Assembly (NCBI GenBank): GCA_902777355.1
Contig: CACYTU010000005.1
Coordinates: 1-64,000, forward strand
Origin: an uncultured Lachnospiraceae bacterium
GTDB lineage: Bacteria > Bacillota > Clostridia > Lachnospirales > Lachnospiraceae
Direction: 5' to 3'
Length of the DNA: 64,000 bases
In this document: positions 1-64,000 of the stretch, one piece after another
How positions within the stretch are numbered: the first letter of the stretch is position 1
Layout: every line of letters begins with the position of its first letter
The notes under the pieces: model-generated
Seen by the model: the letters and a program-made list of their open reading frames with translations, nothing else
Told to the model about the DNA's origin: nothing
Databases searched by the model: none
Made by a program: the position numbers and the translations under genes

Positions 1-1
1 G

Positions 2-40
2 ACAACTCAATTTTACCATGAACCAGTGAGGAGTTGTTTT
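2..40 (+). terminator. possible terminator or attenuator hairpin before etfA
   Basis: ACAACTC (2-8) pairs with GAGTTGT (31-37) and is followed by TTTT. A second small hairpin, GCGTTT/AAACGC, lies at 81-95, just before the etfA ribosome binding site. The hairpin could end an unseen upstream gene, plausibly etfB, or act in the etfA leader. No open frame longer than about 15 codons enters the window on the left. Confidence 0.35.
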
Positions 41-141
41 ATATTGTAACCAAAAGAATGCCGTATTTATGCGGTTTCTTGCGTTTCGCAAACGCCTAAA
101 AAGGATTAATATTAAAAGGAGGAAAATCAGGGAGGAAGACC

Positions 142-1119
142 ATGAGCAATCAGAATATATGGGTATTTTTTGAACTGTCTGACGGCCGGCCCAAGAAAGT
201 CTGCCTTGAAATGATGCAGAAAGCAAAGGCGCTCGCAGAGGGTTGCTCCGGGAAGGCTGCAGCCGTGATCATTGATCCTGAACCTGAGGAAGCCTGCAAA
301 GCTGCCTTTGAAAACGGCGCTGATCAGGTCCTGATCGTGCGGCAGAAGTTTTTCTTCGAGAGCGCGGCCTATATTCTTGAAAAACTGGCGGAAAAATACA
401 GCCCGACAATCATCTTGATCGGAGCTACGACAGAAGGCCGGGATCTTGCGGCATCCGCCAGTGCCCGTCTCCATTGCGGAATTGCCAGTGAATGTACCGA
501 CGTGGTTATCACAGGAAGCGGTGTTTTCTGGATCCGCCCGTCCTACGACGGAAGACTGAACACCAATATCGGTATTGAAGAATCTCCAATGATCGGGACC
601 TTCAAACCGGGCATCTTTAAGCTGGAAGATCCTTCAGCCGGCAGAAGCGGCGAAACGATCGAGGAAGCGATCGAGGTTCCCGCCGGCGTACTGCTCACAC
701 AGCTTCTTGGCTTCACGCCGGATGATGAGCTGACAAAGGCCAATATCGAGGACGCGGAGATCATCGTAGCCGGCGGCCGCGGCGTCGGAAGCAGGGAAGG
801 ATTCGGTCAGCTGTATGAGCTTGCAGCTGCCCTTGGCGGAAGCGTCGGCGCAAGCCGGGCTGCTGTCGATGAGGGCTGGATCGCGAAGGACTACCAGATC
901 GGCATTACCGGCAAGACGGTCTCGCCCAGACTTTATATAGGTTTTGGAATTTCCGGCGCTCTGCCCCACGTCAACGGAATCAAGGAAGCCGATATCATTG
1001 TGGCAGTGAATACAGATCCCAACGCGCCGATTTTCGGTGTTGCCAATTACGGAATTGTCGCTGATCTGAATGTGATCTGCCCTGCCCTGACAAAGAAAGT
1101 CAGGGAAATGAAGGGATAA
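142..1119 (+). CDS. etfA: electron transfer flavoprotein alpha subunit
   Basis: 325 aa, a normal EtfA length. The N-terminal two thirds form the ETF nucleotide-binding fold. The C-terminal FAD-binding domain is clear from about residue 205: AGGRGVGSREGF, then GKTVSPRLYIGFGISGA, NTDPNAPIF and VANYGIVADL, which are the family's FAD-contacting blocks. With EtfB it would pass electrons from acyl-CoA or other flavin dehydrogenases, possibly by flavin bifurcation; the sequence alone does not settle that. Two purine-rich SD stretches (AAAGGAGG and GGAGG) precede the ATG. The usual partner etfB is not in the window and would lie upstream if the standard etfB-etfA order holds. A rubredoxin gene follows in the opposite direction. 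Confidence 0.93.
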   Translation: MSNQNIWVFFELSDGRPKKVCLEMMQKAKALAEGCSGKAAAVIIDPEPEEACKAAFENGADQVLIVRQKFFFESAAYILEKLAEKYSPTIILIGATTEGRDLAASASARLHCGIASECTDVVITGSGVFWIRPSYDGRLNTNIGIEESPMIGTFKPGIFKLEDPSAGRSGETIEEAIEVPAGVLLTQLLGFTPDDELTKANIEDAEIIVAGGRGVGSREGFGQLYELAAALGGSVGASRAAVDEGWIAKDYQIGITGKTVSPRLYIGFGISGALPHVNGIKEADIIVAVNTDPNAPIFGVANYGIVADLNVICPALTKKVREMKG

Positions 1120-1195
1120 CAGCTATCGAAGCGTCGCTGATGACAGCGTATTTAGCCCTTCCCTGACAAGGAAAGTCAGGGAAATCAAAGGATAA
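1084..1195 (+). repeat. partial duplication of the etfA 3' end
   Basis: The last about 36 bases of etfA (1084-1119, including the stop codon) recur just downstream at 1161-1195 with a few changes. Each copy contains the short palindrome CCCTGAC-n7-GTCAGGG. The second copy is outside the reading frame, so it is either a relic of a local duplication or a paired hairpin. Confidence 0.75.
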
Positions 1196-1240
1196 AGAAT
1201 GCGGGATTTGCCTGCAATTCCTGAGAAAAACAAAATAAAT

Positions 1241-1293
1241 AAGGCGGCTGCGAAGAAGATCTTTCTTCTGATCTTTCTTCAAAGTCGCCTTTT
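1241..1293. terminator. bidirectional terminator between etfA and rubredoxin
   Basis: AAGGCG pairs with CGCCTT at the base and GAAGAAGATC with GATCTTTCTTC higher up. T-rich sequence follows on both strands. It lies between two convergent genes. The rest of the 302-bp gap holds only the etfA tail duplication. Confidence 0.8.
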
Positions 1294-1421
1294 CACGCAT
1301 TTCCGTTTATGATTAATTCATGATTGCCGCATGATCAATCCTGTAATGAAGCCGGCCGCGTTTCAAATATTACAGTCTTCCGGTCAAAAGATCCGGTCAA
1401 GGCACAATTCAATTGCTTTCC

Positions 1422-1577
1422 TTATGCCGGCTTAAACTCATCTTTTCCGGCGCCGCAGAGCGGACACTCCCAATCATCGGGAAGGTCTTCAAATGCTGTG
1501 CCGGGAGCAATACCATTTTCTTCATCGCCGACTGCAGGGTCGTAAATGTAACCACATACTTCACATTCGTACTTCAT
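1422..1577 (-). CDS. rubredoxin
   Basis: 51 aa, typical rubredoxin length. The two iron-binding knuckles are visible: CEVCGY near residues 5-10 and CPLCGA near 38-43, with the conserved YDP and W37 between them. It carries a mononuclear Fe(Cys)4 centre and transfers single electrons in the cytoplasm of anaerobes, often to oxygen- or peroxide-reducing enzymes. A longer frame runs upstream, but the ATG at 1577 has an ideal SD (AAAGGAGG) and starts the conserved [10 protein letters not shown], so this start is chosen. It is single and faces etfA; whether the two work together is not shown. Confidence 0.95.
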
Positions 1578-1654
1578 AATATTACCTCCTTTAGAAATAG
1601 CTAAACAAAAGACGGCATTTGCCAAATGGCAGACAGCCGGTCTTGTCTGATTCA

Positions 1655-1660
1655 ATTATA
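1655..1660 (-). promoter_or_regulatory. probable -10 box for rubredoxin
   Basis: Perfect TATAAT on the minus strand, about 80 bases upstream of the rubredoxin ATG. The -35 region at the right spacing is weak. Confidence 0.45.
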
Positions 1661-1806
1661 TCACCCTGTCGTATGTAAATGAAGATATTGTCAGATGAAA
1701 TATAGTACATGTCAGCCTGAATGTAACAGCCATGCTGAAAACAATACGTCTTTTGTGCATCACTGTTTCGGTGGGACGCTCCCGCTCCGTGAAAAACGCC
1801 TGAATT

Positions 1807-1845
1807 CAAGACTCGCCCGCGAGTCTTGCGCTATGAAGAATAAAT
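1807..1845 (+). repeat. palindromic repeat family A, shortened copy (A1)
   Basis: Begins with an 11+11 bp perfect palindrome (CAAGACTCGCC and its complement, 1807-1828) and ends in ATGAAGAATAAAT. The same palindrome opens copy A3 at 57190 on the other strand, and the same tail ends copy A2 at 9928. A1 lacks the middle hairpin of the other two. The 535-bp gap 1578-2112 otherwise contains only the rubredoxin and trpB promoters. Confidence 0.7.
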
Positions 1846-1910
1846 CTGTATTTTCCGCATATCCTCTCTTATCTGTGCTTTTTGTTTTATTTTTCTTTTT
1901 TATACATACG

Positions 1911-1940
1911 TTGAGCGTTCTGTTTCAATTATGTTATAAT
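1911..1940 (+). promoter_or_regulatory. sigma-A-type promoter for trpB
   Basis: TTGAGC (1911-1916), an 18-bp spacer, then TATAAT (1935-1940). It implies a leader of about 165 bases before the trpB ATG. No tRNA-like T-box elements or leader peptide with Trp codons were recognised in it. Confidence 0.7.
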
Positions 1941-2112
1941 CTTGAAATGTCAGGGAATTGACAGCCGGTTTGAATGATTCTGATCAATCTCATCCCTGTG
2001 GCCATATTTTCATTACTAAAAGCTTGTCTCACCGTATACCGCTCTCTTCATCCGAAGACGCCAGACAGTATACAGTCTTATTTTTCAGGATACAGACAGA
2101 AAGGAAAATGAC

Positions 2113-3366
2113 ATGAATAAGTACAGAGATTACGACAACTACCTGAAAGAATATCCGGATCAGAATGGCTATTTCGGAGAATATGGAGGAAACTATCTGG
2201 ATAACCCCGAGCTGATCAATGCTTTCAATGAGTATGCGGAAGCCTATAACACAATCGCGCAGTCCGCTCAGTTTATCGCTGAGCTGCGCCGCATCCGCAG
2301 AGACTTCCAGGGACGCCCCACACCGGTCTACCACTGCCAGAATCTGTCAAATCTTCTGGGAAGGACACAGATTTATCTCAAGCGCGAAGATCTCAACCAC
2401 ACCGGCGCCCACAAGCTCAACCACTGTATGGGCGAGGGTCTGCTGGCCAAATATATGGGGAAAAAGAAACTGATCGCCGAGACCGGCGCCGGACAGCACG
2501 GCGTGGCCCTGGCTACTGCAGCAGCCTACTTCGGGCTCGAGTGCGACATCTATATGGGTGAGGTGGATATAGCCAAGCAGGCACCCAATGTCACAAGGAT
2601 GAAGCTGCTGGGCGCCAATGTCATCCCTGTCAGCTTCGGTCTTAAAACTCTGAAAGAGGCAGTTGACGCCGCTTTCACAGCCTATTCCAGAGAATATAAA
2701 GACGCGGTCTACTGCATCGGAACGGCTGCGGGTCCCCATCCCTTCCCGCTGATGGTCCGCGACTTCCAGTACTGTATCGGTGAGGAGGCCAGAGAGCAGT
2801 TCAAGGCTCAGACAGGCCACCTTCCGGATCAGGTCGCGGCCTGCGTGGGCGGCGGTTCCAACTCTATCGGAATGTTCACACCTTTCCTGGCGGATCCCGT
2901 CGAGCTGGTCGGCGTAGAGCCCCTGGGACGCGGTCCCAAACTTGGCGATAATGCCGCTTCCATCTCCTATGGAGTCGAAGGCGTCATGCACGGCTTCAAG
3001 AGCATCATGCTGGCCGATGAAAACGGCGAGCCCGCACCTGTTTATTCCAACGCCAGCGGACTGGATTACCCCGCGGCAGGTCCCGAGCACGCCCTCCTGC
3101 ACAAGATGGATCGTGTCAAATACACAACCATCGATGATGACGAGGCGATTGAGGCTCTCTTCATGCTCTCACGTCATGAGGGAATCATTCCCGCGATCGA
3201 GAGCTCCCACGCCCTGGCCTACGCCATCAAGGTCGCAAGAACAGGCGTCACCGGCTCCATTCTGGTCAATCTCTCCGGCCGCGGAGACAAGGATCTGGAT
3301 TTTGTGGTCGAAAACTATGGCTATGGCGATGATTTCCTGGCGAAGATGGCTGCCAGGCGTTCCTGA
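2113..3366 (+). CDS. trpB: tryptophan synthase beta chain (stand-alone)
   Basis: 417 aa, PLP-dependent fold type II. The PLP lysine is K101 in LNHTGAHK, the catalytic glutamate is in AETGAGQHG (about 122-130), the phosphate loop is GGGSNSIG (about 246-253), and the GRGDKD block is near the C-terminus. The enzyme condenses indole with serine to make tryptophan. The sequence resembles the main TrpB1 class, although the usual HKIN after the lysine is HKLN. No trpA or other trp gene is within 60 kb, so this copy probably salvages indole or serves as a second TrpB. It has its own promoter and an AAAGGA SD; the downstream gene is a TetR regulator on the same strand. Confidence 0.92.
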
Positions 3367-3374
3367 CGTCACCA

Positions 3375-3487
3375 GAGCTTTACTGACGGCCCCCGCACGT
3401 TTCTGATTTCATAAGAGCTTTACTGACGGCTTCCGCGCGTTTCTGATTTCATCAAAGCTTTACTGACGGCTCCCGCGCGTTTCTGAT
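3375..3487 (+). repeat. 40-bp tandem repeat, three copies
   Basis: Copies begin at about 3375, 3415 and 3455, each starting GAGCTTTACTGACGG or a close variant and ending CGTTTCTGAT. It fills the gap between trpB and the TetR gene. Confidence 0.85.
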
Positions 3488-3564
3488 GGAACCCAGCGGT
3501 TTCAGATTGCGATTTCATGATCCGCCATTTTAATATGTCAGCTTCATTCACAGGAGAGCAGAAA

Positions 3565-4305
3565 ATGAACGAACGTTTTTTTGATCTCAAAAAAGACCGT
3601 CAGGACCGTATTATCAACGGAGCCCTGAAGGTTATCACCGAAAACGGTTACCGCCATGCAAGCACTGATGAAATGGTCTCTGCCGCTTCCATCAGCAAAG
3701 GTCTGCTCTTCCATTATTTTAAAAGCAAAAAAGGAGTCTATCAGTTTCTCTACGAGTACAGCACCAGATACACCATGATTGAGCTTCGTGAGTCCAGGCG
3801 CAAAGCCGGATGTGACTTTTTCGAGATGCACAGGCTCCTAATGAAGGCAGACGCCGCTGTGCTGCGCAAGTATCCCTGTATGCCTCTTTTCCTTGACCGG
3901 GCGGACCGGGAAGCCAATGCCGTCGGTATCGAGTTTCCCCCGGATCTTGCGGGATCCGTGTACAAACTGCGCAGCGAGCTTCTGGCCGGCGCCCAGCGCC
4001 CTCCCTTCCTCACTGAAAAGGACACAGCCCGGATTTCTCTCATTCTCTTCTATGCCAGAAACGGAATCATGCGCGATCTCCTGCTCAAAGGGAGCGGCAT
4101 CCCGGATCAGGATAATAAGACCGGAACTGATAAAGATCCAGCTGACGGAGCTGTCCAGGGTACTTCAGAAGGGATCCCGGATGCCCTTCCGGCGGTCTTC
4201 AAAGACTATAAAGAAGAGGCCGGAGATTCTCCTCTTCCTCTTCACGAGGAATATATTCAAAAATATACAGGCTGTCTGCAGATGATGCGGAGGCTGAATA
4301 TGTAA
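3565..4305 (+). CDS. TetR/AcrR-family transcriptional regulator
   Basis: 246 aa from the ATG at 3565, which follows AGGAGAGCAG at good spacing; the frame is open 16 codons further upstream without an SD. The N-terminal helix-turn-helix of the TetR family is plain: a first helix with RIINGALKVITENGY, then STDEMVSAASISKG and LLFHYFKSKKGVYQFL, where the HYFKSK motif marks the recognition helix. The C-terminal ligand domain is divergent and carries an acidic, low-complexity stretch around residues 185-225. The ligand and targets are unknown. TetR genes usually regulate a neighbour, here trpB upstream or itself. Confidence 0.88.
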   Translation: MNERFFDLKKDRQDRIINGALKVITENGYRHASTDEMVSAASISKGLLFHYFKSKKGVYQFLYEYSTRYTMIELRESRRKAGCDFFEMHRLLMKADAAVLRKYPCMPLFLDRADREANAVGIEFPPDLAGSVYKLRSELLAGAQRPPFLTEKDTARISLILFYARNGIMRDLLLKGSGIPDQDNKTGTDKDPADGAVQGTSEGIPDALPAVFKDYKEEAGDSPLPLHEEYIQKYTGCLQMMRRLNM

Positions 4306-4340
4306 AAACATGTAAAAACATACAAAAAGATGTAAAAAGA

Positions 4341-4396
4341 AGCCACGCCCGGCATGAGTGATCTGATTGAGAACTCACCTTCGGACGTGGCTTTTT
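4341..4396. terminator. bidirectional terminator between tetR gene and MocR gene
   Basis: AGCCACG (4341-4347) pairs with CGTGGCT (4386-4392), with an inner TGAGT/ACTCA stem, followed by TTTTTC on the plus strand. On the minus strand, A-rich plus-strand sequence before the hairpin gives a T-rich tail. Confidence 0.85.
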
Positions 4397-4403
4397 CTTT
4401 ATT

Positions 4404-6224
4404 TCACATATCATCCGGAATATTCCATGCCTTTGACAGGATTTTCACACCCTCGCGGATCTGGTCCGGGGAGAGCGCGCCGAATCCCAGAAGGAGCGCA
4501 GGATATACATGTTTTTCATTTTGGACGGGTACTGCCGGGCCCGGTTCTGCCTCCCGGTCTTCCAGGCCGCACAGTTCCTGACGGGGCAGCAGAAAATCGG
4601 AGACACAGTAGACCCGGACACCGGCTCTGAGCGCTCTTTCTGCCAGTATGTGCTCGACTTTCGAGGCGTCTGCCGCGGACAAAGATTCAGGCAAGGCTAC
4701 GGGCAGGCTTTCGAACCGACTTTCAGGCAAAGCTTCGGGCAGGTTTTCAGGCAAGGCTTCGGGCAGGCTTTCAGGCAAGGCTTCGGGCAGGCTTCCAGGC
4801 AAGGCCCCGGGAAAGCTTTCGGACCGGCTTTCTGGCTGTGCCGGAGGCAGGGAAACTGCGGAATCCCTCTCCCGCTCAAATCTTTCCCTAATCAGGTAAT
4901 CCTTTCTGCACTGCAGCACCAGGTGAAGCCCTGTGCCCGTTCCGCGCACGGAAAACCACTTGCGGAAGGGAACCAGGCAGGATACAAGTTCATCGTGCCG
5001 CATCCGGTAGAGGCTCCTCATGCGGTTCAGGTGCCGCTCGAAGTGTCCCTTGTGCATGAACTCATTCAGGATGCGCTGGTCGATCCTGGACACTGTGGAT
5101 GACAAAAACCAGCACCTGTCCCGGTACCTGTTTAGCAGTTCCTGAGGCAGAATCATATAGCTGACCCGGATCGCGGGTGCGATCGCCTTGGAAAAAGTCC
5201 CGATATAAATCACTTTGCCCGCAGTATCCAGAGACTGCAGAGCGGGGATCGGCTTTCCCCTGTAACGAAATTCGGAATCGTAATCGTCCTCTATGATATA
5301 TCTGTCCGCTTGCCCGCAGGCCCATCTGAGCAGGGCGGTCCTGCGGGCCACAGGCATGACACAGCCCATGGGAAACTGGTGGGCAGGCATTGTGTAGACC
5401 AGATCCGCGCCGGATTCTTCCACCGATTCAGGCAGCATGCCGTCCCTGTCCATCAGCAGAGGACAGATTCTGTAACGGAAAGACAAAAAGATCCTGGCGG
5501 CGCGCAGGTAAGTGGGGTCCTCCATCGCCACATTTCTCCCCTCACCCAGTATATGCCTTAGCAGCATGAGCAGGTAGTCATTGCCTGCACCCACTATGAC
5601 CTGCTCAGGGCGGCAGTGCACACCTCTGGAGAAATGAAGGTAATGGGCTATAGTGGACCTGAGAGAGAGATCTCCGCCGGGCTCGCTGTGGGAAAACATC
5701 TCCTGATCCGCCCCCGCCATTACTTCTCTCATGATTCTTTTCCAGGTGCTGTATGGGAAAACCGACATCTCAGTATGGCGCAGGGAAAAATCGATCTGGT
5801 CCGGGTTCTGTCCCTTGTCCTCTTTTTGGTCTGCCGCAAAGCCCCCCGTTCTGGCCGCATGTAATGAAAAGAGATCTCTTTCTTCCCGGCTTTTCTGCCC
5901 TGAGTCAGGTTCAGCTGTCCCGTAATTCACAGCTTCATCGATGGGATCTTCCAACCGGAGATCAGGTAAATTTTCAATCTCATTCACAAAATAACCGCTG
6001 TTCCTGCGGGACCGGATATAGCCCTCAGACAGCAGCTGGCTGTAGGCAAGCTCTGTCGTGCTTCGGGCAACCTGAAGATAGGAGGCAAGCGCCCGGGTCG
6101 ATGGAAGCCTTTCATCCGCTGCCAGAGACCCGTTCCTGATCTCTCCCCTGATATATTCATAAATCTGTCTGTAGAGAGGAGTACTGCTGTCCGTCTCCAG
6201 ATGAATATTCAATTCCTGAGCCAC
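4404..6224 (-). CDS. MocR/PdxR-type GntR-aminotransferase regulator with internal repeat
   Basis: 606 aa from a GTG start with a perfect AAGGAGG SD. Residues about 10-80 are a GntR winged helix (STPLYRQIYEYIRGEI, LPSTRALASYL). From about 150 there is a fold-type-I aminotransferase domain with EDDYDSEFRY and the PLP lysine in GTFSKAIAPAIR. MocR proteins sense PLP or amino compounds and regulate vitamin B6 or amino acid genes; the target here is unknown. Family members are usually about 450-500 aa. The excess is an inserted Pro/Glu/Ser/Leu-rich repeat of about 50-100 residues (centred on 465-513) in the small C-terminal aminotransferase subdomain, after which the fold resumes (AERALRAGVRVYCVSDF). 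The frame stays open through the repeat. Confidence 0.9.
   Translation of the reverse strand: MAQELNIHLETDSSTPLYRQIYEYIRGEIRNGSLAADERLPSTRALASYLQVARSTTELAYSQLLSEGYIRSRRNSGYFVNEIENLPDLRLEDPIDEAVNYGTAEPDSGQKSREERDLFSLHAARTGGFAADQKEDKGQNPDQIDFSLRHTEMSVFPYSTWKRIMREVMAGADQEMFSHSEPGGDLSLRSTIAHYLHFSRGVHCRPEQVIVGAGNDYLLMLLRHILGEGRNVAMEDPTYLRAARIFLSFRYRICPLLMDRDGMLPESVEESGADLVYTMPAHQFPMGCVMPVARRTALLRWACGQADRYIIEDDYDSEFRYRGKPIPALQSLDTAGKVIYIGTFSKAIAPAIRVSYMILPQELLNRYRDRCWFLSSTVSRIDQRILNEFMHKGHFERHLNRMRSLYRMRHDELVSCLVPFRKWFSVRGTGTGLHLVLQCRKDYLIRERFERERDSAVSLPPAQPESRSESFPGALPGSLPEALPESLPEALPENLPEALPESRFESLPVALPESLSAADASKVEHILAERALRAGVRVYCVSDFLLPRQELCGLEDREAEPGPAVPVQNEKHVYPALLLGFGALSPDQIREGVKILSKAWNIPDDM
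4686..4816 (-). repeat. in-frame 24-bp tandem repeat inside the MocR gene
   Basis: Four contiguous 24-bp units at 4721-4816 plus a displaced fifth at 4686-4709. Each codes for an eight-residue unit of the LPEALPES type. The unit length is a multiple of three, so gain or loss of units keeps the frame. Confidence 0.9.
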
Positions 6225-6380
6225 GGATACCTCCTTACTTTATGAACTGAGATAAAAGGTCTTCAAAATACTTTTTGCCGGAGCTTGTGCTTCCGGCAAA
6301 AAATATAATTACCATATGTTTTTTAAACGCTTTCTCTACTTCCGCAAAGAACCCGGGGATGAATTCGTCTGCCGGGGTTT

Positions 6381-6503
6381 TGCGTGATGTTTCGAGTTTT
6401 TGTGATCACCTTTTAATTATTGTCTGCGCAATGTTTCGAGTTTTTGTGATCACTTTTTAATTATTGTCTGCGCGATGTTTCGAGTTACGAATATCACTTT
6501 TTA
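6381..6503. repeat. 44-bp tandem repeat, nearly three copies
   Basis: Copies begin at about 6381, 6425 and 6469. The shared core is ATGTTTCGAGTT followed by TTTTAATTATTGTCTGCGC; the third copy has changes in the middle. It lies between the MocR gene start and the end of glnS. Confidence 0.85.
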
Positions 6504-6504
6504 A

Positions 6505-8208
6505 TCATTTTTTTCCGGGGAGCTTGAAAGAGCTCTTGAGGCCGACAATGCGGTTGAAGACCGGGGCGCCCTCTTTAGAGTCCTTAAAGTCAACACAGAA
6601 ATAGCCGTTTCTGACGAACTGGAAGCGGTCAAAAGCCTTTGCCTGCGCCAGCTCGGGCTCCACCTTGGCATTGCAGACTGTAAGGGAATGGGGATTGAGG
6701 TTGAGATCTCCGTTCTCGTCGTAGACACCCTTTTCCTCATCGATGATATTCTCGTACAGGCGTGCGGTCACGTCCACAGCTGAGTCGGCGTGTACCCAGT
6801 GGATGGTGCCTTTGACCTTGCGGCCGGTAAATCCGCTGCCGCTCTTTGTCTCGGGATCATAGGTCACGTGCACGGCAGTGATATTGCCGTCCTCATCCTT
6901 GTCGAAGCCCACGCACTTGACGAAATAAGCGTACATCAGCCGCACTTCGTTGCCGGGGAAGAGACGGTAATACTTTCTGGGCGGGACCTCCATAAAGTCG
7001 TCGCGCTCGATCCAGAGCTCGCGGCCGAAGGGAATCTCTCTCTTGCCCAGCTCGGGATTTTCCAGGTTATTGTCGGCTTCAAGCATCTCGACCTGTCCCT
7101 CGGGATAGTTGTCGATGATGAGCTTGAGGGGATGAAGGACCGCCAGCATGCGCTTGCAGCCGGGCTTGAGGTCCTCGCGGATGCAGTACTCCAGAGCCGC
7201 GAAATCAGCGGAGGAGTTGCTCTTGGAAATGCCGCACATGTCGACAAATTTTTTAATGGAGGAAGGTGTATATCCCCTGCGGCGAAGGCCGGAGATCGAG
7301 ACCAGACGGGGATCGTCCCATCCGTCCACGATCTTCTGCTCGACGAGCTTTTTGATATAGCGCTTGCCGGTGACCTGGTTTGTCAGATACATTTTGGCAA
7401 ACTCGATCTGTCTGGGGGGATGAGGATACTCAGCCTCTTTTACCACCCAGTCGTAGAGGGGACGGTGGTCCTCGAATTCAAGCGTGCACAGTGAGTGCGT
7501 GATTCCCTCGATCGCATCCTCAATGGGATGGGCGAAATCATACATGGGATAGATGCACCATGCATCGCCGGTGTTGTGGTGGGACATATGGGCAACACGG
7601 TAAATGATAGGGTCGCGCATGTTGATGTTGGGGCTTGCCATATCGATTTTGGCGCGGAGGGTCTTCTCTCCGTCAGCGAATTCACCGGCCCGCATCTTCT
7701 CAAACAGCTCCAGGTTCTCCTCAATACTGCGGTCGCGGTTGGGATCGTTCTTTCCGGGCTCTGTCAGGGTGCCGCGAAACTCGCGCATCTGCTCCGCGGA
7801 AAGATCGGAGACATAGGCCTTGCCCTTTTTGATTAGTCTGACCGCGACATCATACATCTCCTGGAAATAATCGGACGCATAAAAGAGCCTGTCCTCATAG
7901 TCTGCGCCAAGCCAGTGGACGTCTTCCTTGATCGACTCCACAAATTCGATCTTCTCCTTTGTGGGGTTTGTATCGTCAAAACGGAGATTGAACTTTCCGC
8001 CGTATTCCTGAGCCATTCCGTAATTGAGCAGTATGCTCTTGGCGTGGCCGATATGGAGATACCCGTTGGGTTCGGGAGGAAAACGGGTATGCACGCTGTC
8101 ATAGACGCCCTTCTCAAGGTCGCTGTCGATCTCCTGTTCAATAAAATGACGACTGACTCTCTCTTCTTCCGCCGCGGGTGCCGCGTTTTCCATTGTCTTA
8201 TCACTCAT
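6505..8208 (-). CDS. glnS: glutaminyl-tRNA synthetase
   Basis: 567 aa. It charges tRNA-Gln directly. The class I signature is in [15 protein letters not shown] (HIGH at residues 52-55); [19 protein letters not shown] and [10 protein letters not shown] follow, which separates GlnRS from GluRS. The C-terminal beta-barrel anticodon-binding region follows from about 340. At the KMSKS-equivalent position, where the E. coli enzyme reads MSKRK, this protein reads TGKRY, so only the central KR is kept. SD AAGGAGA lies about 12 bases before the ATG. Many Firmicutes make Gln-tRNA through GatCAB instead, so a direct GlnRS is lineage-informative. Confidence 0.93.
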
Positions 8209-8294
8209 GCCGAATTATGTCTCCTTCGCTGTATTTTCCGCAGTTTCAACTGCAGTATTTTTAAATATTTCAAGCACTTCCTATACGTGCTTCT

Positions 8295-8412
8295 GTGTAC
8301 AGGTCACAGACCTGATTATTCAGATATGTTTTTTGTGCACATTCACAGACCTGTTCTTCCATATATGCCCCGTATACAAAGGTCACAGACCCGATTATTC
8401 AGATTTGTTCTT
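8295..8412. repeat. degenerate 39-40 bp tandem repeat upstream of glnS
   Basis: The core CACAGACC recurs at 8305, 8344 and 8384; the first and third units also share GATTATTCAGATTTGTT-like sequence. It lies between the glnS start and the lysC stop. Confidence 0.65.
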
Positions 8413-8463
8413 ACGGGGCGCAATCACAGGCACCGTGCAAAACCGCTCGCGGCCTTTTTCCCA

Positions 8464-9783
8464 TCAGAGCTGTGTCATCACAAAAATGTCGTAGATGGCC
8501 CGGACAGCCGTCTCGAAGTCACGGTTCTGCACACCGATGATGATATTGAGCTCGGAGGAACCCTGGTCAATCATGCTCACGTTTACATGGGCATGCGCCA
8601 GAGCTGAGAAAATACGGCCTGCGGTGCCCCGCATGGATTTCATTCCCCTTCCGACAACAGCGATCAGGGCCAGGTCGGATTCGATTTCTACGGAATCCGG
8701 CTTTGCCAGGCGGTGAATGGCGGAAACGACCTTCTGCTCCTTCTCTATGAACTCATCTTCATGGACAACGACTGTCATGGTATCGATTCCGGAAGGCATG
8801 TGTTCGAAGGAAATCTGGTTATCCTCGAATGCCTGCAGGACCTTTCTGCCGAATCCGATCTCTGAGTTCATCATGTCCTTGGTGATCAGAACCGCGCAGA
8901 AATCCTTTCTGCCGGCGATTCCGGTGATGACATAACCGGATTTCTGGGCCGTGCTCTCGACGATCCAGGTACCCGCGTCCTCGGGACAGTTGGTATTTCT
9001 GATATTGATCGGGATTCCCTGCCTGCGCACCGGGAAGATCGCCTCCTCGTGAAGGACCGAAGCTCCCATATAAGAGAGCTCGCGCAGCTCACGGTAAGTG
9101 ATGGTCTCGATCTTGGCGGGATTTTTGATGATGTGGGGATCCGCGACCAGGAAGCCGGAGACATCGGTCCAGTTCTCGTACACATCCGCGTGGCAGGCTC
9201 CGGCCACAATGGAACCGGTTATGTCAGATCCTCCCCTTGAGAATGTCTTCACCTTTCCGTCAAAGCCGCGGCCGTAAAAACCGGGCACGACAGCATATTC
9301 CACGTCTGCAAGCAGTTTTCTGGTCTCGCGAAGGGTCTTTTTGTCATTCAGGGCTCCCTCGTCATCAAAGAAAACCATGTCGAAGGGATCGACAAACTCA
9401 AAGCCCAGGTAGGCTGCCATGATCCTGCCGTTCAGATGCTCTCCCCGTGAAGCCGCGTAATCGACGTCGGGAGTCTCGGTCATATATTTTTCTATTTCAT
9501 CGAACTGTTCGTCCAGACTGAACCCTTCCAGTTCCAGGCCCTTGATAATCTCATCGAAGCGGTCTTTGATCGTGGACAGGGTTCCGGAGAAATCCTCTCC
9601 CGCGATGGCCTCATCCGCCATCTGATAGAGAAGGTCTGTCACTTTGATATCTTCGGGAAAGCGCTTTCCGGGAGCGGAAGGGATCACATATCTTCTATCT
9701 TTGTCCGCATGGATAATCGCGCCGACCTTTTTGAACTGTTCCGAATTTGCCAGAGAGCTGCCGCCGAATTTAACTACTTTCAT
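8464..9783 (-). CDS. lysC: aspartate kinase
   Basis: 439 aa. It phosphorylates aspartate, the first step toward lysine, threonine, methionine and diaminopimelate. The amino acid kinase domain begins KFGGSSLAN and contains the active-site block FSRGGSDITGSIVAG near 185-200. Two ACT domains follow (about 300-370 and 375-439, the second with GRGMKSMRGTAGRIFSAL), the usual site of feedback inhibition. A GAGGT SD precedes the ATG. The homoserine dehydrogenase and an ACT-domain protein lie upstream on the same strand, but a terminator hairpin and an inserted mobile element separate hom from lysC, so lysC may have its own promoter. No lysine riboswitch was recognised in its leader. Confidence 0.95.
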   Translation of the reverse strand: MKVVKFGGSSLANSEQFKKVGAIIHADKDRRYVIPSAPGKRFPEDIKVTDLLYQMADEAIAGEDFSGTLSTIKDRFDEIIKGLELEGFSLDEQFDEIEKYMTETPDVDYAASRGEHLNGRIMAAYLGFEFVDPFDMVFFDDEGALNDKKTLRETRKLLADVEYAVVPGFYGRGFDGKVKTFSRGGSDITGSIVAGACHADVYENWTDVSGFLVADPHIIKNPAKIETITYRELRELSYMGASVLHEEAIFPVRRQGIPINIRNTNCPEDAGTWIVESTAQKSGYVITGIAGRKDFCAVLITKDMMNSEIGFGRKVLQAFEDNQISFEHMPSGIDTMTVVVHEDEFIEKEQKVVSAIHRLAKPDSVEIESDLALIAVVGRGMKSMRGTAGRIFSALAHAHVNVSMIDQGSSELNIIIGVQNRDFETAVRAIYDIFVMTQL

Positions 9784-9876
9784 GTTTTACAACCTCAGAT
9801 TCTGCAGAACCCGCAAGCAGGTCCGCACGTTTAACAAAATTTACCAAAATGAAGTGCGTTTCCGTCGAAGACTTTT

Positions 9877-9928
9877 GCCCGCGTATCCCACGACTAAAGT
9901 CACGGGTATTGCGCGATGAAGAATAAAT
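9877..9928 (+). repeat. palindromic repeat family A, copy A2
   Basis: Contains GCGTATCCCACGACTAAAG, then TCACGGGTATTGCGCG and the tail ATGAAGAATAAAT. The GACT/AGTC hairpin with CCC/GGG flanks matches copy A3 (minus strand, 57118-57190). The left-hand palindrome of A1 and A3 is largely eroded here. It lies in the 466-bp gap between lysC and hom, together with a terminator and mobile element B1. Confidence 0.7.
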
Positions 9929-10035
9929 ATTATCCGCAGCACCCCTCTGCGTTTTAACGGAGCACGCCGCGGTCCTCAATCTGTCTGTAACCGATTCCTC
10001 TATTATTATTTATTTATTCATTTTTTTCAACAGTA

Positions 10036-10069
10036 AAACAGACGCCCGATGCTGTTCAGGCGTCTGTTT
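10036..10069 (-). terminator. terminator hairpin after hom
   Basis: AAACAGACGCC (10036-10046) pairs perfectly with GGCGTCTGTTT (10059-10069). On the minus strand, the direction of hom, it is followed by TTTTACTG. Its right arm is one of the two 8-bp direct repeats of element B1, so B1 inserted at the foot of this stem. Confidence 0.75.
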
Positions 10070-10212
10070 GTTACTGGTCACACCGTGACCAGTAACAAGG
10101 CGTTTTCCATTCCAAATTGGCTTTCTGCCAATGGAAAACGCCCTTGAGCCCAGTCAAAATGACTGCCCCCGCACCAAACAGCTAAGTGTTTGGTGCGGGT
10201 GTGACTTGTAAC
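10070..10212 (+). mobile_element. MITE-like element family B, copy B1
   Basis: 143 bp flanked by the perfect 8-bp direct repeat GTCTGTTT (10062-10069 and 10213-10220). Ends are GTTACTGGTCACACC and, read inward from the other side, GTTACAAGTCACACC (13 of 15 match). Three hairpins follow one another: 10070-10096 (11-bp perfect stem), 10099-10142 (13-bp perfect stem) and 10168-10199 (13-bp perfect stem). No coding frame of note. It must be moved by a transposase encoded elsewhere. Confidence 0.88.
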
Positions 10213-10249
10213 GTCTGTTTTGATTTTAATACAATCACGGCCAGCGGTC

Positions 10250-11467
10250 TCAGCCCAGTATGCGGATCGAGCTGCGGACATCGGAAAACTGCTTAAGCAG
10301 TTCCGCAAAAGCTGCCTCCGCCACCGGAGGGGTCACAAAGGCGAAATCATCTTCCGGCCCGCATCCGGGCGCTGCCTGTTTGCACCCTTCGAACAGATCC
10401 AGAGCCTTGTCTTTTTCGGAAGCTGCGACGCGCACGAAGAAGCGGCCGGTTTTACTGCCCGGATCTGAGAGCTCCATAACCTCGTCAGACCAGCGGACAG
10501 GTATGTTCTGTCCAATGTTCATGGCGCAGTCCACCATGTCGGATACAACCGCGCTGGCAGTAGGGAACTTGCCCGCTCCACGCCCGTAGAACATGACATT
10601 GTCCAGCAGGTTGCCGTGCACGAATACCGCGTTGAAGACGCCTTCCACACCGTGAAGGGGGTGAGACGCAGGGACCATATAGGGAGCAGTGCGGACATAG
10701 AAGGTTCCTGCCTTCTCGTCGCGCTCGCTGATGCCAAGAAGCTTGATCGCCCTGCCTATACTGCGCGCATAGGCGACATCGGTCATGGAAATGCTGCTGA
10801 TTCCCTCACAGGGGATATCTTCGTACCGGACTGTCTTTCCGCACATGAGAGATGAGAGAATGGCAATCTTGCGGCATGCATCGTGACCTTCGATATCAGC
10901 CTCCGGATTCTTCTCCGCATATCCTTTGGACTGCGCTTCGCGCAATACTTCATCGAAGGAGATCTCCTCGTGCTCCATTCTGGTCATCATATAGTTGGTC
11001 GTCCCGTTCAGGATCCCGATGATCTGTGTGATTGATTCGGGGGCAAGGGAGACGTTCATGGGGCGGATGATCGGAATGCCGCCGCCGACACTTGCTTCAA
11101 AAAGGTAAGAGCAGTGATTTTCAGCGGCTATTTTCAGAAGCTCCGGGCCATGGGCTGCCACTAGTTCTTTATTGGAGGTGCAGACGCTGATTCCCTTCTC
11201 AAGAGCCTTCTTTGAGAAAGTATAAGCGGGTTCTTTTCCTCCCATTGTCTCACAGATCACTTTGATCTCCGGATCTTCGAGAATGATGTTAAAGTCGTGG
11301 ACAACTCTGTCCTTGTAGGGGCTGTCAGGAAAATCACGGAGGTCCAGAATGTATTTGACTTCAATTCCTTCGGGAAGACGCCTGTCGATCGATTCTCTGT
11401 TGATATCGATCAGTTCGACTACACCGCTTCCGACTGTTCCAAATCCCAACACAGCTGCTTTAATCAT
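10250..11467 (-). CDS. hom: homoserine dehydrogenase
   Basis: 405 aa. It reduces aspartate semialdehyde to homoserine with NAD(P)H, the branch toward threonine and methionine. The Rossmann motif is LGFGTVGSGVVE at the N-terminus; the catalytic region has GILNGTTNYMMTRM and KGYAEKNPEADIEGHDACRK. The C-terminus is shorter than the about 430-aa forms with a full ACT domain, so feedback control may rest on the separate ACT protein encoded just upstream. SD AAAGGAA before the ATG at 11467. It is probably cotranscribed with that ACT gene (119-bp gap) and ends at the hairpin at 10036-10069. Confidence 0.94.
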   Translation of the reverse strand: MIKAAVLGFGTVGSGVVELIDINRESIDRRLPEGIEVKYILDLRDFPDSPYKDRVVHDFNIILEDPEIKVICETMGGKEPAYTFSKKALEKGISVCTSNKELVAAHGPELLKIAAENHCSYLFEASVGGGIPIIRPMNVSLAPESITQIIGILNGTTNYMMTRMEHEEISFDEVLREAQSKGYAEKNPEADIEGHDACRKIAILSSLMCGKTVRYEDIPCEGISSISMTDVAYARSIGRAIKLLGISERDEKAGTFYVRTAPYMVPASHPLHGVEGVFNAVFVHGNLLDNVMFYGRGAGKFPTASAVVSDMVDCAMNIGQNIPVRWSDEVMELSDPGSKTGRFFVRVAASEKDKALDLFEGCKQAAPGCGPEDDFAFVTPPVAEAAFAELLKQFSDVRSSIRILG

Positions 11468-11586
11468 TTTGCCATTCCTTTCCTTATTGCTTCAGGCATA
11501 GCGCGCCGCAATAACAAACAGCCGCAATATCCTGTTTCAGTCATTAATTCAGTAATTCCGTTCCGGCTCTGCGCCGTATCCATCTG

Positions 11587-12024
11587 TCACCGCCCTGTGA
11601 CACGCACCCGCCGCACGCCGCTTCTCGAGGTGATTCGGTCTATGATGGTCTTCACGTTATCCGCGTTCTCCAGCATCTGCATGCTGATACTGACAACGGC
11701 AGTTCCATCCACGGGGATTGCCTGATGAATGGTGAGTATGTTTGCACCGCACTGGGCGATGGTCTGCAGCAGATCCGACAGAATGCCTGCCCGGTCACTG
11801 ACCTCACATACAATGGTCAGCATTGATCCCGGAATATTGTTGTGAAACTCTTCCACAGCATCTTTAAATTTGTAAAAAGAGCTTCTGGCTACTCCAACCC
11901 TTTCAACGGCCTCGTTGACTGTCCGGGCTTCCCCGGTAGAAAGAAGCCGGTTGGCTTCGGCCACTTTCTTCAGGACCGAAGGCATGGCAGACTCATGCAC
12001 TATGTAATAGGAAGTGCCCTCCAT
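11587..12024 (-). CDS. UPF0735-family ACT domain protein (PheB-like)
   Basis: 145 aa. The N-terminal half is a small helical segment with GVARSSFYKFKDAVEEF, resembling the PheB family of Bacillus. The C-terminal half (about 68-145) is an ACT domain: LTIVCEVSDRAGILSDLLQ, then ANILTIHQAIP. ACT domains bind amino acids, and this family is often found next to hom or pheA, as here upstream of hom. It probably tunes aspartate-family synthesis as a separate regulatory chain; this is inferred from position. GGAGAT SD before the ATG. Confidence 0.85.
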   Translation of the reverse strand: MEGTSYYIVHESAMPSVLKKVAEANRLLSTGEARTVNEAVERVGVARSSFYKFKDAVEEFHNNIPGSMLTIVCEVSDRAGILSDLLQTIAQCGANILTIHQAIPVDGTAVVSISMQMLENADNVKTIIDRITSRSGVRRVRVTGR

Positions 12025-12091
12025 AATATATCTCCGCTCTCCTTCTTACCAGATAAGGTGACTGAGTACAAAATCAGATTGACGGAACCGC

Positions 12092-12244
12092 TTTACTCGT
12101 CACACCATGACCAGGGTGTGACGGTAACGTTGCGTTCGGCGATCCCAATTTCGCTACGCGAAAAGTCGAACGCCCTAAACTCCGTTTTTTGAGCGCTCAG
12201 GCGCTCAAAAACACGTCGAATCTGGCGGCGGAGTGACTTGTAAC
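12092..12244 (+). mobile_element. MITE-like element family B, copy B2
   Basis: 153 bp, flanked by GGAACCGC (12084-12091) and CGAACCGC (12245-12252), 7 of 8 matching. Left end TTTACTCGTCACACC; right end inward GTTACAAGTCACTCC. Three hairpins as in B1, but the second and third stems have different sequences (second built on GCGTTCG/CGAACGC, third on GTTTTTTGAGCGC/GCGCTCAAAAAC). It lies in the 492-bp gap upstream of the ACT gene. Confidence 0.85.
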
Positions 12245-12257
12245 CGAACCGCTTCTA

Positions 12258-12324
12258 TTCCAGCTCCGCAGTCCGCCTCTAGCGGACGCTTCTTTTCCAG
12301 CTCCGCAGTCCGCCTCTAGCGGAC
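12258..12324. repeat. 30-bp direct repeat, two copies, 37-bp period
   Basis: Identical 30-bp units at 12258-12287 and 12295-12324, each holding the palindrome GTCCGC-CTCTA-GCGGAC. The rest of the gap to 12516 is T-rich and shows nothing else. Confidence 0.85.
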
Positions 12325-12516
12325 ATTTGTACGTGCACGATGGATATCTTAACATGATGAGAGCATGATTGCAAGGGGATAGCTCACTTTTACTGAACTT
12401 TTACTGAACTTTTCCGCTTATTTTTCCAACTATACTTTTTCGTTTTCCGGTTTTGCCGGCAGCTATTCTGATTGACACTGTACGGGCTTGTGTTCCCCTG
12501 TGCCAGTCATTTTTTG

Positions 12517-15500
12517 TCAGCCGGCTGAAATCTGCCGGGTTCTGGTCAGCCGGCGGCGGATCATGCCGGCTATGAGGACAAGGGCTGTCAGGATCGAGAC
12601 CGCTGACGCCGGAACAAAACCGTGAGGCAGATAGGTGAAGCGGATCTCATGAGTTCCCTGGGGTACAAACACTGCTGTCAGACCGAAATCCGCGCGTTCC
12701 ACCTTTGCGGGCTCACCATCCACAGTTGCGGAAAAGCCCTTGTCGTAGGGCACGGAAAACAGGACCAGATTGTCATTTTCCATCTCAGCTGTGGCGTGGA
12801 AGCCGTTTCTGTCAGGAACGAATTCCGTGCATGCAGAAGCCGCCCTCTGTTCACACCACTGAGTGAACTCCGGGTAAGGCATTTTTTCAGTATAAAGTTC
12901 AGTGTCCTTCGTCATCAGGTGACCGTATTTTTCCGCCATTTCGTCGGACAGGATCAGGTCTTTTACAAGCACCCGGTCCGAGACCTCGCCGTTTTCCAGC
13001 TGGTCGTAATCGTCCTCAGTCATGTAATAGTCAAATACAATTCCCATGGGAATATAGTTTTCCGTCTCATAGACGTTGTAGCCATTTTCCGTATTGATCA
13101 GGCTGTATCCATTGATCCCGCCCTCGTCAGTGTAGCTGCTGTCAGAATTGACCAGGGAATTCTCCAGGTAGTATCTCACTGACATGATGGCCCTGGCTCC
13201 GATTCTCTGGAAGGGAAGCGTAGATTCTACGGTCCTGATCATACCGATTCCCCGGTACCACTTGAATATGGAAGGATGTACCGTGCTCTCGAAGCAGTGC
13301 ATGGTGGGGATTCCCCAGACCATCTCATAGTTTGTCGAAGTGCTGTCCGTCTCCACTCTGGAGAAGGGAGAGGGAACCCAGGCGTCCATTCCGGAGTCAC
13401 CTAAGATAGAGCCTGTTTCCTTTGTCTCTTCCACGAGCCTGAGATAGTCTTCGTCACTCTTTGCCTTTTTCCTTTTTTCGTCTTCCTTATGATCCTTGGG
13501 GGTTTTATCCTCTCCCTGAAGTATATCCGGCAGATCCGCAGCAGGAGCAATTCCGGGGATCCTGTCGGCCTCTTGTGCAGATTCTCCGCCGTCTTCCCCC
13601 TGTGCCTGTTGCTCCACCTCGAAGGAGGGACGCAGAGAAAACATCTGCAGCCTCCATTTTTCAAAACCTTTATAGGAGATCAGAGAACTGCCGTTTTTCA
13701 CCACTGCCATTGTCGAGATGACACAGCAGGCCATGGTCAGCAGCAGACAAACAAGGCCGGGAACAAAGGTGGGTTTTTTCCTTTCTTTCAGACCAGATCC
13801 CTTATCCTCCTCTTGCGGGGGATTATCCAATCCGGCAGAACCGTTGTCTTCTGAGCCGGCGGAATCACCGTTCTCATCCATTTGGGAGAGATCTTCTGAA
13901 AGGACAGGGCTGATCTCCTCATCCCTCTGGGACAGTTCTTCTGAAAGGACAGGGCTGATCTCCTCATCCCTCTGGGACAGTTCTTCCGAAAGGACAGGGC
14001 TGATCTCCTCATCCCTCTGGGACAGTTCGTCCGAAAGGACAGGGCTTATTTCCTCATCCCTTTGGGAAAGTTCTTCCGAAAGGACAGGGTTGTCATCTCC
14101 GCCTTTTTTGGGGAGACTGTCCGAAGGGACAGCTTCATCTGAGACCGGATTCTCATCTCTTCTGCCGGTCCCGGTGGATTTTTCAAATACAGGAAACAGG
14201 TCGTTGAATTTCCGTTTGATCAGTATTATGACAAAGAGCATAGCTGAACACAGAAGGGTTGCCATGATTTCCATGTTCAGAAGTTTTCTGTTTTCACATA
14301 TTTTCGTAAAGCTCCATTCCCCGCCCTCATATACAGGCAGAAAGCACATAAGGATAAAGAGCCCTGTACAGGCAAGTGAAAGAGCCGCCCCCTTTGAAAA
14401 GGCAGAGCACTCCTTTTCTTCCAGGACTTCCGCGGTCATACAGGCACACAAAAGGACAGGCATATAGAACCAGCGCGCGTAATAGTTTTCGTTCAGAGCG
14501 GAAAAAACCGAACACAGAACCGGGACAAAAGCCATTACTGCCAGCACTGTAAGGAGTGTGTTTTTCCAGTTTCTGCGCCGAATCATGCGGAAGGCAAAGA
14601 CGCCGGCCATAGCAAAGCAGGGCAGATAAAAAGCCAGCGACCCGTTCCTTATATAATCACTGGAAAAAAGCGTGCCGCGGGCAATCAGGTCCGGCACCAT
14701 AAACAGGGATTTCACTATAGCCAGAGGAGTCGTCGAATCGGGGTAAACAACCAGATCATAGCCGCTGAGAAATTCCGATATGCGGGAATTGCCCATGATT
14801 CCGCCTACAGACTGCACCAGGAAAAAGGCGGCCAGAAGAAGGCCGGCTGCCGCAGCCGCGGCGATCTGCAGGACTTGCGCCAGGGCAGACAGTATGCCTT
14901 CCGCCCGCACGCTCCTGATCCCCCAGCGTACTGTGTAATAGAGGACCAGGAAGACAACCTGTCCGAAGAAGAAATAGTAGTTGATCACGGACATCAGGGC
15001 CGTCAAAAGGATGAAGCCGTACAGACCCCTGCCTGCTCCTTTGCCTTCACTCCCTCCTTCCCTCCTTCCCTCGACAAAGCGGTCAAAGCACAGTAGATAT
15101 AACGGGAAAAAGGCTGTCGCGTCGTGGAAATGCTGGAAGACAATATTACAGGCCTGAAAACCGGAAAAGGCATAGAGATAAGCCCCCAGAGCTGCTGCCC
15201 TGTCAGTCCTTGTCTGTGTCCTGATCCAGGCAAAGGCAGTGACAGAGGCCGTCCCGCATTTGAGAGCCATCAAAAAGGGCATCATATAGGGAAGCCATGC
15301 CTCGGGAAAGGGAATCGTCAGCCAGAAGAAGGGACTCCCCCAGAGATAAAAGGAAAAGGTTCCTCCCATATTGCCGCCAAGGTCCACCAGAGGATTCCAG
15401 AACAGACGCCCCTGGCGGACCGCGCGATGGGCGAAGATCAGGAAAGGAACCTGCTGGACATTATAATCTCCGTAATAAAAGAACAGGCCGTCGTGAGTAA

Positions 15501-15603
15501 TTAAAAAAGGAAGGACTGCAAGAAAATAGATCAGCATTCCCCCCAAAAAAACTGCAGCAGGCACTATTCTGTTTCTGTTTTCATTCATGGTTTTCATATA
15601 CAC
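12517..15603 (-). CDS. YfhO-family multispanning membrane protein
   Basis: 1028 aa. An N-terminal helix (VFLGGMLIYFLAVLPFLI) is followed by an extracytoplasmic loop with GDYNVQQVPF and NPLVDLGGNMGG, the first-loop pattern of YfhO proteins (GT-C-like fold). About 12 further membrane helices follow to residue 480. A charged repeat (about 505-575) and one helix (about 610-630) come next, then a large extracytoplasmic domain ending VPYDKGFSATVDGEPAK, typical of the family, and a last helix. Bacillus YfhO takes part in glycosylation of lipoteichoic acid; a lipid-linked sugar transferase role is inferred. The GTG at 15603 has no clear SD; ATG codons at 15597 and 15588 are alternatives. Confidence 0.88.
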   Translation of the reverse strand: MYMKTMNENRNRIVPAAVFLGGMLIYFLAVLPFLITHDGLFFYYGDYNVQQVPFLIFAHRAVRQGRLFWNPLVDLGGNMGGTFSFYLWGSPFFWLTIPFPEAWLPYMMPFLMALKCGTASVTAFAWIRTQTRTDRAAALGAYLYAFSGFQACNIVFQHFHDATAFFPLYLLCFDRFVEGRREGGSEGKGAGRGLYGFILLTALMSVINYYFFFGQVVFLVLYYTVRWGIRSVRAEGILSALAQVLQIAAAAAAGLLLAAFFLVQSVGGIMGNSRISEFLSGYDLVVYPDSTTPLAIVKSLFMVPDLIARGTLFSSDYIRNGSLAFYLPCFAMAGVFAFRMIRRRNWKNTLLTVLAVMAFVPVLCSVFSALNENYYARWFYMPVLLCACMTAEVLEEKECSAFSKGAALSLACTGLFILMCFLPVYEGGEWSFTKICENRKLLNMEIMATLLCSAMLFVIILIKRKFNDLFPVFEKSTGTGRRDENPVSDEAVPSDSLPKKGGDDNPVLSEELSQRDEEISPVLSDELSQRDEEISPVLSEELSQRDEEISPVLSEELSQRDEEISPVLSEDLSQMDENGDSAGSEDNGSAGLDNPPQEEDKGSGLKERKKPTFVPGLVCLLLTMACCVISTMAVVKNGSSLISYKGFEKWRLQMFSLRPSFEVEQQAQGEDGGESAQEADRIPGIAPAADLPDILQGEDKTPKDHKEDEKRKKAKSDEDYLRLVEETKETGSILGDSGMDAWVPSPFSRVETDSTSTNYEMVWGIPTMHCFESTVHPSIFKWYRGIGMIRTVESTLPFQRIGARAIMSVRYYLENSLVNSDSSYTDEGGINGYSLINTENGYNVYETENYIPMGIVFDYYMTEDDYDQLENGEVSDRVLVKDLILSDEMAEKYGHLMTKDTELYTEKMPYPEFTQWCEQRAASACTEFVPDRNGFHATAEMENDNLVLFSVPYDKGFSATVDGEPAKVERADFGLTAVFVPQGTHEIRFTYLPHGFVPASAVSILTALVLIAGMIRRRLTRTRQISAG
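13891..14090 (-). repeat. in-frame 45-bp tandem repeat in the YfhO-family gene
   Basis: Units start at 13901, 13946, 13991, 14036 and (partial) 14081. Each encodes a 15-residue acidic unit of the type VLSEELSQRDEEISP. It lies in a hydrophilic linker between membrane helices. Neighbouring copies differ by only one to four bases, suggesting recent expansion. Confidence 0.92.
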
Positions 15604-15687
15604 CGTTTATCCGCCGGCTGTCCCTTTGTTATCGACAGCAGGGCATTTCCCCTCAGGATAATCTTTGCGGGACAAAGTTATGATTTG

Positions 15688-15726
15688 TGCCCTGCCGTAC
15701 AGGGACCGCCCCCTTCCGGCAGGGCA
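15688..15726. other. intergenic hairpin between yerC-like gene and yfhO-like gene
   Basis: TGCCCTGCCG (15688-15697) pairs with CGGCAGGGCA (15717-15726). No T-run follows on either strand, so it is a weak terminator at best. Confidence 0.5.
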
Positions 15727-15759
15727 GGCTGTGATCCAAATCCGCCCCGCATCCCGCAT

Positions 15760-16095
15760 TTATTTCCTTGATCTTTTATCCGGACGCTGGTCTGTTTCAG
15801 GCATCTGGTAGGATTTCATTCTGGCAAAGACCATATCATAGCCGTCATTTCCGTAACTGAGCGAGCGGTTGACGCGGCTTATGGTCGCAGTCGACGCGCC
15901 GGTCTTCTCAGCGATCTTAAGATATGTATCTTTGCGCTTGAGCATGGAGGCCACTTCGAACCTCTGAGAGAGCGACAACAGTTCATTTACCGTACACAGA
16001 TCCTCAAAAAACTGAAAACACTCCTCTTCGTCCTGGAGTGTCAGTATTGCCTCAAATAGATGTTTGACAGCTTCTGTCCGGATTTTATTGTTCAT
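15760..16095 (-). CDS. YerC/YecD-type TrpR-like repressor
   Basis: 111 aa from the ATG at 16095 (GGGGG upstream); an upstream TTG in frame is not favoured. The TrpR-like helix-turn-helix is visible: LCTVNELLSLSQRFEVASML, then TYLKIAEKTGASTATISRVNRSL, where GASTATISRVNR is the recognition helix. These proteins share the fold of the Trp repressor, but their ligand is not established and they should not be assumed to control trp genes. The gene stands alone, minus strand, upstream of the YfhO-family gene with 156 bp between. Confidence 0.88.
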   Translation of the reverse strand: MNNKIRTEAVKHLFEAILTLQDEEECFQFFEDLCTVNELLSLSQRFEVASMLKRKDTYLKIAEKTGASTATISRVNRSLSYGNDGYDMVFARMKSYQMPETDQRPDKRSRK

Positions 16096-16358
16096 GTATA
16101 CCCCCAAAGAGTGTCTGTAAAAAGCTGACAGGATGACGACCTGCCATTAGAATGGATTGTCAGGCAGTTCATGCTTTCCGAAAACCTGTAAATCAATATC
16201 CCGGGAACAGTCCTCTGCTTAGCATAAATCCGCTTTTGCCTTTTATTATATTAGCATTTTAAAACTGTGAAGTAAAGAAGCAACAGGACACTCATTTTGC
16301 TATATCAAAGGGGTTATTTTTTTGTACATCTGAAAATCCTTATACAAGGCAAAAACGC

Positions 16359-16387
16359 TTTACTTTTGATTTTACTTGTGTTATGTT
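16359..16387 (+). promoter_or_regulatory. promoter and leader of the cold-shock gene
   Basis: TTTACT (16359-16364), 17-bp spacer, TATGTT (16382-16387). The leader of about 80 bases to the ATG is very A/T-rich with a pyrimidine tract, as is common for csp mRNAs. The 376-bp gap 16096-16471 otherwise shows only divergent A/T-rich promoter-like sequence for the yerC-like gene. Confidence 0.6.
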
Positions 16388-16471
16388 AAGTCTGTTGCAC
16401 TAAAGAAAATGTAGCGCATTTTTTTTATGCATTATACAAGTTTTAATTTTTTTGTTTTGGAGGTGCCAGCA

Positions 16472-16672
16472 ATGAGTAAAGGAACTGTCAAGTGGTTCAA
16501 CAACCAAAAGGGATTTGGATTTATTTCTGATTCTGAAGGCAACGATGTATTCGTTCACTTCAGTGGTATCAATCAGGAAGGTTTCAAGTCTCTGGAAGAA
16601 GGCGAAGCAGTCGAATATGATGTGATCCAGGGTCAGAAAGGACCTCAGGCTGTTAACGTCACAAAACTCTGA
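16472..16672 (+). CDS. cold-shock protein (Csp/CspA family)
   Basis: 66 aa, one cold-shock domain filling the whole protein. The RNA-binding motifs are intact: [12 protein letters not shown] (RNP1, KGFGFI) and DVFVHFS (RNP2, VFVHF). It binds single-stranded RNA or DNA in the cytoplasm and prevents secondary structure at low temperature. The ATG at 16472 follows GGAGG at 8-base spacing. The longer frame upstream (from 16427) runs through the leader and is rejected. Monocistronic, with its own promoter and a strong terminator at 16838. Confidence 0.96.
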
Positions 16673-16837
16673 TTCAGAAGTTTTACTAATATTCCAATCT
16701 GCGGAAATGTTGAACAATGTCTATTAATCCGGACAGCTTTGACAGTCTCCCGGACAGATGAATATATTCAGTGGGATTAATTCTGACATAAAAAACTGAC
16801 ATGAAGATATTGACATACTATTTATGAAAGAAATCAC

Positions 16838-16868
16838 AAAACCGGCACATTGATCTGTGCCGGTTTTT
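16838..16868 (+). terminator. terminator of the cold-shock gene
   Basis: AAAACCGGCACA pairs with TGTGCCGGTTTT around a 6-base loop, followed by TCTTTTTTC. The 341-bp gap 16673-17013 holds this terminator and otherwise nothing recognised. Confidence 0.92.
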
Positions 16869-17013
16869 CTTTTTTCTTATGACACGGTCTGCAGAACCGC
16901 GCAATGCATTTTTTTCATCTGACGCAGTATTGATCATAAGCGGAACACGGGCATTGGCAATGCGGTTTCCCGTCTTTCGCAATATCGATATTGTTCCTCA
17001 GCGGTCCGCGGAC

Positions 17014-17844
17014 TCACTGAATGTCGCCATCCGCCTTCCGCAGTATTTTTCGCAGGCGGTCCGCAGCCGCGGCAAGCTCATAGAGGTCCTGGTCTCCGCC
17101 AAAAATCTCCAGCGCACTGCCTACTGTCACATCGAGACTGCCGCCGGAAAGTTCAGCGATCCTGGTCAGGTCTTCGGGCTCCCGTATTCCTCCGGCATAT
17201 GTGACCGGAAAATGGTAATGGCGGCAGAATGCCCCCAGGATCTGAACAAGTTCATCCTGAATCCCGCCTCTCTTCCCTTCGACATCCGCGGCATGGATGA
17301 GAAACTCATCACAGTGCGAACTCAATTCTCTCAGATTTTCCTCGGTGATTACCCAGCTGGTGAAACGCTGCCAGCGGTCTGTGACAACCACAAAAGCTCC
17401 GTCTTCTCTCTTTCTGCAGCTTAGATCCAGAACCAGTCTGTCTTTTCCGACTGCCTCTTCCATCTCCCGCAGCCTGTCCGCGTCAAGATTTCCGTTTCTG
17501 AACACATAGGAAGTGACGATCACGTGGGAAGCTCCTGCTGTCAGATAGCTGCCTGCGTTTTGGGGATTGATTCCTCCGCCGATCTGCATTCCGCCGGGAA
17601 AAACTGAAAGAGCCGACAGAGCCTGCACGCGGTCTGCCCGGTAGGCCTCCGGATCTGAAGCAGCGCTGTCCAGAAGGATAATATGGCCGCCCTTGAGACC
17701 GGCTTCCCGGTAAAGGGCAGCATAGTAGGCAGCCCCGTGTTCAGATACAAAATTCTCTTTTACTGAAGTCCCCTGTCCAATCGATCCCCCGACGATCTGC
17801 TTGACATGTCCTCCGTGGATATCAATACATGGGCGAAGCTTCAT
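17014..17844 (-). CDS. HisA-like isomerase of the eukaryotic (His6) type
   Basis: 276 aa. It should convert ProFAR to PRFAR in histidine synthesis (TIM barrel). The sequence follows fungal and plant His6 rather than ordinary bacterial HisA: CIDIHGGHVKQIVGG at the N-terminus, NFVSEHGAAYYAALY, QIGGGINPQNA, HVIVTSYVF, LVLDLSCRKREDG, the lysine-poor W-Q segment after it, FLIHAADVEGKRGGI, VTYAGGIREPEDL and TVGSALEIFGG. Catalytic aspartates are expected at D8 of CIDIHG and in HAADVEG. No other his gene is in the window. SD GAGG before the ATG at 17844. The function as His6 is strong by motif; an alternative sugar-phosphate isomerase role cannot be excluded. Confidence 0.88.
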   Translation of the reverse strand: MKLRPCIDIHGGHVKQIVGGSIGQGTSVKENFVSEHGAAYYAALYREAGLKGGHIILLDSAASDPEAYRADRVQALSALSVFPGGMQIGGGINPQNAGSYLTAGASHVIVTSYVFRNGNLDADRLREMEEAVGKDRLVLDLSCRKREDGAFVVVTDRWQRFTSWVITEENLRELSSHCDEFLIHAADVEGKRGGIQDELVQILGAFCRHYHFPVTYAGGIREPEDLTRIAELSGGSLDVTVGSALEIFGGDQDLYELAAAADRLRKILRKADGDIQ

Positions 17845-17977
17845 TTTTCCTCTTTTCTAACATGATTTATATGAATTCGGAGTCAATAGCGGCAGAAGCA
17901 GATCCTTGTCCCGGCTTTTGATCTTCACATCATTCTGTCTTCAATCGTCTTAAAATAGTTCTTCACTATCAAATGCT

Positions 17978-18733
17978 TCATGCCAGCACGTCGTGCATGC
18001 TGTAAAGGCCTGCGGGTTTTGCGGCGAGGAACTTCGCGGCTTCTACAGCGCCTTTTCCGAATACCGCTCGGCTGTATGCCCTGTGTGAAAAAGTAATGAC
18101 TTCGTCCTGGCCTGCGAAGATCACATCGTGGTCACCGACGATCGTGCCGCCCCGGATGGCGGAAATTCCGATCTCTTTGACAGGTCTCTTCATGCGCCTT
18201 TCGCTGCGGTCATAGACATAGTCATATTTTTCCGTCAGCGCGTCATTGATGCTGTCTGCCAGAGCAAGGGCAGTTCCGCTGGGCGAATCCACCTTCTGGT
18301 TGTGGTGCTTTTCCACGATCTCAATGTCAAAACCGGCTGCGGCAAGCTTTGGAGCCGCCTCTGCCAGCAGATTCTGCAAAAGGTTGATGCCGACCGACAT
18401 ATTCGCGCTTTTGAGCACTGCCACCTTCTCCGAAGTCTTTTTCATGAGCTCAGTCTGCTCTTCGGAAAGTCCCGTCGTGCAGACGACCACAGGGATGTTC
18501 TTCTTTACGCAATAATCAAAGAGAGCGGAAACTGCGGACGCGTTGGAAAAATCGATTACGACATCTGCCTCTTCACTGCATTCATCCAGGGATTTGTAAA
18601 CGGGAAAATCAGCATATGTGCTTCCGAACGCGTCAACACCAGCAGTAATGCAGATCTCGGGGTCCTTAGAGACAATATCCGTGATCATGTGTCCCATTTT
18701 TCCGCAGGCTCCATGTAAAATCGCTTTAATCAT
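17978..18733 (-). CDS. dapB: 4-hydroxy-tetrahydrodipicolinate reductase
   Basis: 251 aa. It reduces the DapA product with NAD(P)H on the way to diaminopimelate and lysine. The nucleotide-binding loop is GACGKMGHMI at residues 8-17; the catalytic and substrate region is EKHHNQKVDSPSGTAL (about 139-154), with the paired histidines and the SGTA loop; SHRAYSRAVFGKGA follows. GGAGGAG SD. It lies 105 bp downstream of dapA on the same strand with a hairpin between, so dapB expression may depend on partial read-through or its own promoter. Confidence 0.96.
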   Translation of the reverse strand: MIKAILHGACGKMGHMITDIVSKDPEICITAGVDAFGSTYADFPVYKSLDECSEEADVVIDFSNASAVSALFDYCVKKNIPVVVCTTGLSEEQTELMKKTSEKVAVLKSANMSVGINLLQNLLAEAAPKLAAAGFDIEIVEKHHNQKVDSPSGTALALADSINDALTEKYDYVYDRSERRMKRPVKEIGISAIRGGTIVGDHDVIFAGQDEVITFSHRAYSRAVFGKGAVEAAKFLAAKPAGLYSMHDVLA

Positions 18734-18773
18734 TTTTTCTCCTCCCTGGTTTATTGTCTTTATGAAAAATTAA

Positions 18774-18823
18774 ATAGAAAAAGAGCAGGTGCCCTATCAC
18801 ATTCATGTGACAAAAGCACCTGC
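18774..18823 (-). terminator. hairpin between dapA and dapB
   Basis: GCAGGTGC (18785-18792) pairs with GCACCTGC (18816-18823); inside it, TCACAT pairs with ATGTGA. On the minus strand it is followed by TCTTTTTC, the layout of an intrinsic terminator downstream of dapA. Confidence 0.75.
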
Positions 18824-18838
18824 CCCGTGTCACATTTC

Positions 18839-19729
18839 TCAGAGCAGTCCGAATGCACGCATTGCGTCTTCGAGCTTTTTGGCATTAGGCTCTTCCATCT
18901 CAGTGAGAGGCATGCGGAGGGGTCCCACATTCATGCCCATCAGGTTGCAGGCCTTTTTGACGGGGATCGGGTTTACCTCTGTGAAGAGGTTCTCGCAGAG
19001 GGCAAGAGTGTCCTTCTGGATCCTTGCAGCGCCTGCCACATCGCCCTTGAGGAACTTGTCGCACATGTCGTGGACAGCTTTGGGGGCAATGTTGGCGACA
19101 ACGGAGATGACTCCGAGTCCGCCCATGGACATGAGCGGGACGACCTGGTCGTCGTTTCCGGAGAAGAGCTCGATATTGCCGTCTGTCAGGGTCATGAGCT
19201 TGACAATCTGGCTGATATTGCCGCTCGCCTCTTTGATACCCACGATATTGGGAACGTCCTTGACCAGACGTGCCACTGTCTCGGGATTGATGTTTCCTCC
19301 CGTGCGGCTGGGCACGTTATAGAGGATAACAGGGCATCCGTTTGATGCTTCTGCAACCGTGGTAAAGTGCTTTACAAGGCCGTTCTGTGTCGCCTTGTTG
19401 TAATAAGGATAGATGACCAGCAGACCGTCTGCGCCGTAAGAGGCAATGTCTCTGGAGAGCTCGATCGCAGTCTGAGTGCAGTTGGAGCCGCTGCCCGCAA
19501 TGACAGGGACACGCTTTTTGGTATAGTCAATGCAGAACTTGCAGACATCGAGATGCTCCTGCTCTGTCATGGTCGCAGCCTCACCTGTAGACCCGCAGAC
19601 GACGATTGCATCGGTCCCGTTGGCAACATGGAAATCGATCAGATCCGCAAACGCGTCATAATTGACCGAATAGTCATCCTCCTTAAAAGGAGTCACGATT
19701 GCAACTGCAGATTTTGTAAAAACAGCCAT
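18839..19729 (-). CDS. dapA: 4-hydroxy-tetrahydrodipicolinate synthase
   Basis: 296 aa from the ATG at 19729, which sits after an AGGAGG SD; the frame is open 39 codons upstream, but that stretch has no SD and is not family-like. It condenses pyruvate with aspartate semialdehyde. Motifs: VVCGSTGEAATMT (substrate loop), YNVPSRTG (catalytic tyrosine), VGIKEASG (Schiff-base lysine) and LFSGNDDQVVPLMSMGG. Gene order dapA-dapB fits a lysine/cell-wall supply unit. No lysine riboswitch was recognised in the 185 bp upstream. Confidence 0.96.
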   Translation of the reverse strand: MAVFTKSAVAIVTPFKEDDYSVNYDAFADLIDFHVANGTDAIVVCGSTGEAATMTEQEHLDVCKFCIDYTKKRVPVIAGSGSNCTQTAIELSRDIASYGADGLLVIYPYYNKATQNGLVKHFTTVAEASNGCPVILYNVPSRTGGNINPETVARLVKDVPNIVGIKEASGNISQIVKLMTLTDGNIELFSGNDDQVVPLMSMGGLGVISVVANIAPKAVHDMCDKFLKGDVAGAARIQKDTLALCENLFTEVNPIPVKKACNLMGMNVGPLRMPLTEMEEPNAKKLEDAMRAFGLL

Positions 19730-19812
19730 TTTTTCCTCCTGGTAAGATTCTATGTGGCACGCCGCAAAAAACCATGAGAGTATCCTGCAGGCGGGCAAAG
19801 TAACAGTATTAT

Positions 19813-19908
19813 AGGAAACCTCTTCACTCCGTTCGGAGAACCCCATAATCGATTCCCGGCCGCTTTCAGCGGCCTTTTATCGGAGGTTCCTGACGGAACT
19901 TCCGATAA
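19813..19908. other. cluster of hairpins between cobO-like gene and dapA
   Basis: Three local stems: CTCCG/CGGAG near 19827-19838, GGCCGC/GCGGCC at 19858-19874 (TTTT after it on the plus strand) and a 14-bp stem with one mismatch at 19877-19908. GGAAACCTC at the left could also pair with GAGGTTCC on the right. It may be a terminator for the cobO-like gene or another small structured repeat; no flanking direct repeat was seen. Confidence 0.5.
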
Positions 19909-19914
19909 TTTATC

Positions 19915-20415
19915 TTATGGGTCAAACTTTTTGAAATACACTGTGGAGATCTGGGAGATCTCATCCACAAAGGCGCAGAGCTCGTCGTTCATCACTCTTC
20001 CTGTGAAGATCACCTCAGTGCCTCCCCTGTGGTCGACAAGGTCGCAGAGCTCACTGACCGAAATGATGTTGTTGTCGATCACGCCCAGGACTTCGTCCAG
20101 GATCAGAATGTCACATTCTCCGGTAGCCAGAACTTTTCTTGCAAAGCCAAGACTGTTTCTGATACTCGAGACATCGCTTTCCTGCTGGTGAGAAGGGCGG
20201 TCATCAAAATCCACATCAGATTTTTCAAACCGGAATATTTTGATCTCCGGTTCCATGCGTTTGCAGAATTCTGCTTCCGCCAGGCCCTTTCCCTTCAAAA
20301 ACTGGATGACAACAACGGTTTTACCATCTGCCGCGGCGTCGAGCGCGATCCCGAGGGCGGCTGCTGTTTTTCCCTTTCCATCTCCGGAAAAGACCGTGAT
20401 TTTCCCTTTGTCCAT
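19915..20415 (-). CDS. cobO: corrinoid adenosyltransferase (CobO/CobA/BtuR family)
   Basis: 166 aa, slightly shorter than usual. The P-loop is FSGDGKGKTAAALG at residues 9-22, followed by VVVIQFLKG and, later, DILILDEVLG (Walker B-like) and FTGR. It transfers the adenosyl group of ATP to cob(I)alamin or its precursors to make coenzyme B12 forms. No other cobalamin gene is nearby, so it may serve salvage. SD GAGGT before the ATG. The hairpin cluster downstream may terminate it. Confidence 0.87.
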   Translation of the reverse strand: MDKGKITVFSGDGKGKTAAALGIALDAAADGKTVVVIQFLKGKGLAEAEFCKRMEPEIKIFRFEKSDVDFDDRPSHQQESDVSSIRNSLGFARKVLATGECDILILDEVLGVIDNNIISVSELCDLVDHRGGTEVIFTGRVMNDELCAFVDEISQISTVYFKKFDP

Positions 20416-20601
20416 TCGAATACCTCATCGCAGTATACACGCATGCGCCGGCATACGGAATATTTCGCTGGCTGCTTCGAAATTACGTTTTCGGGTAACT
20501 ATTATGTAACATAACATGTTTAGACAGGAATGTAAAATAAAAATTCTGTGTCCGGAACAGGGTTTTCCGGCATTTGAGCCCGCTTTCCTCGCTGCTTTTC
20601 T

Positions 20602-20660
20602 AAAAAATGATTAAAGCCCGCATTGCTCTGCGCCAAAGGCGCTCCTGCAATGTTTTAATC
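20602..20660 (-). terminator. terminator of argS
   Basis: GATTAAA (20609-20615) pairs with TTTAATC (20654-20660), with an inner GCATTG/CAATG(C) stem and GCC/GGC at the top. On the minus strand it is followed by ATTTTTTAG. The stem overlaps the argS stop codon. The gap between argS and the cobO-like gene contains nothing else recognised. Confidence 0.85.
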
Positions 20661-22449
20661 ACATCCGCTCGGGCGCGGAGAATCCCAGCACATCGATGCA
20701 GGTGGACAGAACGCGCTCTGTCAGGTGCAGGAGGGCGATCCATGATTCCTTCTGTGCCTTGTCCTGTTCGGTCAGGATCCTGGTCGCGTGGTAGAAGCTG
20801 TTGAAGTCATTGGATACCTGGTAGATATAGGCGCAGACTCTGTGGGGGGCTATGTCGGTATAGGCGCCTTCCATCATGGCGTTGAAGCCTGCGAGATCCA
20901 TCATGAGCTTTTTCTCGACGTCGCTGGCAGGAGTGCCCAGGGCGAGGTCAGCGGGATCCGACGCACCCTCCTCCGCCATGTAGCGCTGCAGGATGGAGCG
21001 CATGCGGACGATGGTGTAGAGGATGTAGGGGCCTGTGTCTCCCTCGAAGGAAGTGAATTTTTCGATATCGAAAATATAATCCTTGGAAGCCTGATTGGAC
21101 AGGTCGCCGTATTTGAGGGCAGCCAGGGCTACCTGGCGGGAGGTCTCCGCCGCTTCTTCGGCGGGAATCTCGGGATTGGTGCTGATCTTGGACAGCATCT
21201 CCGCGTCGATATCCGCTATGAGGGTCTCCAGACGCATGACGCCGCCCTCGCGGGTCTTGAATGGCTTGCCGTCCTTTCCGTTCATGGTCCCGAAGCCGAT
21301 ATGGACCAGTTCTGTCTCCGGCTCCACAAGGCCGGACTTCTGCGCGGCGCGGAAGACCTGAGTGAAGTGAAGCTCCTGTCTCTTGTCGGTTATGTAAATG
21401 ATCCGGTCCGGATGATATTTCTCCCCCCTTTCTTTGATGGTCGCCAGGTCGGTTGTGGTGTAGAGGGAAGCACCGTCGGACTTGAGGACGATGCAGGGAG
21501 GGATCTCCTTGGAATCGGTCTCTTTGGAGACATCGATAACAAGGGCTCCCTGGCTCTCATAGGCGTAACCGCCGGCCTTAAGATCCGCGACCATGCCGGG
21601 GATGACGGGATGTACGCTGGCCTCGCCGTTCCAGAGGTCAAAAGTCACGTTCAGGTTCTCGTAGTTGCGCTTCATATCCGCCACGGAGACCGCGACGATT
21701 TTCTGCCAGAGGGCATAGAATCCGCGCTCGCCTTCCTGCAGGCGTCGTGTGGTGTCCATGGCTTCCGCATAATATTCGGGATCCTGTTTGGACCTGGCGC
21801 TGGCGAAAGGATAGATCTCCTCGAGCTCGGAAACGGTGAAAGGAGCCTCTTCCGGATATTCTCCCTTGAAATCAGGATCAAAGTAGGGCAGGTCAGGCAT
21901 CCTTTTTTTGAGTTCCGTAATCACCAGACCCATCTGCAGTCCCCAGTCACCCAGATGGATGTCTCCTATGACGTCCTCTCCGTGGAAGCGGGCGATCCGC
22001 TTGACCGCCTCTCCGATGACGGCGCTGCGCAGGTGTCCCACATGCAGGGGCTTGGCAACGTTGGGACCGCCGTAATCGATGATGATCTTCTCCGGTTTTT
22101 CCGGAAGCGGCATGCCAAGCCTGCCATCGCCGGCCATCTGCTGCAGGTAAGACTGCAGGAAGCTCTCGCTCACATCCAGATTCAGGAAACCGGGCTTTAC
22201 AACCTCGACCTTGGAGAAGACCGCGGAGCCGGCCCCGTCATTTTTTTCTTTGAGAATCTTTGCTACATCGTCAGCGATCATAAAGGGAGCCTTGCGGTAG
22301 CGCTTTGCGCCGGCCATGGCTCCATTGCACTGGTATTCGCACAAGTCGGGACGGTTGGATACCGTCACTCTGCCAAGCGCGCTGTCATATCCGGCCGCCT
22401 CAAAGGCGGATGCCATCTCTTTTGAAATAAGGTTGAGAAACTGGTCCAA
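20659..22449 (-). CDS. argS: arginyl-tRNA synthetase
   Basis: 596 aa. Class I synthetase, charges tRNA-Arg. An N-terminal tRNA-recognition domain is followed by GGPNVAKPLHVGHLRSA (HVGH at 136-139), the arginine-binding region with GDWGLQMG, ITDKRQELHFTQ, and the KMSKS-equivalent region around KPFKTREGGVMRL, which lacks a standard KMSKS as in many ArgRS. The C-terminal helical anticodon domain ends in an ERM-type tail. It starts with TTG at 22449 behind an AAAGGGG SD. Confidence 0.96.
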   Translation of the reverse strand: MDQFLNLISKEMASAFEAAGYDSALGRVTVSNRPDLCEYQCNGAMAGAKRYRKAPFMIADDVAKILKEKNDGAGSAVFSKVEVVKPGFLNLDVSESFLQSYLQQMAGDGRLGMPLPEKPEKIIIDYGGPNVAKPLHVGHLRSAVIGEAVKRIARFHGEDVIGDIHLGDWGLQMGLVITELKKRMPDLPYFDPDFKGEYPEEAPFTVSELEEIYPFASARSKQDPEYYAEAMDTTRRLQEGERGFYALWQKIVAVSVADMKRNYENLNVTFDLWNGEASVHPVIPGMVADLKAGGYAYESQGALVIDVSKETDSKEIPPCIVLKSDGASLYTTTDLATIKERGEKYHPDRIIYITDKRQELHFTQVFRAAQKSGLVEPETELVHIGFGTMNGKDGKPFKTREGGVMRLETLIADIDAEMLSKISTNPEIPAEEAAETSRQVALAALKYGDLSNQASKDYIFDIEKFTSFEGDTGPYILYTIVRMRSILQRYMAEEGASDPADLALGTPASDVEKKLMMDLAGFNAMMEGAYTDIAPHRVCAYIYQVSNDFNSFYHATRILTEQDKAQKESWIALLHLTERVLSTCIDVLGFSAPERM

Positions 22450-22615
22450 ATCAATCCCCTTTCTTTGATCATTTTATCGGTCTATCATCATTTTATCGGC
22501 ACAAAGCCGCATGTACTATCATCAATATATCAGCACAAGGCTTGAAATAATTTATGCCTAATTCGTAAATAATGTCAAAATACCGCCGCTTTGTCAAGGA
22601 ATAACCTTTGCGGCG

Positions 22616-22770
22616 GCTTTGCCGGCAGCTTGATCATCAGCTCTGCCGGCGGCCTTATCAGCGGCTTTTCCGGAAACTTGATCAGCATCTCTGCCGGAAG
22701 CTTGATCACCAGCTTTGCCGGCGGCCTTATCAGCGGCTTTTCCGGAAACTTGATCAGCGGCTTTATCAGC
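22616..22770. repeat. 24-bp tandem repeat between argS and queH
   Basis: Six to seven 24-bp units alternating between the types GCTTTTCCGGAAACTTGATC and GCTTTGCCGGCGGCCTTATC. Two of the variants recur in the same order, suggesting block duplication of 72 bp. The unit is a multiple of three and the stretch is open on both strands (a 107-codon minus frame at 22575-22898 overlaps the queH end), but no family resemblance was found. It occupies half of the 376-bp gap. Confidence 0.88.
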
Positions 22771-22825
22771 GGTTCAGCGCATCGTAATTCATGCAGCTTA
22801 TAGCCGCGTATGTCCGGGCCGTCCT

Positions 22826-23521
22826 TTAATGCCGGTCCTTTAAGCCGCATGCTGCCTGTTTCTCTCTTTCTTCCGCTTCTGCCTTTGAGTAAATGCATCC
22901 GCAGTAATTCTGGCGGTAGAGTCCAAAGGTGTGTGAGAGTTCGATGGAGCGCTTGTAGCCGTCTTTCTTCTTAAAACCGTGCCTGTCCGCTTCCTCTAAC
23001 CCAATCCTGTTCAGCCTTTGAGCGTCTTTGAGCGGGCTGATGGTGAGCGTGGTCGTAAAGTAGTCAAAGCCGCCCCTGGCAGCTTCCTCCGCTGTCTTCT
23101 GCAGACGCATCCTGAAACAGACTGTACACCGGTCCCCTCCCTCGGGGCAGTCCTCAAGTCCGCGAACGGATTCGAACCAGTCCGACGGGTTGTAGGGAGC
23201 CTCCAGAATTTTGATCTTTCCGGCTGCCGGTGTGGAGTGCATGCCGGAAAAATCCTGTTCTTCCACCTGGCGGTTGTAGGCCTCGATCAGCCGCTTTTCC
23301 TCCGCCAGCCGCTTCTCATATTCCCGGGGGACGGTAATGTTGGGGTTGTAATAAAAGACCGTCAGGTCAAAAAACTCCCGCAGGTACTCCATGCAGTGGC
23401 TTGAACAGGGAGCACAGCAGCTGTGCAGCAAAAGGCGGGGCGCCTGCTGCCTGTCTTTTTCAGTTTGTATCTTGTCTATTATTTTCTGTGTCTCTCTGCT
23501 GTAGTTGATCTTGTTTTCCAA
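22826..23521 (-). CDS. queH: epoxyqueuosine reductase QueH
   Basis: 231 aa. It carries out the last step of queuosine synthesis, reducing epoxyqueuosine in tRNA, using iron-sulfur chemistry. Cysteine motifs: LLLHSCCAPCSSHC at residues 30-43, DRCTVCFRMRL near the middle, and NYCGCIYS near the C-terminus. These vicinal cysteines and the TLTISPLKDAQRLN block define the family. The start is a TTG at 23521, about 8 bases after AGGA. It is divergent from the TIR-domain gene. The C-terminus is followed by the 24-bp repeat tract. Confidence 0.93.
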   Translation of the reverse strand: MENKINYSRETQKIIDKIQTEKDRQQAPRLLLHSCCAPCSSHCMEYLREFFDLTVFYYNPNITVPREYEKRLAEEKRLIEAYNRQVEEQDFSGMHSTPAAGKIKILEAPYNPSDWFESVRGLEDCPEGGDRCTVCFRMRLQKTAEEAARGGFDYFTTTLTISPLKDAQRLNRIGLEEADRHGFKKKDGYKRSIELSHTFGLYRQNYCGCIYSKAEAEEREKQAACGLKDRH

Positions 23522-23839
23522 ATTTATATCCTGCTCCTGTAAGCTGATCAGGCGCTGATCAGGCTGCCACAGTTTCCTGACTCAACTATGAATGTGTATG
23601 CAGTCCATTTATTTTAAATGCACATTCATTTATAATGTGTATATAGCGCGTTCTTTATCATAAATGCACAAACCGCACTGCGCAGATTCCTTCTTTTTTT
23701 GTTTTTCACAGCATTATAACACAGTTTATCTGTTCTTCCAATTACTCCTGCCGGCACAGGGAACTATGGCCGGCACCCAGGACTATTTGTTTTTTTCCGG
23801 GTCAGCCCGCCCGGGCCTTGAGGAGCGTGAGGAGTCAAC
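23522..23839. other. divergent intergenic region queH / TIR-domain gene
   Basis: A/T-rich 318 bp. Candidate -10 boxes toward the TIR gene are TATAAT at 23631-23636 and TATAAC at 23715-23720, both with weak -35 regions. GAATGTG (23590) and CACATTC (23621) form an inverted repeat that could be a regulator site. A pyrimidine tract precedes the TIR gene SD (GAGGAG). Confidence 0.4.
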
Positions 23840-26800
23840 ATGGCAGACCACTCAAAGATTACACCCTCCGGTGAATTTCTCTCAGAAATCCCGGAATATG
23901 ATGCCTTTATAAGCTACAAACACGGAGCAGTCGACAGCGCTGCCGCCAAAGCCCTGCAGAAGAACCTGGAGCATTTTCGCGCTCCTCTTTTATCCGGCAT
24001 TGGACTTCCCGGTATATCTTCACACGACAACGCGGACAAGCCGAAAAAAACCGGCAGAATCCGGCGCGTTTTTCTGGACGACGGGGAGTTGTCAGCCTGC
24101 GCTGCTTTCGGATCACATATCCGGGAAGCTCTGAAAAAATCCAGATGGCTAATCATTATCTGTTCCCCGGAGACAAAGAGATCTCCCTGGGTCAATCTGG
24201 AGATTGAAACCTTCCTGGAATACCATGACCGGGATCATATCCTTGCTGTCATGACCAGCGGAGAGCCTGCGGATATTTTCCCGGATGCCTTCGTGGGTTC
24301 CGGCAGCATGCCGGATGAAATGCTGGCTGCTGACGCAAGGGGTGAGACTGTCCGGGAAGTACTGAAAAAGCTTCGCGGTGACGCTCTCCTTCGCATTGCC
24401 GCCCCCATTCTGGGGCTGAACTATGATGATTTAAAACAGAGGCACAGAATCTACGGGCTGCAGCGTATTGCCGCGGCTGCTATAGTCTGCCTTGCCGCAG
24501 TCACCTGCTTTTCCATGTATGCTCTTTCCAAAAACCGCCAGCTTGAAAAGTCAAATGCTGACCTGTGGCTCCGTCAGGCTGAGATTACTTCAAAAGAAGC
24601 TCAGGATCTTCTGGACCAGGGCGATAATCTCCAGGCGGTCCAGAATCTCCTCTCAGTCCTTCCGGATGGATCGCAAAAAGCCGCCGGAGAAAGGCCTGAC
24701 AGCATTCTCCCTTCAACTCAATATCTGCTCACCCAGGCACTGAACCTGTATAAGCCCACTCTGACTGCAAATTTAGGAGAAGACAGGCTGGCGGCATGTG
24801 CTGTGATCAACACCGATGACTATCTGGATGCGGATCTGGTGTTAAGTCCGGATGGTTGTCATCTGCTGGCCATGTCCAGAGATAATGTGATCGTCTGGGA
24901 CTCAGAAGCCTGCGGGCAGGTCTGTGAAATACAGTTCCCTGAAAGGATTGAAAACTGGTCCAGGGAAGCTGTCCTCGACAATAGCAGGATCGTCCTCTGC
25001 GGTGGCCACACTGCGTCATGTTTTGACTATATTACCGGAGAACAACTATGGAAGACCACTGTCCTCAATACTGTGTGCGCGGCTGTGTATGCTCCCGGTA
25101 TCGGCAGCGATACCGGCAATTCTGCAGACAGCAGCTCTTCTGACAGCAGTCCGAAAGACATCGCCCCCGAAAGCCGGGGCAGGCTCTTCATTCTCACATC
25201 CACAGGAGTCAGCGTCCTCAGCACAGAAGACGGGACTCTTCTCTCCGAATGCAAATATTTCCTGAATAACGATCAGAATGATTCCTCGAATCAGATTTCC
25301 GGCAATATCTCCGCGGATCAGAAAGAGCAGGTCTCTGCGGATCAGAAGGAACAGGTCGCCGACACCCCCGGTGATTCACTTCAGGACCGGCAGACCGGCG
25401 AAGAAAGGGAATCAGATGAAGAATTCGGACAGGATAATCCGCCGGAAGCAGAATTCAGTCCTGACTCTGAAAGCAGCTCTGAATCAGAGAAAAAATCCCT
25501 GATCGGGACCCCCCTCCGGGCTGTTCTGTCATCCGCCGGACGATTCCTTATTTTTTCATCCCAGGCTGAGCAGAATTATGTTAAATATCTATTCGCATGT
25601 GACCCGGAGACCGGAGAAACAGTGCAGATAGATTCTGAAGCCTTTTCTGAAGTGTATGAAATACAATCAGAAATCTCACCTGGAGGCAAAGGAGAGATCA
25701 TCTATTATGCAGGAATTCCCAGCGAAACTGACTTGAATCCCATATATTTGCTCAGGGCAGTCACCCTGTCTTCTGCCGGCCGCTGCAAAGTAAAGTGGAG
25801 TAAGGAATTTCTCTCTTCCTCAGTATTGGCCCCGGGAGACAATTCCTACATTTCCACTGGTGGGAAAAAATCTGTGAAAATCCTTCCGGGCTTCCAACCG
25901 GAGGGTTCAGCCCCGTCTCTGCTCTTCTGCTGCTATGCGCATATTTTCAAGCTGGATCCCTCTGACGGAAACACACTGTCGGATCAGGAGCTTCCCTCAA
26001 ATATGACCGGTCTTCTCGCCTCGGCTGATTTTTGTTATCCTTTCACGAGTCAGGGAGAGATCTATGACTGTGCCGGGCAGTCTCTCGTCAGGATAACAGA
26101 CGCCTTCCCGGCATATTGCTACGACATTGCCAAAATGACCGGGAAAAATATATTCTTTTGTCTGCTGGATAAGAGAAAAATCGTGAAATATGCTCCGATG
26201 AAAACAGACGACAGATACACTTCTCTTTCTCTGGATGCTTATGACGACAGCGATCCGGACGAACTGCTCTACTCTATATCCCGTATAGATCCTCTTTTTC
26301 ACAGCCCCGACTGGCTTATCTCAAAAGACAATAACCACATTTTCTGGATCAGGGACAACGAAACTACCATTCACAGCCTGTCCCTGGACCAAATCGTGAA
26401 AACGGCCAGACCTGAAATATCCGACTCCTCCGGGACGGACGAAGAAGACATTTTTTCCGCTTCTCTATTGTCTTATAACCTCAAGCCTCTCTATCTGGAA
26501 GGCGATTCACTGCATTTTATAGACTTTGCCAGAAGGAAGTTTTCCGATACAGGTAGTGATTATGTTTATTTCGAGTATATCTTAAATCTTTCTGACGGCA
26601 GTCTGACCTCGGAAGCCCTGTTTGTCTCAGATGAAAGGAACCCCAGAAAAGAAAACATACATTTTGATCAGAACAGTCGTACACTGTATCTTTTACAGCC
26701 ACAGAAAGAATATACAAGGCTCTGGTCTTACACAATGAATGAAAAAGATATTTCAAGATTCGACCTTCCTTTGGCTAATATCAGCTTCAGCTGCCTCAGC

Positions 26801-27550
26801 CCGGAAGGTCGGAAAGTGCTGCTCCTTTCCGAGGATGATCTGAAACTGTATATCATCGACCTGGATTCAAAAAAGACCGAAGTGTCTGTCAGTCTTTCGG
26901 AATATAACAGTCGTTCCATCAGAAAACTGTGCGGCTACAATAATCAATCCATGTTCTGCTGGAACAATAATATACTCGCGGTTAACGATTACCTGAAAAT
27001 ACATATTTATGACAAGTCCGGCACGGAGATTCATACTATCCCCTGCGGGAAAAGTGTCTTCAATCCTGACTCCTTCGAATATCCTCTCCTTTCCCTGTCT
27101 CCCGACGGGAAATATCTGTACTATTTTGTTTCAGACAGATTGTATCAATATGATATTTCAAAAGGGCAAATAATCAATGACATTGAGCCTGCCCCGGAAC
27201 CAGTCTCCGTATACCTTCCGTGGCTGTGTATGTTCGGCGGAGATGATCCGGAGATTAAGAGGACCTCCGGACATGCAGATGTACTCCATATTCTCAAAGA
27301 CAATGTTCTGTATACGATCCAGTGCGATCCGGACTCATTCGGGCTGATTTCCCGAATCGACAATGTTTTTAATTACAATCCGCTGACAGGGAAAATCTAT
27401 TTGTCCATTTATAATTACAGAAAGTTTATAAACGGAGACAATTCATACTATTGTCTCTATTACCGGGAATACAGTCTCGAAGATATCATACGGTTTGCGA
27501 AGGAAACATACGACATTGATGATCATGAAACTGCAGGTCCCGGCAAATAA
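23840..27550 (+). CDS. membrane-anchored TIR-domain protein with WD40/propeller-like ectodomain
   Basis: 1236 aa, ATG behind GAGGAG. Residues about 19-165 are a TIR domain: EYDAFISYKH (strand A), RVFLDDGELSA (BB-loop region), SRWLIIICSPETKRS, then PWVNLEIETFL, where E121 sits at the catalytic glutamate position of NAD-cleaving TIR domains. One membrane helix (about 209-228) follows RHRIYGLQR. A short coiled coil (about 232-275) leads to a C-terminal region of about 950 residues with WD40/propeller-like strands (LVLSPDGCHLLAMSRDNVIVWD; LSPDGKYLYYFVSDRLYQYD). Residues about 480-560 are an acidic low-complexity linker. With the TIR inside the cell, the C-terminal part would be outside. The 3' half is visibly richer in A/T than neighbouring genes. 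A defence or signalling role is inference. Confidence 0.8.
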   Translation: MADHSKITPSGEFLSEIPEYDAFISYKHGAVDSAAAKALQKNLEHFRAPLLSGIGLPGISSHDNADKPKKTGRIRRVFLDDGELSACAAFGSHIREALKKSRWLIIICSPETKRSPWVNLEIETFLEYHDRDHILAVMTSGEPADIFPDAFVGSGSMPDEMLAADARGETVREVLKKLRGDALLRIAAPILGLNYDDLKQRHRIYGLQRIAAAAIVCLAAVTCFSMYALSKNRQLEKSNADLWLRQAEITSKEAQDLLDQGDNLQAVQNLLSVLPDGSQKAAGERPDSILPSTQYLLTQALNLYKPTLTANLGEDRLAACAVINTDDYLDADLVLSPDGCHLLAMSRDNVIVWDSEACGQVCEIQFPERIENWSREAVLDNSRIVLCGGHTASCFDYITGEQLWKTTVLNTVCAAVYAPGIGSDTGNSADSSSSDSSPKDIAPESRGRLFILTSTGVSVLSTEDGTLLSECKYFLNNDQNDSSNQISGNISADQKEQVSADQKEQVADTPGDSLQDRQTGEERESDEEFGQDNPPEAEFSPDSESSSESEKKSLIGTPLRAVLSSAGRFLIFSSQAEQNYVKYLFACDPETGETVQIDSEAFSEVYEIQSEISPGGKGEIIYYAGIPSETDLNPIYLLRAVTLSSAGRCKVKWSKEFLSSSVLAPGDNSYISTGGKKSVKILPGFQPEGSAPSLLFCCYAHIFKLDPSDGNTLSDQELPSNMTGLLASADFCYPFTSQGEIYDCAGQSLVRITDAFPAYCYDIAKMTGKNIFFCLLDKRKIVKYAPMKTDDRYTSLSLDAYDDSDPDELLYSISRIDPLFHSPDWLISKDNNHIFWIRDNETTIHSLSLDQIVKTARPEISDSSGTDEEDIFSASLLSYNLKPLYLEGDSLHFIDFARRKFSDTGSDYVYFEYILNLSDGSLTSEALFVSDERNPRKENIHFDQNSRTLYLLQPQKEYTRLWSYTMNEKDISRFDLPLANISFSCLSPEGRKVLLLSEDDLKLYIIDLDSKKTEVSVSLSEYNSRSIRKLCGYNNQSMFCWNNNILAVNDYLKIHIYDKSGTEIHTIPCGKSVFNPDSFEYPLLSLSPDGKYLYYFVSDRLYQYDISKGQIINDIEPAPEPVSVYLPWLCMFGGDDPEIKRTSGHADVLHILKDNVLYTIQCDPDSFGLISRIDNVFNYNPLTGKIYLSIYNYRKFINGDNSYYCLYYREYSLEDIIRFAKETYDIDDHETAGPGK

Positions 27551-27568
27551 AAGAATAGCAGCTGGAAT

Positions 27569-27721
27569 GTTACAGTACAGCCCCCCTCGAATTCGAGGCG
27601 TTTTTGCGCGATTTTCAGCGCAAAAACCCGAGTGGAACGGCGTTCGCCCCATTTGCGAAGCGAATTCAGCATGGGCGAACGCAAGTTACATTCACGCCCT
27701 CGATAGGGCGTGAATTGTAAC
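27569..27721 (-). mobile_element. MITE-like element family B, copy B3 (inverted)
   Basis: 153 bp in the opposite orientation to the other copies. Flanks GCTGGAAT (27561-27568) and GCAGAAAT (27722-27729) match at 6 of 8. Ends GTTACAGTACAGCCC (left) and GTTACAATTCACGCC (right, inward). The three stems are present; the GCGTTCGCCC/GGGGCGAACGC stem and the TTTTTGCGC/GCGCAAAAA stem are long and almost perfect. It lies between the two membrane-protein genes. Confidence 0.85.
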
Positions 27722-27724
27722 GCA

Positions 27725-27786
27725 GAAATCTGCCTGCCCACACGATAAAATACAAGGGCTGAAATCCGCCCGCTCACACGATAAAG
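27725..27786 (+). repeat. 26-bp direct repeat, two copies, 36-bp period
   Basis: 27725-27750 and 27761-27786 share GAAATCTGCC/GAAATCCGCC and CACACGATAAA. They lie just before the start of the following gene and could contain its control region. Confidence 0.7.
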
Positions 27787-27800
27787 AAAAAGAGCCGAAA

Positions 27801-29957
27801 GTGAAAGGACAGACATCTGTTATGGAAAGCACAGACACTAAAAGAGGAAAAGTGAAAAATCCTGTCGATACAAGATTTTTCAATCCGGAGGTTTTCGTCG
27901 AAGCGCCGCAAGCCTCCGCGAATCCCATCGGAGAAATCGCCTCCGCGAATTTCTCCTCGGGTCTCTCAGCGCAGAAGCGCTTCGACATGTCAGGAAGAGC
28001 GAAATGCTATCTCCTGCTTCTGATAATCACTCTGGCTGCGGTCTCCCTGATACTTATCCATCTGCCTGGAAAAAATACAGCGGCTTCAGCCGCCTCCGGG
28101 ACTGTTATGAAAACAATCATCCTGTATGGAAACGATAGCCCTGCGGATCTGGAAATCCTGAAAAACCGTCTGGATGTCTTTACCGGAAAAGGACGTTATT
28201 CCCTGACAGAAGAAAAAAACCATCTCGAGCTGTGTCTCCCATTCTCTAAGGCCCTGACAGATGACAGAATAGAATTGCTGCTGGAGAAGTATCTGATTGA
28301 GCCAGGGCCCCATTATGCAGCCTGTGCCCCCCCCGGCGTCAATTCTTTTATAGAAAGCAATTACACAGTCGCGGTTGTCACCCCTGAGGACATAAGTCAT
28401 ATAGATATAAATGACATCTCTAATGCCGGTAACAGCCTTCCCACGGACGAATTTCTTCAGGTTCCTGTTCTGGAACCCGGAGAGACCCCGGTCCATCGTT
28501 TCCGTCTGAAGCTAAAAGACTCTGCCGCTTCCCGCCTTCGTCAGGTCATGGAAAGAGGAGATGATCTGTTCCTGCTCAATCTCCGTATTTATGATAACTA
28601 TAATACAAACAAATACTACAGCGAGGGATGGGAACTTAAGGGCGATCCTGATGATCACAGCACTTTTTACATCGAATACTCTGACTCTGATGAGCTGTAC
28701 GGAAACGAAAGGATTCTGAAATACAATCTCACACATGCATCTCTGTCGCAGCCCTATAATTACTGTCTGATGGATGAAGTAAAATGGACTGATCCGGACA
28801 CAGGCATCTCCTCAGGTGACTACCAGCGAAAAGAGAATGAAATAGGTGACAACTGGTATTATTTTCAAGCAAGCTCTAACGAAGCCATTGCAGCAGACGA
28901 GCGCGCCGATATCGAACACCTCCTCTGCCGCAGACTCGATCTGCTGGAATCGCCCTATGCCATAGGATACACACAGCAGGGAGACATCTGTGTCAGAATC
29001 AGATCCGACCGCATCAACAGGCGGGTCGTTAACCTTCTGACAGAACTAAATAGCAGAAACAGGTATTGTTTAAAAATCCCCTGTGCTGATTACAATCTTT
29101 CGCCTCATTATTCAAAAATAAATTACGACACCAGGAGTTCATCCTTCCTTGTCACGCTCCCGGATGAAGACCTCGGGAGTCTGGAGGATATTGTGAGAGG
29201 CAGTTCCGGAAAGGAGCCCGTGGATCTTTACCTCTGTACAGATGACGGTCCTGTCGGCAGGACAAGTTTTTCTCTCCCGGCCGAAAGTAATGAACTGCAG
29301 TTCAGTGATACCGTTTTTAACCGGAAAAAGGATGACAGTGTTGACCGGGAAAAGGGTGAAAGTTTAGTGCGTGAAAAGGGTGAAAGCGATGACTACTCCT
29401 GGTTTACCGCCCTGATTGAAGGACTCGCTGACGTGGATTTTTCGTTTACATATCTCACTAATGATTTTTATTACAGACATGAAGCAGGGACAGATATTTT
29501 CAATGATCCCGATTCGTACCCTCTGAAAGAAGAAATAATTGTCTCTATTGAAGAGATTGAAAAGAAAATCCGGCAATTACTTCCACAGGCAGAAGTCAGG
29601 CTGTCATACGACTCAAATACCCTCGATATACACATGAACCTGGAGCACGGCGAAAATCTGCCCGACAGGATATATGAGTACGCTCCCCGCCTGCTGGAAA
29701 TCTGCTCTTTGAAGGACTCCTATTTCTTTTGTGTCCGCATTTATCCCTGCGAATACAAGGAAGATGAAAGGGCCTGGCTTGTTTTCAGCAAAAGCACAAA
29801 AGAAGGCAAAACAGACATCAGTTTCAGTGGATATTTTTTCAATGGCAGAATGGATGCCTATGCAGACAGGATACTGGAACTGGAAAAAACAAATTCTTTT
29901 TTCCGGGATATGATCATCGACCCCAGATATGATGGATGGAAAGTCAGAGATTTTTGA
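27801..29957 (+). CDS. unrecognised single-pass membrane protein
   Basis: 718 aa if started at the GTG at 27801; the ATG at 27822 (AAAGGA 12 bases upstream) and the ATG at 27987 just before the membrane segment are alternatives. One hydrophobic helix (YLLLLIITLAAVSLILIHL, about 70-88) with basic residues before it predicts N-terminus inside and about 620 residues outside. The ectodomain has repeated alpha/beta segments such as NRLDVFTGKGRYSL and RRLDLLESPYAIGYTQQGDICVRI, faintly like the P1-type domains of SecD; this is not proven. No catalytic motif was recognised. It follows the TIR gene on the same strand with element B3 between, and shares its predicted topology. A KGES-type short repeat lies near 515-530. 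Confidence 0.6.
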   Translation: MKGQTSVMESTDTKRGKVKNPVDTRFFNPEVFVEAPQASANPIGEIASANFSSGLSAQKRFDMSGRAKCYLLLLIITLAAVSLILIHLPGKNTAASAASGTVMKTIILYGNDSPADLEILKNRLDVFTGKGRYSLTEEKNHLELCLPFSKALTDDRIELLLEKYLIEPGPHYAACAPPGVNSFIESNYTVAVVTPEDISHIDINDISNAGNSLPTDEFLQVPVLEPGETPVHRFRLKLKDSAASRLRQVMERGDDLFLLNLRIYDNYNTNKYYSEGWELKGDPDDHSTFYIEYSDSDELYGNERILKYNLTHASLSQPYNYCLMDEVKWTDPDTGISSGDYQRKENEIGDNWYYFQASSNEAIAADERADIEHLLCRRLDLLESPYAIGYTQQGDICVRIRSDRINRRVVNLLTELNSRNRYCLKIPCADYNLSPHYSKINYDTRSSSFLVTLPDEDLGSLEDIVRGSSGKEPVDLYLCTDDGPVGRTSFSLPAESNELQFSDTVFNRKKDDSVDREKGESLVREKGESDDYSWFTALIEGLADVDFSFTYLTNDFYYRHEAGTDIFNDPDSYPLKEEIIVSIEEIEKKIRQLLPQAEVRLSYDSNTLDIHMNLEHGENLPDRIYEYAPRLLEICSLKDSYFFCVRIYPCEYKEDERAWLVFSKSTKEGKTDISFSGYFFNGRMDAYADRILELEKTNSFFRDMIIDPRYDGWKVRDF
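27897..27986 (+). repeat. 90-bp inverted-repeat segment inside the 5' part of the membrane-protein gene
   Basis: Outer arms GTCGAAGCGC (27897) and GCGCTTCGAC (27977-27986) are perfect complements; inner arms GGAGAAAT (27930) and ATTTCTCC (27949) also pair; CCTCCGCGAAT occurs twice. It ends directly before the ATG at 27987 and is translated in frame if an upstream start is used. Confidence 0.7.
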
Positions 29958-29969
29958 TAACAGGGTGGA

Positions 29970-30047
29970 GCGGCCACGCCGCCTTCTATCCCCGACCGGC
30001 CTGTATCCGTCACCAGGATGAAATATACATTGCGCAGGCCGTGTCAT
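29970..30047 (+). repeat. structured repeat family C, copy C1
   Basis: 78 bp, about three quarters identical to C2 at 56938-57016. Shared blocks: GCGGCC at the left, CCCCGACCGGCC in the middle, ATACATT and GGCCGTGTCAT at the right. The outer stem is GGCCTG/CAGGCC and the inner ATCC/GGAT; in C2 both stems have other bases but still pair. It follows the stop of the membrane-protein gene by 12 bp. Confidence 0.75.
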
Positions 30048-30099
30048 CCGACAGGCCTGGGGGCCGCCGCCAGGCGGAAATAGTTTTTTTAATACGAAA

Positions 30100-30134
30100 G
30101 CGCCGCGGACAGGTCAAAAACCGGTCCGCGGCGC
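30100..30134. terminator. GC-rich hairpin between convergent genes
   Basis: GCGCCGCGGAC (30100-30110) pairs perfectly with GTCCGCGGCGC (30124-30134). T-runs are not adjacent, so termination efficiency is uncertain; position between convergent genes fits a terminator. Confidence 0.6.
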
Positions 30135-30142
30135 ATTGCATT

Positions 30143-30232
30143 TAAAAAGCAGTATTTAAAATGCAGTATTACAAAGGCAGTATTTATAAATGCCGTATTA
30201 TGAAGGCAGCATTTTAAATGCAGCATCAAAAA
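30143..30232. repeat. degenerate about 20-bp tandem repeat with GCAGTATT core
   Basis: GCAGTATTTAAAAT, GCAGTATTACAAAG, GCAGTATTTATAAAT, GCCGTATTATGAAG and GCAGCATTTTAAAT follow one another. It lies just beyond the 3' end of purL. Confidence 0.7.
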
Positions 30233-30242
30233 GATATTGTGA

Positions 30243-33200
30243 TCAGCTGAAGTACTTCACGCCGGCCTCAAACAGGCGCATGTTCTGATCGCCTTCGATA
30301 TTGAGGTTGATGAAGCGGCCGCTGCGCTCGCAGTGGACCATCTTGCCGAAGACGCGGCCGTCGGGGGAAGTGATGCCCTCGATGGCTGCATAGGAACCAT
30401 TGATGTTCCACTCCTCGTCCATGGAGACGTTGCCGTCGGGATCGCAGTAGCGGGTCGCGATCTGGCCGTTGTCCTCCAGCTTTTTGATCCACTCAGCGGG
30501 AGCGACAAAGCGCCCCTCGCCATGGGAGGCGGGATTGACATAGACGCCGCCGGGCTGAGCCAGTGCCAGCCAGGGGCTCTTATTGGATGTCACTTTGGTG
30601 TAGGCCATCTTGGAGATATGGCGGCCGATGGTGTTGTAAGTCAGGGTCGGGGACTGTTCGTCCTGGCCGACGATCTTTCCGTGAGGAACAAGGCCCAGCT
30701 TGATCAGGGCCTGGAAGCCGTTGCAGATTCCCAGGGCAAGGCCGTCCCTCTTGTCCAGCAGGTCTGTGACCGCCTCTTCGATCACTGCGTTGCGGAAAGC
30801 GGTGGCAAAGAACTTGGCGCTGCCGTCAGGCTCGTCACCGGCCGAGAATCCGCCGGGGAACATGATGATCTGAGCCTGGCCGATAGCATCCGCAAAGGCC
30901 TTGGCGGAATCGCGGATGTTCTCGGGTGTCAGGTTGGTGAAGACACGGGTGATGGTCTTCGCGCCGGCAGCCTCGAAGGCAGCGGCGGTATCATATTCGC
31001 AGTTGGTTCCGGGGAAGACCGGAATAAAGACAGTGGGCTGGGCAATCTTGTGAGTGCAGACAGCCACTCTTCCGCCCTCGTACACGGGAGCCTCGATCGG
31101 AGTGGTCTCTTTTTCGGCTATGGTCGGGAAAACCTTCTCGAGGGGCTTCTTCCAGGCCGCGATCATCTCGTCGACCCCGATGCTGTCATCGTGGTATGTG
31201 AAAGCTGCGTCTTCTTTGCCTGTCACTGTGCCGACGACACGCCAGTCAAAACCTTCCACATCGGCAAGAGCCGCCAGATCGTCGGGAGACATCTCTGCCA
31301 GCACATCGCCCATAGCGTTGCGGAAGAGGTCCTTCATGCGCAGCTTTTCGACGAAGGCAATGCCGAAGCCGTTTCCGAAGGCCATCTTTGCAGCCGCGGG
31401 AAGGATGCCGTTGCTGTCGAGCGCATAGGCCGCCTGGATCTTGCCCTCCCTCATCAGGGAAGTGATCACATTGTACATATGCATGACGTCGTCGTAGACG
31501 GGAATGTCGAACTCATCCTTCTCGAGACGGAACTGCACCAGTACATCGCCCTCCCGTTTGAGTTCGGGTGTCACGATATCCTGTGCCTTTGCTACATCTA
31601 CAGCAAAGGATACCAGTGTGGGCGGAACGTCGATATCGATACCCTCCTCGCGGAAAGTACCGGACATGGAGTCCTTGCCGCCGATGCTGGCCAGTCCGAA
31701 GCCGATCTGGGCATCGTAGGCTCCCAGCAGGGCAGAAAGGGGCTGGCTCCACCTGGCGGGTTCCTGGGACATACGTCCGAAGTACTCCTGGAAAGTGAAG
31801 TGCAGTTTTCTGTAATCACCGCCCTCTGCCACGATCTTGGACATGGACTGGGTGACGGCGTAAATAGCGCCGTGATAGGGGCTCCAGGAGGAGAGATAGG
31901 GATCGAATCCATAGCTCATCATGGAGACCGTATCGGTACTGCCGCCCAGGACAGGAAGGCGGGCTGTCATGGCCTGTGTAGGGGTCAGCTGATAACGTCC
32001 GCCGTAGGGCATGGTGACTGTGGCGGCGCCGATACTGGCGTCGAACATCTCGACCAGACCCTTCTGGGAGCAGACATTGAGGTCGGAAAGGGAAGCTTTC
32101 ACGGCTTTGGCGAAAGAGGGCTCTTGAGCCTTCAGCTCTTCGGCCACACCTTCCGAAGCGATTTTCTTAAAGTAGTTGTCCTGCTCCGAGGGCATCAGGA
32201 CCTCGACGTCGGTCTCCTGATGGGCGCCGTTGGTGTCGAGGAAGGAGCGGGCGATATCCACGATCGCCTTGCCTCTCCATTTCAGGACAAGACGGGGCTC
32301 CTCAGTGACATGGGCCAGAGGGGTCGCCTCCAGGTTTTCCTCGGCCGCGTATTTGAGGAAGGTCTCCTGGTCTTCGGGCGCCACGACGACCGCCATGCGC
32401 TCCTGTGATTCGGAGATGGCCAGTTCAGTGCCGTCCAGACCTTCATATTTTTTGGGTACCAGGTCCAGATTGACCTCCAGACCGTCGGCCAGCTCGCCGA
32501 TGGCTACAGAGACACCGCCCGCGCCGAAGTCATTGCACTTCTTGATCAGGCTGGAGACCTCGGGACGGCGGAAGAGGCGCTGGAGTTTGCGCTCGGTGGG
32601 GGCGTTGCCCTTCTGCACTTCCGCGCCGCAGGTAGTCAGGGACTCCTGGGTGTGGGCCTTGGAGGACCCGGTCGCTCCGCCGATGCCGTCTCTGCCTGTC
32701 CTGCCGCCCAGCAGGATGATCACATCGCCGGGGTCGGAGTTGAGCCGCTGCACATTTTCGCGGGCAGCCGCGCCCATGACCGCGCCGATCTCCATGCGCT
32801 TGGCCAAATAGCCGGGGTGATAGATCTCGGAGACCTGTCCGGTTGCCAGGCCGATCTGGTTGCCGTAGCTGGAATAGCCGTCGGCAGCGCCGATGACCAG
32901 CTTCTTCTGGGGAAGCTTGCCCTTAATGGTGTCCGCTACAGGAACAGTGGGATCCGCAGCTCCGGTCACACGCATGGCCTGATAGACATAGCCGCGTCCG
33001 GAGAGGGGATCGCGGATGGCGCCGCCCAGGCAGGTGGCCGCGCCGCCGAAAGGCTCGATCTCGGTCGGGTGGTTGTGGGTCTCGTTTTTGAAAAAGACCA
33101 GCCACTCTTCTGTCACGGGGCCGTCGCCGTAGTCAGCTTCGATCGGAACAACGATCGAGCAGGCATTGTTCTCATCCGACTCTTCCATATCGGTCAGCTT

Positions 33201-34070
33201 GCCGTCGGCTTTTAGTTTTTTCATGCCCATGATAGCCAGATCCATCAGGCAGACAGGCTTGTCCTTCCGTCCCGCATACAGCTCGTCGCGGGTATCCGTA
33301 TAACTCCGCCAGGTCGTCTCGATGGGGGTGCGGTAAAAACCGTCCTCAAACTCGACATTTTTGAGCTCGGTGGAAAAAGTCGTGTGACGGCAGTGATCGG
33401 ACCAGTATGTGTCGAGCACACGGATCTCGGTCACTGTCGGATCGCGGTGCTCTGTCCCGGAGAAATACTCCTGGATAAAGAGAAAGTCCGCGAAAGTCAT
33501 AGCAAGACCCAGGGAATCATACAGTTCCCTCAGGGCTGACTCATCCATGGCAATGAAGCCGTCAAAGACCTGCACGTCGTCCGGCTCGGGGTATTCCGTG
33601 CGCAGGGTCTGCGGCTTTTCAAGTCCTGTCTCCCTTGAGTCGACAGGGTTGATGCAGTAGGCCTTGATCCTGTCCAGATCCTCATCCGACAGGTCGCCGG
33701 CCAAAAGATACGTCACCGCCGTGCGGACAACGGGCTTTTCATCCTCTTTCAGAAACTGCAGACACTGCTCCGCACTGTCCGCCCTCTGGTCAAATTGGCC
33801 GGGCAGAGCTTCCACGGAAAAAGCTTTGGTCCCAGCAGGGATCTCGATGGTCTCCCTGTACAGGACATCAACAGGCGGCTCGGAAAATACCGTCCTGCAG
33901 CCCTTCTCAAATGTCTCATCGGAAATATTCTCGACGTCATACCTGATCAGGATCCTGACATCCCTGATTTCCGAAATCCCTAGAAATCCCTCTATGTCAT
34001 CCTTCAGCTGCCTCGCCGCAACGGCAAAAGGCTCTTTCTTCTCGACGTATACGCGTCTTACACCGCTCAT
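30243..34070 (-). CDS. purL: phosphoribosylformylglycinamidine synthase, single-chain
   Basis: 1275 aa from the ATG at 34070, placed 5 bases after AAGGAGG; the longer frame to 34106 has no SD. It makes FGAM from FGAR, glutamine and ATP in purine synthesis. This is the long form with PurS-like, PurL and glutaminase parts fused. FFKNETHNHPTEIEPFGG and TGRDGIGGATGSS mark the first synthase half, LGGSTDTVSMMSYGFDP the second, and SIGGKDSMSGTF the nucleotide region. The C-terminal class I glutaminase has its nucleophile cysteine in GICNG and its His/Glu in SHGEGRF. It is monocistronic with a promoter about 110 bases upstream. No purine riboswitch was recognised. Confidence 0.96.
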   Translation of the reverse strand: MSGVRRVYVEKKEPFAVAARQLKDDIEGFLGISEIRDVRILIRYDVENISDETFEKGCRTVFSEPPVDVLYRETIEIPAGTKAFSVEALPGQFDQRADSAEQCLQFLKEDEKPVVRTAVTYLLAGDLSDEDLDRIKAYCINPVDSRETGLEKPQTLRTEYPEPDDVQVFDGFIAMDESALRELYDSLGLAMTFADFLFIQEYFSGTEHRDPTVTEIRVLDTYWSDHCRHTTFSTELKNVEFEDGFYRTPIETTWRSYTDTRDELYAGRKDKPVCLMDLAIMGMKKLKADGKLTDMEESDENNACSIVVPIEADYGDGPVTEEWLVFFKNETHNHPTEIEPFGGAATCLGGAIRDPLSGRGYVYQAMRVTGAADPTVPVADTIKGKLPQKKLVIGAADGYSSYGNQIGLATGQVSEIYHPGYLAKRMEIGAVMGAAARENVQRLNSDPGDVIILLGGRTGRDGIGGATGSSKAHTQESLTTCGAEVQKGNAPTERKLQRLFRRPEVSSLIKKCNDFGAGGVSVAIGELADGLEVNLDLVPKKYEGLDGTELAISESQERMAVVVAPEDQETFLKYAAEENLEATPLAHVTEEPRLVLKWRGKAIVDIARSFLDTNGAHQETDVEVLMPSEQDNYFKKIASEGVAEELKAQEPSFAKAVKASLSDLNVCSQKGLVEMFDASIGAATVTMPYGGRYQLTPTQAMTARLPVLGGSTDTVSMMSYGFDPYLSSWSPYHGAIYAVTQSMSKIVAEGGDYRKLHFTFQEYFGRMSQEPARWSQPLSALLGAYDAQIGFGLASIGGKDSMSGTFREEGIDIDVPPTLVSFAVDVAKAQDIVTPELKREGDVLVQFRLEKDEFDIPVYDDVMHMYNVITSLMREGKIQAAYALDSNGILPAAAKMAFGNGFGIAFVEKLRMKDLFRNAMGDVLAEMSPDDLAALADVEGFDWRVVGTVTGKEDAAFTYHDDSIGVDEMIAAWKKPLEKVFPTIAEKETTPIEAPVYEGGRVAVCTHKIAQPTVFIPVFPGTNCEYDTAAAFEAAGAKTITRVFTNLTPENIRDSAKAFADAIGQAQIIMFPGGFSAGDEPDGSAKFFATAFRNAVIEEAVTDLLDKRDGLALGICNGFQALIKLGLVPHGKIVGQDEQSPTLTYNTIGRHISKMAYTKVTSNKSPWLALAQPGGVYVNPASHGEGRFVAPAEWIKKLEDNGQIATRYCDPDGNVSMDEEWNINGSYAAIEGITSPDGRVFGKMVHCERSGRFINLNIEGDQNMRLFEAGVKYFS

Positions 34071-34183
34071 CCTTACCTCCTTGGTGGGGATTTTATGAAT
34101 CTTCATGAAGTCTTACAATAAATGAATACAAAATAAAGATTGTTTCCAAAAAGGAACATATTGCATGCATTTATTTCTGTCAC

Positions 34184-34189
34184 ATTATA
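34184..34189 (-). promoter_or_regulatory. purL promoter, extended -10
   Basis: On the minus strand TGCTATAAT, an extended -10, with TGTACT 16 bases upstream as a weak -35. The leader would be about 105 bases and contains a small GTTCC-TTTTT-GGAAAC hairpin. Confidence 0.55.
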
Positions 34190-34248
34190 GCATAGGTTCT
34201 GAAAAAGTACACAAGCTATGCTTTTTTCCATGATAAAATAATTTTGTC

Positions 34249-34403
34249 GTTACTGTTCACGCCCTCTCGAGGGCGTAAACAGTAACTTGCGAAAATCCCA
34301 TTCCAAATCGCTTACACGATGGGATTTTCGCCGTCAGACTCCGGTTTTTGCGCTGAAAGCCGCGCAAAAACACGTCGAATTCGAGGTGGTCTGAACAGAT
34401 AAC
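34249..34403 (+). mobile_element. MITE-like element family B, copy B4
   Basis: 155 bp, flanked by a perfect 8-bp direct repeat ATTTTGTC (34241-34248 and 34404-34411). Ends GTTACTGTTCACGCC and, inward from the right, GTTATCTGTTCAGACC. Hairpin 1 is a 17-bp stem with one mismatch; hairpin 2 pairs GCGAAAATCCCAT with ATGGGATTTTCGC; hairpin 3 is built on TTTTTGCGC/GCGCAAAAA. It lies in the 651-bp divergent gap between purL and hppA. Confidence 0.9.
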
Positions 34404-34500
34404 ATTTTGTCATAAAAAATGCACGATTTTTAATTTATTTAGTTCATTTTTTCTCACGCAGATAATCTGATATATCCTGTATCTCTTACCATTTCATTTT

Positions 34501-34556
34501 CGGAGCATTGCGGCTTTTTCACGCAGCTGTCTATCCCTGTTCCTATGCTCCGTTTT
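34501..34556 (+). promoter_or_regulatory. two-stem hairpin with T-run upstream of hppA
   Basis: CGGAGCAT (34501-34508) pairs with ATGCTCCG (34545-34552), followed by TTTT; TGCG/CGCA pair inside. A second hairpin (GCGTTCCC/GGGAATGC) follows near 34568-34597. If transcription of hppA starts upstream, this could be an attenuator; otherwise a free-standing terminator. Confidence 0.4.
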
Positions 34557-34623
34557 AAAGGCTTTTGGCGTTCCCGGTATCGAAAATAAGGGAATGCAGT
34601 GTTACCAGCAACAAGTAAGTGAT

Positions 34624-34658
34624 GTATTCACACACCCGGTCAGGGTGTTACAAGTTAC
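34624..34658 (-). mobile_element. possible remnant of a family B element
   Basis: Read on the minus strand: GTAACTTGTAACACC, CTGACC, GGGTGTGTGAATAC. This resembles the first hairpin of copy B2 only. No second or third hairpin and no flanking direct repeat. Confidence 0.35.
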
Positions 34659-34721
34659 GGACACACTGTTCTCTGCCGCATTTCATATTTAAATGTAAAT
34701 TCAAAAAGGGAGGTATTAGTT

Positions 34722-36707
34722 ATGGGAGTATTTCTTATTCTGGCACCTGTCTCGGGCGTTCTGGCACTTCTGTTCGCCTATTATCTGATCCTGAAAGTAT
34801 CCCGCAGGGACGCCGGAACAGACCGCATGAAAGAGATCGCCGCCTTCATCCATGAAGGAGCACGCGCATTTCTGATGGCTGAGTACAGAATCCTGGTCTT
34901 CTTTGTCGCTGTCCTTTTCGTCCTGATCGGAATCGGGACAAGCTGGCTGACGGCCTACTGCTTTCTGATCGGTTCCATTTTCTCAACGGCCGCCGGCTTC
35001 ATCGGTATGAATGTCGCCACAAAGGCCAATGTCCGGACTGCGGCCGCGGCCAAGGATCACGGCATGAACGCAGCTCTGTCCGTCGCCTTTTCCGGCGGCG
35101 CGGTCATGGGCATGTGCGTTGTGGGCTTCGGACTGGTCGGAGCCGGCCTGATCTATCTGATCACCAAAAATCCCGATATCCTGTCCGGTTTCTCTCTGGG
35201 TGCCTCTTCGATCGCCCTCTTCGCCCGTGTCGGCGGCGGTATCTACACCAAAGCTGCTGACGTAGGCGCTGACCTGGTCGGTAAAGTCGAGGCCGGTATT
35301 CCTGAGGACGATCCCCGAAATCCCGCCGTCATCGCGGACAACGTCGGTGATAACGTCGGCGATGTGGCCGGCATGGGCGCTGACCTCTTTGAATCCTATG
35401 TGGGTTCACTTGTCTCGGCCCTGACGCTGGGTGTCGTCTATCATCAGGTGAGCGGAGCTGTTTTCCCTCTTGTCATCGCTTCGACAGGCATCATCGCCTC
35501 CATTCTGGGATGCTTCTTTGTAAGGGGAGATGAGAACTCCAATCCCCACAAGGCCCTCAAGGCCGGAAGTTACTCTTCCGCCATTATCGTCATTCTGGGT
35601 TCTCTTGCATTGAGCTGGTTTTTCTTCCACTCTCTCAGAGAGGCGTTTTCCATTATCTTCGGCCTGGTTGTAGGTCTGATCATTGGTATCGTCACTGAGA
35701 TCTACACTTCCGGCGACTATCGTTTTGTCAAAAAGATCGCGCAGCAGTCTGAGACAGGGCCTGCCACGACCGTCATCAGCGGCATAGCGGTCGGCATGCA
35801 GTCCACCGCCATTCCGATCGTCCTGATCTGCATCGGGATCATCGGAGCATTCCTCTCCTGCGGCCTGTACGGCATCGCCCTGGCAGCTGTAGGAATGCTG
35901 TCCACAACAGGCATCACTGTCGCCGTTGATGCCTACGGCCCCATCGCCGACAACGCGGGCGGTATCGCGGAAATGTCCCATCTGCCCAGCCGTGTCCGCA
36001 AGATCACGGACCGCCTGGACGCCGTGGGAAATACAACCGCCGCCATGGGCAAAGGCTTCGCGATCGGTTCCGCCGCCCTGACTGCCCTGGCACTCTTCGT
36101 CTCTTACGCTCAGGCTGTCAGCCTCTTTAAGAGCGGGATCAACCTTCTGGACTACAAAGTCATCGTGGGACTCTTCCTGGGCGGCATGCTTCCCTTCCTT
36201 TTCTCCGCGCTGACGATGGATTCCGTCTCCAAGGCAGCTTACAAAATGATTGCGGAGGTCCGCCGCCAGTTCCGCACCATCCCCGGCATTCTTGAGGGGA
36301 CAGGAAAGCCCGATTACACGACATGCGTCGCCATCTCCACTCAGGCAGCCCTGCGCGAAATGCTTGTACCCGGCGTCATGGCCGTCATCTGCCCCCTCTT
36401 CGTAGGCATTGTCCTGGGACCCACTGCTCTGGGCGGGCTGCTGGCCGGAGCCCTGGTGACAGGCGTCATGCTGGCCATCTTCATGTCCAATTCCGGCGGT
36501 GCCTGGGACAACGCGAAAAAATATGTGGAAGAGGGCCACAACGGCGGCAAGGGCAGTGACACCCATCACGCCACTGTCGTCGGAGACACTGTCGGCGATC
36601 CCTTCAAGGATACATCCGGTCCTTCCATCAATATTCTGATCAAACTCATGACCGTTGTCGCCCTGGTCTTCGCGCCGCTCTTCCTCAAGTATGGGGGCCT
36701 GTTCTGA
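34722..36707 (+). CDS. hppA: membrane-bound pyrophosphatase, potassium-dependent type
   Basis: 661 aa, about 15-16 membrane helices. It couples pyrophosphate hydrolysis to H+ or Na+ export. The pyrophosphate site is intact: [20 protein letters not shown] and then [20 protein letters not shown], with the C-terminal counterpart [16 protein letters not shown]. In the K+-switch segment the sequence is [15 protein letters not shown]; alanine after GNTTA is the mark of K+-dependent members, whereas K+-independent ones have lysine. Whether Na+ or H+ is pumped cannot be told here. GGGAGG SD. It probably recovers energy from biosynthetic pyrophosphate. Confidence 0.95.
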
Positions 36708-36721
36708 TCCGCAGGCTTAAA

Positions 36722-36890
36722 AATGCCACTCCCCGGTTTATAGCGCTATGCCATGGAAATAAAACGGCACTCCCCGGATTTATGCAGACAGCCATGGAAA
36801 TAAAACGGCACTGCCCGGTTTTATGGCAGGCAGCCATGGAAATGAATCGGCACTTCCCGGTTTTATGGCAGGCAGCCATGGAAATGAAGA
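36722..36890 (+). repeat. 41-42 bp tandem repeat, four copies
   Basis: The core GCCATGGAAAT recurs at 36751, 36792, 36834 and 36876, followed by CGGCACT-CCCGG. The last two and a half copies are in frame with the following gene, whose frame is open back to 36782. The tract fills the hppA-ptb gap of 311 bp together with a hydrophobic-coding stretch. Confidence 0.88.
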
Positions 36891-37018
36891 CCGGTAAAAG
36901 GTGTGCCGGGCTTTTAATCATATGGGTCTGTGTGCTATGCTCATTATACCAGTGTTATTATCCCGCAAATCTGTTCTCCGGCAGGTCAGACACTCCCGGA
37001 GAGGAAAAGAGGTTCTAT

Positions 37019-37975
37019 ATGAGTAATTCCAAAGAATACGCACCTGAATTTCAGAATATCATCAATCAGGCCAAAGCCTGCGGGACTCCCATCAGGGTTG
37101 CCATTGCGGGTGCTGACGCCGAGAACATCCTCAGGGGCGTCTTTCAGGCCCAGGAAGACGGATTCGTCGAACCCATCCTGATCGGCAGCTACAGGAAAAT
37201 CAACAATACTCTGGAAAAAATCGGAATGACAGACCGCAAATTCGATCTGCAGCCGGTCACCAGCGACACAAATCCCGTACAGTTCGCGATTGAAATGATC
37301 CAGGACGGCAGTGCCGACATGCTGATGCGCGGAAATACACAGACCCGTGACTTCCTGCTGCCGGTTCTGAACAAGGCCAATCATCTGATACGTCCAGGGC
37401 GGCTGCTGACACACATCGTCATGCTCAAAATCCCTACTTATCACAAGCTCCTGGCTCTCTCAGATGTTACACTGCTGGTCAGGCCGTCCATCGAGAACCG
37501 CAAGGATGTAGTGCGCAACATGGTAGACGCCCTCAGCGTCTTCGGCGTCGAACATCCCAATATCGGTCTTCTATCCCTGATCGAGAAACCTGCCTTCCAT
37601 ATGAGGGACACCGTCGAGGCCCAGACAATTATCATCGACCACAATGATGAGCCGATCGCGGACTGCAATCTGGTGGGCCCCATCACCTGGGACCTGATCG
37701 TAGACAAAGAAGCTGCCCGCCTCAAAAACTATGACAACCCCGCCTGCGGCGATTTTGACGGCGTCGTCGTCCAGAACCTGATGACCGGAAATCTGATCGT
37801 CAAAGTCCTGCATACAAGCACAGGCGCCCACAACTGCGGCATCCTGATCGGAAGCAATATTCCCATCGCCATCACCGGCCGCAGTGAGACCCCGCAGGAA
37901 TCCTACCTTTCCCTGGCGGCCTGTACGGTCATGAATTCCACTGCGGAAAACCGCAAGAAGTATTTCGGTCAGTGA
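37019..37975 (+). CDS. phosphate acetyl/butyryltransferase family enzyme
   Basis: 318 aa. The Pta/Ptb family transfers acyl groups between CoA and phosphate; the length (about 300) and lack of a CobQ-like N-terminus favour phosphotransbutyrylase. Recognisable blocks: AIAGADAENILRGVFQAQEDG, FVEPILIG, ADMLMRGNTQTRDFL, the VLHTSTGAHNCGILIGS segment and TGRSETPQESYLSLAACTVM near the C-terminus. The start at 37019 follows GAAAAGAGG; the frame upstream encodes repeats and a hydrophobic stretch and is not family-like. No butyrate kinase gene is adjacent. Substrate is not determined. Confidence 0.85.
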   Translation: MSNSKEYAPEFQNIINQAKACGTPIRVAIAGADAENILRGVFQAQEDGFVEPILIGSYRKINNTLEKIGMTDRKFDLQPVTSDTNPVQFAIEMIQDGSADMLMRGNTQTRDFLLPVLNKANHLIRPGRLLTHIVMLKIPTYHKLLALSDVTLLVRPSIENRKDVVRNMVDALSVFGVEHPNIGLLSLIEKPAFHMRDTVEAQTIIIDHNDEPIADCNLVGPITWDLIVDKEAARLKNYDNPACGDFDGVVVQNLMTGNLIVKVLHTSTGAHNCGILIGSNIPIAITGRSETPQESYLSLAACTVMNSTAENRKKYFGQ

Positions 37976-38009
37976 CATTGACTCACACTTTGTCCGGTTA
38001 TTAAATTCA

Positions 38010-38057
38010 AAAAACAGCTGTATTTTCGTCAAAACCTGCGAAAATACAGCTGTTTTT
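38010..38057. terminator. strong bidirectional terminator
   Basis: A 19-bp stem (AAAAACAGCTGTATTTTCG and its complement) around a 10-base loop, with T-runs on both sides. It separates the convergent Ptb-family and sugar transferase genes. Confidence 0.93.
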
Positions 38058-38133
38058 ATTATTTTATTACAGTTGTTGTGATTTTCTGCTCCATCAGAAG
38101 TATTTGCTGTCTGTACAGCCCCGCCTGAAACTT

Positions 38134-39591
38134 CTACTTTGCACCCGTGTGTTTAAGCACCACCGAAACGGTCTTGAGCAGGATCTGGAAATCCAGTTCT
38201 ATGCTCCAGGTCTCGATATACTCGCGGTCCAGCTTCACGACTTCCTCGAAGTCAGTGATGTCGCTTCGTCCGCTGATCTGCCAGAGTCCTGTGATTCCGG
38301 GCTTGATGCTCATGCGCACGCGGTGGTGCAGATCATATCTTTCCCACTCGTCCAGGGTGGGGGGTCTGGTGCCCACCAGGCTCATCTCACCCTTGAGCAC
38401 ATTCCAGAACTGAGGGAACTCGTCCAGGGAAGTCCTGCGGATGAAATTGCCGATCCCTGCTGGCTTTCCGTTTTTGTCCTTCTTTTCGCTTCCGATGATA
38501 CGGGGATCATCGTCCATCTTGAACATCATGCCGTCCTGGACCTTGTTTTTCTCCATAAGGGCTTTTTTGCGCTCCTCAGCATCCATATACATGCTTCGGA
38601 ACTTGTACATCCTGAAAACTTTGCCGTTTTTTCCGATCCTCTTCTGGGTAAAAAAGATGGGGCCGGGGGACTGTATGTAGATGGCCGGCGCGATGAAAAT
38701 AAAGATGATCGCGGTCAGGATGCAGCCCACGATCCCGCCGGCTATGTCGATGATCCTCTTGAGGGCAAGTTCCCGGATCGAGACGATACGCAGGCTGTTT
38801 GTCAGCACTTTGTAATTGCCGATCTTCTCGACCTCCTGGGTGCCCCAGCGGCTCTCGTTCAGCGCCGAGATACAGTAGTGGACAGTGATTCCCATATTGA
38901 GCAGGGAATCTACCATCTCGGTCGGATAGGGGAGATTGTCCGGCTGGTAGAGGAAAACCTCATCCACCCAGTTGCGGCTGATATAGAAGAGAATATTCTC
39001 CCCTCTTCCCAGTGTCGGGATTCCGTTGATCTCCTTCCTGTCCGCGGAAGCCTGATCCATCAGGATGATGCCGGAAATAAAATAGTCGTGATAAGAGTGC
39101 TCTGTCAGTTCAGCAATCACCTGATCGACCAGATGACTGGAAGTGATGACCATCAGGGACCGCTGTCCCTTCTGGTCCTTCCTCATATCCAGGATCCTTT
39201 TCTTATTTATGAGTCTGGCAATAAATGAAACGATAAAAAACATCACCGCCGTCAGGCCTGTCAGAAGTCGTGAGATCATGTAGATCTGGTGGACCGAGAA
39301 CAGGTAGAGCAGGTTGAGGATCTCAACGCCTGCTACATAGCGGAATGTCGCGGTGAGTTCCATGAAAGTACTTCTTCTGAGCACATTCTTGTAACTCTCT
39401 GTGACAAGGACCACAATCAGCTGGCAGAACAGATAGACAATTGCCTGGTAGCGGTAGAGGACGATCTTGTATGGATTTGATATTCCACGCAGGATCCAGT
39501 AACTGAGAATATAACATAGTTGGAATACTATGAGATCCAGCACAATGAAGTCCAGGTGTTTCAGCCAGCCCGTTTTTTCTTTTTTATACAT
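38134..39591 (-). CDS. polyprenyl glycosylphosphotransferase (initiating sugar transferase)
   Basis: 485 aa from the ATG at 39591 (GGAG at 10 bases); 7 codons of open frame upstream. Four to five N-terminal membrane helices, a CoA-binding-like Rossmann part (about 140-245, LMVITSSHLVDQVIAEL), a further helix (about 290), then the catalytic sugar transferase domain with RIGKNGKVFRMYKFRSM, the NFIRRTSLDEFPQFWNVLKG signature, VGTRPPT and KPGITGLWQISGRSD. It loads the first sugar-phosphate onto undecaprenyl phosphate for capsule or exopolysaccharide. No polymer gene cluster follows, which is unusual; glmS and a glycosyltransferase lie upstream. Confidence 0.93.
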   Translation of the reverse strand: MYKKEKTGWLKHLDFIVLDLIVFQLCYILSYWILRGISNPYKIVLYRYQAIVYLFCQLIVVLVTESYKNVLRRSTFMELTATFRYVAGVEILNLLYLFSVHQIYMISRLLTGLTAVMFFIVSFIARLINKKRILDMRKDQKGQRSLMVITSSHLVDQVIAELTEHSYHDYFISGIILMDQASADRKEINGIPTLGRGENILFYISRNWVDEVFLYQPDNLPYPTEMVDSLLNMGITVHYCISALNESRWGTQEVEKIGNYKVLTNSLRIVSIRELALKRIIDIAGGIVGCILTAIIFIFIAPAIYIQSPGPIFFTQKRIGKNGKVFRMYKFRSMYMDAEERKKALMEKNKVQDGMMFKMDDDPRIIGSEKKDKNGKPAGIGNFIRRTSLDEFPQFWNVLKGEMSLVGTRPPTLDEWERYDLHHRVRMSIKPGITGLWQISGRSDITDFEEVVKLDREYIETWSIELDFQILLKTVSVVLKHTGAK

Positions 39592-39759
39592 AAAAAGATT
39601 CTCCTGCGGCACAGGCGCGCGGAGAGCGCCTGTTCACTCACCGGGCGGATTTCTCGTCGATGCATCTTGAGGCAGCAGCGCCCGCGGTTCACAGACTTCG
39701 TCCAATTTGTCCGCGTCCCAAAATGAGGCGGGCAAAAAGGGCAAAGTGACCAGTACCGT

Positions 39760-41598
39760 TTATTCGACTGTAACGCTCTTGGCCAGATTCCTGGGCTTGT
39801 CGACGTCGAGACCCTTGGCTACGCTGATATAGTAGGCCAGCAGCTGGAGAGATACGATGGCCAGGCTGTTAGCGAACAGAGGATCGGTCTTGGGCACATA
39901 GACTGTGAAGTTGGCAGTGTCCTCGATATTGTACTGGCCATAGGTGGTCAGACCCATCAGATAAGCTCCACGGCTCTTGACTTCGACCATGTTGCTGACG
40001 GTCTTCTCATAGAGGTCAGGCTGTGTCACAACACCAATTACCAGTGTACCGTCCTCGATCAGGCTGATCGTGCCGTGTTTGAGCTCACCCGCCGCATATC
40101 CTTCGGAGTGGATATAGCTGATTTCTTTCATCTTGAGGCTGCCCTCGAGGCAGATGGCGTAATCTATGCCTCTGCCGATGAAGAAAATGTTGCGGGCATG
40201 GGAGAATTTGGAGGCGAACCACTGAATCCTCTCCTTGTCTTCGAGCACTCTGGTGATCTTATCGGGAAGCTGGGCTATATCATCAAGATACTTGTCCATC
40301 TGTTCCTTCGTGATGAGACCGCGGACAAAGGCAAACTTGATGGCGAGAAGATATCCCGCGATCAGCTGGGTGGAGTAGGCCTTGGTCGTCGCGACGGCAA
40401 TCTCGGGACCTGCGAGTGTGTAGAGAACATCGTCCGCCTCACGGGCGATGGTAGAGCCGATGACATTGACGATGCCCAGTGTTCTGGCACCCTTGTCCTT
40501 GGCCTCGCGCAGTGCGGCAAGAGAGTCCGCAGTCTCGCCGGACTGGCTGATGACGATGACCAGGGTGCTGCTGCTGAGGATGGGATTGCGGTAGCGGAAC
40601 TCACTTCCAAGCTCCACGCGGACCGGAATCCTTGCCAGCTTCTCGATCACATACTGCAGGCTGATGCCGATGTGATAGGCACTGCCGCATGCCACGATAT
40701 TGATGTCACTGATGCCCTTGATTTCTTCTTCCGAGAGGGAAATGCCCTCCAGGACGATCTCTCCGTTTTTGACGATAGAATTATAGGTGTCCAGGATCGC
40801 CTTGGGCTGCTCGTGGATCTCCTTCATCATGAAGTGCTCGAAGCCGCCCTTCTCAGCGGATTCCGCGTCCCATTTAATCTCGGTAAGTTCCTTGGAAATC
40901 TCTTCCTGGTCAATGTTGTAAAAAGCCACATTGCCTGCGGAGATCCTGGCGATCTCACTGTTGCCGATATAATAGACATTGCGGGTGTAGCGCAGGATGG
41001 CGGGTACATCAGAGGCCAGATAGGTCTCACCGTCTTCGACACCGATGATCATAGGGCTGTCTTTGCGGGCAGCGAAGAGCTCTCCGGGGAAATCGCGGAA
41101 CATGAGCACCAGGGCATAGGAGCCGCGTATGCGCATCATGGAGTGGGCAATCGCCTCCAGAGGCCCCATTTTGTCTTTTTTATAATAATAATCGACGAGC
41201 TTGACCGCGACTTCCGTGTCGGTCTGGCTCATGAAAGTATAGCCTTTTCGCAGGAGCTTTTCCTTGAGCTCCTGATAGTTTTCGATGATGCCGTTGTGGA
41301 CGCCGATGATCGAGCGGTCATCGGTGCAGTGGGGATGGGCATTTCCCTCCGAAGGTTCGCCGTGGGTAGCCCAGCGGGTGTGTCCGATACCGCAGGTGCC
41401 GATCATTGCGTGACCGCCATTGGTCTTCTCTTCCAGAATCTTCAGCCTGCCTTTTGCCTTGACGATCGCAGGTTCCGCCTCGCCGTCCCTGACAGCCAGT
41501 CCTGCCGAATCATATCCTCTGTATTCCAGCCTGGACAGTCCGTCAAGAAGAATGGGAGCAGCCTGCTTAGGTCCTATATAGCCAACAATTCCACACAT
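39760..41598 (-). CDS. glmS: glutamine-fructose-6-phosphate aminotransferase
   Basis: 612 aa. It makes glucosamine-6-phosphate for peptidoglycan and other wall sugars. The glutaminase nucleophile is Cys2 in MCGIVGYIG; RLEYRGYDSAG, HTRWATHGEPS and NGIIENY follow. Two SIS isomerase domains carry SQSGETADSLAALR and the C-terminal DKPRNLAKSVTVE. SD AGGAGG. No glmS ribozyme core was recognised in the 179 bp upstream, which is instead filled by 21-bp repeats, so control must differ from the Bacillus-type switch. Confidence 0.97.
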   Translation of the reverse strand: MCGIVGYIGPKQAAPILLDGLSRLEYRGYDSAGLAVRDGEAEPAIVKAKGRLKILEEKTNGGHAMIGTCGIGHTRWATHGEPSEGNAHPHCTDDRSIIGVHNGIIENYQELKEKLLRKGYTFMSQTDTEVAVKLVDYYYKKDKMGPLEAIAHSMMRIRGSYALVLMFRDFPGELFAARKDSPMIIGVEDGETYLASDVPAILRYTRNVYYIGNSEIARISAGNVAFYNIDQEEISKELTEIKWDAESAEKGGFEHFMMKEIHEQPKAILDTYNSIVKNGEIVLEGISLSEEEIKGISDINIVACGSAYHIGISLQYVIEKLARIPVRVELGSEFRYRNPILSSSTLVIVISQSGETADSLAALREAKDKGARTLGIVNVIGSTIAREADDVLYTLAGPEIAVATTKAYSTQLIAGYLLAIKFAFVRGLITKEQMDKYLDDIAQLPDKITRVLEDKERIQWFASKFSHARNIFFIGRGIDYAICLEGSLKMKEISYIHSEGYAAGELKHGTISLIEDGTLVIGVVTQPDLYEKTVSNMVEVKSRGAYLMGLTTYGQYNIEDTANFTVYVPKTDPLFANSLAIVSLQLLAYYISVAKGLDVDKPRNLAKSVTVE

Positions 41599-41690
41599 AG
41601 AAATCCTCCTGTAAAATAATCGCTTCTGATGCGATCTGATGGCAGATCTTTTATATCAATTAAAACCGATAAGCACTTAAAACCGATAAG

Positions 41691-41795
41691 CGTTCAGCTA
41701 AAGTATAAGGGCTGTCAGCTGCAGCCGGAAAACTGTCAGCTAAAGCTTAAGGGCTGTCAGCCAAAGCCAAAGAGCTGTCAGTTAAAACTGAAGAG
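41691..41795. repeat. 21-bp tandem repeat overlapping the glycosyltransferase 3' end
   Basis: CTGTCAG recurs exactly every 21 bp at 41712, 41733, 41754 and 41775; the units read roughly GGGCTGTCAGCTAAAGCTTAA. The last unit includes the stop codon and final codons of the glycosyltransferase gene. Confidence 0.88.
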
Positions 41796-42857
41796 CCTCT
41801 GTGCTACGAGATAGCACACCGATACGAAAGACCTGGGAAGACTGCTGTTGACATTCATAGCCATCCCCAGAGGCCTCATTCTCATCTTTTTCCACAGCTT
41901 CTCATCCCGGCTCTTAAGATAGTCCCAGATCTCTGTGCGCATCTGAAGATGCTCGGGCGAGCCTGAGCGAATAGCCAGGACCGAGGTGACCGTGGTGATG
42001 ATCTCCAGATAATTGAACATGTACTGCTTAAGAGCCTTGTAATGTCCGATCCTCTCCTGGTTGGCGGGATCTGTAAAGTAATCGATCATGATCCGGTTGA
42101 CCCTCTGCTGCTGGTCAAGTCTCTTGATCATGACGGACTCGTGTACCGACTGGTCCTCTCTGCCGATAAAATAGTAATAGAAGTTTACGTCGAGATAATA
42201 CATCCTCTTCACATAGGGAAGCGGATTGAAGACATAGATATTATCGACATAGAATGTGTGCTCGGGGAGTTTGAGACCGCTCTCGCGCAGCATCTGAGTC
42301 CTGAATATGACAGAGTGCATGAGAATATATTTCCCGACCGGGAAATGCCCGGCTTCATCCCAGGAAAAGACACGATCCCTGGGGAGGCACTTTCTGTACT
42401 CCATGATCTTATGGCGGTTCTTGTCCTCTTTGTTGTAGACAAAGTTGGAAATAAGGAGGTCGATCGGTTCTTCCCTGTCCTCCCCTGTCTGGCCTTCGGC
42501 GTCTGTGTCCTCCGCCTGTGCAGAGCCGCTGAAGCGGCGGAGCACATCCAGTATGCTCTTATAAGCGGCGGGCTTTACTTTGTCATCGCTGTCGACGACC
42601 TTGAAATAAAGGCCGGTCGCGTTCTCAAGACCTGTGTTGACCGCGCCTCCGTGTCCCTTGTTGGGCTGGTGGATCGCGCGCACTATCCCTTTATGTTCTC
42701 TTTCCAGCCGGTCCGCGATCTCCGCAGTCCTGTCGGCAGAGCCGTCGTCCACTATAAGGATCTCGACCTCTTTTCCTCCGACCAGAAGCGTCTTGATGCA
42801 GTTCTCCATATAATCCTGTGAATTGTAACACGGAACGGCAATTGATAACAGTTTCAT
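41778..42857 (-). CDS. family 2 glycosyltransferase
   Basis: 359 aa. GT-A fold: SIAVPCYNSQDYMENCIKTL at the N-terminus, EILIVDDGSADRT, NKGHGGAVNTGL and the metal-binding FKVVDSDDKV. No membrane helices are evident, so it is cytoplasmic or peripheral. The acceptor is unknown; an envelope polysaccharide role fits the neighbouring initiating transferase and glmS. The C-terminal half (about 200-340) is helical and specific to this subfamily. AAGGAGG SD. Its last codons run into a 21-bp repeat tract. Confidence 0.9.
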   Translation of the reverse strand: MKLLSIAVPCYNSQDYMENCIKTLLVGGKEVEILIVDDGSADRTAEIADRLEREHKGIVRAIHQPNKGHGGAVNTGLENATGLYFKVVDSDDKVKPAAYKSILDVLRRFSGSAQAEDTDAEGQTGEDREEPIDLLISNFVYNKEDKNRHKIMEYRKCLPRDRVFSWDEAGHFPVGKYILMHSVIFRTQMLRESGLKLPEHTFYVDNIYVFNPLPYVKRMYYLDVNFYYYFIGREDQSVHESVMIKRLDQQQRVNRIMIDYFTDPANQERIGHYKALKQYMFNYLEIITTVTSVLAIRSGSPEHLQMRTEIWDYLKSRDEKLWKKMRMRPLGMAMNVNSSLPRSFVSVCYLVAQRLFSFN

Positions 42858-43052
42858 AAAACATACCTCCTTGGTTGTATGAGGCCGTCACTTTTCCACA
42901 GCGTGCCGGAATGCCCGGGCACATCTGTGCGAAGTCATCGTCATTTTTCTGCGCGGAAGCCTAAAAAGATTCCGTACCGCATACATAGACACAATATTAT
43001 ACCATAATAATCCGACGGAATATAGTTTATTTTTACATACAGAAAACTATGT

Positions 43053-43255
43053 ACAGCTCATGAACAGCTATATTCAGCTATATTCAGCTATATACAGCCT
43101 ATTTACAGCTATATTCAACTATATCCAGCAGACCATATACAGGCTTTTATACAGGGGAATGCAGAAAAATGAGCGCAGGAAAAACTGTGCGCAGGATAAT
43201 GCAGGAAAAAAGTGCAGGAAAACGGCATATAGAAAAACTGTATGCAGGATAATGC
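43053..43255. repeat. short A/T-rich tandem repeats upstream of the glycosyltransferase
   Basis: 43060-43130 holds about seven units of an 11-12 bp motif (CAGCTATATT). From 43160 a second motif, GCAGGAAAAA or GCAGGATAAT, recurs five to six times. Together they occupy half of the 417-bp gap 42858-43274; the rest is an A/T-rich promoter-like stretch without a clear motif. Confidence 0.75.
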
Positions 43256-43274
43256 AGGAGAGATTCAATGTGCT

Positions 43275-44453
43275 TCAGTTCTCCCGTGCCGGAGAGCCCT
43301 GTACAAGACGGGAAAGATATGCCGCATAGGCGCTTGGAATTGCGTACTGCTCCTGCAGCCGGCTCACCGAGACGAAGAAAGGCTTCCCTCTCCGGGGCTC
43401 AGAAAAGGCTTGATCCTGCATTTTCTCTTTGTCCGCACTGTCATCAATATGGCTGCTGTTCCCGGCGGCTTCTTTCTCCGGATAGCTTCCCGTCCAGATT
43501 TCATATGCCTGCATATGCCACTCACGGTGACTGAAAATATGCCTGGACTCATTCAGGGGGCTGATCCTCACGGGCTCACAGCCGAAGCTTCTGACCTTTT
43601 CAACAGCCTCCCGGTCGGACAGCCAGCCGTCTTCGTTAGGAAATTCATAAAGACCTGCCAGCAGTCCCCTGGAGGGACGCCTGCGCAGAAGGACACGGTC
43701 TCCGTCGCGTATGAGCAGGATGGTCCTATGATCCACCCTCCTCTCTTTTACTGCCGGCATGACAGGCAGAGACGCTGCCCTGCCTTCATGAAAAGCCCTG
43801 CAGAAAGGACTCAGGGGACAGGCGGCGGGATCTGCCCCGCATGCCGCTCCCGTTCCCGGCACACAGACACCGGATCCCAGGTCCATCAGCGCCTGATTGA
43901 AATCCCCCGGTCTGTCGTCGGGCATGATCCCGAAAAAAAAGCTGTCAGCGGCTTTAGCTGCAGCCGGCGTGCGGATCTGCTCTTCATACAGGGCGAGGCG
44001 GGAAAAAATACGAAGCAGATTGCCGTCTACGGCCGGGATTTTCTCTCCGAAAGCGATAGAGGCGATCGCCGCGGATGTATAAGGTCCGATACCGGACAGT
44101 TTTCTCAGTTCAGAAGCCTTGCGGGGCATCTCACCGCCATACAGGGACATGATCTGCCCTGCCGCCTTTTTCAGATTTCTTGCTCTGCTGTAATAGCCCA
44201 GACCCTCCCATAGTTTGAGACAGTCGTCTTCTTCCGCCTCCGCGAGGGATCGAACATCCGGAAATCGCTGCAGAAAACGAGTGTAATATCCCCTGACTGT
44301 CTCGACCCGGGTCTGCTGCAGCATGATCTCCGAGATCCAGACATGATAAGGCGTCGGATCCTCCCTCCAGGGGAGGTCTCTCCGGTGCGAATCATACCAC
44401 TCCAGCAGGGCATAGCCCGGCTTCTTCCGGCTTTTATCTTCTCCCATCTCCAT
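43275..44453 (-). CDS. mutY: adenine DNA glycosylase
   Basis: 392 aa. It removes adenine opposite 8-oxoguanine. HhH-GPD domain: catalytic Glu42 in SEIMLQQTRVE, the hairpin LSGIGPYTSAAIAS and the catalytic aspartate in AVDGNLLRI. The iron-sulfur motif is present but spaced CX7CX6CX5C instead of the usual CX6CX2CX5C. The C-terminal NUDIX-like recognition domain runs from about 225 (RTILLIRDGDRVLLRRRP to HIFSHREWHMQ). AGAGGAA SD. It is downstream of holA on the same strand (156-bp gap). Confidence 0.94.
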   Translation of the reverse strand: MEMGEDKSRKKPGYALLEWYDSHRRDLPWREDPTPYHVWISEIMLQQTRVETVRGYYTRFLQRFPDVRSLAEAEEDDCLKLWEGLGYYSRARNLKKAAGQIMSLYGGEMPRKASELRKLSGIGPYTSAAIASIAFGEKIPAVDGNLLRIFSRLALYEEQIRTPAAAKAADSFFFGIMPDDRPGDFNQALMDLGSGVCVPGTGAACGADPAACPLSPFCRAFHEGRAASLPVMPAVKERRVDHRTILLIRDGDRVLLRRRPSRGLLAGLYEFPNEDGWLSDREAVEKVRSFGCEPVRISPLNESRHIFSHREWHMQAYEIWTGSYPEKEAAGNSSHIDDSADKEKMQDQAFSEPRRGKPFFVSVSRLQEQYAIPSAYAAYLSRLVQGSPAREN

Positions 44454-44609
44454 GTTCTGTTCCTCTCACTTACCCTCCGGACGTGCAGAGCCCTCTGCGG
44501 CCGTCTGTCGGCGCGGTTTTTCCCCGAGGGCACAGACACATCAGGGCGGCAGTACTCTTGCCGCCTGTTGCCGCGGTTCCCTCCCCATGTGCCCGGACAT
44601 ATTCCGCTT

Positions 44610-45635
44610 TCATCCGCAAAGCCGGATGATCGTCATCTCCACCGCAATGCCGGCGTCGATCTTTCCGCTCTTGTAATCCTGATCTGCCTGCAGACAGTAC
44701 TGCAGCGACCGCTCCAGTCTGCCGGCATCCATTTTGCCGATAACAGGCATGTAGTTCTTTTTTATAATCCAGGCGGAAATGCCGGTGCGGGCAGCGATCT
44801 CCTCACCGGACTGTCCCGCCCTGCGAAGTTCCCTGATCTGAAGCAGGCGGGAATATTCTCTCTGCAGCAGAGTCAGAATCACCTGAGCCGGTGTGCGCAG
44901 GGCGATCAGATCCATATAGATGGAAAGAGCTTTCTGCTTCTGCCTGCGCGATACCGCAGACACCATCTCGAAGACCCTGTCCTTTAGCTGAGGGCTGCAG
45001 ACGGCCCGGATATCCTGGTCCGTTATTTTATCTCTCCCCATGCAGTAGCCGATCAGCTTTTCGGACTCACTGACGATATTCATCATATCCTCTCCCACCG
45101 TCTCCAGAAAAAGGTTCAGGACCGGTCCGTCGATCGAGAGTCCGGCTTTTTTGAAGAGACCGGAAGTCCACTGCCCCAGCATCCTTGGCGAGAGATCCTC
45201 ACAGTTGAGCACAAACCCATTCTTCTGGACCGCCCTGTAAAGCTTCTTTCGCTTGTCGGGATTTTCCTCCACGAAAATAATAGAGGCGGTTTCAGGAATA
45301 TCGGGGATAAAAGCTGCCAGAGTGTCCGATTCCACGCTTGCCTTTTTAGAAAAAAAGACAGAATTCTCCAGAATGATCACTCTGCGGTCGGCAAAAAAGG
45401 GCAGCGTCTGAGCCTGATCGATCACCTCTCTGGCGGTCACATCCATCCCTGTATAGACGGACACATTCATCTCATCGCCGTCCCCCAGAAGTGCTGCCCG
45501 CACCCTGTCGCGGTTCTGAATCCTCAGATATGCCTGTTCGCCGCACAGCAGATAAGTCCGGCGGAATCTGCCTTCTTTGAGTTCCGCGTTAAGGATCTTC
45601 TGCTGCTGTCCGAAATCCTCTTTCTTTGCTGCCAT
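44610..45635 (-). CDS. holA: DNA polymerase III delta subunit
   Basis: 341 aa from the ATG at 45635 (GGAGAG at about 9 bases); the frame extends 20 codons upstream with no SD. Part of the clamp loader. Family blocks: RTYLLCGEQAYLRIQNRDRV near the N-terminus, QTLPFFADRRVIILENS, IPETASIIFVEENPDKRKKL, then the helical middle and a C-terminal collar segment with MDAGRLERSLQYCLQADQDYKSG. In many Firmicutes comEC precedes holA; here a repeat tract and the RND pump do. Confidence 0.92.
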   Translation of the reverse strand: MAAKKEDFGQQQKILNAELKEGRFRRTYLLCGEQAYLRIQNRDRVRAALLGDGDEMNVSVYTGMDVTAREVIDQAQTLPFFADRRVIILENSVFFSKKASVESDTLAAFIPDIPETASIIFVEENPDKRKKLYRAVQKNGFVLNCEDLSPRMLGQWTSGLFKKAGLSIDGPVLNLFLETVGEDMMNIVSESEKLIGYCMGRDKITDQDIRAVCSPQLKDRVFEMVSAVSRRQKQKALSIYMDLIALRTPAQVILTLLQREYSRLLQIRELRRAGQSGEEIAARTGISAWIIKKNYMPVIGKMDAGRLERSLQYCLQADQDYKSGKIDAGIAVEMTIIRLCG

Positions 45636-45783
45636 CTTTCCATCTCTCCTGAACGTTACCGGCCTGTCAGACAATGACCGGCGTGGATCCTGCAACCGGG
45701 TTTGGGTTTATGGTGTGACTTTTTACCCCCGTCTTCTTCCGTCATCTTATCAGAACAGCGGAATTTTTCAACCCGGCCTCGTT

Positions 45784-46008
45784 CCTGCATGCCCCGCGAT
45801 TAGGCATCTTTCCTGCCCGGCTGCCCTCCTGCAAGCCCCGCGGTTTGGCAGTTCTCCTTGCCTGACTCCCCTCCTGCATGCCCCGCGGTTTGGCAGTTCT
45901 CCTGCCTGACAGCCCTCCTGCATGCCCCGCGGTTTGGCAGTTTTCCTGCCTGACAGCCCTCCTGCATGCCCCGCGGTTTGGCAGTTCTCCTGCCTGACAG
46001 CCCTCCTC
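45784..46008. repeat. 44-bp tandem repeat, five copies
   Basis: Units recur at 45792 (degenerate), 45836, 45881, 45925 and 45969, each with CCCCGCGGTTTGGCAGTT and CCTGCCTGACAG. Copies are near identical, with no variable spacers, so this is not a CRISPR array. The unit is not a multiple of three. It dominates the 523-bp gap between holA and the RND gene. Confidence 0.92.
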
Positions 46009-46121
46009 CGTCTTTCGTCACAACCGCCTTCCTGCCCCTTCCTGCCCGGGTTGTGGAACGTCCGAAGCAGGCCAGATAGACCGGGGATCAGTCTCCAGGT
46101 TCTGTCATCATGATAACGAAC

Positions 46122-46154
46122 AGGGCGGTCTGAGCTGACGCTGCAGACCGCCCT
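46122..46154. terminator. hairpin downstream of the RND pump gene
   Basis: AGGGCGGTCTG (46122-46132) pairs perfectly with CAGACCGCCCT (46144-46154). It lies 5 bases beyond the RND stop codon. The T-run in the gene's direction is poor. Confidence 0.7.
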
Positions 46155-46158
46155 TTCT

Positions 46159-49158
46159 TCAGGCATCATCCTGCTTTTTTTCTTTTTTAGATATGATCAG
46201 GTAATAGGAAGGCATCATCAAAAGGCACAGGATGGTGGAAGCAACCAGGCCTCCGATAATGACGAAAGCCATACTTGACATCATCTTGTTGTCGGAAAAC
46301 CATCCCATGGGGACCATGGCCAGGATCGTGGTCAGGGTTGTCATCAGGATGGGACGCAGGCGGATCCTGCCGGCTGTGACGAGAGCCTCTTCCAGAGACA
46401 TGTGCTCCCTCTCCTGGTTGACAGTGTCGACCAGCAGGATACCGTTATTGACCGCAATACCCATCAGCATCAGAAAGCCCATCATGGAGACCATGTTCAT
46501 ACTGCTTCTCATTATAAAGAGAAGGAGGAAGGAACCGATCAGGGAGAAAGGAATGCAGGTCATGACCATCAGCGAAAAGCGGGGAGACTCGAACTGCATG
46601 GCCATAACCAGGAAGACCAGGAAAATACCGGCCAGAATAGCCATGAAGATGGCCGAGAGGTTTTCGTCCTGCATGTCCTCAAGGGAGGAGGATGTAAATT
46701 CCACTCCCTGGGGAAGAGTCATGTTCTTCTTTGCCTCATTGACAGCCTTGGTCACTTTACCCTTCATGCCTTTTGAAGGTGTGACGGAAACGGTATTCTG
46801 GATCTTTCCGTCAGTCTTCTGGATCATCTGCAGCTGCTGCCTGTACTCGATGGAGGCCACGTCATGAAGGGTGATCGTGTTGCCGGCAGCTCCTGTCAGG
46901 GGCTTGTTCATGAGCTGATTGACATCCTCATAAGTCCCGTCGGCATAGTTCAGGATAATATCATATTCATTTCCGTCCATTACCATGTGGGCGGCAGTGA
47001 CGCCGTTCATGGTCTGGTAGAGGTCCATGGCGATCTGGGCGGGGGCAAGGCCCGCAGCCCCTGCTTTCTGGGGATCCACCACAATGTGGCCGGCTGTCTG
47101 CCGCGTTGAGGCGTCCGATTTGACATGGAGCACTCCGGGTATGGCGGCCATCATTTCCTCCACCTGCTGGCAGGCCTGGGCAAGAGAATCCTGATTTTCT
47201 CCCTGAACGACCACGTCGACTGTACTGCCCGATACAGAGGAAGACATGGAACTGCTGGAACCGCCGGAAGGCGCGATCGAAATATCCGCTCCCGTTGAGG
47301 CCGACAGCGCCTGTGTATACTGCTGGACAGCATCTTCACTCGATCTTTTGCACTTTTTGACGGCATAAGCCGTCACGACCGCCTGGCTGCCCGAAATGCT
47401 CAGACTGTAGTTCTCGAAATAGGGGTCTTTGCTGACCATTTCCCCTATCGTTTCCATCTCCTTGTCCATAATTTCCAGGCGCATGCCGGGACGGAAATCC
47501 GCTGTGATAGTAATGCTGCCGTTATAATCCGCAGGGATCAGTTCAAAAGTCAGTGTAGACGCAAGGAAAAAAGATCCAATCAGAAGAAGGACGCTCACGA
47601 AAAGAGTGGTCTTTTTTCTGTAGAGAAGCTTTCTCAGCAGCCGGTCATAGCCTGCCCGCACCCGATCCAGGACCGAGTTGGCGGTGTTTTCCTTCTTCTC
47701 CCTGGGCCTGACATAGACATACAGGAGAGGGACGATGCAGAGGGCGCTGATCAGGGAGGCTATCATAGCGACCACGATAATGACGCCCAGCTGGGAGAAC
47801 ATCTGCCCCGAGAGGCCCTCGATCAGGGTCATGGGCACATAGACGACGCAAGTGGTGATGGTGGATGCCACGATACTCATCATGACAGTACCGGCCCCCC
47901 TGACAGCGGCCTCCGGGAAGTCGAGCCCCTGATCTGTGGCGCGGAAACAGCTCTCTATGACAACGATGGAGTTGTCGACGATCATACCGATCGCGATCAC
48001 GAGAGCCCCCATGGTGATAATATTCAGGTCAAATCCCAGAAGATACATGATCACCAGTGTCGCAAAGACCGAGAGAGGCATGGAACTGCCGACGATCAGA
48101 GATGCCCTGAGGTCGCCGAAAAAGATCAGCAGGACCAGCATGGCAAAGACTACGCCCAGGGCAAGCGTCTCTCCGACAGATTTCAGGGCGCTCGTGATCT
48201 CCTTGCCCGAATCATACATCATGTCAAAGGTCACACCGGCGTCCTGTTTTTCAATCCTGTCCAAAGCTTTGCGGACATTGGACGCGACTCTGACAGTAGA
48301 CGCGCTCTGGACTTTGTATACCTGGATGGTGACATTTTCCGCCCCGTTGTAGCGGCTGATCGAAGACGGGTTCTTCACTCCCATACTGATCTTCGCCACA
48401 TCCTTCAGCCGGATCTGGGCACCCGTCGCCGTAGTCAGCGTCGTATTCTCCAGGGTCTGCAGAGAGAGAAAATCAGCACTTGTATTGATGCTGATCTCCT
48501 GTGAACCTGCCTTGATCTTGCCCGCGGGAACATTGTAGTCCGCGGCGCCCACCTGCTGGGCGATCGACGAGATGTTGAGGCCGTACTGACGCATGCTGTC
48601 CTCATTGAGACGGACACGCACATAGTTGGTCCTGCCGCCGGTGACTTCTACTCTGGCGACATTGCCCACGCCCTCCAGGGCAGGCACCACTGTCTGGTCG
48701 ATATAGGCCATCATATCAGAGGATCCGCTGCTGGTGGCGGAAATGGACACTGTGGGCACCTGGTTGACATCCATCTCTATGATGACCGGCTCCTGAGCAT
48801 CGTCCGGCAGATCCAGCATGTCCAGGGCTGCCGACAAAGATGTGTAGGCGTCATTCATGTTCTGGCCGTAATCATAGGTCAGCAGTACCATACAGTAATC
48901 ATTGTATGAATAGGAGGCGACACTGTCCACTCCGCTCAGGGTCTCAGCCGCGTCTTCTATTTTGGAAGTGACCAGTTCATCGATCGTGGTCGGATCCGCT
49001 CCCGGATAGACCGTATTGACCAGATACATGGGCAGCTCAATATCCGGGATCAGCTCCATGCTGAATCCCGGTATCGAGAAGACTCCGAAAACGATTATAC
49101 CCAGAACAACCAGCGCCGTGGAGACAGGCCGCCTGAGGACCAGTTTCGTAATATTCAT
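46159..49158 (-). CDS. RND-family efflux transporter (AcrB/MMPL-like, HAE1 type)
   Basis: 999 aa. One N-terminal helix (STALVVLGIIVFGVFSIPGF), a porter domain (DIELPMYLVNTVYPGADPTTIDELV), helices 2-7, a second porter domain and helices 8-12, the usual duplicated RND plan. The proton-relay segment has NIITMGALVIAIGMIVDNSIVVIE, with the family's GxxxDD-like aspartate as VDN, and the C-terminal copy NMVSMMGFLMLMGIAVNNGILLVD. It exports drugs, lipids or signals through the membrane, driven by H+. SD AAAGGAA. It is cotranscribed with the adaptor upstream. In a single-membrane cell no outer-membrane channel is needed. Confidence 0.93.
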   Translation of the reverse strand: MNITKLVLRRPVSTALVVLGIIVFGVFSIPGFSMELIPDIELPMYLVNTVYPGADPTTIDELVTSKIEDAAETLSGVDSVASYSYNDYCMVLLTYDYGQNMNDAYTSLSAALDMLDLPDDAQEPVIIEMDVNQVPTVSISATSSGSSDMMAYIDQTVVPALEGVGNVARVEVTGGRTNYVRVRLNEDSMRQYGLNISSIAQQVGAADYNVPAGKIKAGSQEISINTSADFLSLQTLENTTLTTATGAQIRLKDVAKISMGVKNPSSISRYNGAENVTIQVYKVQSASTVRVASNVRKALDRIEKQDAGVTFDMMYDSGKEITSALKSVGETLALGVVFAMLVLLIFFGDLRASLIVGSSMPLSVFATLVIMYLLGFDLNIITMGALVIAIGMIVDNSIVVIESCFRATDQGLDFPEAAVRGAGTVMMSIVASTITTCVVYVPMTLIEGLSGQMFSQLGVIIVVAMIASLISALCIVPLLYVYVRPREKKENTANSVLDRVRAGYDRLLRKLLYRKKTTLFVSVLLLIGSFFLASTLTFELIPADYNGSITITADFRPGMRLEIMDKEMETIGEMVSKDPYFENYSLSISGSQAVVTAYAVKKCKRSSEDAVQQYTQALSASTGADISIAPSGGSSSSMSSSVSGSTVDVVVQGENQDSLAQACQQVEEMMAAIPGVLHVKSDASTRQTAGHIVVDPQKAGAAGLAPAQIAMDLYQTMNGVTAAHMVMDGNEYDIILNYADGTYEDVNQLMNKPLTGAAGNTITLHDVASIEYRQQLQMIQKTDGKIQNTVSVTPSKGMKGKVTKAVNEAKKNMTLPQGVEFTSSSLEDMQDENLSAIFMAILAGIFLVFLVMAMQFESPRFSLMVMTCIPFSLIGSFLLLFIMRSSMNMVSMMGFLMLMGIAVNNGILLVDTVNQEREHMSLEEALVTAGRIRLRPILMTTLTTILAMVPMGWFSDNKMMSSMAFVIIGGLVASTILCLLMMPSYYLIISKKEKKQDDA

Positions 49159-49265
49159 TGAGACAAAGTTCCTTTCAGCAGCGGTTCATCCGCGGCAGGC
49201 TGCCTACGCACTGTATACAAGCTGTATACGCATTGTAAACACCGCTCCGGCCGCGAAGTTCCGGC

Positions 49266-50996
49266 TCAGTCAGACGGCGCCGGCATGACTTCGATAACAG
49301 CGCCGTCCTTAAGCCCGGCGCCCCAGGATGTGACCACTTCCTCCCCGTCGGAAATCCCTTCCGGGATCGCAATCATGTCTTCACTGTATAATCCGGCAGT
49401 GACATTCCTGCGGACAGCCCTGGTCTGATCCGTTCCTCTGTCAACGATGAAGACATAGGCCTGGTCATTGTCATAATAAACAGCGTCAAAAGGGATGAGG
49501 ATCTCATTTTCAACCGAATCCGAAACGACAGAAAGATTCACGCTGGTATTTGAGAGAAGGCTCTTATCAGCGATAGTCAGAATATCCGCCTCGATCTTGA
49601 AAAGTCCTTTCTGCTGATCGAGAGAGGTTGCTATGGAAGTGATACTTGCCTTAAGGTCTCCCCCTGTAGAATCTATATTTACCGTATCTCCGATCCTCAG
49701 ATGGTCCCTGACAGATTCAGGAACATAGAAAGAAACGGTCATGATCTCCTTATCCGAGATAGTGAAGGCCGGCTGTCCCTGTGCCGCCATCTGTTTCTCC
49801 GTGACACTGACAGTCTCCACGATACCGCTGATCGGCGCTTTGACAACATAAAGATCTTTCTGATATTCTGCTGAATCCACACCGGTCTCAGCCGCCTTTA
49901 TCTGGGCATCATAAACCTGAGTGCCTGCGGTCGCGTCAGCGGCGGACTTTGCCGCTCCTATGTTCTTGTCGAGAGCCTTGATCTGGGAATCCAGCTGGCT
50001 GATCGTATTCTCCAGCGTTTTGACAGAAGAAGACGCCTGGGCATATCCGGACTGCGCGGAAGCCTGCATGGCTTTTGCCTGTTCCATCTGATCCCTGAGC
50101 ATAGCCAGTCCCGCTGTGGACATATATTCCACGGCGATCGGGACCTCGCCCAGTGCCTTGAGCAGGGCGGCGGCAGTTCTCTGCTTTTCCGAGCTCACTG
50201 TTTTCTCTTGATACTGTGGAACACCTCCGCCGGATCCTCCATTCTCCTGCCCTTCCTGCTCCTCACCCGGAACAGAAAAGACCAGCACATTCCCGTCATT
50301 TTCCTTTCCGCCGCCGGAAACTTCAGTGACGACAGTCTCCGGGATCGAGGCAGACACCAGTCCTGCTGTGGTAGCACAGTCAGGGTTTGCCGCGATAAAG
50401 CCCTGATAGCGTATGAAAAGATCGTTTGTCTTATCATATATGCTTTTCGAAGAGTTGTATGCCTGGGCTGCCGAGTCCTGAGCATCTTTGAGAGTGCCAA
50501 GGCTCCCTTTCACTTCCTTAAGCTGTTTCTCAGTGCTCTTCTTCTGGTCCTTCAGAGTGCTTCTCTGTGACTCCAGCGAGGTGATGCTGGCATCCGCCTG
50601 CTTCCTGGCGGCATGAATCTGGTCCTTGGCCGCCTGCTTGCCGGCCTTGGCGGTATTTACCGCATCCTTTGCGCTCTGGAGCTGCAGGTCAGCAGGCTTG
50701 TCGTCGAATTTGCAGAGTACATCTCCAACCTCGACTTTATCTCCGACCTTGACATTTACAGTCTCCACCGTTCCGGATACCAGCGGAACCACATTGACTG
50801 ACGTATAGGGACTAAGAGTGCCCACGTAAGTACTGGTAAGTTCAAGCGTACCCCTGGAAGCTTTCTGCGATTCCACCCTGGTCAGCTGGACAGGCATCTC
50901 GCCGGTACTGCCTGACTGGGAACAGCCCGCAATCGAGACGACTGAAAAGACAGCCGCCATAATAGCTGCCGCAATACGGCCGGTTCTATAATTCAT
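49266..50996 (-). CDS. RND periplasmic adaptor-type lipoprotein
   Basis: 576 aa. A signal peptide ends in the lipobox SIAGC (Cys about 25), so it is membrane-anchored outside the cell. Barrel-sandwich half (VVPLVSGTVETVNVKVGDKVEVGDVLCKFDD), a long coiled coil (about 105-190 and 300-365) and a second lipoyl half (DLYVVKAPISGIVETVSV), then beta-barrel and C-terminal domains (SWGAGLKDGAVIEVMPAP). It is longer than most adaptors because of a Gly-rich insertion (about 235-275) in the hairpin. AGAGGT SD; 107 bp upstream of the pump gene. Confidence 0.93.
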   Translation of the reverse strand: MNYRTGRIAAAIMAAVFSVVSIAGCSQSGSTGEMPVQLTRVESQKASRGTLELTSTYVGTLSPYTSVNVVPLVSGTVETVNVKVGDKVEVGDVLCKFDDKPADLQLQSAKDAVNTAKAGKQAAKDQIHAARKQADASITSLESQRSTLKDQKKSTEKQLKEVKGSLGTLKDAQDSAAQAYNSSKSIYDKTNDLFIRYQGFIAANPDCATTAGLVSASIPETVVTEVSGGGKENDGNVLVFSVPGEEQEGQENGGSGGGVPQYQEKTVSSEKQRTAAALLKALGEVPIAVEYMSTAGLAMLRDQMEQAKAMQASAQSGYAQASSSVKTLENTISQLDSQIKALDKNIGAAKSAADATAGTQVYDAQIKAAETGVDSAEYQKDLYVVKAPISGIVETVSVTEKQMAAQGQPAFTISDKEIMTVSFYVPESVRDHLRIGDTVNIDSTGGDLKASITSIATSLDQQKGLFKIEADILTIADKSLLSNTSVNLSVVSDSVENEILIPFDAVYYDNDQAYVFIVDRGTDQTRAVRRNVTAGLYSEDMIAIPEGISDGEEVVTSWGAGLKDGAVIEVMPAPSD

Positions 50997-51142
50997 AAAT
51001 AACCTCTGAAAAATAAACCACTCCGGAACATAACATGTCCGGCCACAAAACAGTTGCTATGCTTGAAAAAGTGCTCCGTCGTGACACCATAAGGCGTTTA
51101 ACGGGCAGGTTCCGTGAAACTCAAACCTCCATGATCACAGGA

Positions 51143-51215
51143 CGAAGATGTATAAAATGTACTCAATCCACCGTACTCGATCCGCGCACGAAGGTGTATA
51201 AATTGTACTCAATCA
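51143..51215 (-). promoter_or_regulatory. paired 27-bp direct repeats, candidate operators of the RND operon
   Basis: 51143-51169 and 51189-51215 match at about 22 of 27 positions and each centres on the near-palindrome GTATAAATTGTAC. The second overlaps the -10 box at 51202-51207; the first lies about 30 bp into the leader. A DNA-binding protein acting here would block transcription. Confidence 0.45.
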
Positions 51216-51230
51216 AGTACTGCAATACAA
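51202..51230 (-). promoter_or_regulatory. promoter of the RND adaptor-pump operon
   Basis: On the minus strand TTGTAT (51225-51230), 17-bp spacer, TACAAT (51202-51207). The leader would be about 200 bases. Confidence 0.55.
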
Positions 51231-51274
51231 TATACAGTTGCAAAAAGTTGTATAAGCCCTTGACAGCATGTACT

Positions 51275-51354
51275 GATCCTTTCCGGTTCAATAACACCCC
51301 TGCCGGCCTGAACCGATCCTTTCCGGTTCAATAACAGCCCTGCCGGCCTGAAGC
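51275..51354. repeat. 40-bp tandem repeat, two full copies plus remnant
   Basis: Units start at 51275 and 51315 with GATCCTTTCCGGTTCAATAA and end GCCCTGCCGGCCTGAA-like. A decayed third unit runs to about 51395. Together with the promoter it accounts for the 420-bp gap 50997-51416. Confidence 0.85.
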
Positions 51355-51416
51355 CGCCCCTTTCCAGCTCAGCAGCAGCCGGCGCATGGCCTGAAAGGTC
51401 TGTGCCGGCTGATCCT

Positions 51417-52622
51417 TTACTCCTTCTTCTCCTGCTGCTCCTCAGCTGCTTTATAGGGTCTGTCCTCATAGATCTTCAGGCCGGTCAGCGCCTCGATCTC
51501 GGATGTGTCAAAATGATTGTCATAATAATTCTTCATTCTGACCTTCCTGTCATCCCGCATGTAGTAATAACCTTTCCTGAGCTTGCCGTCTTTGTCATTG
51601 TATCCGCTCAGGTCATTGAAATCATAGGAGATCTCGATCCGGTTTCCTTCCGGCGATGTGAAAAAATAATGCCAGGCATTTCCTGTGACCTGATACCCCT
51701 CCATTCGCAGTATCTCATAGAGAGTTCCGAAGCTGATCCCGGCATATTGGGGATTTCCGATAACTCCCTCGTAGTAGATCCGCTTCGAAGCATCCGCCTG
51801 TTTCCGGTCCGCTGCCGCGTCCCCTGTCTCTTCTGCGTCAGTCAGGGACGATCCGTTCCCGTCCTCAGTCTTGTAGATCCGGACAGTGTCCGGTGCATGG
51901 ACCAGGGCATCGATCTCCTCCTGTGTAAATTCCTTTAGGGCATCATCAAACCTGTAATCCATGACACAGGCCAGATAGTTTTTGCGCATCAGCTCATAGG
52001 CACTCTCGTCCAGGCTTCCAATCTCACCCGTCGTGATCCCTTCCTGGACCTCGTATTCCACAGCACTGCTGAGAAGATGCTCATACTGCACTGTGTATTT
52101 GACCTTGAGGTCGCCATATCCCTCGTCCACAGCTGTTGTTCGCAGGCTCAGCAGTTCCTCATAGAGTTTTCTCAGGCTCTGTCCGTCTGTATACCCGCAC
52201 AGAATCTCAGCGGTCACCAGTCCGGACTGGGATGTCTTTTTCAGATAGAGGCCCTCCGTTGCCGGAAACATCTCTTGATCGAGCATCCACAGAAAGACGG
52301 AACTGTCGTAGTCATCGAGAAGCTGGTTCTCCACCGCCTCCAACGCCCAGTAATAATCATCGAGTATATGAAAGACCACTCCGCTGTCTTCATCTGTTAT
52401 CGTCCACAAATGATCCAGGTAGCCCTCTTCGTCCTCCTGGATCTCCACATACCCCTCGGAAACGGACAAATGCTCACGCCCGGTCAGCTTCCTGGCATAG
52501 GATTTTATATCCTCCTGGTAGTATTTTTTTACGCATCCGCCCAGCATTACTGTCAGCAGCGCCGCGATGGCCAGGATCGTCAATATTCTTTTGGAATAGT
52601 AATTAAAACCACAGTCTTTCAT
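51417..52622 (-). CDS. unrecognised lipoprotein
   Basis: 401 aa from the ATG at 52622, chosen because it begins a lipoprotein signal: a basic N-region, a hydrophobic stretch ILTILAIAALLTVM and the lipobox LGGC. GGGAGG is 14 bases upstream, longer than ideal. The longer frame to 52808 adds 62 residues that would bury the signal peptide. The mature protein is acidic and extracellular. Segments such as HLWTITDEDSGVVFHILDDYYW and GNRIEISYDFNDLSGYNDKDG suggest a beta-rich fold, and the C-terminus is Glu/Lys-rich; no family was recognised. It lies between the AgrC-like kinase (187 bp upstream) and the RND operon. Confidence 0.7.
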   Translation of the reverse strand: MKDCGFNYYSKRILTILAIAALLTVMLGGCVKKYYQEDIKSYARKLTGREHLSVSEGYVEIQEDEEGYLDHLWTITDEDSGVVFHILDDYYWALEAVENQLLDDYDSSVFLWMLDQEMFPATEGLYLKKTSQSGLVTAEILCGYTDGQSLRKLYEELLSLRTTAVDEGYGDLKVKYTVQYEHLLSSAVEYEVQEGITTGEIGSLDESAYELMRKNYLACVMDYRFDDALKEFTQEEIDALVHAPDTVRIYKTEDGNGSSLTDAEETGDAAADRKQADASKRIYYEGVIGNPQYAGISFGTLYEILRMEGYQVTGNAWHYFFTSPEGNRIEISYDFNDLSGYNDKDGKLRKGYYYMRDDRKVRMKNYYDNHFDTSEIEALTGLKIYEDRPYKAAEEQQEKKE

Positions 52623-52809
52623 TCGTGCGGCTATGACCTCCCGTAATGAATTCCGGCGCCCGGACCCGGATTCGAAGTCAGATAGAGCCGGATACCGGCA
52701 GCCCCTCCGGTAACTGATGAAAAGGCAGCAGCCGGAAAAAGCGCGCTTCCTGAATGGCCCATGTATCATCTCTCTTTTACTGTGAATAAGTCCTTGTACT
52801 ATGATCAAG

Positions 52810-54135
52810 TCAGGGAAGATACAGCATTACAGATACGCAGAAGAAATCGCCTCTGGTCTCAAATTCAATGACCCCGTTGTAACGGTTAACAATATTTTTG
52901 ACCGACTCCGTACCGATTCCCACGCCGGAGTGCTTCATAGAGCGGAATCTTCCTTTTTTATCCTTTTCGGGAATCACCTCATATGTATTGTCGATCGCAA
53001 AGGTAAGAGTGTTCTGGGTAGTCTGCCCCCGCACATTGATCCTGCCCTTGCCGGAGCGCAGCCTCGCGCAGGCCTCCACGGCATTCTCCAGAAGATTGCC
53101 GAAGAGGACGCTCAGATCGGTCTTGGCGATCTTGATATCCTCCGGGATTCCCAGATTCACTTTGTATTCAATATCATATTTTTCGGCTTCTCTGGCAAAG
53201 TAGAGCAGAACTCCGTTGACAGTCGTATTGCTGCAGTAGATGAAGGTTTCATCCAGCTGATATTTTTCTCCGATATCATATAGATACTGCTTCACTTCAT
53301 CAATATTGCCGTCATTGACAAGATTCTCGATGGTGACAATGTGATGCCTCAGATCATGACGTCCCTGTCTGGCCGTGTCGATACGCTGATTGAGGTCTTC
53401 GTACTGCATGACCTGCAGAGCCAGCACATGGTTTTCCTCTCTGAGGTGCATATATCTGGCATTGTCCCTGATCAGCCGCAATATCAGGTAATAGATCAGG
53501 AAAGATCCCAAATTAATGATGCCCAGGAAGAGGACATTATACACATTTACAGCCCACATAATAGGATTGCCCGTTCCATAGAATTCCTGAGCCCAGATCA
53601 GATAAAAAGTAGTGGGGACCAGCCAGCTGAACTGCCAGATGTATTTAGGCTGCATATCCTGGTTGATCATCTCAGCTTCCCATTTCATAAAGTAGAAGAC
53701 GGGGATCATGATCAGAGGGGAGACAATACACAGACAGACCGTGGCGGACCATCTGTATCTTTGGAGGGCAAGATCCGGAAAGAGAAAGTTCTCCAGACAC
53801 TTGGAAGACACAGTGGTCATATAACCGACATTGATCAGCATGAAACAGAAAAACAGCATCCTTCCCGGATGTCCATTATTGGCGGCTACAAACAGAGCAG
53901 CTATCACGATAAAGCCGGTCATCTCGACTACGACCATGACAAGAGCTGAAGGAGAAAAATAGATGTTAAAGAGGCTGATAAACATCCAGGTGAGAAGGAT
54001 ACCTTCATAGATCAGCGCGGTCAGTTCAGGTGAAAAACGCCTTCTACCCTTGAATGGATAAAAGGCGAGCATAATAAGAGGCACGGACCGAACCAGATTA
54101 TATGCAATTGCCTCAAGCAGTGTGAATGGAAGCAT
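52810..54135 (-). CDS. AgrC/ComD-like GHKL sensor histidine kinase
   Basis: 441 aa. Six or so N-terminal membrane helices to about residue 222, then a coiled segment and the phospho-acceptor His260 in TARQGRHDLRHHI. The ATPase part has the N-box DLSVLFGNLLENAVEAC and G-box HSGVGIGTESVKNIV; the domain is of the GHKL type seen in peptide quorum sensors. It would sense a peptide or membrane state and phosphorylate the LytTR regulator encoded 340 bp upstream. No AgrD-like peptide gene or AgrB was found. Strong SD (AGGAG). Confidence 0.9.
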   Translation of the reverse strand: MLPFTLLEAIAYNLVRSVPLIMLAFYPFKGRRRFSPELTALIYEGILLTWMFISLFNIYFSPSALVMVVVEMTGFIVIAALFVAANNGHPGRMLFFCFMLINVGYMTTVSSKCLENFLFPDLALQRYRWSATVCLCIVSPLIMIPVFYFMKWEAEMINQDMQPKYIWQFSWLVPTTFYLIWAQEFYGTGNPIMWAVNVYNVLFLGIINLGSFLIYYLILRLIRDNARYMHLREENHVLALQVMQYEDLNQRIDTARQGRHDLRHHIVTIENLVNDGNIDEVKQYLYDIGEKYQLDETFIYCSNTTVNGVLLYFAREAEKYDIEYKVNLGIPEDIKIAKTDLSVLFGNLLENAVEACARLRSGKGRINVRGQTTQNTLTFAIDNTYEVIPEKDKKGRFRSMKHSGVGIGTESVKNIVNRYNGVIEFETRGDFFCVSVMLYLP

Positions 54136-54329
54136 GGTTACTCCTGTTTCTGTCAGCTTTTATACGTGAGTTCACCGCAGTAATGGTAAGGGAATTATCT
54201 TCTTTCGTCATACAGTTACAACGCAAACCCCCGATTAAGACAGTATACCGTCTATCCCGCCATTTCGCAAGACACCTCAGAACATAGCGCACCTGTCCGG
54301 CACCTGGACGGCATATCACAGAAAGCGGC

Positions 54330-54362
54330 AAAAAAAGGCCGGAGTCTGTTTCCGACCCCGGC
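54330..54362 (-). terminator. terminator between response regulator and kinase genes
   Basis: On the minus strand GCCGGGGTC pairs with GACTCCGGC around GGAAACA, followed by CTTTTTTT. The 340-bp gap 54136-54475 holds this terminator and no convincing small gene; two overlapping short frames were considered and not accepted. Confidence 0.88.
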
Positions 54363-54475
54363 GGCATAATCAGCATTATAACTGGCAGCGCAGTCTGCAG
54401 TATATGAAAGAAGCACAAGTATAAATCCGGATTGGGACCGGAATGTTCGCTGCCAGAAAGAAGGGAACCGCGGTC

Positions 54476-55189
54476 TCACATTCTCATCTGGCGGAACATA
54501 TAGGCGGCATGAGCTTTTCGGATCTCTGCCATTCTCCTGCGGCTGACAGGCACCTGATAGTTTTCCATCAGATACACAGTACTTTCATCAATTCTCTGAA
54601 CATACTCCAGATTAATAATGATTCCCTTGGTGCATGTAACGAAGGAATCATTGGCACAGAGAATCTCTTCCATGTTAGCCTGGCTTGTACGCAGCTTCTT
54701 CTTCCGGTTGTTCTTGAGATAAAGAATGATCCGGTGATTGTAATATTCAGAATACAGTATATCGTGGAGCAGGCAGGTGGAGCCATCCGGAAGGCTGACC
54801 ACTCTCTGCATCTCATAATCTTCGAGGTTGATGATGTCAAGTGCCTTGACGATATCATCGTGAACAAAAGGTTTCAGAAGATAGTAGTCCGCCCTGAGCG
54901 AGTAACTTTCCGCCGCGAAATCATTGCTTGTCGTCACAAACACCATACGGACCGATCTGTCTGTCCTGCGGACCTCGGCAGCGGCCTGTATTCCATTCAT
55001 GCCATCCATGTAGATATCGAAGAACAGAAGGTCGTATTTTCCCTGTTCAAACGAGTTCAGAAACTGCTCTCCGCTTTCAAACAGGTCAATCGAGTCAACT
55101 CTGTATCCCTTTTCCCGGAGAACCGAATCCAACTCCCTGAACAGGATCTCACGGTCATCGGCCCGGTCATCAATAATAGCTGCCCGCAT
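54476..55189 (-). CDS. LytTR-family response regulator
   Basis: 237 aa. Receiver domain 1-120: acidic pair D7/D8, phospho-acceptor D58 in LLFFDIYMDGMNG, and the conserved lysine in YYLLKPF. The LytTR DNA-binding domain fills 135-237, with LHDILYSEYYNHRIILYL and CTKGIIINLEYVQRI. It probably receives phosphate from the AgrC-like kinase and activates promoters with paired direct repeats. It is 54 bp downstream of the BTAD-type regulator, probably one transcript, and ends at a strong terminator, so the kinase gene may be expressed separately. AGAGGA SD. Confidence 0.93.
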   Translation of the reverse strand: MRAAIIDDRADDREILFRELDSVLREKGYRVDSIDLFESGEQFLNSFEQGKYDLLFFDIYMDGMNGIQAAAEVRRTDRSVRMVFVTTSNDFAAESYSLRADYYLLKPFVHDDIVKALDIINLEDYEMQRVVSLPDGSTCLLHDILYSEYYNHRIILYLKNNRKKKLRTSQANMEEILCANDSFVTCTKGIIINLEYVQRIDESTVYLMENYQVPVSRRRMAEIRKAHAAYMFRQMRM

Positions 55190-55243
55190 ATGTAATCCTC
55201 TCGCCAGACTGCCCGGCAGATTTCCCTGCCATCAGGCCCTGTC

Positions 55244-56479
55244 TCAGCCGCTTTTGCGCAAAGTGTTCTTCATGTTCGAATCCACTGCGTTTACGTCGTA
55301 CTGGATACTGATTCTCTGACGTCCCACGATAAAGCTGTTATTGATGCACTGTTCAACCAGGACACACTCCTCTCTGGTCGTGTTGAGAAGAAGAATGAGA
55401 CATTGCCCCTTTCCGAATGAACATACGGTGTCGCCGCTTCGCACACTGGAACATGCGCTCTCGAGCAGACGCTCGGAGAGGCGGTCGAGGACGGATCCCT
55501 CTTTCATGGGATTCCCCTTGCCGTCCAGAATCGTGCAGAGCATCAGATAAGCAGGCTCTCCCGTTCTCTCAATGAGGCGTCTGGCAGATCTGTAAATTCC
55601 CTGAAAAACAGGATAGCTGCAGAGATATCCGCCCGTTTCGTCACTGTCTCCGGCTTCCAGGTTCCTCTGAATATCATTCAGGGCAGTGTGCTGATGACTG
55701 ATTCCCTTTCCAAGGTGCTCGAACCACTCGACGATTTTTCCTGAAGGATAAACCCCCATCTCTTCCAGATAGTAGTTGACTGTGCACTCATAAAGACGGA
55801 TCGCCTCATCATACTTGCGCATGCGGACCAGGGCTTCCATGGTCAGGGACTCCCAATACGAGAGAGGAGCGATCACTGACGCGAACTGCCCAAGTTCCTT
55901 CATTCGGTTGAAATCCTGGATCTGACGGAGAATATTGCCTGCCTGCTCAACGCAGTCCGCAAACATCTCCTCATAGCGCATGGATTCACGTACAGCCCAG
56001 ATGTTGCCGGACTGCATGGGAAGGAATTCGCCGCCGTACTGATAGCAGGCTTTCAGATAGCATTCCAGCCTTCTGGCGGGATCCGTCTCCTGCGCAGCAT
56101 CGTTGTGCAGCTTCTCGAAAATATAGGCATCCTCTTCTACTTCAATCTCATTGGTCCAGTAGAAGACGTCTTTATCAGAGATAATATAATTTACCTTGGG
56201 AAGGCCTGCCTTTTCAAGAAATTTCTTGGCATTATAGATAACGCTTCTCAGAGAGTGGTGGGCATTGTCCACCTCTCTGTCCCCGAAAAGAAGCTCCTCG
56301 AGACGATCGCGTGTAACTCCCTTTTCCCTGGAGTGGATCAGGATCTGCAACAGCGCATTATTCTGAGATATTGAGGCTTTGGAAGAACCCACAATAGTCT
56401 TTCCGTTATAGCTCATGGAAAAGCCACCGAGCATTTTAATATGCAGTACTTCGCGAGTATTTTCTAAAATGGCTGTCAT
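55244..56479 (-). CDS. BTAD/SARP-like transcriptional regulator with degenerate GGDEF-like tail
   Basis: 411 aa. The N-terminal 100 residues form an OmpR-type winged helix (IKMLGGFSMSYNGKTI, SREKGVTRDRLEELLFG, ALLQILI). Residues about 115-250 are a helical BTAD-type region (RRLECYLKACYQYGGEFL, ALVRMRKYDEAIRLYE, LEEMGVYPS). The last about 120 residues (LMLCTILDGKGN; VRSGDTVCSFGKGQCLILLLN) follow the outline of a GGDEF domain, but the signature is GKGQC, so it cannot make c-di-GMP. Regulators of this build are common in gut Clostridia; target genes are unknown. GGGGAGG SD. It heads the regulator cluster. Confidence 0.82.
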   Translation of the reverse strand: MTAILENTREVLHIKMLGGFSMSYNGKTIVGSSKASISQNNALLQILIHSREKGVTRDRLEELLFGDREVDNAHHSLRSVIYNAKKFLEKAGLPKVNYIISDKDVFYWTNEIEVEEDAYIFEKLHNDAAQETDPARRLECYLKACYQYGGEFLPMQSGNIWAVRESMRYEEMFADCVEQAGNILRQIQDFNRMKELGQFASVIAPLSYWESLTMEALVRMRKYDEAIRLYECTVNYYLEEMGVYPSGKIVEWFEHLGKGISHQHTALNDIQRNLEAGDSDETGGYLCSYPVFQGIYRSARRLIERTGEPAYLMLCTILDGKGNPMKEGSVLDRLSERLLESACSSVRSGDTVCSFGKGQCLILLLNTTREECVLVEQCINNSFIVGRQRISIQYDVNAVDSNMKNTLRKSG

Positions 56480-56811
56480 GATTTCGTCCTCCCCGCAGCA
56501 GGCATCGGTATCAATGTCAGTATCCGGAAAACAGCTGTGTTTTTGATGACCGGCCTCATAATGAATGTACTTTTGATAGCTGTTCTTCTGGCTGTACTTT
56601 TGATGAATGTACTTCTGATCGCTGTACTGCCAGTCATACCCCTGAATGTTTATAATTATTCAGGACTTGCTGTTCAAATATGAGAAATTATACGCACTGC
56701 TGTTCAATAGTATTATAACCTGTCCGCTTTCAAGGATGTGTTCCGTTCGAGTCGTTTTCGTACCGTTTGAGTACACCGGAAATGCCGTTCGAGTACTCTG
56801 AATTACCGCCC

Positions 56812-56915
56812 GGGTACACCGGATGCGCCGTTCGTCTGTATCTGAAGAAACGCCCGGGGTACACCGGTTGCGCCGTTCGTCTGTATCTGAAGAAACGCCC
56901 GGGGTACACCGGAAG
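56812..56915. repeat. 45-bp tandem repeat
   Basis: The GGGTACACCGG core recurs at 56815, 56860 and 56905, with CGCCGTTCGTCTGTATCTGA between; weaker copies extend left to about 56760. Further left, 56555-56635, a looser repeat of ATGAATGTACTTTTGAT occurs. The whole 721-bp gap 56480-57200 is made of these repeats, copies C2 and A3 and a terminator. Confidence 0.85.
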
Positions 56916-56937
56916 TGCATTTGAGAATAAGGCAGAG

Positions 56938-57016
56938 GCGGCCGCACCGCCCTCTCCCCCCCCGACCGGCCCGCGTCCGCCGCAGGGCGGAGAATACATT
57001 ACGCGGGCCGTGTCAT
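56938..57016 (+). repeat. structured repeat family C, copy C2
   Basis: 79 bp. Outer stem GGCCCGCGT/ACGCGGGCC (9 bp) and inner stem TCCGCC/GGCGGA. Compared with C1 the stem bases differ on both sides while pairing remains, and the blocks CCCCGACCGGCC, ATACATT and GGCCGTGTCAT are kept. Confidence 0.78.
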
Positions 57017-57053
57017 AAAAAAGACAGGCAGGTATCTGTCATACCTGCCTGTC
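57017..57053 (-). terminator. terminator downstream of the sulfatase gene
   Basis: GACAGGCAGGTAT (57023-57035) pairs perfectly with ATACCTGCCTGTC (57041-57053). On the minus strand it is followed by TTTTTTATGA. Confidence 0.9.
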
Positions 57054-57117
57054 CGCAAAATATTTCCGCATGTTGACGAGACTCAGAGCCTTTCCCTGAT
57101 TTTTGTCCCAATATCAC

Positions 57118-57190
57118 ATTTATTCTTCGGCGCGCAACACCCGTGACTTCAGTCGGGGGATACGCGCGCAAGACTCGCGGGCGAGTCTTG
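57118..57190 (-). repeat. palindromic repeat family A, longest copy (A3)
   Basis: 73 bp read on the minus strand: the 22-bp palindrome seen in A1, then GCGCGTATCCCCCGACTGAA, GTCACGGGTGTTGCGCGC and the tail GAAGAATAAAT. Two adjacent hairpins result. The GACT/AGTC stem with C-run and G-run flanks resembles terminal hairpins of IS200/IS605-type elements, but no tnpA or tnpB is present. Confidence 0.72.
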
Positions 57191-57200
57191 AATATATTTT

Positions 57201-59756
57201 TTACTTAGGCTTCTGGTAGGAGGGCTCTTTTCTGCGCGCCCCGAGTCCGTCGTAGGTGTTGAATTCCACACTGTCGACGACCACTGAGTGCTCATTGTCG
57301 TAAACGACAATATTAAGTCCGATTCTCTGTACAGCATACTCGATGTCATTAATCTTCACCGAGCAGGTCAGATATCTGCCTGCGCCTCCTCCGGCTCCGC
57401 TCAGTCCGCCCTGACTGATCAGAGAATAATCGGCCCCATCAGGAAGTGTCCCGGTGCGGCTCAGTTCCTCCTCGCTGATCTCTTCTATTTTGTCTTCTCC
57501 GGGGATCAGGACCGCGTAGTAACTCCATCGATAGTGGCCCGGCAGTGTCTCCTCAAGTCCCAGATCTGCCAGCATTCCCTGGATTTCGGAGTCGATTTGT
57601 CTGGTTCCGTCATCACGGATCGTGATAAATATACTGTATTGCCTGTTTTCGGCAAGCATAGGCAGATACTCGTATATATTCCACGTACTTCGCAGTTTCA
57701 TGTCGCCTGTGATCCGGCCGGCTTCAAAGCGCCTTCCCGACTTACCGTTCACATAAATGTAGATGTTGCAGGATTTCAGATCCAGTCCCTTATCTCCTGA
57801 CAAATGCCCGAAGTATACATTTTTGCCGGTCTGTTCCAGCTTCAGATACTGCTTGTTGTCCGGATTTTCGTTGTCCCAGATTTCCGCCTCCACAGAGCTG
57901 ATCTTTTCATAAATGTTTTTAAAATCCGACACGACGAAAGACAGTTCCCCGGTCGTTTCGTCACAGTCCGTAATCGTCACGGATGATGCCGGGGCCAGTC
58001 CCTGGGCGCGCAGAAGGTCGGTATCGTAAATATCGATATCCGCCAGTTCCTGCATGAACCTGCTCTTCTTGCTCAGTTCCGCCTCCAGATCCTCCGCGCC
58101 GTATTTTTCAAACAGCGTATCTTCACTGCTGTAAAGGTTGGTGCCCAGTCCCAGACGCTCTCCCTCAATCTTGACTCCGAGAGCAGCCAGAGTGGTCGGA
58201 AAATTATCCATTGTGGTATATTGGCGCACTCTTTCGGGATTGGCCGGCTCCACGGCGGAGTTGATAAAGGCTGTGTAGGTGCGGCGATCATAGGAAGACG
58301 GCACATTGTTGCAGAAATCGCTGTCCATTGTGAGGTGGTCCCCGTTCAGGACAATGGTGGTATTCTCATAAAAATCCTGCTGCTGGACCCAGCGGATGAA
58401 CTCGTTCACCTGTCTGCTGGAACAGGCGAAGGAGTTGGCATACCTGTTTCCTTCGAAATCCTCACGGCACAGTTCACACTGATATCCGTCCTCAAAGTGG
58501 GTATCAACTGTCAGTATGGAAAAGTTGAAGGGCTCATCTTTGGAAGCCAGTTCTGTCACCTGTTCTTTGGCGTAGGAAAAAAGCTTCCGGTCTTCGTATC
58601 CCCAGAAAACATAATAGTCCTTGGGAATCTTTCCCTCTTCGATCGCCCATTTGTAGTCACAGATGTTGTAATCGCCATGTTCTGTCAGAAAGAGCCTGCG
58701 CCCTCCGAAAGTCGCGTCAGAACCGCACATAAAGACCTGGTTGTAGCCTTCCCCGTCCAGAATATCCCCGATTGTTGTCACACCGGAGAAAAAGGAGTCC
58801 TGCGTGTTCATTTTATTAAAAGAACCGCGTGTATCCACGAACTGTTCTTCCAGATCGACCTTGAGCGGCAGTCCGGAAGCCTGGCAGAAAAGCCCTGCCA
58901 TTGTATAGGTGCACCCGGGCATGACATGGCCCCCGTTCAGAAGACCGGTATTGCCGTTGAAATTATCTCCCTCTCCCGAGAGCCTGGTCAGCTCGGGAAT
59001 GACATTTTCCGGGAATGCTCCCCCGCTGTTTTGATCGGCAAAAGTCATCTCAGCCGATTCAAGATAAATATAAATCAGATTTCTCTTCTTTTCCGGGAAA
59101 GTGAGGTGGGTCTTTTTGGGATCTACGTAATTGTCCTCAATAAAGGAGGAATCCTCCATCTGGTCACGGAAAAAACGGATCAAATCCAGCTTGACAGTGG
59201 TCACTACCGAGATGATCACCAGTGCTATGAGTGCACCGGTGAAAGACCTCCTGACAAATACTCCGCGCGCCTTCGGGGCGCGGCGGGTGTGCACGATCAT
59301 CAGGAAAATGCTGATCATGATCAGAAGAGCAGGAAGAATGCAGCGGGTGACATACTTTTCGATCATTCCTCCCCCGGTGCCTTCCAGCGGGGCCTTCAGA
59401 TGAAAAATGATCTCATCCATCTTCAGCCCGGCCCAGGTTGTAAATGCCCAGATCACAGTAAAAAACAAGACAGCAGAGACCGTGGTGAGGAGAACTGCGA
59501 GCCCGGCCGCAATTTTTGTCTGAAACCAGGATCTTTTCCGGGCGCCTTCCCTGTTCTTCTTTCTGCCTCTGCGCCTCTCTTTTCTGCCGGTGCGTTTCTC
59601 CCCGGATGAAGTGTCCGGAGTGCCTGCCGCATCCGCAGACTCCTTGTCAGATTCTTCTGACTCATTAGTCTGAGCAGCAGATTTCGTCACTTCCCTGTCG
59701 GCATCTCTGGCCGTTTCCTTGTCGGACTGCTGTAAGATGTCCTTTTTTTTCGACAT
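57201..59756 (-). CDS. LtaS/MdoB-like sulfatase-domain membrane protein
   Basis: 851 aa. A very basic, charged cytoplasmic N-terminus (1-75) is followed by three membrane helices (about 83-108, 137-156, 172-190) and an extracellular sulfatase-type domain (about 222-560). Metal and nucleophile motifs: YIYLESAEM (E233), PGCTYTMAGLFCQASG (Thr283/285), VDTHFEDGYQ and LNGDHLTMDSD. Such enzymes polymerise glycerol phosphate on a glycolipid (lipoteichoic acid) or transfer phosphoglycerol or phosphoethanolamine. Typical LtaS has five helices and about 640 aa; here there are three, plus an unassigned beta-rich tail of about 250 residues. AAAGGA SD. Confidence 0.9.
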   Translation of the reverse strand: MSKKKDILQQSDKETARDADREVTKSAAQTNESEESDKESADAAGTPDTSSGEKRTGRKERRRGRKKNREGARKRSWFQTKIAAGLAVLLTTVSAVLFFTVIWAFTTWAGLKMDEIIFHLKAPLEGTGGGMIEKYVTRCILPALLIMISIFLMIVHTRRAPKARGVFVRRSFTGALIALVIISVVTTVKLDLIRFFRDQMEDSSFIEDNYVDPKKTHLTFPEKKRNLIYIYLESAEMTFADQNSGGAFPENVIPELTRLSGEGDNFNGNTGLLNGGHVMPGCTYTMAGLFCQASGLPLKVDLEEQFVDTRGSFNKMNTQDSFFSGVTTIGDILDGEGYNQVFMCGSDATFGGRRLFLTEHGDYNICDYKWAIEEGKIPKDYYVFWGYEDRKLFSYAKEQVTELASKDEPFNFSILTVDTHFEDGYQCELCREDFEGNRYANSFACSSRQVNEFIRWVQQQDFYENTTIVLNGDHLTMDSDFCNNVPSSYDRRTYTAFINSAVEPANPERVRQYTTMDNFPTTLAALGVKIEGERLGLGTNLYSSEDTLFEKYGAEDLEAELSKKSRFMQELADIDIYDTDLLRAQGLAPASSVTITDCDETTGELSFVVSDFKNIYEKISSVEAEIWDNENPDNKQYLKLEQTGKNVYFGHLSGDKGLDLKSCNIYIYVNGKSGRRFEAGRITGDMKLRSTWNIYEYLPMLAENRQYSIFITIRDDGTRQIDSEIQGMLADLGLEETLPGHYRWSYYAVLIPGEDKIEEISEEELSRTGTLPDGADYSLISQGGLSGAGGGAGRYLTCSVKINDIEYAVQRIGLNIVVYDNEHSVVVDSVEFNTYDGLGARRKEPSYQKPK

Positions 59757-60068
59757 TAGTATCTTATCCTTTTCTTAGTCGTTTTTTCTTTCGAAGGCTT
59801 TTATCATTTGTCGTTTTTTACCCCGGACTTTTTCCGCCTGATCGTTTATACCCTGGATATTTTCATTTAATCTTTTATGCCGCGGTCATTTTTCACTATA
59901 CTCATTTTTCCCTATAGCCATTTTTCACTATTATCAGCTTTTGACCCTGGCCGGGTGCAGCTGAAAAGGGGTTGATAAATGATGGGTAAAAAACGATGGT
60001 AAAAAACATTGAAGAGCGTCAAAAAAACAGATGACTTATAAAAACGTTGAAAAAAACAGATGTCGCAC

Positions 60069-60096
60069 TTGAAAAGCCGTGCTTTTCTGTTATAAT
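60069..60096 (+). promoter_or_regulatory. promoter of the tRNA gene
   Basis: TTGAAA (60069-60074), 16-bp spacer, TATAAT (60091-60096), 20 bases before the tRNA. The 360-bp gap 59757-60116 is A/T-rich; 59860-59945 repeats CATTTTTC-ACTATA-like units, and nothing else is recognised. Confidence 0.75.
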
Positions 60097-60116
60097 AATC
60101 ACTGTTATAAAAACGC

Positions 60117-60187
60117 GCAGGTGTAGTTCATCGGTAGAATACCAGCTTCCCAAGCTGGGGAGACGGGTTCGATTCCCGCCACCTGCT
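60117..60187 (+). tRNA. tRNA-Gly (anticodon CCC)
   Basis: 71 bases with all four arms. Acceptor stem GCAGGTG/CACCTGC, D arm GTTC-ATCGGT-AGAAT, anticodon stem CCAGC/GCTGG with loop TTCCCAA (CCC at 60149-60151, reads GGG), T arm CGGGTTCGATTCCCG, discriminator T. The 3' CCA is not encoded. It has its own promoter and terminator. Confidence 0.96.
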
Positions 60188-60195
60188 CTCAGAAG

Positions 60196-60232
60196 CGGTC
60201 TTCGTTTTCAAAAGCGAGGATCGTTTTTTTTT
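60196..60232 (+). terminator. terminator of the tRNA gene
   Basis: CGGTCTTCGTTTT pairs, with several G-T pairs, with AAAAGCGAGGATCG and is followed by eight or more T. Confidence 0.85.
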
Positions 60233-60236
60233 GTCT

Positions 60237-60279
60237 CTTTGCTCCAAAATGCTTTTGTTAAAAGCGTTTTGGAGCAAAG
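60237..60279. terminator. long hairpin between tRNA-Gly and smpB
   Basis: CTTTGCTCCAAAA (60237-60249) pairs with TTTTGGAGCAAAG (60267-60279), and GCTTTT/AAAAGC continue the stem. It probably ends smpB transcription on the minus strand. Confidence 0.75.
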
Positions 60280-60333
60280 ATAATTATTGTTCAAAGATTG
60301 TTCTGATCTCCGCAGAATTCACCTGTCTCCGGA

Positions 60334-60804
60334 TCAGATCTTGAGCTGATTTCTGTAATCCCTCTCTGTCTCGCGGCGGATCGCCTTCTTTCTCAGATCG
60401 TCCCTCTTGTCATAGAGCTTCTTGCCTCTGGCAAGACCGATTTCAATCTTGACAAGGCCTTTTTTGAAATAGACCTGAAGGGGCATGATCGTATATCCCT
60501 TTGTCTGTACCTGTCCCTGCAGCCGCAGGATTTCCTTTTTGTGGAGCAGGAGCCGTCTCCGCCTCAGGGGTTCCCTGTTGAAAATGTTTCCCTTCTCATA
60601 GGGGCTGATATTCATTCCTTCAATGAAAGCTTCCCCGCCCGAGATCATGACATAGGCCTCTTTGATGCTGCACTTGCCCATCCGGATCGACTTCACTTCC
60701 GTTCCGAACAGCTCGATGCCGCACTCATATTTTTCTTCTATAAAGTAATCGTGGTAGGCCTTTTTGTTGTTGGCCACAAGCTTAAAGGGCTTATTGTCTG
60801 CCAT
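60334..60804 (-). CDS. smpB: SsrA-binding protein
   Basis: 156 aa, the standard SmpB length. It binds tmRNA and delivers it to stalled ribosomes. Conserved blocks: NNKKAYHDYFIEEKYECGI, LFGTEVKSIRMGKCSIKEAY, LLLHKKEI, KKGLVKIEIGLARGKKLYDKR and the C-terminal RKKAIRRETERDYRNQ tail that enters the decoding centre. No ssrA gene was recognised next to it. It is downstream of secG with a terminator hairpin between. Confidence 0.97.
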   Translation of the reverse strand: MADNKPFKLVANNKKAYHDYFIEEKYECGIELFGTEVKSIRMGKCSIKEAYVMISGGEAFIEGMNISPYEKGNIFNREPLRRRRLLLHKKEILRLQGQVQTKGYTIMPLQVYFKKGLVKIEIGLARGKKLYDKRDDLRKKAIRRETERDYRNQLKI

Positions 60805-60853
60805 AGAAACAACCTCTTTGCAGGCCGGCCGCGCCGGCCTTCTTCAATACGAT

Positions 60854-60877
60854 AAAACGGCACCCTTCAGGGTGCCG
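60854..60877 (-). terminator. terminator between secG and smpB
   Basis: CGGCACCC-TTCA-GGGTGCCG (60858-60877), followed on the minus strand by TTTTATC. A second palindrome, GGCCGGC-CGC-GCCGGCC, lies nearby at 60821-60837. Confidence 0.85.
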
Positions 60878-60946
60878 CATTCTTTTCAGACAGTCCGGAC
60901 ACGGCTCTGTACAGGACCTATGCCAGTATTGCTGTATGTCACACGA

Positions 60947-61186
60947 TCAGAACAGATGCATATTGAGAAGGATCGCGAGTACAAAAAACATGACAACAAG
61001 ACCCGTGGTAAACTTCACGAGAAATCCCTCCATTGTCCTGCCTTTGTTTTTTCCCCAGTAAGTATCGCTCTGGCCGGCAATCGCGCCCAGTCCCTGGGAT
61101 TTTCCCTCCTGCATCAGGATGACAATAGTCATAACGATGCTGATGACGATCATGATAACAGTCAGCACAACACGCAAAACACCCAT
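60947..61186 (-). CDS. secG: preprotein translocase subunit SecG
   Basis: 79 aa. Two membrane helices (about 3-24 and 57-77) joined by the conserved loop MQEGKSQGLGAIAGQSDTYW, which is the SecG signature, and KNKGRTMEGFLVKFT. It assists SecYEG in protein export. AAAGGA SD before the ATG at 61186. Genes secG and smpB are often neighbours in Firmicutes (usually with rnr between, which is missing here). Confidence 0.95.
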   Translation of the reverse strand: MGVLRVVLTVIMIVISIVMTIVILMQEGKSQGLGAIAGQSDTYWGKNKGRTMEGFLVKFTTGLVVMFFVLAILLNMHLF

Positions 61187-61336
61187 TGCTTCATATCCTT
61201 TCTTCTGTTTCCGGAGCCTGCGGCACTGCTGCTCAAAGCAGGCCGGAACATAGCAGTATCAATGCCAAACATTTAGAATAGTAACATACGAACTTGTGTC
61301 ATGCAAGTTACTTTTTTGTTTCTCTTCAAAAATCAG

Positions 61337-61480
61337 GTTACTGGTCACACCGTGGCCAGTAACAGGGCGTTTTCCATTCCAAATCGGCCTTCAGTCAATG
61401 GAGAACGCCCTTGAGCCCGGTCAGGGCTGCAGGCCCCGCACCAAACAGCAAAGTTGTCTGGAGCGGGTGTGATCTCAAAC
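61337..61480 (+). mobile_element. MITE-like element family B, copy B5
   Basis: 144 bp, flanked by a perfect 8-bp direct repeat AAAATCAG (61329-61336 and 61481-61488). Left end GTTACTGGTCACACC is identical to B1; the right end is decayed (inward GTTTGAGATCACACC). The second hairpin is the GCGTTTTCCATT type of B1. It accounts for much of the 361-bp gap between secG and the PBP gene; the rest shows nothing. Confidence 0.88.
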
Positions 61481-61547
61481 AAAATCAGTCTTAATCCGGC
61501 AAAAAAACGTCCGGGATCTGTGATTTGTCTTTCCAGTCACTTCATGA

Positions 61548-63188
61548 TCAGTATTCCCCGTACCACCGGTCCATGATCTCTTTGGCTACCGGAACGGCCT
61601 TGTCGCTTCCGACTCCTCCGTTTTCGATCACGACAGTGATGCAGAGGTCGGCCTGTCCGTCTTCTCTGTCCTCGTCTGCCACAGTAAAGCCGGTGAACCA
61701 GGCGTGTGAATCATCTTCATCGCCGAATTCGGCAGTACCCGTCTTGCCGTAAGCCATATAGTTTGTGGTTCCGTTAAACTCATTCGCGGTACCCCACACG
61801 TTCTCACCTGTCCGGTCGCTGGGGAGCACATTTGTGACTCCTCTCATCAGGGTGCGCACCTTTCGGGCCACGTCTTCGTCCATGAGCCTTTTCTCTGTCT
61901 TCGGGTCGTACTGGCGGAGAATTTTTCCGTCTCCTGCCATGAGGCTTTCGATCATATAAGGCCGCATGAGGACGCCGTTGTTGGCGACCGCCATCGTGAT
62001 CATATTCATATGAAGAGGCGAGACAAGTGTGGAACCCTGTCCTATTGCCACCTGAAGCAGTTCCTTCCGGCTTATTTCTTCACCGTTGGCCTCTGTCACC
62101 AGGAGCTGTGAACTGCTCTCGCTGTAGGGAAGACTGTAGGGAAGAGGCCCGTTGAACATCATTTTCTTCAATGTGCTCCGGAACTGATCCAGGTTCAGGT
62201 CTTCGGATACCATGCTTGCAAATGCAGAGTTGCAGGAATGGGCAAATGCCTCCTTGAGATTCTGCTCGTGATGGTGTTCATAATCGAAGCAGTGAATGCT
62301 GGCATCCCCTTCTCCGAAAGTACCGGTTTGGCAGTCAAAGGAATAATCCTCCATGGCAGAAGGGTTTTCCTGCAGCATTTCGATCGCGTCCAGAATCTTG
62401 AAAGTAGAGCCGGGCGGATAGCTGCCCTGCGTAGCGCGGTTAACCAGTTCTCCTCTGCCATTCACGTCGTCCCGCATGCCTTCCCATGTGTAATCCAGCA
62501 TATTGGGGTCGAATCCCGGCAGAGAGACCATGGCGCGGATCTTTCCGGTGGACGGTTCCGTGATGATCACGGCTCCCCGGTAGTATTCCCTGAGCAGCGC
62601 TTCATAGGCATACTGCTGCAGGTTGACATCCAGAGTGGTAAAGACGTCGTTGCCCGGATACAGGCTTTCCTCCTTGTCATACTTCAGCCTTTCCTGAAAT
62701 GAAATATTTGAGGTCATGAGCTGATAATCCATGTAACCATCGATTCCGCCGCCGCCGTAAGAGGCAAAGCCGACTGCGTGGCAGAAAATCTCCCCATAGG
62801 GGTAGCTTCGATTGTTTTCATCATCGGATTCAGCCAGGACCTCCTCCCCGGAGGAATAGTCGTCAGATGAATAAATGGTTCCCCTGCGGTTGTGCTTTTC
62901 GAGCAGATACCTTCTGTTATTATCACTGTTGTCAAAGAGTATCCGTTGATTTACGATGGCATACCTGCAGAAAGAAGCCGCCATCAGGCTGAAAAGCAGC
63001 ACGAAGACGACAGCAGAAAACACGATCTGGCGCCTTGCCCTGCTCTTTACGCTCTCTACATGGATCTCTCCCGAGTTCCCGGAATCATTTCTGAAGCGTT
63101 TTGTGTCCGGAACGCGGACACCTCCTTCATCCGGGCTATCCTGATTTTTTTTCCACATAAAGCCCCCATATGCCGTCCCGCCAGTCAT
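61548..63188 (-). CDS. class B penicillin-binding protein (PbpA/FtsI type)
   Basis: 546 aa. A cytoplasmic N-terminus of about 50 residues, one membrane helix (IVFSAVVFVLLFSLMAASF), a dimerisation-type domain with LLEKHNRRGTIYSSD, and a transpeptidase domain: SxxK in YPPGSTFKI, SxN as SCN in FAHSCNSAFAS and KTG in YGKTGTAEF. It cross-links peptidoglycan with the FtsW/RodA polymerase encoded 20 bp upstream. The first ATG has a poor SD; the ATG ten codons later (MWKKNQ) is an alternative. It is shorter than FtsI proteins and fits the PbpA class of ftsW-pbpA pairs. Confidence 0.93.
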   Translation of the reverse strand: MTGGTAYGGFMWKKNQDSPDEGGVRVPDTKRFRNDSGNSGEIHVESVKSRARRQIVFSAVVFVLLFSLMAASFCRYAIVNQRILFDNSDNNRRYLLEKHNRRGTIYSSDDYSSGEEVLAESDDENNRSYPYGEIFCHAVGFASYGGGGIDGYMDYQLMTSNISFQERLKYDKEESLYPGNDVFTTLDVNLQQYAYEALLREYYRGAVIITEPSTGKIRAMVSLPGFDPNMLDYTWEGMRDDVNGRGELVNRATQGSYPPGSTFKILDAIEMLQENPSAMEDYSFDCQTGTFGEGDASIHCFDYEHHHEQNLKEAFAHSCNSAFASMVSEDLNLDQFRSTLKKMMFNGPLPYSLPYSESSSQLLVTEANGEEISRKELLQVAIGQGSTLVSPLHMNMITMAVANNGVLMRPYMIESLMAGDGKILRQYDPKTEKRLMDEDVARKVRTLMRGVTNVLPSDRTGENVWGTANEFNGTTNYMAYGKTGTAEFGDEDDSHAWFTGFTVADEDREDGQADLCITVVIENGGVGSDKAVPVAKEIMDRWYGEY

Positions 63189-63208
63189 AAACCGGACGGC
63201 TGAGATTG

Positions 63209-64000
63209 TTATTTATTCATTCCATCGGGATGATAAAACCCGAACTGATCTGTTTTCCCCTTGTTTCCGGAAATGTCCTGCCCTCCCTGGAGAGGGTTGT
63301 ACTCTTCAAAAATACCTTCCTCTGATACACCATTTTCAGGAAAATTTTCCATTTCCGCGCTGTCTGCAGCAGAATGATCCGCATCAGTCTGCGGGCCAAA
63401 ACCCCCGTTTTCCCACTGAGAACTGCCATAGGGGTCAAAGTCACGGCCATAAGTGTTTTCCGACAGGGATTCTCCCCCGGGTAAAGGAGAAACTGAAAAG
63501 CCCGCCTCTCCCTGTCCTGAGAAGCCTTCTCCGCCCCCGGCGGCCAAAAGCTGCTGTTCCTGCTCATAGCGTTCCATAAAGCCCGCTGTCCGCTCCTCAT
63601 GCAGAATGTATACCATCTCAACCATTCCAAGCATACACAGTGTGGACAGGATTGAACTGCCGCCGTAACTCACCAGCGGAAGCGTGACCCCGGTCAGGGG
63701 GATAAACTTTGTCTCTCCGCCCACCGTGAGGAAGGTCTGGAAGATGTAACAGATACCCGCTCCATAAGTGAAGAGCTGGAAAAAGCGGTTGGAATAGCTG
63801 GCTGAGAGCATCAGGATCCTGATAAAACAGTTCAGACACAGGACCAGCAGGCAGACACTGAAGATCAGGCCGAATTCCTCCGTGATTGCCGAAAAAATAA
63901 AATCCGTCTCAACAAGGGGAATGTCCGTCGGCATACCCTGCGTGAGCCCTGTGCCCCAGAGGCCTCCGTAGCTGATCGCAAATAATGAATGGATGATCTG
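63209..64000 (-). CDS. FtsW/RodA/SpoVE-family glycosyltransferase, 5' end outside window
   Basis: 263 C-terminal residues are visible; the frame is open to the window edge. Family blocks: SYGGLWGTGLTQG, then PLVETDFIFSAITEEFGL, helices through LLVLCLNCFIRILML, and FIPLTGVTLPLVSYGGSSIL, the SEDS signature. It polymerises glycan strands from lipid II. The tail after the last helix, about 100 hydrophilic residues rich in Gly, Glu and Asn, is longer than usual for the family. Paired with the class B PBP downstream. Confidence 0.94.
   Translation of the reverse strand, partial: QIIHSLFAISYGGLWGTGLTQGMPTDIPLVETDFIFSAITEEFGLIFSVCLLVLCLNCFIRILMLSASYSNRFFQLFTYGAGICYIFQTFLTVGGETKFIPLTGVTLPLVSYGGSSILSTLCMLGMVEMVYILHEERTAGFMERYEQEQQLLAAGGGEGFSGQGEAGFSVSPLPGGESLSENTYGRDFDPYGSSQWENGGFGPQTDADHSAADSAEMENFPENGVSEEGIFEEYNPLQGGQDISGNKGKTDQFGFYHPDGMNK

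Follow-up and report, generated by a model that had tools for sequence, protein, structure and literature searches.

What are the short, gene-less repeats that recur in this 64,000-nucleotide stretch of Lachnospiraceae DNA (the window), and what moves them? The initial annotation described a single family of five miniature inverted-repeat transposable elements (MITEs) with GTTAC ends, bounded by 8-bp direct repeats, of which three are perfect. We read all five copies directly, and their ends and 8-bp duplications are real, including the three perfect duplications (copies 10070, 34249 and 61337, named by left coordinate). Two further traces of the same kind of sequence are listed after them.

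10070..10212, plus strand: MITE copy, subfamily B1, with hairpins at element positions 1-27, 30-73, (82-96) and 99-130
10062..10069 (left) and 10213-10220 (right): target-site duplication GTCTGTTT of copy 10070, 8/8 positions alike
12092..12244, plus strand: MITE copy, subfamily B2, left tip TTTAC
12084..12091 (left, GGAACCGC) and 12245-12252 (right, CGAACCGC): duplication of copy 12092, 7/8
27569..27721, minus strand: MITE copy, subfamily B3, inverted
27561..27568 (left, GCTGGAAT) and 27722-27729 (right, GCAGAAAT): duplication of copy 27569, 6/8
34249..34403, plus strand: MITE copy, subfamily B3
34241..34248 (left) and 34404-34411 (right): duplication ATTTTGTC of copy 34249, 8/8
61337..61480, plus strand: MITE copy, subfamily B1, right tip degenerate
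61329..61336 (left) and 61481-61488 (right): duplication AAAATCAG of copy 61337, 8/8
1729..1799, minus strand: truncated copy of subfamily D (same larger family), a fourth subfamily; 71 bases, 94% to a D copy
34628..34658, minus strand: possible short fragment derived from a B-type terminal hairpin, matching weakly over 29 bases (E 0.002)

Other parts of the description needed adjustment. GTTAC ends are present in general, although copy 12092 begins TTTAC and the right end of copy 61337 is degenerate (CTCAAAC). The terminal sequence proposed for the family, GTTACnnGTCACACC, best fits B1, while B3 differs, for example as GTTACTGTTCACGCC. Likewise, the five copies split by alignment into three subfamilies (10070 and 61337 in B1, 12092 in B2, 27569 and 34249 in B3), although all belong to one larger family dispersed through the genome. 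At 143-155 bp the window copies have room for at most about 51 codons, and none of the listed reading frames of at least 120 amino acids overlaps any of them. Copy 10070 sits within the arm of an inverted repeat.

The genome from which the window derives contains 24 occurrences of GTTACNNGTCACACC and 106 of the wider end motif GTTACNNNTCANRCC, versus 0 and 3 for the respective reversed controls. From match lists we drew 57 near-full-length copies in this genome, 51 of which have both ends measurable by a script rule. Their duplications are perfect in 31 cases and carry one mismatch in 10, two in 4, and four or more in 6. Thus 41 of 51 copies have duplications with no more than one mismatch, compared to 1.6% when the same left and right 8-mers are paired at random, which bears out the expectation that 8-mer duplications exceed chance at further copies. 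Because terminal inverted repeats, 8-bp duplications in unrelated copies, too little space for a gene and dispersal throughout the genome all hold, the identification of these copies as MITEs, that is, short gene-less multi-copy elements, is supported. In raw counts without a control, the first base of the duplication is a purine (R) in 73 of 101 sites and the last a pyrimidine (Y) in 68.

Sites without an insertion were sought in two settings. Nothing aligning to copy 10070 is found in the lysC-hom gap of six aligned congeneric genomes, where the flanks are too diverged to show a single 8-mer; as far as this comparison reaches, it favours the initial annotation. Within the family's own genome, seven uninterrupted B1 copies were checked for CACGGTGT: six contain it a single time and the seventh lacks it. 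At a nested locus, L039, this 8-mer flanks a D element to the left and to the right, which leans in the same direction. This nest is not simple, as its right flank is B1 and its left flank past the 8-mer is a piece of B2.

The same ends surround unrelated interiors in other genomes, most of them Lachnospiraceae among the matches listed, and 64 of the 77 measurable elements there have an 8-bp duplication with no more than one mismatch. Scans of viral contigs yielded 3 stretches with GTTACTGTTCACACCC and 17 with GTTACTTTTCACACCC. A literature search with the end sequences gave no match. Among the papers listed for MITEs in Lachnospiraceae none was relevant, and among those for IS66-type MITEs we recognised no description.

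We propose, with a probability of roughly 0.8, that these MITEs are moved in trans by an IS66-type DDE transposase belonging to a GTTAC-tipped, single-transposase branch near ISGst1. In related genomes, complete insertion sequences of 1.8-2.5 kb encode an IS66-type transposase between GTTAC/GTAAC-TnTTCA ends and are flanked by 8-bp duplications. Schaedlerella arabinosiphila has 2176-bp copies (L359, L361 and L366) and 2458-bp copies (L363 and L365). Of the seven Schaedlerella copies read, these five carry ends GTTACTATTCACAG inside perfect 8-bp duplications, with one end only in the other two. In genome G108 one such element measures 2358 bp and has GTTACTGTTCACACCCTATT / GTTACTGTTCAGACGC as its ends, with GCCGGAAT duplicated at its flanks; another, in G328, has CAAAGCCC duplicated. 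In 6 of 14 loci from a search of the bacterial family, the gene is flanked to the left and to the right by the end motif at 9-10 of 10 positions, compared to a chance rate of 3 in 500 random places; at the remaining 8 there is a single clear end, a contig break or matches no better than chance.

A 519-amino-acid protein scores 56.5 bits against PF03050 (DDE_Tnp_IS66; cut-off 23.1) and 154 bits against the NCBIfam IS66 model, below its cut-off of 180. In the tree, the GTTAC-tipped transposases lie in one 13-row clade (support 98/97) that includes one row labelled GTAAC, and the complete elements of related genomes group near ISGst1, which has ends GTAACTATTCA and duplication AAAAGAAC. In place of the tnpA/tnpB arrangement, L359 and L362 have just a 135- or 121-amino-acid frame ahead of the transposase, with no Pfam or NCBIfam match above cut-off for the L359 frame. 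For two IS66 elements, a table in PMC3281130 gives 8 in its last column, which we take as the duplication length.

The initial annotation had advised looking for a full-length insertion sequence with matching ends. Elements with the same kind of ends do exist in related genomes, although no transposase of this kind was found in the family's own genome. That assembly (G000, 84% complete) has 0 matches to PF03050 and 0 to a two-row transposase profile at E 1e-30, a threshold passed by just 12 of the 397 genomes of the bacterial family. The gene may have been lost, may be absent from the incomplete assembly or may have been collapsed as a repeat. A 400-kb sample of G108, the genome with the best-matching partner, contains no MITE by a two-end pattern. 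Several Schaedlerella loci with GTTAC ends that look unpaired or lie 1.4-2.1 kb apart (L243, L247-L249, L292, L294, L295 and L311) were set aside as partners, having no transposase-like frame by eye. Since no such transposase was found in the incomplete own genome and the shared terminal stretch spans only about 15 bases, we infer the link from tip, orientation and duplication length, and an IS66-type element, rather than one of the ISL3 or IS256 families named in the initial annotation, is the likely partner. Its transposase would bind the MITE ends, cut at the GT tip and insert the element with an 8-bp stagger.

Two other transposase classes are physically associated with the family. In Eubacterium plexicaudatum ASF492, an 1823-bp element ending in GTTACTGTTCACACCCAATGTCATTTACTTAA could be the autonomous partner if an IS4-family (IS4Sa-like) transposase were the mobiliser: its 33-bp common ends and duplication AATTTCTG flank an IS4 transposase gene, and two short ASF492 elements carry the same composite end. 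We consider this improbable. Motif CAATGTCATT is present, mostly at both ends, in 22 of 30 loci with a related transposase; in 9 of the 30, such CCAATGTCATT ends are immediately flanked by an 8-bp duplication, and in 7 a GTTAC tip adjoins an IS end. In L270, L271 and L275 the IS4 element's own duplication derives from the GTTAC tip, so we interpret the IS4 element as an intruder within GTTAC ends. Moreover, the own genome has no match to the ASF492 IS4 transposase. The IS4Sa group has the tip CA......T according to the group table of PMC2266710, and the window copies begin GTTAC or TTTAC, each at least 3 mismatches from CAATGTCATT. Similarly, an IS110-type transposase gene lies in the middle of one subfamily D copy, as would be seen if the copies were structured targets of IS110-type elements rather than a DDE transposon. 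That reading is scarcely credible: only one of the 17 D copies measured is IS-sized, and 15 have perfect outer 8-bp duplications, which IS110 members normally do not leave, so this gene was rejected as the mobiliser. Internal deletions of subfamily D copies tend to adjoin one place, and N runs occur in two loci; these are probably assembly effects, and short-read assemblies appear to break at recent copies.

The fold of the elements invites other explanations. Strong folding was found in 20 of 26 unrelated clusters, half of which carry, internally, a third end in inverted orientation, and the mean z across the 26 is −8.1 versus −0.67 in 39 controls. Compensatory change in the middle hairpin amounts to 76 double-changed cells versus 20.6 in shuffles. 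Together with the absence of overlap with long frames in the window, these features would suit hairpins kept for a host function (an mRNA 3′ end, an attenuator or a small RNA), with mobility only their origin. We regard this as unlikely, given that copies are scattered with recognisable duplications, that none of the Rfam matches up to E 1 falls on a copy, and that terminator-like sites are few (4 of 101 sites versus 4 of 404 controls). Empty sites also fold less strongly than controls (mean −14.4 versus −17.1 kcal/mol), and we claim no preference of insertions for terminators. Just 2 middle-hairpin cells are changed on one side, a near-absence consistent with DNA pairing no less than with RNA pairing. 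Shape is the unusual part of this family, being kept while the letters change. Under the IS66-type reading that we favour, the hairpins and, in many families, the third inverted end copy near one tip would be retained by selection or by palindrome-making repair. More speculatively, and in our judgement doubtful, serial hairpins and the internal end copy could be the selected, mobile feature of a distinct class of foldback mini-transposons, recognised or copied as a folded single strand (or cruciform) by the IS66-type transposase. If true, shape would be inherited across genera while letters turn over.

Mobilisation in trans by an IS66-type transposase would assign a mobiliser class to a widespread repeat of gut Lachnospiraceae, of which our literature searches found no description, and would point to MITEs associated with IS66-type elements. 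The family also offers a test case for palindromic bacterial mini-transposons, in which pairing of the middle hairpin is kept through many double changes with hardly any one-sided steps. That its elements host IS4- and IS110-type insertions is relevant to genome annotation.

Among known systems, ISGst1-like single-transposase elements, which we take to be the ISBst12 group, share the 8-bp duplication, the IS66-type DDE domain and ends of the GTAACTATTCA form, and in the tree ISGst1 and the GTTAC-tipped clade fall on the same side. They differ in tip (GTAAC versus GTTAC), and the MITEs are gene-less and far shorter. The complete Schaedlerella elements differ from the MITEs in that their left ends, by eye, have no such hairpin. 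Classical IS66 elements (tnpA/tnpB/tnpC) also have 8-bp duplications and the IS66 DDE domain, but their ends are GTAAA/GTAAG (two ASF492 copies read have GTAAACGGTAAAAAG and GTAAGCGATGAATAAC) and a split with support 100/100 separates their transposases from the ISGst1 side. The MITEs and the partner clade begin GTTAC rather than the classical GTAA.., and a GTAAC start in ISGst1 and in an ASF492 group (L416) forms a bridge between the tips. RUP, NEMIS, Correia and similar bacterial MITEs or short palindromic repeats are likewise short, gene-less and intergenic with terminal inverted repeats, and have other ends or duplication lengths. Finally, IS4Sa-like elements have 8-bp duplications and are physically joined to GTTAC tips, yet possess their own ends and insert in the tips, much as IS231 does in the ends of Tn4430.

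The initial annotation had grouped five short copies in the window as one family of MITEs (short gene-less mini-transposons). Direct reading bears out the copies, their ends and the flanking 8-mers with small corrections, in that the copy at 12092 starts TTTAC and the copy at 61337 has a degenerate right tip. All five copies are real, but alignment and genome searches split them into three subfamilies.

MITE copies in the window, by subfamily
10070-10212, subfamily B1, in the lysC-hom gap
61337-61480, subfamily B1
12092-12244, subfamily B2
27569-27721, inverted, subfamily B3
34249-34403, subfamily B3

The genome that carries the window (3.87 Mb, 150 contigs, 84% complete) contains 24 matches to the end pattern GTTACNNGTCACACC versus none to the reversed pattern, and 106 versus 3 for the wider pattern GTTACNNNTCANRCC. 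Similarity searches with one query copy each gave 34, 33 and 48 matches for B1, B2 and B3, counts that include partial matches and hairpin self-matches. From these lists and the paired ends of the wide-pattern scan we chose 57 near-full-length copies, excluding shorter matches: 12 B1, 9 B2 and 19 B3 copies, plus 17 from a fourth subfamily, D, whose ends are GTTACAGTTCAGGCC. Target-site duplications of 8 bp are perfect in 31 of 51 measurable copies and show one mismatch in 10, two in 4 and four or more in 6, against 0-1 mismatch in 1.6% of randomly paired left and right 8-mers. Six copies were unmeasurable under the script's rule, including that at 61337, though its duplication is perfect. The D copies L107-L121 differ in their internal deletions, most of which border on a single position, and runs of N occur in L117 and L124; these deletions are probably, though unproven, an effect of assembly.

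The window shows further features. The copy at 10070 interrupts the 3′ arm of a terminator-like inverted repeat (10036-10069). A separate dispersed repeat of ∼55 bp (9873-9927) has many matches of about 85-98% identity in several congeneric genomes, and a tail resembling it (GAAGAATAAAT...CCGCA) follows a truncated D copy (1729-1799, minus strand), near 1835-1860.

Beyond this genome, a scan of 84,980 species (one genome each) for pairs of such ends separated by 138-168 bp returned at least 117 stretches. The 80 listed matches were analysed; judged by their record titles, 67 come from Lachnospiraceae or from genera and MAGs taken to belong there, seven from Coriobacteriales/Coriobacteriia and six from one Bacteroidetes MAG. 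Among the listed matches with both flanks (77), duplications are perfect in 55, with one mismatch in nine, two in one and five or more in 12. Near-copies of B2 are present in uncultured Lachnospiraceae MAGs (L152, L160), which makes this family the probable source of the window. Coriobacteriales MAG loci (L135, L142, L227, L229) hold GTTAC elements with a palindromic interior of the type CTGTCATTCCGAGCC...GAGGAATC, a repeat motif known from other phyla, and Schaedlerella carries lone GTTAC...GTAAC hairpins of ∼35 bp without the remaining element (L247, L248, L249). The tests that could be run on ends, 8-bp duplications and dispersed copies thus uphold the original MITE reading.

Empty sites were sought in the lysC-hom region, which is matched in all 31 genus genomes searched, own genome counted. 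The gap was aligned in six genomes (L382-L387, from nine loci besides our own), and nothing there aligns to the element. The 8-mer GTCTGTTT is absent from all six gaps, so the flanks are too diverged to reveal a single 8-mer. A nested D element (L039) helps with this question. It has CACGGTGT on either side; past this 8-mer the left flank consists of a piece of B2, and the right flank is B1. Seven uninterrupted B1 copies were checked, and CACGGTGT occurs once in six of them and is missing from the seventh.

The elements share a pronounced fold. Folded as single-stranded DNA, the copy at 10070 has a z of -11.6. The five window copies and the 80 listed stretches (85 elements, one with N letters omitted) form 26 clusters with <15% of inner 8-mers in common; mean z across clusters is -8.1, with 20 below -5, whereas control pieces from nearby have a mean of -0.67 with 2 of 39 below -5. 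Of the 26 clusters, 14 fold as a series of two or more hairpins and 12 as one long hairpin. In 13 of 26 clusters the tip recurs a third time, inverted, matching at 12 or more of 15 positions and lying at most 63 bases from one end; 2 of 1300 shuffles reach this threshold. The window subfamilies reach 8-10 of 15, below this ungapped threshold, because of a short loop or shifted arms; B1 arms are nonetheless paired at 12 of 12 bases.

In an alignment of 27 of the 57 near-full-length copies, pairing holds in 96.7% of the cells of the middle hairpin, and RNAalifold returns this hairpin only. Double changes occur in 8 of its 10 pairs, a number reached by 5 of 500 shuffles. Double-changed cells total 76 versus 20.6 in shuffles, with two one-sided cells, although cells are sequences rather than events and the few subfamilies imply fewer independent changes. 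Further pair types are not above shuffles in this hairpin (461 of 500 reach the count). One-sided steps are scarce, as would fit pairing at the DNA level.

Two candidate mobilisers were rejected. One is an IS110-type transposase gene with short inverted repeats ATATGTAATGAC / GTCATTACATAT in subterminal position, set aside because it is situated inside a D copy, in its middle (L105, G000:C27:19644-21522). The other is an IS4-family gene of Eubacterium plexicaudatum ASF492, which is bounded by perfect 33-bp ends starting GTTACTGTTCACACC, with duplication AATTTCTG; its transposase has relatives in 50 of 397 family genomes. Among 30 fetched loci of these relatives, 22 contain the motif CAATGTCATT, nine have an 8-bp duplication immediately outside CAATGTCATT-type ends, and in seven a GTTAC tip adjoins the IS end; in L270, L271 and L275 the duplication of the IS4 element belongs to the GTTAC tip. 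The simplest account is that the IS4 type inserts into GTTAC ends, at times into both of them, after which it can be transported with them; composite ends in ASF492 (L242, L256, L258) are compatible with this account but do not prove it. IS4Sa-like elements repeatedly adjoin GTTAC ends (L270, L271, L275, L277, L263, L268, L273, L242, L301), and several more seem, by eye, to occupy palindrome centres.

The preferred partner is an IS66-type transposase, which came to light when four genomes were searched for the IS66 transposase domain. Of eight listed copies in Schaedlerella arabinosiphila seven were read: three of 2176 bp and two of 2458 bp have perfect 8-bp duplications and ends GTTACTATTCACAG, and the remaining two show a single end in the part covered. 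They encode a transposase of 519 to 587 amino acids and a small upstream frame; the 519-residue protein matches PF03050 above cut-off and the NCBIfam IS66 model below it. With a two-row profile (E 1e-30), 12 of 397 family genomes yield relatives and the window's own, 84% complete genome yields none. In 6 of 14 profile loci the end motif is present on either side with 9-10 of its 10 positions matching, versus 3 of 500 random places; at the other eight a single end is clear, matches are at chance level or the contig breaks off. Duplications are perfect in two profile loci, including L375 with GTTACTGTTCACACCC, which is the commonest MITE end.

Transposases of this GTTAC clade probably move the MITEs. 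Ends, duplications, copies and fold are observed; from them we infer that the enzyme would bind both MITE ends, cut at the GT tip and insert the element with an 8-bp stagger; the duplication starts with R at 73 of 101 sites and ends with Y at 68. The fold may either be a requirement for movement or arise as a side effect when repair makes palindromes.

Classical IS66 elements have other ends. In ASF492 the IS66 transposase domain has 93 matches, gene fragments counted. Two classical copies there have ends GTAAACGG and GTAAGCGA and 8-bp duplications, and L416, of another group, has ends GTAACTGTTCAG and an 8-bp duplication; of the eight stretches read in this comparison, four have no such end pair or an uncounted one. 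In a tree of 23 proteins, the ISGst1 side and classical IS66 part with 100/100 support. The GTTAC-tipped proteins sit in a 13-row clade (98/97) that also contains L371, labelled GTAAC, several tip labels depending on one end. ISGst1, which carries GTAACTATTCA and AAAAGAAC, groups with other GTAAC rows at 86/89 only. On the available tests these elements are a MITE family with a probable IS66-type partner, and the architecture that they conserve is unusual.
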